Assembly (NCBI GenBank): GCA_001051155.2
Contig: JYIP02000005.1
Span: forward strand, 496,001-560,000
DNA length: 64,000 nt
Direction of reading: 5' to 3'
Source: Chrysoporthe austroafricana
Lineage: Eukaryota; Ascomycota; Sordariomycetes; Diaporthales; Cryphonectriaceae
Part shown: positions 1-64,000 of the stretch, one piece after another
Numbering within the stretch: position 1 is the stretch's first letter
Layout of the letters: every line of letters starts with the position of its first letter
The notes under the pieces: model-generated
The model's database searches: none
The model's input: the letters and a program-made list of their open reading frames with translations, nothing else
What the model was told of the DNA's origin: nothing
Made by a program: the position numbers and the translations under genes

Positions 1-3000
1 ATTTATTTGAATTTATAGCATTGCCCGTTAGTATTAATAGGAAATTTAAGGATATAATTATAAGGCAATTCCGATTTTACAAGAACTGGAACGATTATAT
101 TAATTTAATAATTATATCTATTATAAATAGCAAAATTACTATTTGGAAAGATTTTTAAGCCTTTATAAACCGGTATAAGATATATATAATTAGAAATACA
201 AAATACGCTAAATATTTCAGTTTCTATTTATTTATTTGCTTAGCTAGGATAATATATATTTAATTTTATTTTATATTATTTTCTTAAAAGCGTAAGGATT
301 TTACTTTGCATAAGCATAATTAGAATTAGTAAAAGAAATAATTAAAAAGAGATTTTTTTATATTGCGGAAAATTGCAAAAGATTTGTTAAACGCTTAATA
401 ATATTCCAGGAAAAATGTATAAAATAATTGCAATATTCTGGAATTTATTTATTATATTTATTAATTTACTAAGCTAGCCGAATACTCAAATTCGTATTTG
501 GCTAGAAATTTCTGGGATCGGATCGATAAAGAATTAATAGCTAAATATTTCGATAAATCTAATCGAAATAAGGATATAAGGGATTTCGAAAAATATCTTA
601 AGGCGAAATAAGAAATATAGCATATCTTTGAATTAGATTGCGTAATAAGATTATTTCGTAAATTTGTATAACCAGTACGGAAAGTTATGCAATCGGCTAT
701 TAATTTTCCTAATATCAATATTTACTTTTTAGCTAATATATTTTTAAGATACCCTAGAAGATTTAAGCTTTAAAGACTTGAATATTTATCTTGCTTAATA
801 AGGACGTTTAATTAGCCAAATTTATCCAAAAGTACTGGATATATTTCGGAATATAAATTCCGAAAGCTTTTACTAGAATAATAGCAAAAGCTAATAAATA
901 TTCGGAATTAATTATAAGAACGAATAGCCAGATAATAAAATATCTTTAATATAGCTAGGAAAATATTAACCAATATTATAAATAATAGCAGAAATTTAAT
1001 TTCAAAAAACCGAAATTTCTAATTGCGCTTTTACTATCGATTCGTACGAAAAGATGCTAAAAGATATTTTATTCAGTTAACCTTAGCAAATTTCAATATT
1101 AATAACGGAAAATTGCAATATAATTTAAATAAAAAGGATAAGCTAGCTCGAAAAGGCTATTTTCCCGTAAATAATAATTTATTTATAGCGAATAGCGATA
1201 AATACGATAAAGAAATCGAAAATAACAAAAACTTATAAAGGCAAAAGGATAAGTTGGAAGAATAGGCTAATAAAGAGAATGTAATAATTAAAGACGATAT
1301 TTGGATTTTTCGAGCTGAAAAAGCAAAACTATCGGTAGACGAAAGCATATTCCATATCAAATACCCTATACAATTATCCAGTTAGCTATAGAATTTTCCC
1401 AAAATCGATATATAGAAAGGAAAAATCTTGGGATATAATATTCCTATACTTATAATTAAGCTTTATTAAGGCAATAGCTATACGTATGCAAGAGCTGCAG
1501 CTAGAATATACCCGAATAGGCCGGATATAAAGATCTATATTAATATAAGTGCTAATCGTTATACTATTGCCGAAAAATTGCTAGTGCAATTCCTTAAAGC
1601 GAAAATAAACTGAAATGTAAAGGCTAAGCTTAAAGGCGTAAGCTAGTTGCTAGCAAAAAGCTAAGCTGAATTCGATTTGTATTTCTAAAGTAATAAATAC
1701 AGCTATTTATTTATATTTCGTACCCGAATAAGAATTTAAGTATTAAATCGATTAGAAGCAAGCATTTTATTAGAATAGGAATATAATATTCTTTACGAAT
1801 TGGATATTCTGAATTCAGAATTATTTATACGATTTGGTTATTTTAGTAATGCTATAGCGAAAATGGAAATATTTATTCGAATGCTAATATAATCCCGGCA
1901 AGCAAAGGCCGCAATTATTACGGTAATATTGCTTAAATCTTATAAGCTAGTTCCTATTAATATTAAGCGAATCTTAAAAATATAACTTTTCTATTCAAAC
2001 CGAAATAGAAAAAGTAAATAAATTGCTTGATAAGCTATTAAATTAAGGAAGTTTTAATAACGAATTAAGTAGCAACCCTTTTAAGGATCTAGAAAAACTA
2101 ATTTTTAAGGATAATCGAACTATTCCAGACAGATTATATAATCCTGTTAGCGAATTATAATAACTATTACTATATTATGCGATAATACCTCTTTTAACGA
2201 ATTAAGGATAAGTTATAGCTTTTAAGAAAGCTGAATTCAAATTAATTATTATTTATTAAGCATATTTTCTAATAAATTACGGAAATTACTAGAGAATAAC
2301 TGGAAGAATACCGATTCCCGGATATAGAAATTTTCGAAATAAGAAACTATTTCGAGAATAATAATAAATTGAGAATTCGAAAAGATAAAGCTATTAAGGA
2401 ATCGGAAATTGATTTCGGTATATATATTTGCAAGCGTTTACCGGAATTTTTTTATAAAGTTATAGAATTAATACGGGCATATACTAGAGTTTTCAAAAAT
2501 ATAAATCCTATTAATATATTAGTCGATTAATAGATAAAGGTCGACTTGGTCGAAAGATAACAGAATTAGAAAATAGGATAAAAGCTATATTATTCAAGTA
2601 AAGAAAATTAAGAAATAATTAACGAAATTTTGGATAAATTATATTAATAAAGTCGAGCTGAATAGATTATAAGTATAACGTTATTCGGTTTACTAATTTT
2701 TATAATTTAAAAGAATATAAATAGCTAGAAGAAAGGATATATAATAGTTAATTTATATATTTTGAATAAAGTTTTAATTCCCGATACTTATTTTTTGCTA
2801 TTATAGCAAGAAATTATTAAATAGCTAAAAGGAAAAATATATATTATAATAATAAATGTATAGCAATTTTTCTATTAATTTCTGGTATATCCAGATTATA
2901 GAAACCAATTTACTATTATTAATTATTGTAATTAAGAAAAGATAAAAGTTTTATTTATAGGATTTCGAAATTTACTATCCTATATCTAGCATTTTATAAA

Positions 3001-3021
3001 TTAATTCCTAATAGAGTATTG
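1..3021 (+). mobile_element. Ty3/gypsy chromovirus relic, 5' part (gag to mid-RT)
   Basis: Left part of a RIP-decayed LTR retrotransposon that begins before the window. From about 2430 to 3021 one + frame, broken only by stop codons, reads like the first half of a gypsy reverse transcriptase. A stretch reading NKVLIPDTY near 2772-2795 corresponds to the family's LN...YPLP segment, and a FxGFRN...Y...FIN stretch near 2955-3000 corresponds to its GFxNxPxxFQ segment. The frame reaches FLIEY at about 3005-3019 and then ends abruptly. Bases 1-2400 have broken frames in the same direction where gag and protease should be, but I see no zinc knuckle and cannot place their borders. The continuation is at 39401. 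Confidence 0.8.
3016..3021. repeat. Candidate left target-site duplication (GTATTG)
   Basis: This is the last retrotransposon sequence before the inserted block. It matches ATATTA at 39395-39400 if two G-to-A changes (RIP type) are allowed. Joining base 3021 to base 39401 keeps the reverse transcriptase frame open with no missing or extra residues. The motif is short and AT-rich, so the exact border is inferred. Confidence 0.35.
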
Positions 3022-3357
3022 GTAATAGTAGTTGTGCGCCTCAAAATAGCATGGTATATTGTAAGATTATGCGCTGGTTCCACTTTACTATATTAGTGCC
3101 TTAAGCAGGAACTTTTTTCCTGGCTAACCGCTTTCCACCCTTGAGTTGACCGCTTTCCTAGCTCAGCGCTTTTATTTTTGGCTAAGCGCTTGTGCTTGCA
3201 TGCATATCAAGCGCTTGCTGATCGCTTAGATACTTAAAGACCAATTACTCCCAGCCTTTATTCTAAGTCCTTGCTTCACTCTTCTCTTTTCGTACATTCC
3301 TTATCTTCCTTACGCCTTTATAATTCTTCATTTCTGACCTTATTATTATTCACCCTA
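3022..3357. other. Left end of the insertion, upstream of the captain relic
   Basis: Noncoding segment between the retrotransposon break and the first ATG of the DUF3435 relic. It is visibly less AT-rich than its surroundings. It carries a cluster of CGCTT motifs (listed separately) and then a pyrimidine-rich stretch at about 3260-3350 of the kind seen before fungal start codons. It probably holds the 5' terminus and the captain promoter. Confidence 0.45.
3126..3228. repeat. Iterated CGCTT/AGCGCTT motifs
   Basis: Six copies of a short motif lie within about 100 bp: ACCGCTTT near 3127 and 3149, AGCGCTTTT near 3165, AAGCGCTTG near 3184 and 3209, and ATCGCTTA near 3220. AGCGCT is self-complementary. 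Clustered short motifs at a transposon end are often recombinase-binding sites, but that role is only an inference here. Confidence 0.5.
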
Positions 3358-5600
3358 ATGGACTATCCCCGGAAAGCGCGATAGCGCGCTGGTTTCCGGT
3401 ACTCTGCCTCCCCAAATATCCGAGCCAATATAGCCGATACTGCCAATATGGACTTCTATAAGCAGAAGATCCAAGCATATACGGCTCAAGGCCTTACTAA
3501 ACCTTGTTATAGCAAGGCTGCTCAAAAGGCTATTGCTATTGAGCTCAAAGCATAGACAATATAAGCTCCTGACTTAAGGTTATACAGGATTTGTATTAAA
3601 TTATAACAGGTTTATATAGAGAATATGCTATAACCTATTGCAGATTCTTGCTAAATGTGAAGTTCCTGTTTTCAAAGCATATTTGCATTGGCAATTGAAA
3701 AGATCCCGTATCAAAAAGCGTTTAGCTATTAAGATATACTGGAAAGCGTTATCGATATTATATAATGATCAGATATATTACTGGATAAGTAACGATATGC
3801 TATTCGATATGAGAAATATAAATTTGAGGAATATCCTTTTATACTATTTAGATATTTATATAATTCTAATGGATTCGATAAGATTTCAGTTTCGAATTCT
3901 GCTTCGATATTTTAAAGAAAAATAAAGCCGGATTCTTTATCGAAAATCTTGATATCCTTCTATACTATTTATAGGTATACGATAATAGGATTGTCCTATA
4001 TGAACGATTCCGCATACAGGTAGCTTCGATTTTTATAATAGCTAGGGCGATATCGATACGATTTGACGCTTTGATCGGCAATATACTTTACAAGTATATC
4101 GAGTTTCAGATTTTCCTACTTAGCAAACCGGGATCGCGATCGCGTATCGGGTTAGTCCTAAACCTGGAATATATTAAAGCGAAAGCAAGGAATCGAATGA
4201 TCTTTGGGTTCCATAAAGAGCAAATACTATTATATAATCCTATTGCGTATCTGCTAAGCCTAGCTCTTGCGGATAATGCTTTTTCTAATAATATCAAGAG
4301 CATAGGCAGCCTGTATCAGATAATGGTACCTTAGCATATTGATCGCATTCGTTTTCTTTGGAAACCGGAATAGTACGATCAGCCGATCTTTCGGGATATC
4401 GAGATAACTATATACGGTAAGGCAATTAGCGCAACTAAGCTTCTGCCTTATTAAAAAGCAAGGCAGATTCTTCTACGCTTGGGAAGGGCGATAGGATATG
4501 CTAAAAGCCTCGAATTCTATAACTTCCGATAAGGCTTAAGCAGGATGCTTAACGGTAAGATCTTATCTATATTTCTATCGATTTATAACGCTAATATAAT
4601 TACAGAGGCTTTAACCCCGGAAGAGAGAAGTAAAGCTATAGGCTACCGTACTAGCAATTCGAATATTTTCTTAAACTATTATCTTCCCGATTTCATTAAT
4701 GCCGACTATTAGAGTATCATTTTCGGAAGCAAGCTATAGAAAGACTTGCTCTACTGTATAGGTCGCTTATATCGGTACGGTAGCGTACTTAAAGAGCTTA
4801 CTCGAGAGCAGGCCGAAGAGGTTTATTCAGATTTTATGCTTATATCCTACCGAGAAAAATATACAGCCCGTCTAGCTGCGATTAAGAAGAAATACGGGAT
4901 TCGGGCTCGAGCAGCAAGTACAAAGCTCGACCAGGAATATAGCTAATATAACAAGCTGATTATTGCAAAAACGGGCCAGCTGAAAAGGGAGCGGCTTGCG
5001 CAAGCTATTAGAGATTTCCATAAGTTCGCATATTTCACAGAAATAGAACGTTAGCTCAGAAAATAAGACCTTTCGGTCAGCTTCTAGTCTCTCGTCGAAT
5101 ACGAGCTCCTAGAACGGCGCAAGGTTGCAAAGATCTTCATTTACGAAAGCTAATAGATTTCCGAAATGAAACTGGACGAATGTCAGGTTAAGCTGGTTAA
5201 TATATTGAAGAACTTTTGCATACGCAAAGAAAGCGGCTAGCATACGAAAGCCAATGCCAAGTTCTCCCGGCCTCGCAAGCTTAAGCAAATAACCCTGTCT
5301 GCAATCTTTCTTTCTAGTCCGAAATGCATTTCGTACCTTTCAATACCGAATTACAAATTCTTCTATGCTTTTTGCAAATAGGGCAACCAAGCAATCGGCT
5401 CTAGTTAGCGGGAGAAAGAATACCGGATCGATAGACTAGTAAAGTACTAGGATAGCATCTACTATACTATTTTCCATTCGATAAACTTCGATTATCCCTA
5501 CGAAGGCTGCTATGCTATTTTCGGCAAAGCACTCTTTTCGAAAAACTGGGCCCGGCTTAGCTTCGGCAACTATATATATATTATATATAGCATCCCACTT
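3358..5600 (+). pseudogene. DUF3435 tyrosine recombinase relic (Starship captain-like)
   Basis: Remains of a DUF3435-family site-specific recombinase, the family that moves Starships. The frame begins at ATG 3358 or 3448 and is broken by TAG/TAA codons and small frame changes. Family landmarks in order: HWQLKRSRIKKR at about 3690-3725; LIGN...YKYIEFQIF at about 4072-4115; HKEQILLYNPIAYLLSLALA at about 4213-4275; DRIRFLWKPE...PIFRDIE near 4341-4405; a QILLRLGRAIGYAKSLEFYN box with the following R near 4466-4530, corresponding to the catalytic RxxR region; and a C-terminal zinc-finger-like end reading FDYPYEGCYAIF at about 5487-5522. The length suits a protein of about 700 residues. It lies at the left end of the insertion and points inward. 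Inactive. Confidence 0.88.
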
Positions 5601-5689
5601 CCAGCTTTATAGAACCTAATAGCTAGATATAACTATATCTGAATCTTTATACGCTAATCAGGATATAGAAGTTTCTTAAGCTTGAAATA

Positions 5690-6916
5690 AAGCCGTCCGG
5701 ATTAATCGAAAGGATAGAGAGTTACGAGGGCAAGTATAGAAAAGAATACGGCAGGAACGTTAGCTTTTATGGCATTACATTCTGCTTCCAAAGGCTATAC
5801 TTAACCAAATAGCTAGTTATATAGATTTCTTGAAACTATTCTCTCTATATCGTTTTAAATGCTTTCCATACAATGCTTAACTAGTTAGCAGAATAAATCA
5901 TAACGGGAAGAAAGACTTACATTAAGGCCTTAACCTGAAACATTTCCTCGTTCAAGCGATTAGATATACGATCGGCGCTTAGAGGGCCCCAATTTTTCAG
6001 ATAGATCTTACGCATCTCTATTATTACAGATATTATAAGTACTTTATTCGTATGTAAAGCAATCCGACCAGTAACAGAAAAAGAAATACAAAATCCTGCC
6101 TTTTCTAAGTCAGCCTGAAATAACGCTTCTATTACAGGCTATAGGAACTCCTTAAATTTCTTATTAACCTGGTCCTATTAAACTCCGCTATTATCAAAAG
6201 AATAATAAAGCTTAGCGATCTTAAGAATACTGTCAGGTCGGAATGTCCGCTAAGCCTTTTCAATAAACTTGTAAAGTAATAACTTGAGACTGCTAATCCT
6301 AAGATAGCCGCGAAACCCGTAAATTTGTATAAAGTCTTATATTTCATCCTTTACTGGGATATAGCTATTTATCGGGAGCAATAGTATAATCCTGAGATTA
6401 TTATATTATCTGTCAAACGAATACTTATTATAATGATTTATTGCAATTACGATAGCCTTATGGTTGAAAAAAGCAATATTATAGGCCTATAATAAGCTGC
6501 CGGTACTATAACCGAAAACAGCTTTGCCCTTCAAGCCTTGCAAATACTTGGCGTAATTCGCATTTAAGTTTAGGGGATATAAGCAGAATAGAAAGAGTAA
6601 TGATTTCTCTATCGCAATCCTTATAAATGCGAGCCTGGTTTCGAGAAGCAGCAATATTTATATTAATTTTCTGGACAAGTCCGTTAAAATATTAGCTTGC
6701 AATACTAGATAAATCCGAATAAGGTATAACCCGGTCGGTCTGCCCTTGAGATACTAAATTGCGAATGCGAAAACTTAGTAGATTTCCATTTTTCTGTAAT
6801 ATAATTAATTTAATTTCGAAAGTAGAAACCCAGGCCATTTGATATATATTATATAGTCTTTCTGATACTATATTAGTAATTAATTGCTCAGATAAAGTAA
6901 AGAAAGACTTTTCCAA
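5690..6916 (-). pseudogene. Unidentified RIP-broken coding relic
   Basis: On the - strand, from a candidate start at 6916, a protein-like frame runs about 100 codons and then resumes after frame changes to about 5690. Stops are almost all TAG/TAA, as expected from Gln or Trp codons hit by RIP. Protein-like stretches include NIYQMAWVSTFEIKLI, FIQIYGFRGYLRISSLKLLL and AGFCISFSVTGRIALHTNKV. I do not recognise the family. It lies tail to tail with the recombinase relic and may be cargo or part of another element. Confidence 0.4.
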
Positions 6917-7001
6917 AAGTATTAAAGTTTATATAAAGAAAACTGCAAGTTCTGGATTCTAAAGAGCAAATATATAGGATATTTATTTAAAGCATTTCTT
7001 T

Positions 7002-7153
7002 CCGCCCCTTAGCATGCCCTTTAATACGCCCCTTAGCATGCCCCTTAATACGCCCTTTAGTACGCCTTTTAGTACGCCCTTTAGCATGCCTTTTAGCATG
7101 CCCTTTAATATGCCTTTTAGCATGCCCCTTAGCATGCCCTTTAGCATGCCTTT
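7002..7153. repeat. 12-bp tandem array (AGCATGCCCCTT type)
   Basis: About 12 head-to-tail copies of a 12-bp unit with consensus ARYAYGCCYYTT, differing mostly by transitions. The same unit forms a larger array at 35645-35915 in the same orientation. It sits about 4 kb inside the left border of the insertion. Confidence 0.85.
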
Positions 7154-7248
7154 CAATTCAAGTATTTGTCTATAAAATATTATATTTAATACTAGAAAAC
7201 GTCTTTATAGCAATTAAAAGTTTTTGGATATAAATTACTATAATTAAT

Positions 7249-7605
7249 TTGCAAAGTTATACCTATAAGATTGCAGATATTATTGCAGATAGTATTGAAG
7301 CTGAATTTGTTCTTTTGCAAAACTACTTTTTTCAGAAAGGCAGCTATAGCTGCGCTAGTAAACCTATCCTGCCTATCTTAACAGGCTTCTTTCCCGATAA
7401 GAATTTTGTTTTTGGTATATCAGTAAGCAATAAGTTCTTATTACCTCCCTTAAATAGTATCGGCCGACGATACTGTTCCTTGAATTTCGAAGACCGCAAG
7501 TTAATTTTCCGAAATCTAAGCGGGTTCTATAATAGCATAGAAATAGCAGTTATTCTGGATAGCGAGCCAATTCCATTTCTGCATAGCTACTATTGCATTT
7601 TATAG
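7249..7605 (+). pseudogene. Unidentified short open frame in AT-rich sequence
   Basis: About 118 codons open on the + strand from a TTG, not an ATG, so the true start is not visible. The composition is ordinary for a globular protein (for example SNKFLLPPLNSIGRRYCSLN), which suggests a fragment of a once-coding region. No family recognised. Downstream, to about 8500, both strands have many stops. Confidence 0.25.
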
Positions 7606-9775
7606 GATATAAATAGTACTATCCATCCTATCTCTTATATTTAGTTCCAATTCCCTTATTACCTTTTATTCAGCTTTTACTTTTCCCATAGCATTCTATC
7701 TGAAATATACTTATTTCAAATGAATATGGATAGCTTAAAAAGATATATTACTATCGCGCCCCTGAAAAAGATTTCAGTCTATATAACAAAATGCTAGCGA
7801 AAACTATCCATTTCTGACTTAGCATGCATAGCTGACTTTCAATATATATATTATCTAAAATCCCTATAGCAAAGCTGCATTTAATATCTTCCAGTACGCT
7901 ATTATCCAGACTTATTTCGGAATATCGATTCCCAAATAATTCCTTATATTTTGGCTATATCAGAGCATTCTAGCAGATCTTGCCAATTACTTACAATTTA
8001 CAGCCTTTAAATGCTTTGAAATCGCCCGATAATGCCTTTCAAGCTTAGATTTCATTCATAAGCAAGGGTTTATTTATACAAACCTTAAGCCTAGCGCAAT
8101 TCTCGCTATGCAATAGGGCAAACGTATCGATATCCGGCTTTGCGATATAGGGTTCCGGAATAATTTCTTCGTCTAATTACCTTTCTCTGTACCAGAATTT
8201 AAGGAAAGGTTAGATAGTATATAGCAGAGCGATATATAATTTCTTGGTACGGTAATCTTGTATATAAAAGCTGGCATTCCGTAATTCGACAGGCAAAGTT
8301 ATTATTAGCAAGTCCTGACTAGCTAACTTCTGCTAAGGGAAACTAACGATATAATCCGGGTTCTGAAAGATAATATGCTATTACTGAATCCCAATAAACG
8401 GCACCGTATAAGGGAATGCTTGGAATCGCTCTTTGCCGGAAGCATAGCGCCTTGCATAGCGGCAAATATAGATAGAAATAGGGAAAATGGAAAAAGGGAA
8501 AAAGATACAGAAGGGGAGGAAGAGTAAGATAAGCTAGCTTATTCTTAAAAGCTATTCAAGACTGGCATAATTAATAGCTTCTTTTTATCTTCGCATAATT
8601 ACAAAAGTTCGTTTTCCTGAAATATAGGCTTTTATAAGAGAAAGAAGGATTGCTGCTATACAGAGCGTTCGCCTTATAAACTAGAGCTTAATTGGTACAG
8701 AAAAAAGAAGAGAGTTCCATTAACGAAATAATTTAATTTTAGTTTTAGTTTCCTGGAAACCGGAAAAGAAAGAGCTATAAGATATAAAAATACTTCGGCC
8801 TTTATGCATCCTTGCTCCGGCTGCTTATTAGATTAATATGAATTCTGGTAACCCTACTTCTTAACTAAGCTTATATATATTTATAATTTCCGTTATGCCG
8901 GAGATTATTATAGGTTTCTCATTCGGAATGATATAAAATATAATTGCTTATTAGCAAATAAGATCGGCATTTCTTGAATTTTGCTAAAACCCGTATCTAA
9001 GTTACCCGGCAAGTCAGACTTGAATGACTTTTAGAGCTTAATATAGCAATTCCTATTATAGATATTCCTATTCCATATTGGGTAGTGACGGAAATAGATT
9101 AGAGAAATTATAGAATACCTTTTCGGCAAGCGATTTTCGGGACGCTTAGGAATTTCGAGCCTATCTTTCGCGCGTTATAGGAAAACGATAGAGCCGCAGT
9201 ACAGGCATTGCTATGCTATAGCCGTAAGCAAGAGAAATAATAAAAATGCAGCAATTGTAAGGAAAGCGGAAGGCCGTTCAATAAATGCATTATGCTTTTC
9301 AATAAGTATAGAAACCGGTATTCTAATTGCATTATTACCAAATAACGCAATTGCATTTATGCAATAATCCAACCTTATAATTGGGATAATAATTACGTTT
9401 TACTATTATCGCTATAATATGAAAACTTGCTAGCCTCGCGACGGGTATTCCGATTGCATGCCCGATAGCAGCAAGATCCGCGAGCGCTAGCTCTTTAGCC
9501 GCAGTAATATCCGCAGGAAGTAGAGTTTGGGACTGAAGATAATCCAATCGATTTTACCGGAAACGATTGACCTGGCCTCCCGGTATAGATATAGAGCAGA
9601 TTCTGAAAGTAAAAGAACGGAAAACCGGAACTCGAGGCTTAAAGACGCGAATTTGATTCGTAGAAAACGCTTAAGTTCATCTCTCTTTTGGGATCTTAAC
9701 TGAAAAGGCCAGGTTTCTGTGCTATCTTATATCGATTTATTCCTTGAAGCTTTAAAGCTTCTTACTTATTAGTAT
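7606..9775. other. AT-rich RIP-mutated stretch, no recognised gene
   Basis: No frame I can assign. Some coding-like pieces remain, for example a 70-codon - strand frame at 9335-9547 containing LPADITAAKELALADLAAIG, too short to name. A purine-rich run (GGAAAAAGGG type) lies at about 8480-8530. Confidence 0.4.
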
Positions 9776-10140
9776 GGATAAAGCTTTTTTCTTTTTCCGC
9801 CTTCGGATTTTTCGCGATAAGGCCCGGCGGCTTATGCGTTCCCAATCGGGAATTAATATTAGCGTTTTTATCGAAAGCGCGGGAGGATTATATACGTTCC
9901 AGTCTTATAAAGGCTAGCCTATTTACCTTGAGAAAATCGACTATATTATTATCGAGCTATCCGGGTAATAGAAATTACCGAAATATGCTGCTTTTTAATC
10001 CCGCTTATTGATAAGCAAGATATATAGTTTCTTTCGCGCGGGCTTAGCATGCAGGCTACCTTCTTCCGGCGCTAAAAACCAGAATCCACTTCTTGGGTAT
10101 AGTATTAGCAGATTTGTATCAGATAGGCTTAAAAATTTAT
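9776..10140 (+). pseudogene. Unidentified RIP-broken coding relic
   Basis: A + strand frame beginning MDKAFFFFRLRIFRDKAR near 9775 stays protein-like for about 120 codons, broken only by TAG/TAA. It includes INISVFIESAGGLYTFQS and SFFRAGLACRLPSSGAKNQN. Family not recognised. It may be the remains of a cargo gene. Confidence 0.3.
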
Positions 10141-12900
10141 AAATTTATTTAATTTCTTTAAATTTAAAAAAGGAAAACCCGATTTGCATGCTACGAATTT
10201 GTAATTACGTTTCTCTATTTCGTATTGGCATTATGGTACGAGAGATTAGAAGAGGGTTTCGGGAGAATAAAAGGGAATGAAAAGGGGAAAGGGGGGGTTA
10301 AGATAAGCAATTAGTTTGCCTTTATGCCTAATATTAAGCTACTTTTGCCCCGTTTTCATATATATACTTTCCTATATGAGTATGGGAGCAGGTCTAAAAC
10401 CTGGCAGGATTATGGAATATATGCAGAATAACGTAACTATAACCATTATATTAAATAATTTCAACTTATGCTCTATAACTAATTGCATTTTAAAAATAGA
10501 GCTTATTCTTGAGAGCAAAAGCGAGCTAAACCGTAAGTTTTGTTAGTCTAAGTAATCTTATTCGCCTTGGACCAAATGGATCTCTTGCAATGCTAGTTAC
10601 TGGCTGGCATATCCTGGATACCGAAAGCCGGCATATTAGAATTCTAGAACGAAAAAGCAAAATTATAGAATTAGCATTTCCAAATTTGAATAGAAATAAT
10701 AACAGAATTAATATAAAAAGTAAGGAAGGAAGATTACTTAAGCATTACAATTTATACCTATACGTATTTTTGAATTATTTCCGTTATAATAAATAAAACC
10801 GATCCAGTTCAGAGCAAGAAATCGAGATGCTGTATAGAGAAATTCCAATATCGACAGCTCGGCCTTTTACAAAGGGCAGAGAAAATTCGAGCCGATTATA
10901 ATGCCCAAGTCTATATTATTATCTATAAAGCAAGCAAATTCTTTATATATACTTTATTGGCTAATTCAAACTGGCCGCTTCCGGTATAAGAGATTATACG
11001 TATAATTTATAATATATTGAAATAGCGTTAATATAATCCAGGCCAAGTATTACCCTTTATTCCAAATGCTTATACCGGAAGATTTTAAACCCAAGATAAC
11101 CGAGAAAAGCAAAAGGGATATTACTGAAACATTGAAGCAATCGATGCCGGATATTCAGTAGAGCGACTGGCTGCGGCTTTTGCAGCGCTCTGTATAGCTT
11201 TGTATGCTTCTAGTACCGCGCTCGGTAATTCCTTATCGGACTAAGCTGGATTGAAATATCAGTAAGGGGTCTTGAACGTAATATTAATAGAGATTCTCGT
11301 AAGTAGATAGAAGTTTGGATTCCTTATAAGATTATTGAGAAATGAATTGAATCTCTGGTTTTCCCTAATCAAATTCTGGATTCTGATTTCGGCCGCTATT
11401 AATTTCTGCTATGCTTGCTAAAGCTCGGCCTGTACATTATTGCTAGCACATTCCTAAGCCTGATAATAGTTCTGGCTTTGAATAAGTAATAATCGAGTAA
11501 TATTATGAAATTCCAATTCGTAATTCAAGATTTTATTCAAGTATTCTATCTGAGAAGTAGCGATACTGGCCGCAAATATAGAAGAACGTATAGGGGGGGT
11601 TAATCCCTGAGGAATTGTACGGTAAGGGGCAGATATTATAAGAGGAGATCGGATAAATCTAGGTAGCTTGAAGCTATATTGATTGAAACGATAGAGAAAG
11701 GGCTGAAAATACTTGAGATAGAAGGTAAATCTAGGTGCTATTTAATTATATTTCCAGAAGCGCTTATATAGCTAGCTCCTAGACTCTTCTAAGGGATTTT
11801 ACATTTCCAAGCTCGATATAACCGTTATTAGAATTATTATCGTAAACGCAATTAGTTACGGAAATCGATCTAATAATACGGCCCTATTAGTTACTATCGG
11901 ATTGGAAGCATTCATAAATCGAAATGCCGGGCTAATGGATATATTCATACCAATAATTAAGCTATTCTTGAAGCTTGAATCCTAAAAACCGGTAATTGAC
12001 CGAGGCTTTATGCTAGATTATATACTTAATAGGAAGTTCTACGAATTAGCGATCGCAATAAACGCTATATTCGAGAAGTTGCTTGAATTAAAGGAAATAC
12101 AAGTAGTAATAATCTCTATAACCTTAACAATTATAATAGCGTAAATAATAGCTACCGGAATATAACGTATTTACCCTTTCTATACATTAATAATATCTCT
12201 AGTCTGGGCAATACTATTGGATATAATTGCGTAATTATATATCGAATAAGGCTGGCTTGCATAATGATTATTTTTGGTTAGCTTAGTAGGCTAGTAGAGA
12301 TTCTATAGCTACTTATAAGGCTACCCGCGCGTCCCTATTGAGCGCTTGAACAGGAACGACAAATTCAGCAATCTGGACCGGTCCCGGGCAGTTATCAGGC
12401 TCGAAAAAATAGACAATAGGGAAGAAGTTTGGGTCTGCGAATAATAAGATAGCTTTATACGCTTTGTTATTAGGTTCCTTAATCCTAAACCTATAGCTTA
12501 ATAGGCAAATGCGAAGAAAGTATAGGGTATCTTATTCGAACAATACTAATAATCTAGCCTCGAACTGGAATGGAAGCTAGGACAAGCAGATACGTAGGAT
12601 CGAGCTTGCTAGAGCCAATGCAATATGCCTATAAATAATCGTAATCTATTTCATTCTTAAACCGGCAAGTAAGTTCGGGTATAAGGGCCAGAAAGTATCG
12701 CAGAAAATAACGAGGCGAAAGGAATGCTAGATTTATTATGCCTTTGCTTAGAGAAAGTCAGGAACTAAGTCCCTAAAACTAGTTCTCATTTTTCCAAATT
12801 CCTGATTTCCTTTCCAAGCCTTCAAAAATATCTTTTTTCATACTCAGCATACCGATCTATCTTTATAATACCGACTATTCTATTTTATAGCAAAATTGAT
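10141..12900. other. AT-rich stretch with scattered coding-like fragments
   Basis: No recognisable gene. A G-rich run (AAAGGGGGGG) is at about 10288-10300. Short open frames at 10316-10546 and 10590-10796 are AT-rich and unconvincing. Between about 11640 and 12300 a + frame is intermittently protein-like, with an Asn-rich run near 12100-12180, but no family can be assigned. Confidence 0.35.
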
Positions 12901-14050
12901 ATGGATTTTGCGTATAAATACGATAATATATCTTTGGGAGATATATTCAATTCGAATTTTACGCTGCTTATTATGCAGCCTGATTATATATTAAATCCAA
13001 GGTTAGCAATTTCAATTCCCTCTATATCGGTATCGAATTTAATATCCTTTAGCCATTTCGAGCGCTTATATCGCTATTTTGAAAGTATGGAAAGGGAAAT
13101 TTCCCGAATCAGTTACTATAAGCGCTGGTTCGATAATATCGAATAGAAAATCTCGATCGAAAAGCGCTTGGTAGCTATTGAAAGCGACTTAACTTAAATG
13201 GAAAAGACATTTAGCCATTTTGCTATAGAATTGAAGAAATTCTCCGAAAAGATAATCGTACGGATTAGGCAAATAGAAGTTTTTCTAGACTAGGAAGAGC
13301 GAAGCTAGAAGCCGTTTCCTGGGTTCTGGCATATATATTGATAAAGGTTATTTAGCCTGCTTATATTAGTCAATTCTCTTTTATATCTTGGCTAGCAATA
13401 AATACGCTTTATAATACAAAATAAATATAAATAAGCCGCTTTTATTAGTTCCTCTTATTTTATATATAAAGATATACTTACTCGAAACTTATACGGAACT
13501 CTTCGAGAAAAAGAATAAGCAGCTTCGCTTCCGCAACTAGTAATTGCAATTGCAAGTACGCAGCCTCGAGACTTGTATCGCAATCGATTGCGAGCGTATA
13601 TTTGCTATTACCAAGCAAGATAACCGCGCCAAGCTGGAATTCGAAAAGCGTAATTGGCTCGTAAGCGAAATAGCAAAGGCGATTATTTACTAATTTCGGC
13701 AGTATAAGCAGGTTATTGGTTCGAAAGCAAACGAAAGCATTATAATCTATTATTCCCCGGAAGATTTGCCGATTTAGATTATATAATTAAATAAGCTAAT
13801 GCGGACCTACTATAATACCGTTTAGCCGGGATAGCGAATTGTCTGATAGGCCAATTGAGTATTTGTCGCTTAATGATATTCCGGGCATATAAAGCTCTGC
13901 TATAGCTTACGGGGCTTTTCCCCAGTATAGCGTATTATAGCAATGCATGCAGAACTTATATGCTAGCGGAAAATGCTAAGCGTAGCTTAAGGGCGGCTGC
14001 GATAATGGGTCTGGAATCCACTTTGTCGTTTCCTGTTTTTAAGAAATAAA
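12901..14050 (+). pseudogene. Unidentified coiled-coil-like protein relic
   Basis: Two consecutive + frames look like parts of one gene. The first, from ATG 12901 to about 13340, contains FERLYRYFESMEREISRISY and further charged heptad-like segments with internal TAG codons. The second, from about 13490 to 14050 in a different frame, contains NKQLRFRN and IFAITKQDNRAKLEFEKRNW, again broken mainly by TAG/TAA. The change of frame could mark an intron at about 13345-13489. The pattern suggests an alpha-helical charged protein. I recognise no domain. Confidence 0.4.
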
Positions 14051-17000
14051 TATCCGGGAACTAGATTCCCGGAAACCAGATTTCAATTCTGAGAAATAAG
14101 TTCCTGAGAAATAAGGCCTAGTCAGCTTCTGAATAGCTTAAGTCGTAAATAGTCCAATATTTAAAAGGCTGCAAAAATAGTTTCGTCCGGCTGCTTGATT
14201 CTATATCCTATAAGCCTTTTATTTAGCAATTCCATATCCCAAATCTCTTTAACTCTTACAAATACCGCCTTAATATCTATTATATCTCTTTTTATCCGAA
14301 TTGTCGATAATAAGCGTCCTATTCCGCATATTCGTATTACTATAGTCTGCCTAAATTACCTTTTATACATTTTCGAAAGAATTACCGACCTGGATAGCAA
14401 GGTCCTGCGCTAGTTCGGTAGTTCAACCGCTCACGATAGCCCTTTTCTCGGGAATATAATAATTTCCGTTATCCTTCAAACCAATTAGCATATCGTTTTT
14501 TTCGCCCAATTATATAACGCCCAATTTAATAACCCTTTCGGCGCGATTCCCGTTAACTTGTTCGTTAGCAATAATAAGCCTTGCTGCATTATACTTTTTT
14601 TGTAAAACGACGCGAGCTACGAAATAGTTAATGAAGTTTTCAAAAAGCATATATGGCTAATGCGGTCCGGAATACCCCGGCCGCAACCTTCTTCTCTAAT
14701 ACTAGGACCAGTTAACGATAGCTCCTTTTTGCTACTTGCTACAGGCAGCAGAGAATCGGTCCCTTCTTTCCTTTTACTAACCAGTAAAGAGCTAGATAAA
14801 GAAAGCTTAGAAAGCGGGGATTGAATCCTTTTATTATTACCAATCTATTATACTAGGAAGCGCAAATTCGATAAGGAAGAAAGCTTAAAGGAGAACGAGC
14901 AAGTCCGCCTTTGCCGTTCCGTACGATTAATAAGGAAATATTAAATTAATTTGGATATATTCTAGATTATAACTATTTCTTACCTGTTAATCAAATATAA
15001 GCTCTGGTTCCTGGATTATTAAGATTCCTATCTTCCTTTCTTGGATAACAAAAGCTCTTGTTATTACTCTCTAATACGGAATCGTCTATATATTCCAGCT
15101 TGCTAACCCGATATGCTATATAGCTTCGCTCAAGAAATATTAGGAATCTTATAGCGGCTTTGGATAATTTGGGTACCAAAAATGCTATTATATCTTCAGG
15201 CCGAAAAAATAATCGCATTAATATTGCAGTAGTAATACCGGATTATTTTGTAAAAGCCCCTTTTCCTATAATAAAGCAATCTCTATTGCGAATACTCGTA
15301 CCGTAAAGGAAAGATATCCTATTGCTAATTCGGCTTTTGGGGCTAGCTTTAAGCTTTAAGAGGGATCTTGCCGCAAGAATATTATCGGACGAAATATATA
15401 GGGTTTCCTGGGAAAATTCCGCTATAATAGTATTTGCTTCAGATATGCTATCGTCCTGAGGCCCGGGTTTCTAGCTGTAATCGAAGACATTCGGCGAAAG
15501 CAATAAGAACGGTAATAGAAAGAGTTAATTCTGCAATAGAAAGCATACGGATAATATGCCGGATATATTTGGTCTATTGCTATACGAGGACGAAAGCGGC
15601 ATTCCTTGTAATGAGGGATTCGGTCCGCTATTGCAAGGCGCTATTACTTACGAATTTCGACTATTAGTCGGGATTTGGCTCCCGTTAACGGGACTATCGT
15701 TTATCGAAAAATTATCTTTCCCGGGTCTATTATCCTTAGCGAGAGCGCCGAGTTCGATACCGCCGAAAAAAGCCATAACCAAATCCTACTGGATGAAAGT
15801 TGTAAAGAAGCAAAAGCGCCTTCCTGCTTCCGCCAAAATAGGCAGGAAGAGCCAAGAGCGAAAATAATTGAATGAATTAGTAAAAGGCCGTCCATATCGT
15901 CGCGAAAGCAATATCTTATCTAGGGGAAACGATCTATTACTAGCCGGCAATACTAGGTCTTGCACTTCCGAAAGACGGGCTTGCAGCTTTTGCGAATTAA
16001 AACCAAATGCTCGCGCCGACTAGATAAATCTAACTATATAATTATTATCTATATCTAAATTCATAGGCTTTTCGCTATATTCGCATTTCGGAAAGAAGCG
16101 TAATAGCCTTGGGTAATGCCGTATTGCTGCAAGAAAGAGCTGAATATATGCGAGATGGGACGTAGCCGGCCAGTACTGGGCTTTACGGAAGCGCGCCTTT
16201 TCGTATTCGACCAAATATCGTCCCGGAAATTCCCAGAATAGCCGGCAAGCCTCAAATACCGATCGGTTATCGAATCTATCAATAATATATTTTCTAATAA
16301 TGCTAATGCTAATAGTTAACCATTTCATATTCTCGTAAAATATTCGAATTGTCGGTATAACGTTCTGGTCGAATATCCTATATAGGATTTAATAGCGGAA
16401 AGGTTAGTATGCAATTTGCTAGAATAATAGCTTCGAATGCATAAATTATTCGATAATTGCAGCATTAGTAATGCTAGCTATAGGAATACGGAATTCCAAA
16501 TAGCATATAATCGTAATATCCGTTATACTTTGCATTATAGAATTACCGAAAGTAATCAGATCCCAAATATCTCTAATATATTATAAATACCGCGATATCT
16601 TATCCGATATATGCAAGGCAATATGCCTTTCAATATTACTAAGCTGCAAGCCGTCCTAGAGGCTTGGGAAAGGATGCAGCTAATTAAGTTTCTGGAAGAG
16701 TTCGGCCCGGAACTCGATAGCCCGTAACGCGATTTGTTTGCTTTTGCTTAATCTCAATCTCTACTTATTCGCGTAATCCAGCTAGCCAGATTCTTGGTAT
16801 ATGCGTATCTTTCGAAAAATATCTCTATCTAATAGCGGGGTCTAATAGAAATACTAATTTATTTCTTTACGTATTACGGGAATCTGGAATAGATCGCTTC
16901 TGTCAGGAATACAGAATAGTCTTATTATTTACCAGGTATCGAGACTTATCTCTTGCAAAGCTGCTTTATATTTCTGTCTCCTATAAAGATATCGTAACTT

Positions 17001-17770
17001 GTCTCGCGGAAATATATATAAATACAGTCTTTCAAAGCGAGCAAGATTATTAATCGTAATTCCGGAATTTTCCAGGATCAGATATAGCTTATCTGGCAAA
17101 ATAACTACCGGAATCTAATTCTCCCGCTTATCAGGTTTACATGCAACTTTAAGAATCCGCCCAAGCCTTTTCGTAGCAGTATTATTTCTCTTATAACCGA
17201 AGCTAAAGATTAAGTCTTATAGCTGAATAAGACAGATCCCGACTTTGAATTCTTCCATATCGACCCGATTATATATAATAAGAGAACGAATTGATAAATT
17301 TGTAAGGCTATTTGAACTTAAATACTTGGAATGCTTTTCGAGAACCCGGCTGCTATTTTCAGGATCGAATAAGTGCCGAAAAGGTACCGGAATCATATTG
17401 CGCAAATATTTACTCGCGAATTTCTTCTACTAGATTGTACGCAGTAATACGTTTGTTAACTAGCAGCAGCATTTACGTTACGAATCCTTACAAGCTGCTC
17501 TTTTTTTCTACCGCTCTGTTCAATCTCTAGCTATACCCGAACCTTTTCAATTTCGGTAAGTTATTTTTTTTTCAGTCGTAATATCTCTTACCCTTATAAC
17601 TATATAGACCTCTTTTCCTTTTTTCTATTAATAATTGCTTACCTTGCTTAATAGTCCTATAATCTTAAAGCAATTTATAACGAAAGTTAGCTATTTCTAG
17701 GGAAAAAAAGCGAATCGGTATATATAATATTAAAAATATAAAAAATCAGACCGCAATCCTGAACTATATA
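14051..17770. other. AT-rich stretch with several unassigned broken frames
   Basis: Contains protein-like but unidentified fragments: a - frame at 14991-15218; a + frame at 15556-15867 starting MPDIFGLLLYEDESGIPCNE; and a - frame at 16020-16328 containing VFEACRLFWEFPGRYLVEYE. The last two have ordinary amino-acid composition and probably derive from real genes, but each is short and bounded by RIP-type stops. No promoter or RNA signal is evident. Confidence 0.35.
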
Positions 17771-17849
17771 TAGCTATACCGGGATTCGAACTTAAGACTT
17801 TTTGATAGCAATCAAACAATTAAACGCTTTATTACTAAGCTATGTAATC
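17771..17849 (-). pseudogene. tRNA-like relic (decayed tRNA gene or tRNA-derived element)
   Basis: On the - strand a 79-nt segment has an A-box-like TAGCTTAGTAATAAAGC and a B-box GTTCGAATCC. A 7-nt 5' arm (GATTACA) and a 3' arm (TATAGCT then A) pair fully if four positions are restored from RIP-type transitions. The anticodon region is abnormal: TTTAATTG and TTTGATTG stand side by side as an 8-bp near-duplication, giving a 14-nt loop, so no anticodon can be assigned. It could also be the head of a tRNA-derived SINE. Confidence 0.5.
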
Positions 17850-18329
17850 GGTTATAATTTCGGATAACGGTCTTAATTAGTCAATCGCAAATAGCATTTA
17901 TCAATTATAATAGCAATTAGAGCATAAAAAAGCTAGAGGGCTTAAGGTCTGGAAAGTAATGGTATAAGATCATATCCTTACCTTTTATATATCTTAATTG
18001 CAATAACCTCAAGCTTAGAGGTATTATTGCTATAAGTTGCTTTGATCATATCGTAAATATTGCTGGTTGGGTGCTTTTCGATATACTCGATAGAGTATTC
18101 GATCTTTCTAATTACTTTATTAATTATATACAAAGTTTGCGTAAATCGGAAGCTGATTTATATAGCGGTATCGCAGTATTAGAAACAGGAATAAATTTTC
18201 AGAGATTTCAAGAATAATGCTAATTGGAATTTCAAGAAAACTAATAACAATAATCTATTCCTAATACTTCTCTCTTTTCGAAACTTCTTACCTGGATGCC
18301 TGCCTTTAGGGTAGCCATATAACGTTGCA

Positions 18330-20640
18330 ACTAGCATTGCTAAATACCAAGATTCGTAAGACTATTTTATATCAGATATTGCCTTATCGAATTCGCCGAT
18401 AATAGCATTATATAGGGGCTCTGGCTTTTCTAGCATACCGATAAATAAGATATTTTCGGGCGATAAGGGAAATAGCGTCCGATAGAGCCCAATGCATAAG
18501 GGCTTAATATATGCAAAAGATAGCGGAAACTGGGCCAAAATCTCTTCGAAAGGGCCAGTATATATCAGTCCGTACTTATTTCGGGCGATTTGGGAGAAAG
18601 TGCCTATATATTATTGCGTCAAGATATTATTAGATATATATAGTCTCGACTTGGGGTTACAAAGGAATCCTCGTTTTCAGGCTTTTCTCGTATAGATCCA
18701 GAGGAAGATATAGAAGAAGGATTCTAAATCGTATCGGAAAGTATATATATTCTTCCGCAAAACCTCGATAGCTATAAATTCCATTATGCCGGTCAGGTAG
18801 CGTATACTTGATCTGCCGCTGCTTCCTTGCTTAGCCAGGTTAAGATCGATTAGCATTTCGGCAAATCCATTAGCAATGCATAGATCTGTAATAATGATAT
18901 TGTTTTCCGAGATATTTCTGTATAGAATCCTGCCGACTAAATATAGAGAGCGATAGGCTTTAATAGCATTTCGGAAAGCAATAAGTAGCTCAGATAAGGT
19001 AGTAAAGCTATTAAGGGCTTGCCCTGAAAGAGAAATAGCGAGGCAGCTGAACCGGCAATTGTTATATACCTCAGAATTCGGCTTATATAGATTATCTACA
19101 GAAGCGGAATCTAGCTCGTAACGGAACCCCGAAACCTGGCTATTACTCTTTTGCTTCTTGGATGCGATTATGCTATTATTATCGGTAAATACTCGCTTTC
19201 GTAACCGGCTTCGTACTAAGGACCCAGGCAAGCTATTCGATCTACTATATAGCTTAGCATTGCTAACCGGTAAGAGCCGGAACGATTGCAAGGGGAAGGA
19301 ACGAGAGTTTTCGCTATCAAGTTCGCTACGGATAATTTACGGATAAGCAAAAGTTAGACTGCTGCGGAGGTTGGCAATGCTTGTAATGCTTTAGTATCCA
19401 ATGAACCGCGCGATACTTTTAACGCTTTTGTTATAAGCAAGCTTCAGATAATCCGTTTCGGAAAGCCGTTTATCCGAAATCCAAGAGAACTTTATAATAT
19501 TATTGTAATCGGTTATCCGGAAGATAATTGTATTATAATAAACTACCGCTTTTTGCTTGACAAACGGCTTCGGTTCAAGCTATAGCTTCTTCCTTTTGCT
19601 ATCTATATTCTATTTAAAAGTGATCGTATATTTGGTATTTCTGTAATTGATAAAGGTATTGAGGCCGAGCTTTTTATTGCTTATATATGCATACCCAGCT
19701 AGAGAAACAATAAATCTCTCGGGCTTTTCGTAAATATCGAATTTGCCGAAACTGTAAGGGCCGGATCTATTAAAGACTCAGAGCTCTATAGTAGTATTAT
19801 AAAGGAAGAATCCATATGCAAACTGATAAATCGGTTGGCTCGTAAACAGATTACGTATATAGCGGGAAAGCTGCAATAGTAGCTCTTTAGGCCCTTAATG
19901 CAATTGCTTATGCTCCCCAATAATATATATATCTTTCCAGTTATGCTTTTCGGTCTTGATATGCTTGGCTTTAACGAAAATATCAAGCTACCGCTTATAC
20001 TCGCTACCCGTTATACTGCTAATATTCTTAATGCTATAATAAGTATTTGGTATATCGAGAAAGAAGTCGTTCTGAAATTGAAATAGCTATATACAGACGC
20101 TATCTTATATTAAGGGATCGGGGAAATTGATCTATCGCCCGTTAACGTAACTTGATTTAACCGACTTGTAGATATTTTTATACCGCTAGGTCCATAATTG
20201 CCCCTCAAAGTATTTCCCAAAAAAGCCGTTTACGCTTTAGTAAATATAATTTCTGATTTCATATAGCAAGGCTTAGTCTAATATTCTTTTAGTCTGCTTT
20301 TCTCTAGCTTGCAATAATGCTATAGAACGGGTAACTGGCATAATATCGAAAGAAGGCGGGGCTGTTTGAAAAAGAATGCATTCGAAAGCAGAAGCGATTA
20401 GAGGCGTAATTAATATAGCAATAGCATTATAAACTTGATCCCAGATAAGCGCTTTATTAGGATTAATATCGAGCGCTGCTTTAAGCAAAGGCTAAATGTA
20501 ACCGAAGTCGAAACCGTTAGAAATAATAGCAGAATTAAGCGCTATAAGAGCTTTATTATCGCTATTATAGCCGGTTTTGTAATGCGGGCGAATTCGTAAA
20601 CAGATATATAGATCGATAAAGAGATTCTTGAGATTTGCAC
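18330..20640 (-). pseudogene. FunK1-type fungal protein kinase relic
   Basis: Remains of a FunK1 kinase, a fungus-specific eukaryotic-like kinase family of unknown substrate. On the - strand, from about 20640, the N-terminal part includes ALIWDQVYNAI near 20440. The segment WKDIYIIGEHKQ near 19940-19905 leads to LWVFNRSGPYSFGKFDIYEK near 19780-19740. The longest surviving frame is 19291-18677: its catalytic segment ILYRNISENNIIITD stands where the family has HRDISxNNI, followed by GFAEMLIDLNLAK (DFD/DLD-type metal site) and YLTGIMEFIAIEVL. The C-terminal end extends to about 18330 with LFPLSPENILFIGMLEKPEP. The frame shifts several times and carries RIP-type stops. His to Tyr and Asp to Asn changes in the catalytic loop confirm inactivation. 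Confidence 0.85.
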
Positions 20641-22357
20641 GATAGTTAGAAAATGCCCTGAAAAAATAAAGCTATGCTATTTACTTCTTGGGCTAAAATG
20701 CTCTAATGCGGCCGGAATACAGCTAATGCTTGCGCTCTCGCAAGTCGAATTGAATGAAATGCGAAATATACCGAAATATTCCGCAAAAGCATTTTCCTCT
20801 TGATCCGTTATAATGGATAGCAGGATATAATACGAGCCGGAAATAAATAGAAAACAAACGCTTATGCTAAAATGCGGATATTTCTATTTTATTATAGCTG
20901 CGAAAGGTATTTTTATATAAGCCAACCTTACTAGCTTATATACCAACCCGGATAAGTATGCTTCAATGCATACGTATATCTTCCGCTAATTATTAATACG
21001 TCCGGATTTATTCGATCTCGGAAAGAATAATATGGATTAGCCCAATGCAATGCAGATTTACTTTTCGTTTAATTCTATCGTCCGATTCTTCGCTAGCAAA
21101 GCGGTAGATATATAAAGCGTAATATCTGAAAGGGTGAGTTATATTGAGATTATTAGATACATTATCGTTCTGGATTATACGCCGTTTGAGAAGATGCTAT
21201 TAGTATTAGTAATTCTATATATTACAAAGGGGGTATTGCGCTCTATTATATCCACTGCCTAGCTCGGTTCCTTCCGAATATCGGATAGATAGGAGCTTAT
21301 TCGAAAGCTATAGATTTTCATTGACTATATCTATATATATAATAAGTCTGAAGGCGTTTTCGATCGCCTTTCGGAATGCTTTTTCAATTCTTTACTTGGA
21401 CCCGTTTCCGGATTCGCCCCTTTGTCGACGAAGCGAGATTAAAGGCATAGGGCGCAAAAGTCCGGCAAGGGTACGGCGTTCAGCAAGGTACAGAAGAATA
21501 GGAAATGGGAGCAAGGTATAGCAGAGCAAACGATTGCAAGAAAAGGCTTAGCATGCTGATAGCGGAGCTTTGCACTTAGCATTTATACTTAAAATAGCTT
21601 ACAGGAAGAAAGCGGTACGAAAAGGGTAACCGAAATGCTAAACTTTTTTAAAGTTGCGATTTGGTCGTATAGCAGGGAACTTGAAAACAGAATATAGGAT
21701 TCATTTTCCCAAATCCGCTTTCCCGGAACCGAATAATATAATCTTAGTCAATACCCTTTTACAATTATAAGTCGAAATTAATAATGCATAAGCTTCCTAG
21801 CAAATCAGCTAACCTTATTATATAAAAATGGATTATAGCAGCATTATTTTTCAGGCTAATAGTATGCTTGCCTATTATAATATTGCGGCTGCTAGGATAT
21901 TCTGGAATATCCTGGCTGGCATTCTTGTATTGCCGGGGACTTTTATTTCGTTCTAGGGATCAGAAGCTTTCTTTTAATATATTCCATTTCTGCCTATTGC
22001 CGCTTCATTCTGCTATTATGGAATTATTAGAGCTGGGTTGTTCTGATTCAAATTCCAGAAAAATTATTACTAAGTCTTGTCTTATTTATTTCTGTAAGAA
22101 TTTTTATCTAGTTTCCACCCTTTCTACTAATATACTATTTAAGCTTAGAACCCTGAATGCCTTTAGCGGGCTAGTATCTATCCTTATGAATGTTTATATT
22201 GCTAAAGGTAGTAGATAGTTTCCTATAGCCTGGGTTTTGCTGGGCATTGTATTGGTATCTTTTAGCTTTATAGGCATTATATTTTGTATTTGTAAATGGA
22301 AACTATACTTGCTTTAACGCTAACCAGAAAGATCTGTTAAGCGCTGGGTACGGTTAA
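20641..22357. other. AT-rich stretch, one hydrophobic open frame
   Basis: Mostly unassignable. A + frame at 21868-22218 (116 codons) is rich in Leu/Ile with several hydrophobic stretches (for example ILRLLGYSGISWLAFLYCRG) and could be a fragment of a membrane protein, but composition bias alone could produce this. It begins at TTG. Confidence 0.3.
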
Positions 22358-22392
22358 GTGGCTTATCTTATAAGGAAGAGCGTCGTATCCTT

Positions 22393-22584
22393 AAAGGCGT
22401 ATTTGCTGCTAGACCTGAAAGCGTATTTGCTAGTAGACTTAAAAGCGTATCTGCTAGTAGACTTGAAGGCGTATTTGCTAGTGGACTTGAGGGCGTATTT
22501 GCTAGTAGACTTGAAGGCATATTTGCTGCTAGATCTGAAGGCGTATCTGTTAGTGAATTTGAAGGCGTATCTGCTATTAGACCT
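22393..22584. repeat. 24-bp tandem array, 8 copies (LKAYLLVD in + frame)
   Basis: Eight head-to-tail 24-bp units read in one + frame as variants of LKAYLLVD. Units differ mainly by transitions. A degenerate extension continues to about 22690. No flanking gene is recognisable, so the open frame may be incidental to the repeat. Confidence 0.85.
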
Positions 22585-22737
22585 ATCTACTATTAGACCT
22601 TATAGTATATCTGCTATCAGATATTAAGCGGTATTTGCTGTAAAATATTCTGTTACCAGATATTAACTTATATTTGTTATTAGATTTAAAGATAAATCTA
22701 TTACCAAAACCATTTTGCTATTAAAGGAATTACTAAT

Positions 22738-22836
22738 TCTAATAGTAGATATACTTACAGGCCTAATAGCAGATATATTTGCAGGCCTGATAGCAGATAT
22801 ACCTTCAGGTCTAGCAGCAAATATACTCTTATATAT
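22738..22836. repeat. Second 24-bp array, about 4 copies (GLIADIFA type)
   Basis: Four degenerate 24-bp units read in + frame as ILTGLIAD, IFAGLIAD and IPSGLAAN variants, about 150 bp after the previous array. The period is the same but the sequence differs, so it is probably a distantly related expansion. Confidence 0.7.
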
Positions 22837-23522
22837 AAATTCCCATTATTCTAAGGTTTTACCTCTCTCAAAATTAGACGATATTCTGTATTACAAAGTT
22901 AATTATTTCTTATTTCCATTTCTTTTAAGATTATAAGATTCTATCGATAGCGAGCAAAAATGCTATTCGTTTCCCGTATACGTTACTTAATAAATGAATA
23001 AACTACCTCCTGGACTTCCCAATCCAACCTATATATACGACGCTAGATATTGTACTCATATAAGGTAATAGTATGCTTTAAGTCGTAAAGAGATTGTTCC
23101 AGATTGTATATATTAGCAAGCTAGTTAGTATTGAAATGCTAGTTAGCATAGACTAATATAACAAAACAAGTCTGTCAGTATTGCCTTAAATAGCTGAGAA
23201 ATCGTGCAAATCCCTGTTTGGGGTAGTATTAGCAAAGTAATATCTATAATTCGTATATTATGCGGTAGGGCTTTTCAAAGAGCAAATCAGTATTGGAAGA
23301 TTCCATAATGCGTTATATATCTAGCAGAGGCAGAAGCAAAGAAAAAGCCAAATATGCGATATTTATTATCTTGAGCATATTTAGATATGCTATAAGGAAA
23401 CCCGGGATCGGAAATCGGAAATCGGAAAATGGAAACCAGACTCGAATTCAATATTCTAGAAATATATATTTTTGTCCTTTGCCCTGCTGCCTTCCCGCTA
23501 TCCCTTGCTGCCTGCCTAGCCT

Positions 23523-24047
23523 TTAGCGCTCTGCGAAAATAAGCCCAATGCACGATATATTCCCATCCAAACTGTAATCTTTTACCCCGCATTCTGCTTT
23601 ATAAGCAAGCAAGAGCTGAATATACGAGACATTCCTGGAATCCCATGCAATATCAAGAGGTATCTTTCCATTATTATTCCTAGCGCTTATATAAAAATAT
23701 ATCTCTAGTCGACTTAATAATGCTTGCATAATTTATACCCCATATATCTTGCTGCTACCGGGAGAATAATAAGTATTACTAGCAGCAATATATAGCGCTA
23801 TATTATTAGAGCTGTTACGCCTTAGAATATTGATTCTAGTATAAGTAAATTCCTGGATAAATTTTATCTTATTGCTACGAAAGTTATTAAGTAATGCATA
23901 TAGGATATAAAGGAATAGTAAACTTTCGGCAATATCTATGCGGGAAAAGCTATTTTCAATTGCAATATAGTTATCGCTATTAGAGATCCAAAATTCTAAG
24001 GAACTAACCAAAGTTGAATCCTGAGAAGCGGGCATAAGCAGGGCCAT
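23523..24047 (-). pseudogene. Ankyrin-repeat protein relic
   Basis: Two - strand open frames (24047-23733 and 23729-23523) are in the same phase and separated by one stop, so they are one gene fragment. The repeats are recognisable: NSSNNIALYIAASNTYYSPG followed by NNNGKIPLDIAWDSRNVSYI and QLLLAYKAE correspond to the G-TPLHxAA...G...LLLxxGAD pattern with RIP-type substitutions (His to Tyr, Thr to Ile). Roughly two repeats remain. Ankyrin repeats mediate protein-protein contact; the full protein and any effector domain cannot be seen. Confidence 0.7.
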
Positions 24048-24471
24048 CTTTCTGACTAGCTAAGCAAATAAGTATAGAAATTAACTTATTATCTCAAATA
24101 ACTTATCCTAGCGGCTTATATACTTAGCATGCTTTCTAGATTTCCTATATCCGGTTTCTCAATTTTGGAATTAACAAAAATAAATTAATCCAATATTCGC
24201 TTCGATATAATAATAAGATTTGTCCATTTCGTATTTTATCTTTATAAATCGTAATATGCTATATGTATTCAAAATAATATAATGGCTAGGCTTATAACGA
24301 CTAGGAATTTGCGGCATTTTATTACTGGAATACAAGGAATTCTACTAATACTTTACGAATTATTTAGCGGGTCTGCTATTCTTCTTATTAATACGCAATA
24401 AATTTTGTGCCGCAATATACGAGATTTAGCTATATTGCGTAAGGCATTGCAATATCTTAGCCGATTGCGCT

Positions 24472-25550
24472 TTGCATTTACGAGAAATTGTTCAGATTAT
24501 AAAGGCCGGTATACCCGACAATATATTAGTTTATATATTCGATAATGGTTATGCAAAGCTTGCCGAAATCGCAAATCGCTTGTATGCTCTAATGCTTGCT
24601 CCTATAAGCATAGCAGTAATATTTCTAAAGGAAGAGTTTAGCATAATAAACGAAATCCTTCGTTTGCTTGCTATTTGGGTTGGATTCATAGCCGGTCAGG
24701 ATATTAAATACCGCCTTTTAATCTATATCGCTCGCTCGAATAGGCCGATATGCTCTGACGCCCTAAATCTCCGGATAACGGCCCAGCTTCGAGCTAGCAA
24801 TCCGGATCTTACTGCCCATTCCGCAAAAGCAGTCTGGAAATCATGCTTTGCAAATCTGGCTTCAATATACGGTCCGTTTAACTATTAAGCAATATATTAC
24901 CAAGCTATAGCTATATCGCGATATATAATAGCTATACGGGCTTTACTGGATAATTTTCAATTTACCCGAATCTTTCAGGCTGCTTGCTATTATTTTTCAA
25001 ATAATATTACTAAAGCCCTAAATAAAGTATAAGTAATACGATCATTTCCTATATTTCAGCTAAAAGAGCAAATACGGAAATTATGCCAGATTAACGACTT
25101 TGCTATCCATTTACCTCGTTTTATCGCGTCTATTCTGCATTTGGACAGGTATTTTGCCGGAACAGAGAATAAATAATAACCAGAAAATTGCTATCTGGAT
25201 ACTAATATAAAAAAGGTTTCCCGTCCGATAATATTTTCGACAAACTATATAGCAATCAGACAGTTATCGCTAAGTAACAGATTGCTATGCATATCCGAAA
25301 CGAGTATAATTCGCTAGCGAGCAAAGTATATACGCAGCCTATAGCGATATACTAACGAGTTATAGCCGAAGTCGGCCGTATAGGCTAAGCTTTCAGTTTA
25401 TTATATCTCGTATACCTCTTATAACCTTTACGCTTTACCCTTCCTTACGGATACCGAATTTGCGAGAAATGCGTTCAATTATATAGCTATTGCGAAAGTA
25501 GTACCGACTTCCAGCTACCCGCTTGCCTTTTCTGCGGGAAAATGAATAGC
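24472..25550 (+). pseudogene. Unidentified RIP-broken coding relic
   Basis: A + frame open from about 24472 to 24888 (138 codons) continues protein-like to about 25550 through TAG/TAA stops. Segments such as LAEIANRLYALMLAPISIAV and HSAKAVWKSCFANLASIYGP suggest a helical globular protein. I recognise no domain. It lies head to head with the ankyrin relic. Confidence 0.35.
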
Positions 25551-27029
25551 ATTTTGCTAAAAGTAAAGCTTCGATTAGCTAGCATACGTATTCTCGTATT
25601 AGACAGTCAAATTAAGGATAGGAAAAAGATAGCTAAAGCCCTAAAGACGTTAAGTAATAAGCTGTAATGCCTTCTGCCCGACTTATTCAATATCGTTATC
25701 GGAAATAGCATTAGCATATTCTTCGCAATAATAATATTTTATAAGTATGCGATGGTAAATAACTATGCTTATTATTTATTAAAGATCTTATTAGTCAAGA
25801 CCGGCAAAGGCTTTTTCAAATTTGGTCGTAGCCTTGAATTCAGAGCTAATAAACTGAAAAGCAATAAAATACAAGTAGTTATTAATAAGTAAGTCTCTAT
25901 TCCGCAAAGGGAAGTCTTTTCCTAACTGTCTTGCAGTATACAGGCCGAAATATAATGCTTCTAGCCCGGATATTCGATCGATTTCCGCTTAGAATGCCTT
26001 TCGAACTGGAATACGAGAGAAGTCAAATTTCAAGTTTTAGCGTCGCTTTTCTACCTCGAACCGTTAGAAATGCCTAACGACTTGCCCAGAATTGTTACTT
26101 TCGTTATCAAATATCGCTTTCGCCCTAAACCATACTTAGCGGAAATGCTCAGAACGATTTGTAAGAATGATTTCTATATCGGATTTCGTAGCGATAATTC
26201 AGAATGCATTGCGTATTTCAGCATACCGGGAACTTAGGCCGAGTTACGGACTGGCCGGGCATTCTTATAAGAATTTCAAATTTATTTGAAATCTGCCCGA
26301 AATGAAATAAAGTTTGGGATTAGGCTAATTTTGCAAGCTACGCATTACTAGAGCTTAAGCAATTGCCCTTATACGCTAGAGTTTCTTTAACGAGCAAATT
26401 ATAAGATTGTTTATAATTTATCGCAAATATTGGAAATAAGAGAGAAATTAGATAAGATAGAAATTTAGCTCTATCAGATAAAGCTATCTACTTGATATAA
26501 TCTTCTAGAATGCACTTCTTTAGGCATGCGCTTATTTAATATTGAAATAACCTTGGGTTATTAGCGCAATTACCGCTATAGCCTTTTTAGGAAGAAGTAC
26601 TTTTCTGGGTCTTCCCGGGTTTATTTTCGTATTCCTTTCCTTAATTATATTTGCCGATATCGAATGCCCCAGGATATTCTTATCGAGAATATCGCTATAT
26701 ATACGCCTTATCTATTGGGCAGAGTTATAAGTTGCTAATACTGGGATCTCTTTATCTGAAATTTCGCTTGGACTTTGTCGCTTTTGCTAGGCAACAGTAA
26801 TGAAATTGTTAAGTATAAGTATTGCAGAAAGAGTAATTGGGAAAAGTCCCGGAAAGAAATTAGCATATAACTTGTAAACTAGAAGCTCGCTATCTCGTTC
26901 GATAAGTATAGCAATTCGTGCGAAATACTTTTGTCGGATTTCATTTCCTTTCTTTATCAGTATTCGGCTTTTCCCTTTCCAAGATTTGTTAATAGCATGA
27001 AAGTCCATTATTATGCTGCAGAATAGCAT
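25551..27029 (-). pseudogene. Unidentified RIP-broken coding relic
   Basis: From 27029 on the - strand a frame open for 80 codons (MDFHAINKSWKGKSRILIKK, ERDSELLVYKLYANFFPGLF) continues protein-like for several hundred codons, broken by TAG/TAA. A later segment, INPGRPRKVLLPKKAIAVIA near 26610-26550, has a basic PGRPRK patch of the kind found in DNA-binding linkers. This could be a transcription factor or a transposase, but neither is demonstrated. Confidence 0.35.
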
Positions 27030-27999
27030 CCTATATAGAAACTTGAAGCAAATTGCAAAGTAATTAAGTGAATAATAAAATCGGTCGTAAAATCAGTAAA
27101 TAATTAGATTTTGAAAAGACTCTAGAGAATTTAAATTCAGGTATTGGAAACCTGGGAATAAGATAGGCTTTTATATTCCTTAAAGGGTGCTTAGGGCAAG
27201 CTGGAAAGGCATTTCGGCCTTCCTAGCAACGCGTACCGGGCTTGTGCCTGCATTTATTGGTTCAAGAAGCGCTATTGCTATTTGGAAAATATACTGCAAG
27301 GTATAAAGAATGCTAATAATAAAGGCAATACTATTGGCTTGATCTAAGCGATAGGTATTTACTTTTATCTGTAAATATTCTCAGCGCTTAAACGCTGCCG
27401 AAATAATATATATTCTTCTTTGATCTATAGAAATATCTAAACCTTTGGCAATAGGAACCGAATCCTTTTTCGGTATAGAGTTCGCTTTGATATCTTGAGA
27501 TTTTATTTACGGACTGCTTGCTTTAGCTTTGCTTTTTTACTTATATTATCCTTAAATTCTTCTACGATTATAATATACCGTACTAAAGCCCTATAACATT
27601 TCCTCGCATAATGATAAGTTTGTAATAATCGGCTTATAAAGGAGCAAGGTTCGTACCAAATGCGCGAATATAATATCGGTAATGCTTCCCGATTCGGGCT
27701 TGCTATATATTCTTAAGGAAGCAAAGGTTGTAAATATCGATATCGGGGAAGCTAGCAGCAGCAGGGTAGGCTATAAAGGAATGGGTAGCGGGGGTGCTAG
27801 AGCCCAAAGCGGTAATGCTTAAAGCGGTAATACCTGGAACTATAATTCCGAGAAAGAGGATTTATATAGCTAAAACAGGCGCCCATTATACTATAGAACG
27901 GGCATTTCATATTAAATGAATAATATGAGATACGTGCTTTATATTCTAATTAGCATTATATCTGTATATATATTCTAGATAATAGTTTTCAAAATTCAG
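27030..27999. other. AT-rich stretch, nothing recognised
   Basis: No assignable frame. A slightly richer patch at about 27720-27850 contains repeated GGTAAT/AGCGGTAAT-like words but no clear period. Confidence 0.3.
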
Positions 28000-29328
28000 T
28001 TTTCGAATTCCTTTTTTCTAGTTTAAACTATTTCCTAAAATCGATACCAAATTCTACATTTCGCAATTGCCGCTTACGCAATTTTGTTATTAATACGTAT
28101 TTTGAAGGCTTAAATTCAAGCTCTCGCATAGCAATAATTCTACTTTTGCCAATAATTTCTTTTGTCCGGCAAGCAAATAGGCTATTGCTATATGCTAGAA
28201 TTAATTAGTCGGGTATATCCTCAATTACTTTCTAAATAGAGGGCTTACTTAGTATTATAGCTTTTCCTGCAATATTCTTCGTTTCGGTTATAACCGTTCC
28301 GGAAAATAAGCTTGGCTATTCCTATTTATTAATCTCCTTCTCTATCCAGCCGGCTTTATCGGGAATATAGACTTTGGGCTCGAAACTTGTCGGATATAAT
28401 ACCTATACTATTAAGAGTGCCTTTTTAGAAGATTAAATAAAGTCCCGGCTAAATAATAAAAGCGACTTATTCGTAAAATGCTTTGCAATTTCGCTCCGCC
28501 TTTCCCTTTCCCTACTTTGATATCGCATAAGGCCTTTAAATATGCCGAAACCCATAAAGGTTAAATATTCGCATCCAATTTCCAGATCAAATTAATTTTA
28601 CGCGTTTTATTACTATAAAGGCTATAGCTATGGCTGCTATTCTATTTGTTATATTTCCGCCTCTTTATAAGCAATAAGATATAAGGCAGCACTCTAGCAA
28701 TGCCAATACCCTCTATAACGAGCATAATAAAGTCGAAATGTCCTATTTGGAAACTCTGGCTATACGAACCGTTAAGGATTACGTTTATGGAATTGTTTTT
28801 CTGGAATATCCGATTTAATGCTAAGGCTATGCTAGGCTAATAGATAATAAAAGAGAAGTTTTGCGTCCAATCTTTGGATTCTGGATCCTAAAATGCAATT
28901 AGTAATAAGTAGCTTTAAAAGCGGTATCGAAACGATAGATCCGGAAATCGTATATAAAAGTAAATGCCCGGACAGGTTTCAATCTTATAATTGGATCGTA
29001 TCCAGATTTAAGCGATTTCATCTAGCATAGCTGACTGAACTATATATGCGCGCTTTCAATACATTTTCCGCAATATTATTATTGCGGTCGAGATTATAAA
29101 AAGAGCCTCGCTGAAAAGGCAAAGGATAATAGTGAAAGATTTCAAGCGTATCAAAAGCAAGACATATCCGGTCGATATCCCGAAGGCGATTATGGCAAGC
29201 GCCAAATAAGAATAACGAAAAATATTAGGGCCTCGCTTTCGGAATGGAAATATTGAAGAGACTATAATGATTATCAGAGTTCTAGTAGCGGAAATACCGA
29301 GTTTCCCGGCCAGAATGCTAAAGTCCAA
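28000..29328 (-). pseudogene. Unidentified long coding relic
   Basis: The longest unassigned quasi-open frame of the block. From 29328 on the - strand a 90-codon open frame (DFSILAGKLGISATRTLIII) is followed, with one or two frame changes, by about 330 further codons interrupted only by stops that former Gln/Trp codons would give. Coherent segments include LYYARYRGYWH near 28705, CEYLTFMGFGIFKGLMRYQS near 28560 and MRELEFKPSKY near 28120. Internal Gln/Asn-rich stretches occur. No family recognised. Confidence 0.45.
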
Positions 29329-29957
29329 AGTACGCTATTGTAAAACGCTATAAAGAATAGCTTCTACTATAATAACCCTACCGAGCCAGTAATGCGCTAA
29401 ATAATACGTATATAAGGCTATACTGAAAGCGTTTGCAAAGATATTCGTACGGCTTCCAATGTATAGCGGGATAAGGTTAATAATTGCAGAAATAGCAAGG
29501 CTTCGAAGAAAGTCGAAAGCGCAAACGATAGCATTAGCTGCAAGAAAGACGATAATGCTGCATGCTTGTAAAGTAGTTATTCCTAATTCGCTTTATGCGT
29601 TTCGAGTTATTAGAATCGGGTATTTGATATATAGTACAAGCTATCGAGCAGTAGCATATATTTTCCTATAGCATTTATTAAGCAATAGGAGAGTAATAAG
29701 GCTTCCGATTGCAATTGCGTAATAATAGGTCGGCTTTATGCTTGCTATATAATAAATAGACTGCTCTGAAGCTTTTAGGTCTAGGGTATAAAGGTATATG
29801 CTTTTACGATTTTATTTAGGTTTTAAGTATTTCGAGCTAATTTTACAGTTTCTAATTTCGAGTTTTAGTACCGATTCTTATAAATTGCTCGTATTCCGTT
29901 ATTCTAGTATTTGGAAGAAAGCAAGCTTCTCAGTATAGCTTCCAATAATTAGCGATC
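29329..29957. other. AT-rich stretch, nothing recognised
   Basis: A 70-codon + frame at 29459-29671 (AEIARLRRKSKAQTIALAAR) is basic and protein-like but too short to assign. No regulatory or RNA feature seen. Confidence 0.3.
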
Positions 29958-30500
29958 AGGCTATGCTTTGCAAGTAAAAGGCATTTTGCTGCCGCTATCT
30001 AAAAATATTAACTCTGCTATTAATATATAAAACATTCTCTTGCATGGATGGCGGGGCAACTATCCAGAGCTTTCCAGATTTCTCCCGGCTCTTGGACTTT
30101 TTCCAGCCCCTGGACTTCTTCCACCTTTTCGCAATCTTCCAATTCCAATTCCAGGCTATGCCTTGCAAGTAGAAGGTATTCCGCTATCGCTATCTAAAAA
30201 TATTGATTCTGCTATTAGTATACAAAATATTCTTTTGTATAGATAGCGGGGCAACCGTCCAGAGCCTTCCAGACTTCCCCCGGTTCCTAGACTTCCTCTA
30301 GCCCTTAAACCTCCTCTAGCCCCTAGATTTCTTCCAGCTTCTGGATTTCCTTTACTTTTTCGCAATTTTCCAGTTCCAGCTTTAGGCTATGCCTTGCAAG
30401 TAGAAAGCACCCCGCCGCTGCTATCTAAAAATATTAACTCTGCTATTAATATGCAAAACATTTTCCCGTATGAATAGCGAGGCAATCGTTCAGGACTTTC
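29958..30500. repeat. Three tandem long repeats (about 195-230 bp)
   Basis: A conserved core of about 105 bp starting AGGCTATGCYTTGCAAGTA occurs at 29958, 30153 and 30383. It contains CTATCTAAAAATATT and ends near GCGGGGCAAC. Spacers are pyrimidine-rich (CTTCCAG/CCCCTGGACTTC type). Differences between copies are mostly transitions. Confidence 0.85.
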
Positions 30501-30540
30501 AAATATTACAGAAGCTATTCCTGGAATAGCATTTCAAACA

Positions 30541-30626
30541 AATATTGCAAGCAGCGCTATATTAGCACTCGCGCTAAGTTTTGCAGTATAGCTACCGCAA
30601 AATAATATTGCAAGCAGCGCTATATT
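30541..30626. repeat. Direct repeat of 23 bp
   Basis: AATATTGCAAGCAGCGCTAT plus ATT occurs at 30541-30563 and again at 30604-30626 without mismatch, which is notable in heavily mutated sequence. Confidence 0.8.
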
Positions 30627-31059
30627 TATCTTTAGTAATATAAATAATACTATTAATAAAGTATTTTCAAGCATAGGCTTTAGTAAGAATATATTACTTC
30701 CCGCGAAAACTTCTAAACTATTTGCAAATCGATAAGCATTAACGAATTCAGAAATAAAGAATAATTAAGCCAGTCAAATTAATGCATATAATATATATGC
30801 TAACCAAAATTAGGGAAATAATAATCAAAGAGGCCATTATATAAGAAATAGTAATAACTAAATATAAGCTGGTTACCAGGCAAGTAGCTATAATATTGCA
30901 GCTAATAGGAATAGCCAGTAAGCTAATAGCCAAAAACCTCAAAGCGGTAGAACCGATATGCAGGCTCAATTAAAGCATATAAGTGCCGAAACGATTAGGA
31001 ACTATCTTACAAATGCCCGTCCTAATTCTAGATAAGACCCAAGCCCTAAAGATTATATA

Positions 31060-32090
31060 TCGGAAAATATAAATATGCTAGATATAGGGTTTGCATATAG
31101 AAATGGCAATCTAATTAACCTGAATCCGGAAAATACGGTTAGCGCATATAATATATATAATACGGATAGCGCATATAATACGGATAGTCCGTATAATATA
31201 AGTAGTACGTATAATACGGGTAATACGAATAGTACAAGTAACCCGTATAATAACCCTGGGTATAACCCGTATATCGACTAGTTTTTGCAAGAAAAGAATA
31301 ATCCAGTTAACTTTCCAAATAACCCGGTTAACCTTCCAAATAACCCGGCCAATTTTCCAAATAACCCGGTTAATCTTCCAAATAACCCGGTCAACTTTCC
31401 AAACGACCCGGATAACCCGGATAATCAGGATTTATCTTTATTATCGTCTGATAATGATAATGCGAGTATTTATATTAAATTCCGCAATCCCAATATTAGA
31501 AATACGTATAGTCGTTATATAAAAGTGCGCGCTAAAGTTGCAAGGTCTTTGGCTATAAGAGGCAAAATGGTTATTGAGCTTCTTTCGCTAAATATGGAAA
31601 GCTGGATAAGGCATTTCACTATATCGTGCAGAGAATACGGAATTCGCTAAAGCGGACTTAACCTTTTCGCCAAACCGAGAAACGGGCGCTTAACGAATAT
31701 CGAAAAGCTGCATAAGCTGAAAAAGAAAAGAGTAGGGAAACCCGAAATTATTAGAGTAACAAGCATACCGGTATACGTAATGCAATTATAAGCAAATCCA
31801 ATATATTACTTGCGCTTAGAATTGCTAAAAAGGCTTTAATAGCATAGTAAGTCAGATACCGAAGCGGTTTGGGGCAGCATGCAAAGGCGCATACAGGAAT
31901 ATTGGTATAGATCGGGGCAAGAAAACTTACTTGAGCTTCGATTGGCTCCAGAGCGGGCATACTTGCAGTATATCGCGCTTACAAATGGGAAATAGGATGA
32001 ATATAACCTTTAAATGCGTACGAGGGCTTTACGCAATTATTAGCGCTAGGATAAGCATATTGTTTCTTTTTCTATTCTCTAGATTATTCC
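31060..32090 (+). pseudogene. Asn/Pro-rich repeat protein relic
   Basis: A + frame from about 31075 carries two low-complexity tracts: a Tyr/Asn/Ser/Thr tract at 31138-31280 and an Asn/Pro tract of NNPVNFP-type heptads at 31297-31430. A non-repetitive segment then runs to 31647 (YSRYIKVRAKVARSLAIRGK, MVIELLSLNMESWIRHFTIS). After a stop and a +1 frame change, coding-like sequence continues to about 32090, including NREKRALNEYRKAA and SKSNILLALRIAKKAL. Stops are TAA/TAG. Family not recognised. The organisation, a disordered repeat-rich N-terminus and a basic helical C-terminus, could suit a nucleic-acid-binding or gag-like protein. Confidence 0.45.
31297..31422. repeat. 21-bp tandem array, about 6 copies (NNPVNFP heptads)
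   Basis: Consecutive 21-bp units of the form AAYAACCCGGTTAACCTTCC plus one base, in frame, giving alternating NNPVNFP and NNPVNLP heptads. The reading frame is kept through the array. Confidence 0.85.
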
Positions 32091-32459
32091 TTTTCCAGAA
32101 TTAGATTCTTTTTCGATCTTTATTTTTCTATTTATTTAAATTGATTGCATATCTTATTATATAAATATAAGTCCAAGTGATTATTTGCATATGCATTCCC
32201 TATAATTTTTCCCTTATGCTAAAGGTTATAAGAAGAAAAAAGCTTTATCTTTTATGAAGTATTATATATTTTGATTTAACGCAAAGTCAAGCCGATAATT
32301 AGGACGAATTCGCCGATAGCTTTGGCCTGTTATCCCCCGCTTTTTGCTATCCGTAAGTATGCCGCTTTCGTACGATTTTCAACTTAAGAACTTGCAATAG
32401 TAATATCTGCCTATATATATGAGCAAGGCTACCCCGAATCTGAAGCTTTCCAAAAGTTC
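32091..32459. other. AT-rich spacer
   Basis: Very AT-rich. No feature seen apart from possible remains of the upstream end of the ankyrin relic that follows. Confidence 0.3.
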
Positions 32460-33450
32460 TGCCAATTAAACGAGCGTTAATTGGCTTCTAACCTTATTGA
32501 GTATTGCCGACCTCGTACCGATCCTGGATTTTTCAAGCCCATTCTGCTATTTCATATTCCGGCAGGCAAATATTCAGTTTCGGTTTCCGGGATTATAGAT
32601 GCAAGCGCCCGAATTCTAAAAGCAAGTATCTGGATTCTGGCTTATAGCGGACGCTATCCTATAAGGCAGCTGCTCTTATTTACGGAAAGCCGGCTGAAAG
32701 ATATGCGTTACTAACTTATTATAACCTTTCGGATTTCGTTGCCGCCTTTACCTATATCTATTTCAAACTCACTTACGCTTTAGCCCAATTTGCGTACGGA
32801 TAAGCGCGAATTATTTGCCCTTGCTACTGCTATTTTAGCTAGGGAAGCGGACCGAATACGCAGCCTTATCGGTATGGGGATCGGATTTATATTAACTTAC
32901 TATTGGGTTCTTTACGAGGCTTATTTTCAGGGGATATATATAGTCGATATCCTATTGCCTAGCCAGCATATCGATTTCAATGCTATTATCCTTGATGCGA
33001 GCAGTAATCCTCTTTTTTTCTTTATCTTGCAAACCCTTTTATCCCGTTTTGTAATAGGAGAAAAGGTCGCAATTGTTATACGGCTGCTGGATAACGGTAT
33101 AGATCCTTATCTATTCGATCGTTTCGGATAGATAATACTGTATATTGCTGCGGGGCTAGGATCTGATAGCGATATTCTTTTCTCACTTTTGCTCGGAATA
33201 CCGGCAAGGGCGTATATCAACTTTCAGAACAGCTTTCTAGATACGCTATTCGCGGCTGCTATCTTTTCGGACTATTACGAGGCCGTTCGGGTTTTTCTGG
33301 AATATAGCGCGGATATAAATGTAAAGATGGAATTGGGAAAACTTGCAATATAGCTCGCGTTCCGGCGAGGCAATATAGAAATAATCGATTTATTGCAAGC
33401 ATATAGCGCGGATTTAGATATTGGTTTGCTTTATAATATAAATTGTAAGC
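32460..33450 (+). pseudogene. Ankyrin-repeat protein relic
   Basis: One + frame, broken by stops, spans two open stretches (32481-32714 and 32790-33131, same phase) and continues to about 33450. After an unassigned N-terminal part, KRELFALATAILAREADRIR leads into repeats: AIVIRLLDNGIDPYLFDRFG, IILYIAAGLGSDSDILFSLL, FAAAIFSDYYEAVRVFLEYS with ADINVKMELG, and LAFRRGNIEIIDLLQAYSAD. These match the ankyrin consensus (A-x-G...LLxxGADIN) with RIP-type substitutions. At least four repeats remain. No N-terminal NACHT, HET or F-box signature is visible. Confidence 0.78.
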
Positions 33451-33534
33451 AATAATATAAAGAGTTCAATATTTCAATGGATATAGCAAATATATCGGAA
33501 GATCTCTTTTGTCGTATAGAAACTAGCTAATATT

Positions 33535-33948
33535 TTAAGGGAAAAGCAAATCCCGAACTGTAACCCTAATCTTTTTGTCCAGAGGCATTTGGAAAATAGC
33601 GTTTTCCCTATTATCGCTCGGCAAGACTATTGTAATATTAAATAGTATTTTATTTGGATTTAGTCCTTTATAAATCATTTCCCTTAAGAAGCTTTTTAGC
33701 CTGTTTTCCTTTGCGATATATAAGAGTAATGATATTAGCAATTCGATTAGAGTATTGCTTTGGCCGAAATAGATAGTGCTGCTATAAATCTCGATCTTAT
33801 ACTGGAAGAGTATTTTCGCTATAAGACTAATATATTCTTTCGCTATAGTTACTTTCAGAGAATATCTATCGCTATTGTTATCGTTCGGAAGGAGCATTTC
33901 GATTTTGGCAAATCGTTTACGGCTTCGAAAATACCTTTTGGTTATCAA
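33535..33948 (-). pseudogene. Open frame, possibly a further ankyrin-like fragment
   Basis: A 137-codon - frame that begins MITKRYFRSRKRFAKIEMLL. Segments such as SLIAKILFQYKIEIYSSTIY and LLISLLLYIAKENRLKSFLR resemble degenerated helical repeats, and the segment lies next to the ankyrin relic on the opposite strand. The match is too weak to assign. A shorter + frame overlaps it. Confidence 0.3.
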
Positions 33949-34151
33949 TTCAAGACTTAATAATAGCGAAGATAAGGATTTGATAAATAGGTCTGTATAT
34001 ACTATACCAGTATTGATATAATTATCCTAATATATGCTAGCATTTATATCGAGCATAAATATTGGATTATCTAATAAAATATCGAATTCCGAACCCATAT
34101 TGCTATTTTGCATAATGCTATTGGCTTGGTTTCTTAAGAATTAATTGTAAG

Positions 34152-34412
34152 GAGCTTGGTTGCTGCTAGTATAGTCGCTAGTTTAGTCGCTAGTCTATAT
34201 AGCGCTTTCGGAAGGGTCGTTAAGGAGCTGGTCTTTTAGGAACTGGTTATAAAGAGCTTGGTTGCTGCTAGTATAATCGCTAGTCTGGTCGCCAGTCTGT
34301 ATAGCGCTTTCGGAAGGGTCGTTAGGAAGCTAGTTTTTTGGGAACTAATCGTAAAGAGCTTGGTCGCTGCTAATATAATTGCTAGTCTGGTTGCTAGTCT
34401 GTATAACTATAT
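34152..34412. repeat. 102-bp tandem repeat, about 2.5 copies
   Basis: GAGCTTGGTYGCTGCTAR begins units at 34152, 34254 and 34356, an exact 102-bp period (34 codons). Inside are iterated TCGCTAGTCTGG words and TATAGCGCTTTCGGAAGGGT. A period divisible by three suggests a once-coding repeat, but no open frame survives. Confidence 0.85.
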
Positions 34413-35640
34413 CTTGTTAGCCCTATTCCAGCCCTAAATTTAATTAAGCCGATTGATTTACGAAGCTTTTGGGTCTTCTTGCGCTAGAAATATTAGGCGA
34501 GACGATTGCATATTTCTGTATTAAAGCTGGATTGAACTTTGCATGCTAGCCATTTCTGTAATTCTGAGTCTATGCATTTGATCTTGTCCAATAATTTCTG
34601 GCACGCAATAAAGCGCTTTCTATAACGATGCCCTTGAATATGGCTATATCGTTCGATAATATTAAAAGTATGCTATGCTTTTTTGCTCCCGGCATTTAGG
34701 AAGCGTACTGGAATCGAGTTATTAGGGATTATATCGAAAGCTATATATTCGATACGAAACCAGCATATAATTCTGAAATAGTCGCATATCTGGTTAGCGA
34801 GTTCTTTTATAGCTAGGTTATTAAAATGAATTAAAATTATAATTCCAAAGTTGACTAATGCTAATAAGGTAGTATAAGATTAATAGTAACGAAGGTCGGA
34901 ACGGGAAAGATAACGTTCGGGTTAGAGCATAATCTCTATATGAATGAAATATATAAGAAAGCTGCTTTCGGAAATAATAATATATAGCTAATAAAGCGAT
35001 ATTGCGAGATTACTGGAAGAGTTACGGGCTTTTGTATACTAGATACTAATACGATACAAGTAGCTATTTATTAGTCTTTTTATCCGAATTTAGCCCGAAG
35101 TTAACCTTAGCCCTTAACTCTAGCTATAGCGAATTTCCAATTTTGCAAATCCCGAAACTACCCAAATAGACCTCAAAACCTATAAGCATAGTCGCCTGCC
35201 TATTACAAGTATCGTACTTCTCGATCGGCATTATTATATCGCTAAATATATAAATCCAGACAGAATATGCCTTCCAGTATATTATTTGTCTTATCCCGAT
35301 AACCTATTGCCTTGCAAAACGGATATCCTTAAAGCCTAGCTTAAGTACTTTTGTAAGTAGTTTGATATAGACTGAATTAGGCTATAAATTGATTAGAGAT
35401 CGTTTAATGAAAAGGATTTCGGTTGATATATTTTGATATATTATTGTAAATCAAATTTGGCCATTAAAAGGAACGTTCAGAATAGAGCTAATTTGCTTCT
35501 TTCACTTCCGATTTCTTACAGAATAATAATACGTTTTAGCTCGTACTCATGCAATAAGAAATTGAGAAATAAGGTTTCTATTCAATTAGGTTTGGGCTTA
35601 TATAACCTATAACCTTTGTATGGATCTTTATATATGGGAT
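34413..35640. other. AT-rich stretch, nothing recognised
   Basis: No assignable frame on either strand. Scattered coding-like fragments only. Confidence 0.3.
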
Positions 35641-35644
35641 TTTT

Positions 35645-35915
35645 GCGCGCCCTTTTAGTACGCTCCTTAATGCGCCTTTCAATATGCCCCTTTTTGTATA
35701 GGATTTTTATATGCCCCTTAATACGCCCTTTAATGCGCCCCTTTCTGTATAGGATTTTTATGCGCCCTTTAGTGCGCCCCTTAGTGCGCTTTTCAATGCG
35801 CTTTTTAATGCGCCCCTTAGTGCGCCTTTTAATGCGCTTTTCGATACGCCCTTTAATGCGCCCTTTAATACGCCCCTTAATACGCCTTTCAGTCTGCTTT
35901 TCAGCCCGTTCCTTA
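35645..35915. repeat. 12-bp tandem array (TGCGCCCCTTAA type)
   Basis: About 20 copies of a 12-bp unit with consensus ARTRCGCCCYTT, interrupted twice by TGTATAGGATTTTTATRYGC. It is clearly related to the array at 7002-7153 and has the same orientation. The long + frame through it (Arg/Pro/Leu-rich) is an artefact of the repeat. Confidence 0.85.
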
Positions 35916-36159
35916 ATCCTGGATATTTATTCTATCTGTAATATAAATTTAAAATATATTCTTATTCAAAAAGAACAATTCTTACTATTTTATAGCCTTT
36001 GCAAATTACAAACCTTTTTGCCGAATACTTTTTACAAAATCAGAATAACCGTTACGACTATTACGATCGTTTCGATTATTATAAAAGTAAGCCATTTAAA
36101 TACCCGTTATAAATATATTTAGCTTATAGCAAGCTTAAGAATTTCGGTTCGCTCGTAAG

Positions 36160-37010
36160 ACTTATTTGTTACAAAGGGAATAGATTTCCAATAATTTGTA
36201 TACTTTCCGGCTCGATATTTTTCGGAAAGTCTCTCGTTTCCCCGGGCTGCTTTTGCCATTTATATACTGGGATTCTAGGCAATCCTTGCTTGAATCGATT
36301 ATCGTTAAGGAAACGAACGACTTTCCTCGTATATTGCGGATTTTCAAGCTGCTCGAGCAAGTCCAAAGCTCCTGTATTTCTGTTTGCTTCGGTAATTCCT
36401 TATATAATGGAAAGCCAAGTCTTATTTTGGAAAATATCGGAAAGCAATTACTTGATAAAGTTTCCTTATATATCTTGCTTAACCCGCAAGTATATAAGGT
36501 AGGAAGGTGCATAGCGGCCGATCTTGTTTATTCTGACCTGGTCCAGAAACTCAAGCATATATATGTAAGGCTGATAGAGAAAGGTATTAAGCTTGGAAAT
36601 CCGCGATTGCAGCAATTTCTCTAGAATCCTTATAGCGTAATAGCAGTTAGCATGGAATATGCGAATGAGAGTCTTTATGCTATTCGAAACAATTAGCGTA
36701 ATTTGAGCAGCCTTCTCTCGCTAATTTTAAATAAGATTTACGAAAAGAGGCCGTACTTGAAAAGCATATGCCAGTATCCTCTTTAAGTCTTGTATTTAAT
36801 CTCTATTAATTATTTACTGGCTTTATTATATTTCTGTTATTTTGGAATATTTCGTGCTATTATTTAGCAATTTGATATAGAATTCAAGCTGCTTTACTTT
36901 AATAATTTATTTCGGTTTCGTTAATAATTATTGGAACTGGCAGAATAAAAGCGGATAAGTAATATTATATTTGAAAGTAAATAGGTTCTAGAAATGCTTT
37001 CGGGGCTGTT
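36160..37010 (+). pseudogene. Unidentified RIP-broken coding relic
   Basis: A + frame is open at 36196-36624 (142 codons; FPGLLLPFIYWDSRQSLLES, SDLVQKLKHIYVRLIEKGIK) and stays protein-like to about 37010 with TAG/TAA stops. Antisense frames of similar length exist at 36162-36512, so strand choice rests on the longer continuation. No family recognised. Confidence 0.35.
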
Positions 37011-37735
37011 TTCTCTTCTTTATATTACTGGATAGAATAGCAGGCTTAAGCTTCTTGCGCTTGGCTTATAATTGCTTCTATTCGTTAATCAGCTCCTTTA
37101 TATGCTCTAAGTTGCTCAGGGGCTTTAAGGTAAGCTTCTACGCAATTATATAGAAGGTTTTATTATCGATAACCTCCTTTCCGATAATTTTCAGAGCTTC
37201 CTATTCTCTTGCTAGCAAATTCCTAAAGCTAGTCTCGTTATCCGCCCGAATAATTATTGCGTCTTATAATTCAGGATATAAAGCGGCTAAAATAGTTTCT
37301 ATAGCTATATTTAGCAAAAGGTAGTAAGTATTAAGCTCGGGATACGAAATAGCCAATAGTATTTCTGTAATAAGCGAGGGCTAGGGCGGTAGGCATGCCG
37401 TATATGGCTAGCAAGTATAAATCGCAAGTAATAAAGGCGAAAACCTAGTTAGAATAATTCTTCCGAGGCATAAATCTAATAGCATTTCAGTAAAGTTGTT
37501 ATCTATCTAGGGGTATATAGTCCCGAATAGGGGCTCGGCTTGCGTATAGATCGAAATAGGAAAAATAAGGCGTAAAACCGGTATCGCGCTTATTATATCA
37601 AAGCTGGAAAGATCTTTATATCGGCTTATAGCCGGGAGTTTTGCTTCCGGCAGAAATATAGGAAACGCTTCCGGAATTTCAGGAAAGCTAACGATAACTA
37701 GCAAGCTGGGTTCGAAAAAGTCGTAATGGCCAGGC
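37011..37735 (-). pseudogene. Unidentified RIP-broken coding relic
   Basis: On the - strand a frame from about 37735 reads FPEIPEAFPIFLPEAKLPAI and continues past single stops through EMLLDLCLGRIILTRFSPLL, ETILAALYPEL and an acidic/basic tail (KQLQAKRKKLKPA type, Gln inferred at stops) to about 36960. The LPEIPxE-like start and Leu-rich body could suggest an F-box or LRR-like protein, but this is a guess. Confidence 0.35.
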
Positions 37736-38350
37736 TTCCGCTAAGCTAGGATATCTGCTACGAAAGCCGATTTATAGTACGCCTTGCGATTATTTTAGAA
37801 TTATATCTATATTAGGACTTGGTATTAACGATATCTTAAGCAAATGCAAGTCTCGGGATTAGGCTATAGGTTTAAGCGAGCAAATAAATGCATATTGCTA
37901 TAGAGAATACCCGGTTCGGTTTTACTAAATTGAAATTTTTTCGTAAAAGGATTATAGCTATAAATCTCAATAGATGCTATTATATAATCGGCTGAAAAAG
38001 GGAGTAATAGTATTGAAGCTAACGAATTCAGTTTTACAAAAGGGCGCAATTGCATTTTTTGTATCCGGATATAGCATTGGACATAACGTTCGCGCTTAGT
38101 ACTGCATATAATTATAAAGTTAATATGCTTAAGACCTATTGAATATCGGATAAGGTAAAATATTAGCATTTTTACCGTCTCTTTATTTATCCGAGCTAAG
38201 AATTAATCGGAACTTTGTTTATAATCTTACGATCCGTATTATCTGCAGAAAATACCCGCAGCTTTTTTATTTGGTTGCAAAGAAAGGGCAATAACCCTAA
38301 CGGATCTGGCTATCAGGCCGATAAATTTCGTACTTGCGCTTTCAGCAATA
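37736..38350. other. AT-rich stretch with one short open frame
   Basis: A - frame at 37864-38169 (101 codons) is protein-like (CYIRIQKMQLRPFVKLNSLA). No family recognised. Confidence 0.3.
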
Positions 38351-38580
38351 TCGCAATATCCATTTGTCCGATATAAAGGTTTGCGCTTTCCAACTGAAGA
38401 TCGTAATTGCTAATGAAAGTCGTGCTTTTGCCGTCTCGCGATATCCGCCTGTCCAATACGAAAGTTTGCGCTTCCTAACCGAGAATCGTAACTGCTAATA
38501 AAGGTCGTGCCTTTGCCGTCTCGCGATATCCGCCTGTCCAATACGAGGGTTTGCGCTTCCCAACCGAATACTTATTACCC
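38351..38580. repeat. 85-bp tandem repeat, about 2.7 copies
   Basis: TCGCRATATCC recurs at 38351, 38436 and 38521 (85-bp period). Each unit contains GTCCRATAYRARGGTTTGCG and CGTAAYTGCTAAT. The second and third copies are nearly identical; the first differs by more transitions. Confidence 0.85.
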
Positions 38581-39056
38581 GATATCACTAAGGCTTCGCG
38601 ATTACAATATAACCCCGGGAACGGGACCTGTCTAAGCGCTAGGCAAAAGGCAAAAAGCGAAAGAGGGGGAGGGCGGAATCTCTTTGCGCCAGTACGATAG
38701 ACGATATCGCAACAAGTTCGAACCCTATTGGCGGTTACGATATAGTCTAGATGCCAAGGCTAGTTCTGCCCCCTTTTTTCGAGTTGGCCTGCCTTATTCG
38801 GACGACGAATACGCAATTATCAAGCCATTTCAGCGGTAGTATATCGGCAAATCTGTAATATCTTGAATCAGTACCTTGCGCTTTGCTCGCATATCAGCTT
38901 ACTAGGTTAAGACAATATATATAAAGTAATAGGGCTACTCGAGAAGTAGTATATCGGTATATTAGTAGCGAAAACCGGAATAGAACTTATATAATAATAA
39001 TAATTCGGTCGGTTGTATAATACTAGTAATGTCGCTAGCCTGTTACGGTCGGTCGG
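38581..39056. other. AT-rich spacer, nothing recognised
   Basis: No assignable frame. Mixed composition with a purine-rich patch (GAAAGAGGGGGAGGGCGG) near 38659-38676. Confidence 0.3.
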
Positions 39057-39394
39057 TTCAAGACTGAAGTCTTTCGGGCCCGCTGTTAACTAAATAGTAG
39101 TTAGCCTCGATATGTATATTTGGGAAGAGAATCTGAGAAGTATTTGCAAGAAATGGAAGAATAGGGCCAGAGCTGAGCGGGAATGGCGAAGCAAACATTG
39201 CCAGGCGTAAGGGCTTTGGGCGCGCGGGAAGAGAAGAGGAAGCTGGGACAGAAACGCAGAATTTATAGATGGCAGAAAAAAGTTCATGCCTGAGGCATAT
39301 GCGGGCCGCAATGCACGCACTGGCCATACTTTCCTGATGCGGCAACAGGAGCTCGAAACGGCAATATATCACTGTTATAAAAATAGCTATAATT
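39057..39394. other. Weakly mutated right end of the insertion
   Basis: About 300 bp with clearly higher GC than the sequence on either side, ending near 39375 just before the retrotransposon resumes. Overlapping - frames (39058-39372 and 39090-39320) are present but look incidental. It is either the protected right terminus of the large element or a later small insertion. No terminal inverted repeat with the left end is obvious. Confidence 0.45.
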
Positions 39395-39400
39395 ATATTA
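39395..39400. repeat. Candidate right target-site duplication (ATATTA)
   Basis: Lies immediately before the reverse transcriptase frame resumes. It would equal GTATTG at 3016-3021 if both G residues changed to A here. The exact border is uncertain by several bases. Confidence 0.35.
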
Positions 39401-42150
39401 CAAATTTGCTTCCGTTTTTATAAACGATATCGTTATCTATTCAATTATAGAATAAGATTACTTGCGATACTTATAAACTATTTTCTTGCTATTTTTATAT
39501 AAAAATATTTTATTAGCTAGACTTAAGTCGTTTCTTGGATATTTTTTAGTCCAGATCTTAGGATTTAAAATAAACAGATTCAGAATTTCTAATACGGAAT
39601 ACCGGATATAAGCTATTCGCGATTTGGAATTCCCTAAAATACTCTAATAACTGGAAAGGTTTATTGGATTTACAGGATACTTACGCTATCTAATTCCTAA
39701 ATATAGCTATAGAGTTAATTCATTTCAGAAAAGGAAAATTAGAATATTAAGCAAAGCTTATTAATCGAATTATCTATTTTCAAATATAAGATAGCAAAAT
39801 TATATTATACAAGCTATTTTCGATTTAATATTAAACGAAATTAATAGTTTTTACAATTTCAAAATAGCTTTAGAAACTAAGAATGCTTTATTTTATTATA
39901 TCTTAAATAAATTTCTTTTTATCTAGCTGGATATATTTAAGGAAATAGAATTCTCAAATATTATTTTCCAATTAGCAAATAATTATATATAGAATGGAAT
40001 ATTGCTAATAGCAAGTATAGCCGTATAATCAATTCTTTATTTAAGCAAGATAATTAATAAAATAGAACGAAAGTATTAGCTTATAGAGCTAGAAATAGCT
40101 TATTTAATATAGCTAATACGAAAATTGCGAATAATAATAAGATCGAACCGAATTAAGCTAGTTTATATTTTTACCGATTATATAATAATAATTGGCATTA
40201 TCTATTTATTATTCATAAATATAATAAATAAAATTAAAGCAAATATACGATTAATTTTCGTTTCGAAATATTTAAGCCAATTCGACTTAAAAGCATATTA
40301 TATACCGGGAAGGTCGAATATTCTCGCAAATGCTATATCAAAATTACTATTTATTCAGAAACTTATTAATAACGAAAGCATTCTAAACAAAATATAAGAA
40401 AACGAATTTATCCAAATTCTCAATAAAATATTTATAGATAGCAAAATGAAAAGGCGTATTAAGAAAAGATACAAAAAATACTTCTTATAATCCAAAATAA
40501 TCGAATAACTGAAAAACTTAAATAAAATTGCTCGATTACTTTTCATATTAAATTATAATAGCTTATTATTCCTTAAGGATTATTACAGGAAATAATAATT
40601 ATATATCCCGAATAAAATAGCATTGGATTTTATTAAGGAAGCTTACGATAGAAAATACTATTTCGGCATAAACCGTATATAATACGATTTAATAAATCGA
40701 TTCGTTATTAAATATTGCTATGCCAAAATATGCAATTATATATCGATATATCGAGCTTATAATGAAAACAAAAACGATTTATAGCAACTTTTAAAGGAAA
40801 TGCAGCTTATATTATTTTTATTAATCCTATTCTATACTATTATTATAGATTTTATTACAAGATTATTGATAATATTATTTATAAATATTATATAAGCTTT
40901 AACTAAAATGCTATTCCTGAATGCATTTTTTATAATTACGAATAAATATTCCAAAATTACGATTATTATACTAAGCAATATAATATATATTATAGCAGAT
41001 TAGGCAACCCTTATCTTACGGATACTTTATATTACTAGCTAGAAAATATTTAAGAGGATTATTTCAGACAGAAATTCGAAATTCCTATCGGAATTCTGGA
41101 AATATTTGTAAGAGGCTATCGGAACGAAACTTGCTTACTCTACTGCTTCGTATCTGCAAACGGATAAGCAGTCTGAAATAAAGAATTGAATAGTTAAAAT
41201 AGCAATTCGGTATTTCATAATTGCTTATCCTAATATAGAATAAACCGAAATAATACCAGCATTATAGTTTAATCTAAATAATGCATATAACCGAATTATA
41301 AAATATTCAGCTAACCAAATGCTATTCGGATTCAACTTATTATTGGGCTAATAAATAAGGGATATAATACTTTTAGCAAAAGAAATCTTCTAAGAAAAAG
41401 CTTAATTTTTTATTGCCGAAATGCAAATAATAGCCAAATTGCAATATAATAAGCATTATTGCTAAATAGTTTTCGAACCAGATAATTGAATATATATTTG
41501 CTTAGGCTACGGATATTTATTACTAAATAACCTATTTCTGAAATTTTTATAATAAAGGATAGAATTTTTCCAGATTATTCGAAAGATAAGGAATTTAGCG
41601 TATAAGTTGAAATTAGCTTTCTATATAAATATTTATTTAATAATCTTAATAATACAATTAACGCTTATAAATTTTCTTAAGACGGATCCTTATAAATATA
41701 ACTCTATATATTAAAACCCAATAAATATATTAAAGGATTCGGATATCGAGAAATACTTGGAAAATTACCGATATTACGAGCTAGAAAGGATAATTAGCTG
41801 CTATAAGCGAAAATATAAATATAATCCGCACAGAATTGAATATTTAGTAAAATAGATAAATTATTTTAGCTATTATAATATATAGATGCTCTGTAATGCT
41901 TTGAATACGAACGAAATAATATATAATTTCGAACGGAAACGCGAAACTATAACCGAATTGCAAGAAGGAATAAAGCGAGAACGGCTATTAGCGGAAAAAA
42001 TCCTTAAACCAGGAAATATCGTTATAACTGCCTTACGAAAACAAAGCAGGCCAAAACGCAACTTACGAATAGAAAATATACTGGAATAAGCTAGTTTATT
42101 TATTCCAAGAAATCGAAAGAATTCGCGACGCAATAGGCGCGCATTAGAGT
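39401..42150 (+). mobile_element. Ty3/gypsy chromovirus relic, 3' part (RT to chromodomain)
   Basis: Continuation of the element at 1-3021. The RT active-site box reads VFINDI at 39414-39431 (family: Y/F-V/I-DDI, first Asp changed to Asn by RIP). Next come the RT C-terminus and ERFIGFTGYLRYLIPKYS near 39650-39710. RNase H includes TDYI near 40176 and YIPGRSNILANAISKL near 40299-40346. The integrase has an HYGI/YFGINRI-type zinc region near 40660, a core Asp in IIIDFI near 40845-40862, a second Asp in ISDRNSKFLSEFWKYL near 41058-41105, and DKQSE near 41160. The tail YYELERIISCYKRKYKY...IEYLVK near 41768-41850 resembles a chromodomain, as in chromoviruses. Stops throughout. Confidence 0.88.
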
Positions 42151-43364
42151 AAAGGCAATTGCTGAGTAGGGCAAATAAATTTCTAGCGAATGCAAAAGGC
42201 TATTATTTCGTAAATTGCTAGTAAATTTACTTTATTTTCCTTTTCTTATTAGTACGCTTATAATTACTATTTCTATCCATTCATTATAGCTAGCCGTATT
42301 GCCTTATTATTATTACCTTTCATTATACTTTTGAATACTATTTTTGGATATTAAGCTAGTATTATTATTAATTTCGCTTTACTTTGCTAAACTTTTATAA
42401 ACCCGCAAGGACTGTATTAATAAGGCTATTAATATTATTAAAACCAAAACGCATTACGCAATTATTAAATCGTATCCTTTTATAAATGCTTTATTATAAA
42501 ACTAAAACTAATAAGAAATAATACGTTTAGCTATAAAGCAATTTTAATCTTTAATTATATTTATATTAAATATTTCAGCAATAAATACGATTAAGCATTA
42601 CCGAAATATATTTGGATATCGGCTAGCCTTATTATATATAAATATTATATATATTTATCCATTCCAAATATAAACCGATTATAATAGAAAATTAATTCTA
42701 AGCTCTTAGCATAAATAGGTTTTCTTTTAATTCCCGGCATAAGTATATTTATTATTCAAATCCCCGGTATAGGCATATTTACCTATTAAGACTCTAGCAC
42801 GAGTCGGCTTTATAAAACGATTATTATTTTCTATATAATCTCCTTTATCCAATAGTACTATCGTACTTTTCCTTACCGTATAACTCAGAGTCCTATTATA
42901 TCGTACTACCGCTACCCAAAACGTCTCTAACAGTTAGCTTCCTTTATAGATAAAGGTTATAAAGGGCTGGCAATTGATAGCAAAACCTATAGACGAAGTG
43001 AATTCGTAATAGATTCGCCTGGTAAATCTATAGTAAATCCCCTAGTGAATACGTAATGAATTTACCAGGTAAATGCTATACCCTTACCGGGGGGCCTATA
43101 TAATGCCCTGATGGGCTTTAGCGTAATTCACTTTCTTGGAAGAACTATGCTTTATAATATATTTCAGTACGTTTACTATTACCCGGCGCTTTAAAGCAGT
43201 TATTGCTACAAATAATTAGTATATGAAATATTAAAACCTTAAGGATATTTATTACTGTACTATATTTCTATAGAGTTTTAAGTAGATTTAAGTAGATTTG
43301 AGGTTGCTGTATTAGAGTAGAATGATGCTTAAAATTAGCTTATATAACCACTGCTCGTCATTTT
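42151..43364. other. AT-rich stretch, probable 3' LTR of the gypsy relic
   Basis: Noncoding sequence after the integrase and chromodomain region. Between about 42960 and 43320 it has LTR-like traits: a purine run AAAGGTTATAAAGGGC at about 42953, an inverted repeat, and a TATA-like GGCCTATATAATGCCC near 43096. LTR ends could not be set because the 5' LTR lies outside the window. From about 43365 composition changes abruptly to GC-rich. Confidence 0.4.
43018..43069. repeat. Inverted repeat, 10-bp arms
   Basis: CCTGGTAAAT at 43018-43027 and its reverse complement ATTTACCAGG at 43060-43069, perfect arms separated by 32 bp, inside the candidate LTR. Confidence 0.7.
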
Positions 43365-43624
43365 TGCTCGTTGACTGTACACAAGTCGGGATGTTCCGAA
43401 GACAGCGGCACGGCAAGCCTAGCAGGGATAGCCCAGAGGGGGCCACTGGGGGCTCCCACGGCGGGACAGGGGCCCTCGAGGTACTGGGGTACTTGTGGCA
43501 GGGGTAGCTTCAACCACCAGCTGCCCGCCGTCGAGCTCACCTCCCCTCAAGCCCACACCTGACCCTCTTGAACACCACACACGAACACCACGCACACACA
43601 CATACAACCTGTCTCTCTTTCGAA
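43365..43624 (+). promoter_or_regulatory. Upstream region of the GGTase-I beta gene
   Basis: GC-rich 260-bp segment between the AT-rich block and the start codon. The last 60 bp are C/A-rich (CACACACGAACACCACGCAC type) and end CTCTCTTTCGAAATGG, typical of fungal 5' leaders. No TATA box is evident. The gene therefore has very little promoter sequence before decayed transposon DNA. Confidence 0.45.
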
Positions 43625-45136
43625 ATGGACCCCTTCGAACCCCCCATTGACAGGGCCCGCCACCTCCGCTACTGGCAGCGCTGCGTGCGCTCCCTCCTGC
43701 CGCACCACTACACCTCCATGGACAGCACCCGGCTCAGCCTGGCCTTCTTCATCGTCTGCTCCATCGACCTGCTCACGCCGTCCTCCTCCTCCTCCTCCGC
43801 CGCCCCCGACAGCGACGACAAGCCTGCCCCCCTCCTCGCCCCCGCCGACCGCCGCGCCCTCCGCCGCTGGGTCCTCTCCTGCCAGCACCCCCTCGGCGGC
43901 TTCGTCGGCAGCCCCACCCACGCCTTCCCGCCCGGGCGCGGCGGCGGCGTCGAGGACGCCCACCTCGGCGGCACCTACTTCGCCCTCCTCCTCCTCGCCA
44001 TCCTCGCCGACGACGATACCGCCGGCGCCGCGTTCGCCGGCGTCGACCGCGCCGCGACCCTGCGCTGGCTGCGCAGGCTGCAGCGGCCCGAGGACGGGAG
44101 CTTCGGGGAGGTGGTGTACGACCCGCCCGCGGTGCCGGGGGCGGGGGAGGAGACAGGGGCAGAGGCAGAGGCAGGACAGCAGGGGGCGCGGCCCCCTCCG
44201 GCCCCTGTAGTCGGCGGCGGCAAGGACATGCGCTACTGCTACCTCGCGGCGGCGGTGCGGTGGCTGCTCCGCGGGGACCTGCGGCCTGGCGCGCCGGGCT
44301 ACGTCGACGACGTCGACGTGCCGGCGCTGGTGGCCCACATCCGCCGCGGGCAGACGTACGACGGCGGCTTCGCCGAGAGCTGGCGCCACGAGAGCCACTC
44401 GGGCTACGGCTACTGCGCCGTCGCCGCCCTGGCCCTCCTGGACCGCCCGCTGCAGGGCGGGGCAGCGCCGGCGCCCGGGGCTACCGCTGTGCGGGATGGC
44501 GTCGCGGACAGGACTGCCTTCGTCTCCTGGCTCATGTCGAGGCCGTTCGTCTACCTCCCTGACGGTGGTGGTGACGATGACGATGACGACGACGACCCCG
44601 AGACGGCCAACTTCACCCTCGCGGACCTGTCGCTCTCGGACGACGCGGCGCCGGCCGCGTCGCACATCGGCTTCAATGGGCGGTGCAACAAGGTCGCGGA
44701 CACGTGCTACACGTGGTGGACGCTGGGCTCGCTCGCGGTGCTGGAAGGCGCGGGCGATGGCGGCGGGCCCGTGTCCGACCCGGCCTCGCTGGCGGCTCAG
44801 CGGCGGTTCCTGCTCGAGAAGACGCAGCACGTCATCGGCGGCTTCGGGAAGCACCCCGGGGCCCCGCCCGACGTGGGCCACGGGTGCCTGGGCCTGGCCG
44901 CGCTGGCCGTCATGGGGGACCCCGCGCTGAAGAAGCTGGACCCGGCCCTCTGCGCGAGCGTCGACGCCGTGCGGAGGGTGGAGGCCGCCAGGAGCGGGCT
45001 GCTGCGACAAGAAGAGGCGGCGGTGGCGGGCGGGGAAGGGGACCAGGGCCGGGCAGGTCTGGGGCAGAGGCTGGTGGAGACGGCTATCAAGATGGGTGGC
45101 GGCGCGCGGCCGGAGTGGCTGGATGCTATGGCGTGA
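43625..45136 (+). CDS. cdc43: Geranylgeranyltransferase type I beta subunit
   Basis: Beta subunit of protein geranylgeranyltransferase I, which attaches geranylgeranyl to C-terminal CaaX (Leu-ending) cysteines of Rho/Rac/Cdc42 GTPases; the partner is the shared farnesyltransferase alpha subunit. Single exon, 503 residues; the ATG at 43625 is preferred over an in-frame one at 43568 because it starts at the conserved DPFEPPIDRARHLRYWQRCV. Prenyltransferase alpha-alpha barrel repeats are visible (GGFVGSPTHAF, GSFGEVVYD, YDGGFAESWRHESHSGYGYC). The zinc site is intact: Asp359 and Cys361 in NKVADTCYTWW, and His419 in GHGCLGL. The GxxNK motif before the DTC distinguishes type I from the farnesyltransferase and Rab types. 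Low-complexity Ser-, Glu/Gly- and Asp-rich inserts lengthen it relative to yeast Cdc43. It converges with the kinase gene. Confidence 0.93.
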   Translation: MDPFEPPIDRARHLRYWQRCVRSLLPHHYTSMDSTRLSLAFFIVCSIDLLTPSSSSSSAAPDSDDKPAPLLAPADRRALRRWVLSCQHPLGGFVGSPTHAFPPGRGGGVEDAHLGGTYFALLLLAILADDDTAGAAFAGVDRAATLRWLRRLQRPEDGSFGEVVYDPPAVPGAGEETGAEAEAGQQGARPPPAPVVGGGKDMRYCYLAAAVRWLLRGDLRPGAPGYVDDVDVPALVAHIRRGQTYDGGFAESWRHESHSGYGYCAVAALALLDRPLQGGAAPAPGATAVRDGVADRTAFVSWLMSRPFVYLPDGGGDDDDDDDDPETANFTLADLSLSDDAAPAASHIGFNGRCNKVADTCYTWWTLGSLAVLEGAGDGGGPVSDPASLAAQRRFLLEKTQHVIGGFGKHPGAPPDVGHGCLGLAALAVMGDPALKKLDPALCASVDAVRRVEAARSGLLRQEEAAVAGGEGDQGRAGLGQRLVETAIKMGGGARPEWLDAMA

Positions 45137-45744
45137 GGGAATACGCCCAGGAGACGATCGGGACGAGGGGCACTATTTGGGCGGTCGAGCTCATCTGGCT
45201 CAAGACTTTGTTTCAGCATGATCTGGAATCTAAGATACCCTTCCAATGGACACACCATTTATATCAATCACTATCACACCATGCCACGGATACATGCCAG
45301 AAACTTGGGTGTTGGGGGGTTGGGGGGGGGGGTTTAAGTGGATGGAGGAGGCGTCGAGATTATTAAGTAATTGGTCTGTATTGCATCTCCTGCGAGATCC
45401 CGAAAAGGTATTCAGAGGTATCATTGGATGACAAAAAAAGAAAAAGAAATAAAGCGTCCCACAGAAAACTCAAAAAAGTCGCTAAGCACATAGAGGTACA
45501 ACATCCCCAGGGGACAGAATAAAGCAGGCGCTCGCACCGTACAAGAACGTGAATGTGAGGTGAACGTGGTGAAAGTGTATGAATCCCGCCGAAGATGCAC
45601 AGGTCCACCGGACTGGTGGCAGCACAATGCAGGTAGTCAAGGTGACCCGAGCGGGTAGGAGGCTCGTCACCATCGAGCTCCTGGGGCAGCCAAGGCTCGG
45701 GCATCCACACGCGAGGACGGACTGTGATCTACGGGCACGCCGGC
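45137..45744. other. Convergent intergenic region (two 3' UTRs)
   Basis: About 600 bp between the stop codons of the GGTase-I beta gene (+) and the kinase gene (-). It has a G-run (GGGGGGTTGGGGGGGG) near 45314-45332 and an A-rich stretch near 45430-45450. No gene seen. Confidence 0.5.
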
Positions 45745-48740
45745 TCATCTGACAGGCCCTCCGCCAATGCCGGCCGACAGGCCCGGTATTGAGGCACCCA
45801 CCCCAGCCTGCCCGGTCCCCGTCGTGTCAGCCTCGCATGGTTCGAAGATCACCTCCTCGATCTTCTCCCCGGGGCCCTTGACCACAGGCGTGAAGTTTTC
45901 CACCTCCTCGATCTCGTCGTCTTCCTTGTCGACGGCCGTGAACTTGACCGTGTCGCGGTCGTCCTCATCGTCCTCTGCCATCAAGTCGTGCGCCATCAGA
46001 TCGTCCTCCATCTCCAGCGCGTCCTCGTCCTCCTCCTGCACGGCGGCGATTTCCCCGCTACGCCGGCCGAGGCGATCACCGCTTGCGCTACGGCTATGTG
46101 TCGGGGTACCTCGGTCGCCGCGGCCACCGCCTCCCCCAAGAGCTGACCCTGGCCCTTTGAAGATGTTCCGCTTGCGCTTGGCGAAAAAGGGGCCACTGCG
46201 CTCAAAGGTGGACACAAAAGGATTCGGAGACCGCGGTGTCGGCATCATCGGACTCGCAGCTAGACTGGCACCCCTGGGACCAGTGCCGCTTCTTGATGGT
46301 ACGGTCTCGTTGTAGAGGGACACCGGCGCGCCGCGGACGAGCCGGATGTTGCTGGGGAAGGATGTGACCGACGTCGGCGTGGCCGGGAGGACCTTGACGG
46401 AGTGGTGCGGGCTGCGGCCTGTCTGCATCGGCGTCTTGGACATGTTCGTGGAGACCGAGTTGGTCGACGACGTGGAGGAGGCCTTGGAGTGGGTGTGGTG
46501 ATGCGTGTGGTGCATAGACCGGACGGATGACACGGAGGAGGATGTGGACTTGCGGCCGCGCAGTCCGGCTGATGATCTTCGTACGGTGGATCGTGGCGTG
46601 ATTGGGGATGGTGATAGGGACTGGCGCTTGTATGAGCTGCCAGCCGGCGGCCGCCGCTGAGGATGTGAGGCTCCTGGGGTCGAGAAGCCCGCAGTCGTGG
46701 GGCTGCCGACGGCGCCGGCCGTCTTTGCCGATGCCGTACTCTTCTTCGGGAGGCCATTCACAACCAGGTTTGCAGGCAATGTCGACACAGCCGCCGACTG
46801 CGGCGTCTGGGACGACACGGTCTTGCCGGTATGTGGCCTCGGGCTGTTCTCCTTCGAAAGCTTGCCATCCCTCCCCCCGCGGGCCTTATCACGCAGGTTA
46901 GGCGTCGAGTGGCTGAGCACCTTGTTGGGGTCCTTGTGCCGCCGGGTCGAGTCGAAGAGCCAGTGTGTCAGGTTCTTCCAGTGCGATATGAAGCCCTGCG
47001 AGGGCTTCTTGCGGAGCTTGTGCGGCCCGGTGTCGTTGCCCTGGCTCCTGGCCCGACCCTCCACCTCGTTCCCGGTCGTGACGAGGTGCAGCGTCGACCC
47101 CCTGGACCTCGCACTGCGGAGGACTCCAGGCACGCCCTCCTTAGGTGGCGGGATAGGTCTCCGGCGGGAGCTGCTGACTGAACGGATCGAGTCCTTGTCG
47201 ATGGGCGGGGGCGGCCTCTCCTGGTCCGGACTCAGCGTGATGTTGGACCTCCCGGCCTCCGGCAGCCCCGGCAGGTCCGTGATCTGGAAGTCGGGATAAT
47301 ACCCGCTCCTCCTCTCCGAACGGCCCCTTGGGCGGAGCATTGGGGGGTCGCCGAGCTTAATGATCGCGCCCTCCTCGCCGACGGGGGCCAAGCGCTCGAG
47401 GCGGCTCGACGCCTGCGACCACCGCCGAGAGCTCCGCCGGTCCGACTCCTTCTCCCTCCGCTTCCTCTCCCTCCTCGCCTGCTTCCTCTCCTCCTTCTCG
47501 AGCAGCAGCGTCCACCAGCCGGCAAGCGTGTCGCACTTCTGGGCCAGGACGGACTCGATCACGTCGTCGGTATTCACCCCGGCGGCCTTCAGCCGGTGCA
47601 GCGTGTCCTTTTCCAGCGGGGTCGAGAAGGGCTCGACGCGCTGCTTGGCTAGCACGGCCTGCTGCTCGGGCGCGTGCTCGGCCAGGAAGGGGTGGTTTAG
47701 GATGTCGGTCAGCGACGGTCGGGGGAACGGCCTCTTGGAGAGGAGCTGCTTCAGCAGGGACAGGGCGTCGGGCGGTATATGGTCGGGGTATTTCGGCTCG
47801 TCGCCCAGGATCTTCCGCCTCGTGACGTCGTCGTCATCATCGTCGAACGGCAGCTCCCCGCACAGCAGCGCGTAGAGTATGATGCCCAGGCTCCAGACGT
47901 CGACCTTCTCCCCGGCGTACTTCTCGCCCTTGAGCATCTCGGGCGCCGAGTAGCAGATGGTGCCGCAGAAGGTCTGCAGGTAGTTGGACTTGCCCTCGTA
48001 CTCGCGCGCGAAGCCGAAGTCGAGCAGCTTGACGTTCTCGTGCTTGTCGAGGAGGATGTTCTCGAGCTTGAGGTCGCGGTGGACGCAGTTCTGCTGGTGG
48101 ACGTAGGCGACGGCGCCGACGAGCTGGGTGAAGGTCTTCTGGACCTTGTCGACGGGCAGCTTCCCGTGCTTGAGGAGGTAGTCGTAGAGCTCATCGCCTG
48201 TCATGCAGTCAGCGCCAGGCACCCGGTACCTTACCCCCCGGGCGGCGGCCGCCGTGGTGGGTCCCGTCACCTACCAGAGCAGTATTCCATCACCATCCAG
48301 ACGAGGTTCTCGGTCACGACGACCTCGTACAGCCGGGCGATGTGCGGGTGCACGAACTGGCGGTGGTGATGTATCTCGCGGGCGAGGTTGGAGTCATCCT
48401 TCTTGGCGGACTTGAGAACGACCTGCGCATATCCCGATCGTTAGCCATCTTCAGCCTCTCCTTCGTCCCGGAAGGGGGGAGGGCCCTCTGGCCCGTCCCG
48501 CGCCCCGATGGGCACGCCGCCGCCACCGCCGCCGCCGTTGCCGAGACCCACCTTCGAACCGTTGGTGAGCTTGTGGGTGGCCAGGTAGACCTTCCCGAAG
48601 GAGCCCTTGCCGATGAGACGGCCCAGGTGGTAATTGCCGACGGTCTTGAGGTCCTTATCCCCAAACTCGTCGAGCAGCTCCTGGTAGGAGCGGGCGAGCT
48701 TGGCCTTGCGCTCGCCCGCCCCGCGCACCTGCTGCATCAT
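45745..48740 (-). CDS. Ser/Thr protein kinase (CAMK/AMPK-related-like), long Ser-rich tail
   Basis: Three exons: 48740-48552, 48422-48275 and 48197-45745; introns of 129 and 77 nt with GT-AG ends; 929 residues. The kinase domain spans about residues 38-310: glycine loop GKGSFGKV (44-51), Lys67 in VVLKSAKK, alpha-C Glu79, catalytic HRDLKLEN (152-159), DFG (172-174), APE (197-199), all intact, so an active enzyme is expected. EMLKGEKYAGEKVDVWSLGI and the LPFDDDDDD loop resemble CAMK-group (Kin4/AMPK-like) kinases. The remaining 600 residues are Ser/Pro/Arg-rich, probably disordered, with an acidic C-terminus. The upstream frame is open but has no further ATG, and MMQQ at 48740 is the first in-frame start. 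The specific orthologue is not certain. Confidence 0.88.
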
Positions 48741-50411
48741 CCCTTCTTCTTCTTTCTCTCCTCCTCCTCCACCACCTCCTCCGTCTTCTTCTTCTTCTTC
48801 TTCTTCACCTCCTCCTGCCTCCCTCCGCCCGACGCGGTTCCGCCGGAGTAGTCAGCCCTGTCCGCCAGGGTACGCGCCGTCGTGTCACGGGTGCCGTGGG
48901 ATGGGGCCCTGGGGCCCAGCTGGGAGGACGGATCGGAGACGGAGGGTCGTGGGTAGCAAACGCAAGGTACGGGGTGTGGGCCAGTCCGAGGTCGAGAACG
49001 GGGACGGGCGCATCGGCTCTTGGGCGTCGCGGGTCGGCGTTCAGGGGTAGTAGGATGGGGTTCGAGGGTCGGCGGGTCGGCGCTGGTGTTCGAGGTGAGG
49101 AGAGGGAGATGATTCCAGGTAGCGAGGTCGCGTGGATGGTGTGAACGGATGAATTCGAAAGAGCGAGGGCCAATCCCATCCGGAAAGACGGAGATATAAA
49201 AGGTTAGAAGGGAGGGGGGGGTGGTTCGAAGGATTAGGGAAGAGGTAAGAGGTAATCCAGTCTACAAGAGCAAAAGAGAAGGACGAGGAGGAGAGGGCCA
49301 GGTCGGGTGCTGTCCAGTCCAGTCCAGTCCAGTCCCGTCCTATCCTGTGCCGTGCGGTGCTGCGCTCTTCGGTCTCGTCTCGTGTCGTCCCGTCGTGCTG
49401 TGCTGTGAGAGAGGCCTGGAGGAGAGAGATCAGGCCAGCCTCGCGCGGAGCTGGAGGGGGTGGGAGGGTTCAATTGGGTTTAGGGGTGCTGGCGAGGAAG
49501 CTCGGATCCCATCATGTCGACATGGACGTACGCAGAGTACAGTACAAGTACGTCCGTACAACAGCGTGGGTGGTGGTGGTGGTGGTAGTAGTGGTGGCGT
49601 TGGTGTGGTGGTGGTGTCTTCGGTGGAGGGGAGCACGGGGGGGAGGCAGAAAGAGAGGGAGAGGGTGAAGTTAGGATGGGATGAGTACCTGGCTAACTGG
49701 GCGCTGTACAGTAGAGCACGTCAGGATGATATCGCGGCCAGGTACAGTAGGTACATACATCAACCCAGTACGTACATACATGGCTCGGTAAGTACGCCTG
49801 CACACCACGGACTCGGGCACACGGGAGAAGCCTGTTCCAGGGCAGGGTGCAAGCAAGGTCAGGCCAGGCCCAGCGCCAGCGCCAGCGCTACGCAAGGACC
49901 GGGGCCAGGGGCGGGAACGCGGCCAGCAGCACGGCAGCGCAGCGGCAGAGCGCAGCAGCAGCGCAGCTCACAGCGCGCAGCGCGCAGGGGTGCGGCAGGA
50001 CCCAGCCAGGCTGCGCCAGGCCAGGCCGGATGCGGGCTCGCGTCCTCGTCGCCCGTCATTTCGTCATTACACAGCAAATTTCAGGGGTCCTGAAACTCAC
50101 CTCACCTCACCTCACCTCGCGCCGCCCACCTCACCACAGAGAACGGGCACAGCTGCACGTCGAGATTGCGGGGGGATCACGGGATCGCAGAGATTAATTA
50201 CGGTAGTGATGAGTAAGACGGGTAGCAGTAGGGTGCCAGGAGGCCATCAGCTCTATGATGAGGAGCACAGCATCCATCCAGCCTGTCCGCGGTGGTGGAC
50301 TGTCTGTCTATAATGTACGTACCACTACTAAGTACTGGGGATTACTAGTTATGCCACAAGACCCCAAGCAACCTAGCCCCCCCCCCCCCCCCCACCCCCC
50401 AACACACCCCC

Positions 50412-50474
<63 letters not shown>

Positions 50475-51064
50475 NGAACGGGGAGTACCCAGACAGCCAA
50501 ACAAACCCACAAACCCCCCCCCCCCCCCCCCACCCCAAAAAAAAAAAAAAGTAAAAGGCCCCCCCGTTGCCCCCAAGCAAGTACGGTAAAAAAAAAAAAA
50601 CCCCCCCCTCTCCAACTGGCCCCCTGTGCTGCCGTGGCTGCTGACCTGCTGCCATGCCCTTTATTTAGGGGCGGCTCGGTCCCTCCTGGCAGCCCCCTCC
50701 AGCGCGTGCCACAGTGGGGTCCAGAACCCGTCAGGCTCATCCTGGCCCTGCCTTGGCGCTGGCAGACCTTGGCTGTCGGTGGCTTGTCATGCACGCCATA
50801 CCATCATCGTCATCTCTATATTCGGCTAGTTGTGGCTTCATCTGCTATATACCGCGGCGGTGGGTGATATCATACAGGACGCACCCGAACCAGCCATAGG
50901 AGGAGGCTCACAGCTGCCCGCCTATGCCTCAATGCCCATCAGCCCGCCTCATCCTAGGCACCCAGCGGCCGACCATACATCGTACTGTACAACCACACAA
51001 TACCACCACCACCGCCCCTCTCATCTACGTTACGCCCCGTCATCGTCATCCGCCTGCCCTGATC
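48741..51064. promoter_or_regulatory. Long intergenic region: kinase promoter and TRAPPC10 3' flank
   Basis: About 2.3 kb without a credible gene. Nearest the kinase (48741-48830) is a polypyrimidine tract on the + strand (CTTCTTCTT runs), that is GA-rich on the coding strand. Further up are simple repeats: CCAGT units at 49312-49334, a GGT run at 49566-49618, GTACGT/GTACAG words at 49530-49800, and CTCAC units at 50095-50118. Open frames here (one of 290 codons at 49221-50093) are repeat-driven. Such length suggests complex regulation of the kinase gene. Confidence 0.5.
50380..50605. repeat. Poly-C and poly-A runs around a single N (assembly gap)
   Basis: About 100 bp that is nearly pure C, with an N at about 50475, followed by further C runs and A runs to about 50605. 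The sequence quality here is doubtful; runs of this kind commonly mark unresolved joins. Confidence 0.85.
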
Positions 51065-54000
51065 CTATGCCACAACCCTCCCATAGAAGCCCTCTCCCGC
51101 CGCCAGCACCCTCTCGCTCTCTAGCACCAGCGGGCCCCCGCCCGGCCCGCTCGCGTCGAGGCTGACCGTGACCCTCCCCCGGTCCGCAACCACCCGCACC
51201 GTCTCTCCCAGGTTGCAGTAGTCCGTCTCGCAGTGCCCGATAGGCGGGCCGTCCTTGGGGCCACGTTCGTCGCCCCCCTCGCCGCCCCCTCGGGCGACCT
51301 CCCTCACCTCGACCGAAGGGTACGGCAGGTGGCCCTCCCGCAGCGGGATCATCACGAGCGGGATGTCCGCCTCGTTGACCGGCGACGAGCTCAGCTCGTC
51401 TTCCGCCCCACCACCGGAGGGCGACGGGATCACAAAGTGGCCCTTCTTGCGTCCGCCCACGAGCCATGTGTCGCCCGGCGCGCTGACCTCGTAGCTGAAC
51501 TCGTCGCCTGCGGCCTCCTCGCCCTGCGCGCCGCTGCCGCCGTCAGTGCACTCCGTGTCCCACACCCTCGTCCACTTGAGGTGCAGCGTTGCCGGCAGGA
51601 GCTGGTTCACACAGGCGGCCGGTGTCTCGCTGTCGTCCGAGGGCTGCACCAGCGACGGGATGGGCCGCTGCAGCCTGATGTCGGCCGTGTGCACGACGGC
51701 GATCGACGGGATATCGACCGGGATGAGGATCGTCTGCTGCTGCGCCGGGTCAGTGATGGGCCGCATCGCCGGCAGTTTGCGGAGCTCCTTCGCCCAGGTG
51801 GTGATAAACTCCGAGAGGAGGGCGGCAACATCCTCGCCATTGAACGCCGAGCCCAGGCCGTAGAAGTGCTTCTGCCATCTCGTCTCGGCCAGGAACGCCG
51901 TCGGCAGCTCGCCTAGCACCGCTGCACGCTCGAGGTCGTAAGTCGTAAGGTCGTGCCGGACCCGTTCCAGCACGGCTGTCACCACCAGCCGCCTGTACTG
52001 CCACAGCGGCGTGTCCTTGAGCGAAGCCGTCAGCGAGTCACTGATGTTATCTGCGATCTCATCCTGCAGGACGCTATAGAAGAGCTTGAGGTGCATGGTC
52101 TTGTTCGTCTGCGGGCCAATCTTCGATCCAGCTTTACGCTTGATTCGATACAGGAGGCTGGCGGGCTGTTTGGGGAAGATGATGACCGGGTTGGATGGGG
52201 CCACGCCGTGTTTCGACTCGAAGACATCGGATTCGTCGAGCTCGGACTTGAAGAGGCGCAGGGGGCTGTTCGTCGAGGTCGACACGGTGAAGCGCGAGTA
52301 CAGGGCGGAGTGCTTGAAGACGTCCTGCACGTTGACGCCCAGCTTCAAGCCGAGTGATATCGATGGGGTCTTCAACAGCGTGAAAGTCCCCTTCTCCGTC
52401 GTGTATTTGACCTCAACCTTGACCGAAACGCTGGTAACATCCTGCTCCGTGGTGAACGGGATCCGTAGCCTGGTCGAAGACCCAGATTCCAGGCCCTCGA
52501 ATGAGAATAGCCCGGCTTCCGGTGTCTTCGGTTGCGGTTGCTCCCCATCCCCAATGACCTTAGCCTCGCTGGTAAGAAGCCGCAACCCGCCCGTCGCAGA
52601 GCGGATGCGGATAGTGCATGTCTGGACCACATTCCATCCCGTCTTCAGGTCGAGATCCATCGCGTTGTTCCGGTCAAGCTGTACGGTCGGTGAAGGCTTG
52701 ACCTCCAGGTCCAGCGTGTCGGCACGCTGGAACAGCACCAGGTAGGGATATCTCAGGTTGACCGCAGTGCGGTCGAAGGGCTGGAAGGCCTGCCTCTCGA
52801 AGCTAAGCTTCAGCGAGCCGCTGTGCAGCTGGACGCGGTCGACTTCATATGTGCCCGGGCTCATCGAAGTGCCGCGCAGCTGCATCTTGTTCCGCCCCGG
52901 CTTGAGCTCCACAGTCTCCGTGTTCTCCAGCCACAGCTCACGCGCACCGTTCGCCGTGACGAGCCGCAGCATGACCTTGTCCACGGGCAGAGGGTCGGCC
53001 AGCACGCTGCGGAGCTTGAGTGTTAGGCTGTAGCTGTCCTGGCCATCGTCATATACCGGCGTGCCCTCAAGCTCGATGCCCGTGAAGAAGTTCTGCAGAG
53101 GATGCTTCATCTCCTTGTTGAAGGACTTAGCGGCCGCCAGAAAGTCCGGGAGGAAACCCTTGAATGCGTCCCCCTCTGCGTACTCGGCAGGATCCGTGTC
53201 CCCTAGCTTCAGTGAGCCTTTCAACTGTATCCGCTCCTTCTCCGAGTTGGCCGCCTTCGAGAGCAGCTTCAGCACGACGCGCACATAGTCATCCGTCCGC
53301 TTGAGCTCGCGCAGGCACTTGGAGTACATGACGAGCATCGACAGCTCCAGGAGGCTCCAGCCGCTCTCGCCGTAGAATGGGGTCGTCCGGAGGAAATACG
53401 ACGCTGCCGCCGCGTAGTCCTCCAGGTAGTATTTCACCACAGCAAGATCTGACATGTTCGCTAGGACCGACTGCGTGTGATTGGCGACCGTATAATGTCG
53501 CAAGGCCTTGTCCGTAAGCATCTCATAGAGCCTATAGAAGTCGTCCCTGTTGTCGAGAGCCGTCCGGAGGAGTTTGCTATCCAGGCCTGCTAAGGTGTAC
53601 TGGGGTCGTGCCGGGTCCTGCGACCCTTCTGTGGGCTTGGCTTCAGCGGTGGGCGGTGTGTCGTCGTCGAGGCTCACGCTTTCCATCTCATGCACGCCGG
53701 TTTCTCCTATAACCGGCGCAGATGACCACCCATCGCTCCACCCTCGCTTCTTGCCAGCCTCCTCCAGGATGTTCCGCGACAGGGTGTAGAGCTCGGCCCT
53801 CCTAGCAGCCAGCTCCTCCATCCCCGCCTTCCTGAGATGCTGATCTACCGCCTCTTGGACATCAGGGACGCTCGCGCTACGGGTGGTACCAGGCCCGGGA
53901 AAGAAGTTCGGGCTCGGCATGGAAGCAAGTCGGCTGCCGGCGGTGCTGACCCGGAGAGAGGATGTCCTGGCGGGGAGCACCATGGCCTTCGGCTCCGGGA

Positions 54001-55945
54001 TCGCCGCCTTTGGCTCGGAGCTGTCCCCGGTGTCGGGAGACGTAGTCGCAGAGGATATGGGCAGGGCCTCTGTGGATGTCTGGGCCAGGATCTGCTGCGC
54101 GACCGAGAACGCAAAGGAAGCAACAATGTTCTCGGCAACCTCGGCGACCAGGCTGTCGTGCAACGACGTGGCGTCGGCCGTCTCGCCGCCCGCCGGCTGC
54201 TTCTTCGGCTCCGTGAGCGCTGCAATGACATCTCGCCGCATGACATGTGACACCGCCGGTATGAACTCGAGCGTCCTTTTGCATATCTCCGCAAGCATGG
54301 ACAGTTTCTCAGATTCGTCCGCCTGCGCGGGCGGCGGCGCGCTCGGGGCCACACCGTGGAGCACGGCCTCCTGCTGCTCTTTTAGCTTTGCCACCAGCTC
54401 CTCCCTCGTAGACCACGCATTGCCCAGTCGCAGCAGTAGTGCAATCTGCCTGGCAAATATATAGCACCTAAAATCGAATAATGACACGTTGTTGGCCAAG
54501 ATCAGTTCCCGGTAGGGTTTTTTCAAGAACGAGATGGGTATATCGTCAAACTTGTCGGCTGGTGTTTGGTCGGTTGATTGGAGGTCGACCTGTTCCTCGT
54601 CCTCGAACTCCATCGTGCCGCTGCTCGCAGCGGCCATGGCCTTCTGGGCGACCTGCTTCAGATCCTCGGTGTAGGTGAGCAACGAGCCACCCGGCACCTC
54701 TGAGGAGTCCGCCGCGGCCTGCTCCTTGATGATGGCGTCGAGACCGACGCTCAGCTCATCATAACCGACCAGAGAGTCCTCGACAAGGCCAACGCTCTCG
54801 AAGCCCCGGGCGAGCCCCTCTTTGAGTATGAAGAACGTGCAAAAGTTCCACCCCGGCAGGCTCCTCTGGGCGTCCTTCTCCTTGATATCCTCCTCATACT
54901 GGGTGACCCTCAGGTCGAAGCTGGCCAGGATCAGCCGCTTGATCTCGTCGATCAGCTCCGCCCAGGCCGCCTTTGCGTCGTCGTCCGTCTCCTTGTACCC
55001 GGTCGGCACGGCAGGGACCACCCGCGGCAGCAGGTCATACGGGACATCGTTGACGCCGATCCGGATCTGCGCGATGCGGTCCACGCCCGACTTGGAAGAA
55101 GGGTTGAAGTCGGCCCTCAGCTTCTCGAGTATCGTGCTGGAGCCCTTGCCCCAGCGCGAGGCGGTGCTCTTGGTGGGCAGCGAGTCCGAGCTCCCGTCCG
55201 GGCCCTTCCCACCGCCGCCGCCCGAGGACCTGGGCTGCGTCGCGGCGACGGTGTTGGGCACCACGACGTGCACGATCAGCCACTCGAAGGCGTCGTGGTT
55301 CTCGGCGCCCTTGCGCGCCTCCTTCTTGCTGCTGCTGCCCGAGGCGGCGGGCGTCGTGTGCTCCTTGACCCACTCGCGGATCTCGGCGCGCACACTCGAC
55401 TTGTACGCATCGTTGTCGTCGCAGCGCACGAACAAGACCTTGAGGTAGGGCGTCCGCCGCAGGCCGGGAATCTGGTGGCGACGAGCGGCCGCGGAGGACG
55501 GGCCGTAGCCAGGGGAATAGGGCTTCGAGGGGAAGGTGTCGTCGGCTTCGGCGCCGAGGCGGTTCCCGCTGCCGAGAGACTGCGTCGTGAAGCCATCGTC
55601 GACGCCGGCGCTCAGGATCGGGGAGATGGAGGACTGTCGGTTCCTAGGGGTCTTGGCCGGGGCGAGGGCATCGAGGAGCTCGACGTGGAGGGTCTCGATG
55701 GAGCGGAGGGGGCCGGCGTGGGACTGCCAGTGGAGGTTGCGCAAGGGCAGGCGGGGGATGAGCCCGGGGGCAACGAGCTTGTAGACGTCGTGAGGGTCGA
55801 AGTACTCGACTGCAGGCCGGGGCGCGTGTCAGTTCAGCTCGGCGCACGACTGTGGGAGACCAAGGGGTGGCGGCGGCGGCGGCGGTGGAGGGGGTTCGAG
55901 GGGCTGCCTACCTGTCACTTTGGAGGTCGAGAAGGGCTGTTCCAT
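51065..55945 (-). CDS. trs130: TRAPPII complex subunit TRAPPC10 (Trs130)
   Basis: Subunit of TRAPPII, the guanine-nucleotide exchange complex for Golgi Rab GTPases (Ypt31/32, Rab11 type) in late-Golgi and recycling traffic. Two exons: 55945-55912 and 55809-51065, with a 102-nt GT-AG intron of phase 1; 1592 residues. The start is ATG 55945, giving MEQPFSTSKVTVEYFDPHDV, which joins smoothly across the intron. Recognisable TRAPPC10 regions: LPLRNLHWQSHAGPLRSIET near the N-terminus; GWNFCTFFILKEGLARGFES; FKGFLPDFLAAAKSFNKEMK in the middle; then beta-sandwich-like trafficking domains and a C-terminal NLGETVRVVADRGRVTVSLD segment. Low-complexity inserts occur. Only one intron, near the 5' end, in almost 4.9 kb. 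Confidence 0.92.
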
Positions 55946-56568
55946 GGTGAACAGCTATGGACGGCCCAGTCACATCGTCAGAGGGTCAGCCCGGGTGTCG
56001 TGCAGCTGCAAGTGCAAGGCCAGCTCAGCATCCCCAAGCTGACTCCTGTCGTTGCCGGAATCTGGGTGAGCGTATGTGTATAGTATGAGGAGCGTTGGTG
56101 GCCGTGGTTCTGGCTCAGCAGCGATGAACGACGACCAGATAGCGTTGTCAGGGGTCAGCAGGCTGCTGTACCAGGTACCCAGTGCTTACTGTACCGTCCT
56201 ATGTACCGTCTGTACTAGTACCACAGTAATTAAGCGGTATCCCTGTCTGGCGGCCCGCCCTGGACCCCGCCTAATACCACATTGTACAGACCGTATATAC
56301 ATACATACTCACGGATACTACAGTACATAGTACTCACGATAGTCAACTTTGAGACCTATCTTGTAACGCGCGCATTCCGGGAAGAACAGATGATAGTAAA
56401 TATATAGTCATCAAACTCATGACGGCGGTGCGCCCGCACACCTGTAACGTTCATACTTTGGGCGATATAGACGAGAGGGGCATCTCATGCCCTTTCAATG
56501 GCAAGCATAGCGTACATGCGCTCTCGCGAGCGGTATTACCTGCCGTTCATTACGGCTACCATGCGTCG
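55946..56568. promoter_or_regulatory. Intergenic: TRAPPC10 promoter and transcription-factor 3' flank
   Basis: About 620 bp with repeated GTAC-containing words (TGTACCAGGTACC, GTACCGTC, AGTACATAGTACT) at about 56165-56335. No credible coding frame. Confidence 0.45.
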
Positions 56569-59276
56569 TCACAGGTAGTGCGTCAGGTCGATATGCCCCC
56601 CGCCGCCGGCCTCGAGCTGCGGGAAGAGGTTCAGCCCCCCGAAGCTCGCCTCGTCACCGTCGAAGACGGTGTTCATCAGCGACAGGTCCGGGCTGCGCGA
56701 CAGCGTGTTCGACATGGTCAGGAACGCCGGGTCCAGGTCGCTGAAGAACGGGGATCCCGTGCCGAAGCCGCCGCCGCCCCCGGCCAGGTGGCCGTCGAGC
56801 ATGGCCTCGCCGTGGAGGGCCGCGTCCCGCGCCTTGGTGCCTGCGCCCATCGGGCTGGCCGCCTTGCGTGTGAGCTCGGGCGACCGGCGGGCGGCGAGGC
56901 TGTCCGCCTCGCGCGGCCCGTGCGGGAGCAGCCCGAACAGCTGCGCGGAGCTCTCGGTCCGCTGCAGCCGCTCCTGGACCTCCTTCTTCTCGAGGTACTC
57001 CAGCGCCGTGGTGAGCAGGGCCTTGGAGATCATGGCGTACTGGGCTGCATGGGTGTCAATCTTGGCGAAGTGGTCCAGGGCAGTCATCGACATGCGCGCA
57101 TATTTCTCTAGGACGCGGCCGAAATTGCCAAGCAGGCCCGCGCCCAGCACGAGCGAGCCGGCGAAGAGCCACGAGCTGCGGGGACCGGGTTAGCATCCTG
57201 GACAGACTGCAAGAGGTCGGCAGAGAAGACTACCAGCAGGGTGGGAGAGCGTGGCCAGGGGTCGGTGGGACCTACACGAGAATCGGCCGCCTCCCAGTCA
57301 CAGAACCCTTCTCGATCAGGTCCAAGATCTGGTCCACCATCAGGCTCGCAGCGTCAATACAGGCATCTGCCAACTTAGACTTGCCGGAGACAAGCCCGGC
57401 CCTTCCGTAGATCGTAGTCGGCTCGGGAGACAACCGCCTGTACAACTCGTACATAAGGAACGGCCGCGAGACAAGCATGACAGCATAGTAGTACGTTGCC
57501 AGCACATGGCAGGCGCCGTTCACCTCGGCGGGGTCCTCCGCGGCGGGCGATGACACGACCTTCTTGAGCTGGTGGAGCCACCTAACGGAGAAGTCTCTCA
57601 GCTGCCGCGAGATGCCCTCCGTCAGCTGGAACGTGATCTTCCGCCGTGAATACACCTCCAGCACGATGCCCTCCAGGATCAGGAAGATCTGCACCGAGGC
57701 GTTGAGGATGTCGTAGAGCTCGTGGCCCTGCCCGTCGGCCTGACGATAGGGCACAGTGCAGTCCACATCGCTGACGCAAGGCGGGCGGCCCATGGATGTG
57801 CTGAGGAACAGGTCCACGATCCGCAGACTCTTCCATATCCTGTCCCTGTGTCGATGGATCTCGTGGCCGAAGCGACTGTTGACCTCGGTCCTGTGCACCC
57901 CGATGGAGTAGGCCGCCCGGACAGCAAGCCCGAAAAACAAAAAGGCCCCGTTGATCTGGCATGCGCAGAGCATGTACAGGGTGACGAGGATGAACGCCTG
58001 CACGGTCTCGATGCTGAGGCTGCCGTTCAGGGTCGCCAGGGCCTGGTCGCGGGCATACTCAAAGTAGAGCTGGGCACGGTCCTCATCCGCCTGCTGCGTG
58101 CCGAGGGCGAGGACGAGGTAGTTCACGGCCGAGGCGACGTCGTCGGCGCGGTGGCTCGCGAAGCTGCTGGACGCCCACAGCGTGATGTCATCCGTCAGAC
58201 GCGCCTCGTTGATGAAGAGATCGACCATGCCAGCGGTGACGGACAGGTATGCCGCGACAGCGGCGGGGATGTCCTCGACGTCCACCGCCGGGGGAGACAC
58301 GGCGCCCGACGTGAAGGACGACCTCGAGGTGGCGTTCTCGAGCACCGAGTAGCGGCTCGTCTGCGGCGCGAAGGCGTTCGGGTCGACGCGCGAGGTGACC
58401 AGCTGGCGCACCGTCTGGAAAAAGGACAGCGGGGCGCAGTCGCCGATGAAGATGAGCTTGCCCTGGGCGTCGCAGAGGAGGCGCGCCTCGCGGGGCACCT
58501 CGGCCTCCTCGTGGTCCTCGGGCGAGATGACGGCGTCGCTGCCGCCATGGGGCGGTAACGAGCGAGGCCGAGGCGAGGCCGGCTTCACCGGATCCGACTC
58601 GGGGAGGATGTCCTGCATCCCATGTGCCGGGGCGGCGGTGGTGCTTGCGCGCTGGTGGCCTGCCGACAGAGCCTTCATGTGGATGGCGCCGTGGGTACCG
58701 CTGCCATAATTAGAGGCAGACGGCGAGTGCAGGCTTGGTGTCCTCGCCCGCGTCCTCGGCCTAGGATGACGACGCTGCCTTGGGGGCGAGTACTTGCAAG
58801 CATGTGGCCGCTGGCGGCGCATGCAGTAGCTGCATGGCAACTTGCCGTCGCACTTGACTGTTTACATATCAATACCGGCTTACCCTCGAGGTGTGGAGGT
58901 CAGCGGAGTCGGCCGGACGAGCAGGAAGACGGCGAGAGGGAGCGAGACGGAGGAAGACGGAGGAGCAAGAATTTGGGGGGGGGGGGTGCGTGAACCGGCG
59001 GTGGACGGCCGGGAATGGGCTTAGAAAGTAAGACACGGGAAGATCACCTTTTCTAGCCTTGCATCCGTCGCAGGCATTGGCCACACGGCTGCGGATCAGG
59101 TGAGGCTCTTCGTGGGCGTCCTGCTCACTGGCACGGGCGGCGGCGTCGGGAGCGTCCATCGCGGCCTTCATGGACGCGGTCCGGGTGCGGGTTTGCAGGC
59201 GTGCGGACGAAGCCTGCGACGACGAGTCTTCGACTCGTGGACGGGGACGGGGAGGATCCGTCGAGGTGGATACCAT
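56569..59276 (-). CDS. Zn(II)2Cys6 transcription factor with fungal_trans domain
   Basis: Nuclear DNA-binding regulator of the Gal4 type. Exons 59276-59048, 58857-57276 and 57175-56569; introns of 190 and 100 nt, GT-AG; 805 residues. The first intron (phase 1) splits the zinc cluster. The joined cluster has Cys69, 72, 79, 85, 88 and 97 (C-X2-C-X6-C-X5-C-X2-C-X8-C), six ligands binding two zinc ions, followed by a basic Arg/Pro linker. A region at about 275-450 matches the fungal_trans domain, including CACQINGAFLFFGLAVRAAY, GVHRTEV and STSMGRPPCVSDVDC. The C-terminus is Gly-rich and acidic-hydrophobic, plausible for activation. Start at ATG 59276; a later in-frame Met is possible. The target pathway cannot be inferred; generic similarity to 'xylanolytic activator' annotations is not evidence of that role. 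Confidence 0.85.
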
Positions 59277-59589
59277 CCTGACTACTGGCGGCCAGACGAG
59301 ACAGGCTCGGGTTCGTCTCGAGGAGTCGACTACCGGTGAAAGAAAGTGGGCCACGACACGAACCGGCGGCGCATCCGGGACGAGGCACTTACATAAAAGA
59401 AAAGAGATAAAAAAAGTTAAAGTGTAGTATGGAGGGTTAGGGTTACACTGAAGGTGTAAGTATTCCGGATTGGGACATGAGTACATCATGGTAGGATTTG
59501 AGCATCTGGCTGTGTACGTCCTGTCTGGAAGCCCCTTGGCATGGCAAGCCGACGAGCAACGGCGCGATGGGAGAGCCACACATCCTCAC
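59277..59589. promoter_or_regulatory. Intergenic: transcription-factor promoter and deaminase 3' flank
   Basis: 313 bp. It contains an A-rich stretch (AAAAGAAAAGAGATAAAAAA) at about 59395-59414 that, on the coding strand, gives a pyrimidine tract upstream of the transcription factor. No gene seen. Confidence 0.4.
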
Positions 59590-60236
59590 TCAGTTTCCCC
59601 CGCGCATCTCGCGCCTGACCTTGGCCCAGTACAGATCCGCATCTGCAACCACCTTCTCCTCCCACCCCTCCGCGGCCAGCGGGCCCACGACCTCGACGTC
59701 CTTCTGCCCGCCCGCCACGATCTCGGCGCACCCCCAGCGCATGGTGAAGTTCTCGCGGTTGGCCTCGCCGGTGAGCCGCAGCAGGGTGTCGTTGCTGGCG
59801 CCGAAGACGACGCGCCCGACGTTGGCCCAGTAGATCGTCGCGGCGCACATGGCGCAGGGCTCCCAGGTTGAGTAGAGCGTGCAGCGCCAGAGGTAGGCCT
59901 GCGAGTAGTGCAGCGACGCCAGGCGCGCCAGCGACGCCTCGGCGTGGTCGACGTGGCTGACGGACTGGTGCCGGAGCAGCACCGTCGTGTGGTCCGGCCC
60001 GACGAGGATCCCCGCGAAGGGCCGCTTGCCGTGCTCGCTGCGCGCGCTCGCCTGCAGGGCGAGGACCTCGGCCATGTTCTGTGTGGGTTGGGGTTCTCCC
60101 GTTTAGCCACGGCTGTCTGTGAGGGTGGGTAGGACGGACGGGGGCGGTGTCATCTCACGGCGTCGATCTGTTCCCTGCTGGGCTGCGTCCTCGGCGGGAA
60201 GAACTCCTCCGCCACGCTCCTCGCTGGTGCAGCCAT
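59590..60236 (-). CDS. Zinc-dependent CMP/dCMP-type deaminase (nucleoside/base deaminase)
   Basis: Small cytidine-deaminase-fold enzyme that hydrolytically deaminates a nucleobase or nucleoside, probably cytosolic. Two exons, 60236-60159 and 60078-59590, with an 80-nt phase-0 GT-AG intron; 188 residues. The zinc site is complete: His71-Ala-Glu73 (VDHAEASLARL) and Pro100-Cys101-Ala-Met-Cys104 (WEPCAMCAATIYWANVGRVV). The layout, an N-terminal helix MAEVLALQASARSEHGKRPF then AGILV and HAE, resembles the guanine/cytosine deaminase and tRNA-adenosine-deaminase-like group. Substrate cannot be decided from the sequence. ATG 60236 is chosen because it joins in frame through the intron and is followed by FFPPRTQPSREQIDA, typical of fungal members. 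Confidence 0.88.
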
Positions 60237-60790
60237 GACTCCTTGTTGGCTATAATCCCGTCCTGCTGTGTTGCGGTCTATGCAGGAGTCGACTGTCGGA
60301 CAGTTCGGGAATGAAGGCCATAAACGCCAAGACTGTGAGATGAAAGATAGCGAGAAACGATGAGATCCGGACGGGAGAATGAGGGCGACAGTCACTGTCC
60401 CGTCCCTTATCAGCGGTCGGTGCCGGCCGGCGCCGGAAATGTGGGCCCCCCGGAAGCGGACCAGACATCAGCGCCGGGATCGATCGACCGGGAACTCTAC
60501 GGGCTCGCCGCCGTTGGAGGAGCTATCGGGATCACTACGTGCTGGGCAGAGTGGCACACTCGTCCATCACCGGGCTGCTGGGTCGGCGGAGCTCTACTGC
60601 CCTGCCGGGATATCCTCTCCGAGGGAACCGTTGAGGCGAACAGCCACAACCATGTGCCGGATCTGACAGTGACGCCACGAACACGCACCACACAGAACAC
60701 GCATTAGTTGATGAGAGATCCTTGTTGTATGCGCGCCCTCTTCGAGCTGCTTTCATCGATTGAGGGTTCATCCGTTCCCAGGCCGAACAG
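60237..60790. promoter_or_regulatory. Upstream region of the deaminase gene
   Basis: GC-moderate, no credible frame despite several overlapping open stretches. GC-rich composition ends near 60790, where the next AT-rich block begins. Confidence 0.4.
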
Positions 60791-60844
60791 ATGGGATTAT
60801 AGTTACCATTATGGATAATAACAAAATTAGATCAGAGGGCATAT

Positions 60845-61380
60845 AGCTCGTGGAGTGTACAAAAAAAGCTCATGGGGTGTACGAATCCAATACGGAAAGG
60901 ATTTGCATTATTTGTTTACTTAATCTTGAAAAAATACATCGAATACGAGCATATGCTCAGTATATGCTGAAGTATCAATTACCAGATCCGGAATAAGAAG
61001 CTCGAATAACCTATGCGTATGTTCAGACAGACAAAAAAGCCAGACCTAGCTAAATAAACGGTAATGCTTACTATTTAGTTAGATATTATATAAAAAAAAG
61101 AAAGCAATTAAAATATAAATTAGAAAAATAATCCCGTATATGCTAGGCATACGCTTAGCATATATTGAGCATATATTAGAATAATATTAAAAAAAATTAT
61201 ATATTAAGTATATATCGAGCATATACTGAAAAGAAAAAAAATTCTTTCGTTACCTAGCTAACCTGCTATCAGCCCCAGCTTTCTGTATACCCTGCGAGCT
61301 TTTTATACCCCCTACGAGCTTTTTGCACGCCCCACGACCTTTTGTATACCCCATGAGTTTTTTTGTATACCCCACGAGAT
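60845..61380. repeat. Iterated 20-bp motif in inverted orientation
   Basis: Two copies of a motif of type AGCTCGTGGGGTGTACAAAA lie at 60845-60882. About five copies of its reverse complement (TTTTGTATACCCCACGAGCT type) lie at 61281-61380. The 400 bp between are very AT-rich and carry repeated GAGCATATA and TATGCTNAG words. This looks like the subterminal repeats of a DNA transposon or a MITE. The position next to pogo-like coding remains suggests, without proof, that they belong together. Confidence 0.6.
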
Positions 61381-61575
61381 AGAACCCCAGATCAGATCAT
61401 CTGATCGTCTTGGGATTAGAAGGCGTGACTTATGGTTAAGAGAGACGACTTCGTCGTTGCTCGGGGAAGGCAAGAGAACAAGGTAGGAAAATGCCCTGGT
61501 TTCTCCCCAGTAAATAGGCAATGGAGTATGGGTTTCTACGGACACCGTAGCAATGAATCGATAGTAACTTTTCAT

Positions 61576-61812
61576 GATCCGTAATAAGCAATCCGTAACG
61601 AGGTTTATGAGCAGTCCATGACGAGGTTTATAAGCAGTCCGTGACGAGGTTTATGAGCAGTCCGTGACGAGGTTCATGAGCATATATCAGTCCGTGACTA
61701 GCAAATCTGTCGGTGACGAGTCCATGACGAGCATAAATGAGCCCGTAACGAGCATATATCAGTCTAGGACGAGGTTCATGAGTATATATCAGTCCGTAAC
61801 GGGTATATATTA
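61576..61812. repeat. 24-bp degenerate tandem array (GTCCGTGACGAGGTTTATGA type)
   Basis: About nine units around AGTCCGTGACGAGGTTYATG with AGCA or AGCATATATC endings. The first four are almost exact 24-mers (61589-61680), and later ones are longer and more diverged. It lies between the inverted motif arrays and the transposase fragment. Confidence 0.8.
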
Positions 61813-61959
61813 GCTATTTGGGTATATGGCTAGGGAGCTAAGTGGTTGGTAAAATTACCAGATGATATACTTGCTGCCAGGCTAATATCTAAATCGGATA
61901 CAGTATTTCCGGACCCCCCTTTAGTTCCGGACCCCCTTCCCGGGCCATACCCCTATTTT
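61813..61959. other. Spacer with a C-rich direct repeat
   Basis: TTCCGGACCCCC occurs at 61907 and 61925, within a C-rich patch. No coding feature. Confidence 0.5.
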
Positions 61960-62128
61960 AACTACTTCTATATATTTAATCTTTTCTCTTTCAGTTCTTT
62001 TCCAAATAGCTTTGTATTTTTACCAGATATCAATACTAATGCAGTAAAGCCCTATTTCGAAAGAGGAGTAGTTAAGGCTATTAATGCTATCAGAAATGGC
62101 TTGTCTATTAAAAAAGCCTCAACTTGGG
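61960..62128 (+). pseudogene. pogo-like (Tc1/mariner) transposase N-terminal fragment
   Basis: The + frame at 62028-62128 reads NTNAVKPYFERGVVKAINAI followed by RNGLSIKKASTW. This matches the psq-type helix-turn-helix that starts pogo/Fot transposases (xxAIxAIxxGxSIRKAAxxWGVP). The fragment ends at the Trp just before a TGTTATG sequence that looks like an LTR end, so it was probably cut by an insertion. The DDE domain is not present here. Confidence 0.6.
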
Positions 62129-62464
62129 TGTTATGAACCAACGGAAGATTCAGGTCACAGGAACAAGCTGGATCAGTGGATCCAGGACCAACGCAGCCCG
62201 GATCCAACATCCGAGGCAAGGAAGCCCTCTTATTTAAGAACGGCAAGACGTTTAGTATTACATAATCAAGGGTTAAGGGTCGTAATGGTGGGACAGTTGA
62301 TGAGGAACCGGTCGACTGGCATACCATCAGTCGATACCGACTGTATCGACTGCGTCGACCAAGACTGAAGAGCTGGATATATAAGATTGGACATTTCCTT
62401 ACAGTCAGGATAGATTTCATAGTTGCTCTTCAGTCGTCAATCTCAGTATCAGTTTCCTTATAAC
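62129..62464 (+). mobile_element. Candidate Copia-type LTR
   Basis: Starts TGTTATGAACC directly at the break in the transposase frame. It contains a TATA-like GAGCTGGATATATAAG near 62371-62386 and ends near CCTTATAAC. It is followed by TGGTATCC, resembling the TGGTATC start of Copia-type primer-binding sites. Length of about 336 bp suits a fungal Copia LTR. Internal retroelement coding sequence is absent downstream, and a second LTR was not found. Confidence 0.45.
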
Positions 62465-62469
62465 TGGTA

Positions 62470-62723
62470 TCCAACACGGATAGTGAACATTGCACCCGTT
62501 TCCAACCACATTCCACTGCTGTATTTCCGTATACGGTAGATTGTACTTGACACTGCCCTTGCCTAGCATAAACCTATTGCGTACCAGGTACTTGTNATCC
62601 AACACGGATAGTGAACATTGCACCCGTTTCCAACCACATTCCACTGCTGTATTTCCGTATACGGTAGATTGTACTTGACACTGCCCTTGCCTAGCATAAA
62701 CCTAGTGTGTACCAGGTACTTGT
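62470..62723. repeat. 126-bp direct duplication around a single N
   Basis: The segment from ATCCAACACGG to GTACCAGGTACTTGT at 62470-62595 is followed by one N (62596) and then repeated at 62597-62722 with about two mismatches. This may be an unmerged contig overlap rather than a real tandem duplication. Confidence 0.85.
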
Positions 62724-62784
62724 GCTACTACAGTGCTCATTACACTGGGATATTCCGAAAATTACTCTTCTCCGCTGCTTTCCT

Positions 62785-62825
62785 GAAAGACTGAATTTTT
62801 TTTAATTTTTTTTTTAATTTTTTTT

Positions 62826-62916
<91 letters not shown>

Positions 62917-62924
62917 NAAATATT

Positions 62925-62995
<71 letters not shown>
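62785..62995. repeat. Poly-T run with one N
   Basis: Roughly 200 bp of nearly pure T, with an N at about 62917 and AAATATTTA just after it. Probably an assembly join. Confidence 0.85.
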
Positions 62996-63029
62996 GATAG
63001 CTATCATCTTCTAAACGAAATATCTAATT

Positions 63030-63290
63030 TCTGAATAGCTGAAGAGAAGCCTTAAGCTTTCTTAAATTAAAATCCATTAGACCAATTTAGTTTCCTAATA
63101 AGCAAAGAGCTTCTAGCTATCCTGATAGGCTAATTTATGCGACGATCCTCTTGCTAGGCGACTTTGAAGAGTGGCTTTCGGAATGGCCTATTCGAGGGAA
63201 GCTTGTTTCTGAAATAGGTTTTTAATGGCTTCAATAGCCTAGGCCTAGCTCAGATTCGGTATAAGGCTTCATATTAGACGTATATAGATT
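63030..63290 (-). pseudogene. pogo-like transposase N-terminal relic
   Basis: On the - strand, MKPYTESELGL (from about 63273) is followed after a one-base frame change by AIEAIKNLFQKQASLE, stop, AIPKATLQSRLARGSSHKLA and then KLFAY...ETKLV...WILI. This is the full N-terminal DNA-binding segment of a pogo/Fot-type transposase (psq helix-turn-helix plus the start of the CENP-B-like second helix-turn-helix), with TAG/TAA at expected Trp/Gln positions. It is cut by the poly-T run at 62995. Confidence 0.75.
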
Positions 63291-63867
63291 ATCTGGAAAG
63301 ATGAAGTTATCGTATTAAAGATTGATAAAGAAAAAATAAAAAAGAAAGGTAGTGGTTGAAAGGGCGGCATGGCTGATGGGGACCCGGTGGTTTAACTTAT
63401 TGGATGGGGAAGCTAATTCTCTATCAAGATAACCTCAATTCCCGCTGATAGCTTCGTGCGCCATGCCGCCTTGCAAACAATCTGTCTACCGCGATATGAT
63501 GATGCCTAACTCTAGCTCGCAGCACAGGGTGGTGCCCTGCGCAGGATTGATATACTCCCATGTAAGATGCCTATCGACAGCTTTCCCGGACCTCTTCTGT
63601 ACTGGTGGGTACCCTGCAGACCACGATCCCTCCGGATTATGTGGCGCACGACACGGCCAACTCCGCGCGTGGCTATGGGGGTTATGAGACGCCGGACGCC
63701 ATGAACCAAGCCGAGCCAAGAGGGAGAAAAAAACCCCCCACCACGCGCAAAAATCAACCGTCCGAACCTAACCTGGCACGGCGACTGCGGTATGCCCGGT
63801 GCCGCTCCCTTGTTCCTCCTCCTCTTCCTCCTCCTCCTCTTCTACCACCCTGTGTACCTCGGGGCGC
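63291..63867. other. Transition to GC-rich sequence, 3' flank of the right-edge gene
   Basis: AT-rich until about 63360, then mixed to GC-rich. Open frames on both strands at 63463-63757 overlap one another and have no recognisable product. The pyrimidine-rich run at 63810-63850 lies in the 3' flank of the - strand gene. Confidence 0.4.
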
Positions 63868-64000
63868 TCAGCGTGAGGCGGCGCCCGGGCTCCACAGCAG
63901 CTCCACGACCTCGTCCATCTCCTCGCCGCTCTGCCAGTCGCGCTTGTAGACGTAGATCTGGCGGAGGCGGCCGTCGGCGAGCCACTCGGCGTCCTTGAGC
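63868..64000 (-). CDS. Unidentified protein, C-terminal 43 residues only
   Basis: A - strand frame enters from the right edge and ends at TGA 63870-63868. Its last residues, including EWLADGRLRQIYVYKRDWQS and EMDEVVELLW, have GC-rich codon use like the island genes, which argues that this is a real terminal exon. Too little is visible to assign a family, and the start lies beyond the window. Confidence 0.5.
   Translation of the reverse strand, partial: LKDAEWLADGRLRQIYVYKRDWQSGEEMDEVVELLWSPGAASR

Follow-up and report, generated by a model that had tools for sequence, protein, structure and literature searches.

What is the 36-kb insert that splits a gypsy retrotransposon of Chrysoporthe austroafricana in two, and how did it come to be there? 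We analyzed a window of 64,000 nucleotides that contains the insert (contig JYIP02000005.1 of assembly GCA_001051155.2, positions 496,001 to 560,000). A first-pass annotation of the window had proposed that the insert is a fossil Starship, or giant transposon, that landed in the retrotransposon. This mostly held up, except that the element is not a lone fossil: it is one of seven copies. We call the window copy W and the others A, B, C, D, E, and F. Our preferred explanation is that the Starship integrated at TTNCT(A) in a resident gypsy element, that most or all of its copying was over before the bulk of the RIP (premeiotic C-to-T mutation of repeats), and that RIP then hit the copies independently. 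We put the probability that this is correct at roughly 92%. The features of the window are listed in Table 1.

Table 1. The interrupted retrotransposon, the Starship within it, and their recognizable parts (window positions)
Positions	Strand	Feature	Evidence
1..3010	+	Ty3/gypsy chromodomain retrotransposon, 5' part (to mid reverse transcriptase)	
3008..3010	.	Target duplication CT(A), left copy	
3011..39386	+	36.4-kb Starship (copy W of the 7 found)	
3942..5210 (about)	+	First gene: captain of the DUF3435 tyrosine recombinase family, broken	Profile match
7898..8155	+	Protein kinase fragment	PF00069, sub-threshold at 28.5 bits (cut-off 31.7), read in copy D
15957..17141	-	Broken DUF3723 gene, Starship accessory family	227.4 bits, read in copy D
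18692..19987	-	Broken fungal protein kinase, Pkinase_fungal	315.4 bits, read in copy D
28576..29493	-	Remnant of a probable ferric reductase gene	Ferric_reduct and NAD_binding_6, read in copy D
33138..33419	+	Remnant of a gene with ankyrin repeats	Read in copy D
39387..39389	.	Target duplication CT(A), right copy	
39390..43179	+	Gypsy 3' part, remaining reverse transcriptase and downstream	
41374..41381	-	Intact target site in the window gypsy, minus-strand sequence TTTTGCTA	

The host of the insert is a Ty3/gypsy retrotransposon whose reverse-transcriptase frame ends at 3010 and picks up again, in frame, at 39390. The first-pass annotation had noticed the in-frame resumption, but it placed the edges at about 3021 and 39401, and the true edges are 11 bases to the left. 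We compared the region just left of the insert (901-3010) to nine paralogous gypsy loci, which are 84.9-87.4% identical to it. In 8 of the 9 paralogues, the match picks up again at 39375-39392 and continues for 1.1-1.5 kb; for the ninth (L015), the match past the junction is only 211 bp. Among the 40 gypsy places listed, 39 (all but the window's own) end at or before query base 610, which corresponds to 3010. The same paralogues match both sides, so the two halves are not from different families. The right half also matches the reverse transcriptase of Ty3 (PDB 4ol8, E = 2.1e-11). Searching Pfam and PDB with X-masked frames of the left half gave no match, and we consider this half to be gypsy because it is continuous with the paralogues, one of which has a single frame that spans the junction and matches reverse transcriptase, RNase H, and a chromodomain. 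In the gypsy element in copy A, a single frame matches Chromo and RT_RNaseH (above the cut-offs) as well as RVT_1 and RT_RNaseH_2 (below the cut-offs). Reverse transcriptase, RNase H, and a chromodomain in one frame, together with LTRs, are as in other fungal Ty3/gypsy chromodomain retrotransposons; the difference is that this one is heavily RIPped and serves here merely as a landing site. Its left LTR begins outside the window (at about C18:494133), and 208 bp of its right LTR are present (42972-43179). Near 42530, the window gypsy is about 2 kb shorter than the gypsy in copy A. The host species is a relative of the chestnut blight fungus.

The ends of the insert recur at other loci. The left 296 bases match at seven loci, and at six of these the match extends to the outermost bases; in B, the first 135 are missing. 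The right 300 bases match at six loci. This gives six loci with a left end and six with a right end, and five loci have both; B is without a left end and C without a right one. Both junctions in the window have CTA, and CT is the portion that is common to all copies, which corresponds to a duplication of 2-3 bp. We identified empty sites for three of the insertions (W, E, and D). These are paralogous loci of the one genome to which our comparisons were confined, rather than allelic sites. For W, the empty sites include the contiguous gypsy that the first-pass annotation suggested looking for, at paralogous gypsy loci. With the short target duplication, they bear out the claim that a Starship landed in the retrotransposon. 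The window gypsy contains another target site that is intact (Table 1), and in another gypsy copy, the counterpart of this site is filled by copy E.

Could the seven copies have arisen by segmental duplication or by ectopic recombination between repeats, instead of by transposition? In a plain count, at least one flank is in dispersed repeats at all seven loci, and ectopic exchange is plausible there. Also, F has gypsy on its left side only, and its right flank matches none of the gypsy pieces that we compared. But the readable ends are at the identical base while the flanks are different, and the empty sites for three copies are precise to the base, so this explanation is very unlikely. Another concern is that the block might be a composite of independent insertions that accumulated in one gypsy by chance. 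The gene content of the element is mixed, and it contains several minisatellites. However, copies A, B, C, and D are colinear with W over their common length, and the large secondary inserts that we saw lie in A, where they interrupt the common order. This refutes independent assembly for this site, and we give the idea almost no weight.

We then asked whether the genes fit a Starship. The DUF3435 profile matches the captain gene with 117.7 bits in the window copy and 140.5 bits in copy D (the cut-off is 25.8). As the first-pass annotation had it, the captain comes first and points inward: the profile match begins 0.93 kb from the left end, and a six-frame Pfam scan of copy D (with the outermost ~240 bases left out) found nothing ahead of it. 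The five captain relatives that were listed are 41-46% identical. For the probable ferric reductase, Ferric_reduct and NAD_binding_6 are in the same frame and in the correct order in copy D, with each under its cut-off. In the copy D frames that were scanned, neither patatin nor the NLR nucleotide-binding domain had a match at the threshold of E = 0.01. (Of 25 candidate frames, 20 were scanned singly, and the stretches of the other five were covered by six-frame scans.) Scans for tRNAs and with Rfam found nothing.

Judging from its sequence, the insert is a Starship, as originally proposed. It has an inward-pointing DUF3435 captain as its first gene, accessory genes (DUF3723 and the probable ferric reductase), a direct repeat, precise boundaries that recur at several loci, and empty sites. 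Other Starships of the Pezizomycotina share the captain, the DUF3723 gene, the probable ferric reductase, and the short direct repeat. For example, direct repeats of 2-12 bp are reported for 19 of 20 Starships from A. fumigatus (PMC12153272), and insertion of Starships into transposable elements and AT-rich DNA is described as well (PMC12134995). This element differs in having seven copies in one genome, captain stops in each of them, and no terminal inverted repeats that we could find, while 18 of the 20 A. fumigatus Starships are reported to have them (PMC12153272). Local alignment of the element's ends found no terminal inverted repeats, and there were no significant short subterminal motifs either. 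Shuffled sequences scored at least as high as the real ends in 307 of 500 trials for D and in 30 of 500 for W, and the best match lies about 37 bp inside; the ends are RIPped, and short or asymmetric repeats could escape detection. The target TTNCT(A) resembles direct repeats or target sites of the Phoenix, Arwing, and Prometheus families: Table 1 of PMC12153272 gives A(N3)TTACTA... for Janus and, for Gnosis, A(N3)CTA..., and CCCTA is given for Peleus (PMC12257634). We take this resemblance as no more than a lead.

The five copies that we read, W, A, B, C, and D, differ from each other almost entirely by C-to-T (G-to-A) transitions. Among their pairs, we counted 3,578-4,334 transitions and 0-6 transversions (for example, 3835:1 for W-C, 3738:0 for B-D, and 4334:6 for W-B). 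These counts are for positions 3250-39380, which leaves out the first ~240 bases of every copy. (Another count gave about 30 transversions for B and D, which were mostly due to misaligned left ends, so we set it aside.) Cytosines in D were most often T in W if the next base was A (0.336) or T (0.258), and less often if it was G (0.145) or C (0.096). The GC content of the copies ranges from 0.311 to 0.421. The composite RIP index was positive in only 13 of the 36 one-kb bins across 3001-39000. This index is a screening statistic, not a definition; it is calculated from CpA and TpA, with CpT left out, and it would tend to overlook RIP in this element. The divergence of the gypsy is nearly transition-only as well, in agreement with the earlier suggestion that RIP degraded both, and in transversions the gypsy has diverged about 9 times as far as the element has.

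To order these events, we used the transversions. Seven transversions group the five copies as (W,C), (B,D), and A: five of them divide the lineages (W,C) and (B,D), and the other two are private. Sister copies do not have more RIP changes in common than non-sisters do (stratified odds ratios), which suggests that most of the RIP came after the last copying. (Correlating RIP states across the variable sites gave values from -0.03 to 0.05, but we set these aside because omitting the invariant sites biases the test.) The captain's frame is interrupted by stops at all seven loci, and in the window there are 13 stops across the 422 codons of the profile span. Among the 19 stop positions in the five copies that we read, 17 differ between copies and two are common to all five. 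These two leave room for damage to the captain that predates the spread of the element. Alternatively, the common stops may be parallel hits or lie in an intron.

These patterns might have other causes. The transitions could have come from methylated cytosines of heterochromatin that were slowly deaminated, a process that also yields C-to-T changes, and the element is AT-rich and embedded in repeats. But CpA and CpT are altered more than CpG, and the counts for each pair, roughly 3,600-4,300 transitions versus 0-6 transversions, better suit a directed process. RIP at CpA and CpT is also reported in another member of the Diaporthales, Anisogramma anomala (PMC10998396), and we think that slow deamination is quite improbable. 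If the captain was broken by the time the copies spread, then another DUF3435 recombinase might have moved the element in trans. Elsewhere in the genome, there are DUF3435 matches that have few stops or none, which together with the two common stops makes this conceivable; the 17 stop positions that vary, and the potential for parallel RIP or an intron at the other two, make it unlikely. A more serious alternative is that there was never an interval free of RIP, and that intact copies arrived repeatedly by outcrossing and were each RIPped soon after. The existence of two lineages separated by five transversions would fit with this, as would the varying GC content. That sisters have no excess of changes in common fits either this or our preferred reading, within this one genome. 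We consider repeated arrival to be possible, but we would not bet on it.

Under our preferred reading, a Starship with a DUF3435 tyrosine recombinase would have entered a TTNCT(A) site within a Ty3/gypsy element that was already resident. The recombinase probably mediated the integration, by way of a short shared core. Most or all of the copying would have been complete before the bulk of the RIP, which would then have hit each copy independently and ended its mobility.

Starships that were killed by RIP, and Starships that are nested in transposable elements, have already been published, so the value of this case is its copy number and the clean dating. RIP-degraded elements include the "derelict" Pi-rho of Spiromastigoides and P. 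variotii (PMC11623301), the type A elements of G. tritici (PMC11905480), and the Limos of Fusarium, with transition:transversion counts of 813:26 and 511:45 (PMC12257634). In these accounts, RIP is extensive or element-wide, as it is here, and Limos were also assessed by counting transitions and transversions. The derelict Starships that they describe are single elements or pairs that were compared across species. Here, we could compare five copies from the same genome with one another; transitions outweigh transversions even more strongly, and the transversions yield a genealogy.

Of the seven copies, the five that we compared are near-identical except for RIP, so the order of copying, the later decay, and the choice of target can be read separately. 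The results also show that an RIP index based on CpA can overlook RIP that strikes CpT nearly as strongly, and that in a diaporthalean fungus, gypsy and other repeats act as a landing ground for Starships. RIP has been proposed to limit the copy number of Starships (PMC12153272). Our most tentative suggestion, which we think has a real but less than even chance of being right, is a full boom and bust: a run of copying without RIP acting, and then separate RIP on every copy. If so, the run lasted long enough for five transversions to arise between the lineages, with little other change afterward. It would also mean that a Starship is not limited to cut and paste but can multiply, in a lineage that is capable of RIP, to seven copies or more, and that the interval from copying to RIP can be measured by transversions alone.

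We compared both halves of the interrupted gypsy retrotransposon to nine paralogous loci in the genome (an assembly of 22 contigs, 48.15 Mb). Paralogues align with the left half as far as window base 3010 (40 places among those listed, of 190 first-look candidates). In 8 of the nine loci, the match to the same copy restarts at 39375-39392 and continues for 1.1-1.5 kb; at the ninth (L015), it restarts for 211 bp. The uninterrupted site is TTCCTATAACTA at two loci (L010 and L012) and TTCTTATAATTA at two others (L015 and L017), and the other four printed loci have similar sites, differing by C/T or G/A. Because the window reads TTCCTA and then the element at the left junction, and the element and then CTATAATTA at the right, CTA is present at both 3008-3010 and 39387-39389. 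The end of 3010 is a codon boundary, and the coding frame continues at 39390. The first-pass annotation had proposed that the gypsy frame is broken and then resumed in frame, at about 3021 and about 39401; this is borne out with the edges at 3010 and 39390, and the empty site with a contiguous gypsy exists as these paralogous loci. It also considered that the two halves might belong to different families, which did not hold: the same copies match both halves.

The host gypsy belongs to the Ty3-type chromodomain elements. In the gypsy that lies inside another copy of the Starship (copy A; see the table), the chromodomain (29.6 bits) and RT_RNaseH (25.0) are above the cut-offs, while RVT_1 (20.3, E = 0.00047) and RT_RNaseH_2 (25.9) are below them. 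All four matches share one frame, and RVT_1 spans the point equivalent to the insertion. The window's right gypsy half matches Ty3 reverse transcriptase; the left half alone, with stops masked, gave no match. We saw no clear target duplication at the borders of the host gypsy.

The block forms a single mobile unit. Matches were found at seven loci for the leftmost 296 bases and at six for the rightmost 300. Copy B lacks its first 135 bases and copy C lacks the right end, so there are six left ends, six right ends, and five loci with both. W (the window's copy), B, D, E, and F have 36.4-36.6 kb between the matched ends, and A is longer, at 54.7 kb, owing to two later inserts, of which one is a complete 10.7-kb gypsy. 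We compared the interiors of W, A, B, C, and D (E and F are known from their ends only). A, B, C, and D are colinear with W over the length that they share (A was read except for some 9 kb at its right), and we saw no sign that the block was built from several independent insertions, as had been considered. The six readable left ends have ...CT and then, across the junction, A(A/T)TA; the six readable right ends have ...AAAATAG and then CT.

Starship copies and other features (plain positions are window bases; C and L numbers are contigs and genome pieces)
Feature	Location	Remark
Starship copy W	3011..39386	this window
Starship copy A	C21
Starship copy B	C19
Starship copy C	C2
Starship copy D	C16
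Starship copy E	C17
Starship copy F	C18:103-140 kb
Piece of another gypsy copy	C18:493801-494131 (L050:1-331)	borders host gypsy on left
Gap in window's gypsy	42528-42534	lacks ~2 kb present in copy A's gypsy
Complete 10.7-kb gypsy within copy A	L020:553-10000 + L021:1-1322
Segment dissimilar to copy D	3146-3248	~100 bases near left end; both sides match
Starship minisatellites	7004-7177, 35653-35913, 22361-22646, 31276-31432, 34127-34432	units of 12, 24, 21, 102 bp; 12-bp unit recurs ~4 kb from each element end
Other DUF3435 matches	C19:1450582-1451737, C12:3446325-3447055, C20:3745132-3745767	few or no stops; may be captains of separate elements with less damage
Long homopolymer tracts of C and T, containing single N bases	50346-50541, 62779-63000	outside finding; perhaps assembly weak points

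Empty sites for copy E are in the window's own gypsy (41374-41381) and in copy A's gypsy. For copy D, they are in a high-copy repeat other than gypsy, with flank hits 11-16 bp apart in several paralogues, four of which we read. In six copies, the last bases of the left flank are TTCCT, TTGCT (four times), or TTTCT. At the right junctions, the base after CT varies, and D's is unlike all four of the empty sites read, which limits the duplication to CT, or at most CTA. A dispersed repeat is on at least one flank of 7/7 insertions (as a raw count). This repeat is gypsy for W, E, and F. The others adjoin different repeats, with 416 first-look candidates for A, 479 for C, 453 and 483 for D, and 19 matches for the right flank of B. 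The right flank of F did not match the gypsy pieces compared.

Transversions give a clock that is untouched by RIP. Between the left part of the window's gypsy and 10 other copies, there are 24 transversions in 21,096 sites (0.0011 per site); between the Starship and four other copies, there are 17 in 130,685 (0.00013). The gypsy's spread is therefore about nine times older than the Starship's (from small counts and non-independent pairs). Since a gypsy sits inside copy A, flanked by an apparent 5-bp duplication that RIP has blurred, gypsy was still mobile after that Starship inserted, and each of the two element families is found nested within the other.

GC content is 0.22-0.29 in the bins of the gypsy halves, 0.363 in the block between them, and above 0.6 in most one-kb bins from 43.5-61 kb. 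The flank includes TRAPPC10 (top-scoring match in Cryphonectria parasitica, 86% identity, among the best 120 of 1242 hits), which would probably place the host among diaporthalean fungi close to the Cryphonectriaceae. RIP had been proposed as the cause of the element's degradation, and the substitutions agree: over 3250-39380, any two of the five copies read are separated by 3,578-4,334 transitions and 0-6 transversions. Cytosines in D read T in W most often before A (33.6%) or T (25.8%), then G (14.5%) or C (9.6%). CpA and CpT are reported to be the dominant RIP contexts in the diaporthalean Anisogramma anomala (PMC10998396).

By their states at seven transversion sites, the copies fall into (W,C), (B,D), and A: five of the sites are common to groups, one is private to W, and one is private to A. 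(One shared site is in a minisatellite, and another lacks data for A.) Several gaps are concordant, with W like C and B like D; others are discordant, such as one common to B and W. If RIP acted between copyings, then these sisters should have extra RIP changes in common. The context-stratified odds ratios for a shared change were 1.99-2.51 for W-C, 2.47-2.89 for B-D, and 2.09-3.14 for non-sisters. Because the sisters do not exceed the non-sister range, we infer that most RIP probably came after the last copying among the five copies read, although the test is blind to a small shared part and to RIP before the first copying. All of the ratios exceed 1, for which shared hot spots are the best reading. 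Alternatively, the element may have arrived repeatedly by outcrossing.

Copy D has the highest GC content among the copies read (0.421). Its Pfam scan first covered 20 of 25 candidate frames and was then extended to six-frame translations, with stops written as X, across almost all of the element. The captain (DUF3435) is the first gene and points inward, just as the first-pass annotation had claimed. The scan also found DUF3723, Pkinase_fungal, and ankyrin repeats, as well as Ferric_reduct followed by NAD_binding_6 (both below cut-off) and a kinase fragment (below cut-off). Weak matches to DUF1638 (over the captain) and Gly-zipper_OmpA, both below cut-off, were disregarded. PMC12134995 names DUF3723 and ferric reductase among the prevalent or notable genes of Starships. 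Among the matches listed, the captain has five relatives at E <= 1e-10, which come from Verticillium and Mariannaea (41-46% identity).

The DUF3435 matches contain stops at 7/7 loci. In the five copies read, the captain frame has 6-14 stops per 422 codons, and 2 of 19 stop positions are common to all five. By our own reckoning from per-copy rates, independent hits would give about 0.3 such positions, so these two stops may reflect parallel RIP at hot spots, the presence of an intron, or damage that preceded copying.

Among the open-licence PMC papers listed, we found no report, by title or abstract shown, of this element or of Starships in Cryphonectria. Two papers mention both; in one of them the mention is confined to a reference. 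The literature already describes derelict Starships hit by RIP, Starships with several copies in some species, and Starships inserted into transposable elements (PMC11623301, PMC11905480, PMC12153272, PMC12134995), so the element belongs to a known kind. Its value is as a natural experiment on how a Starship multiplies and is killed.
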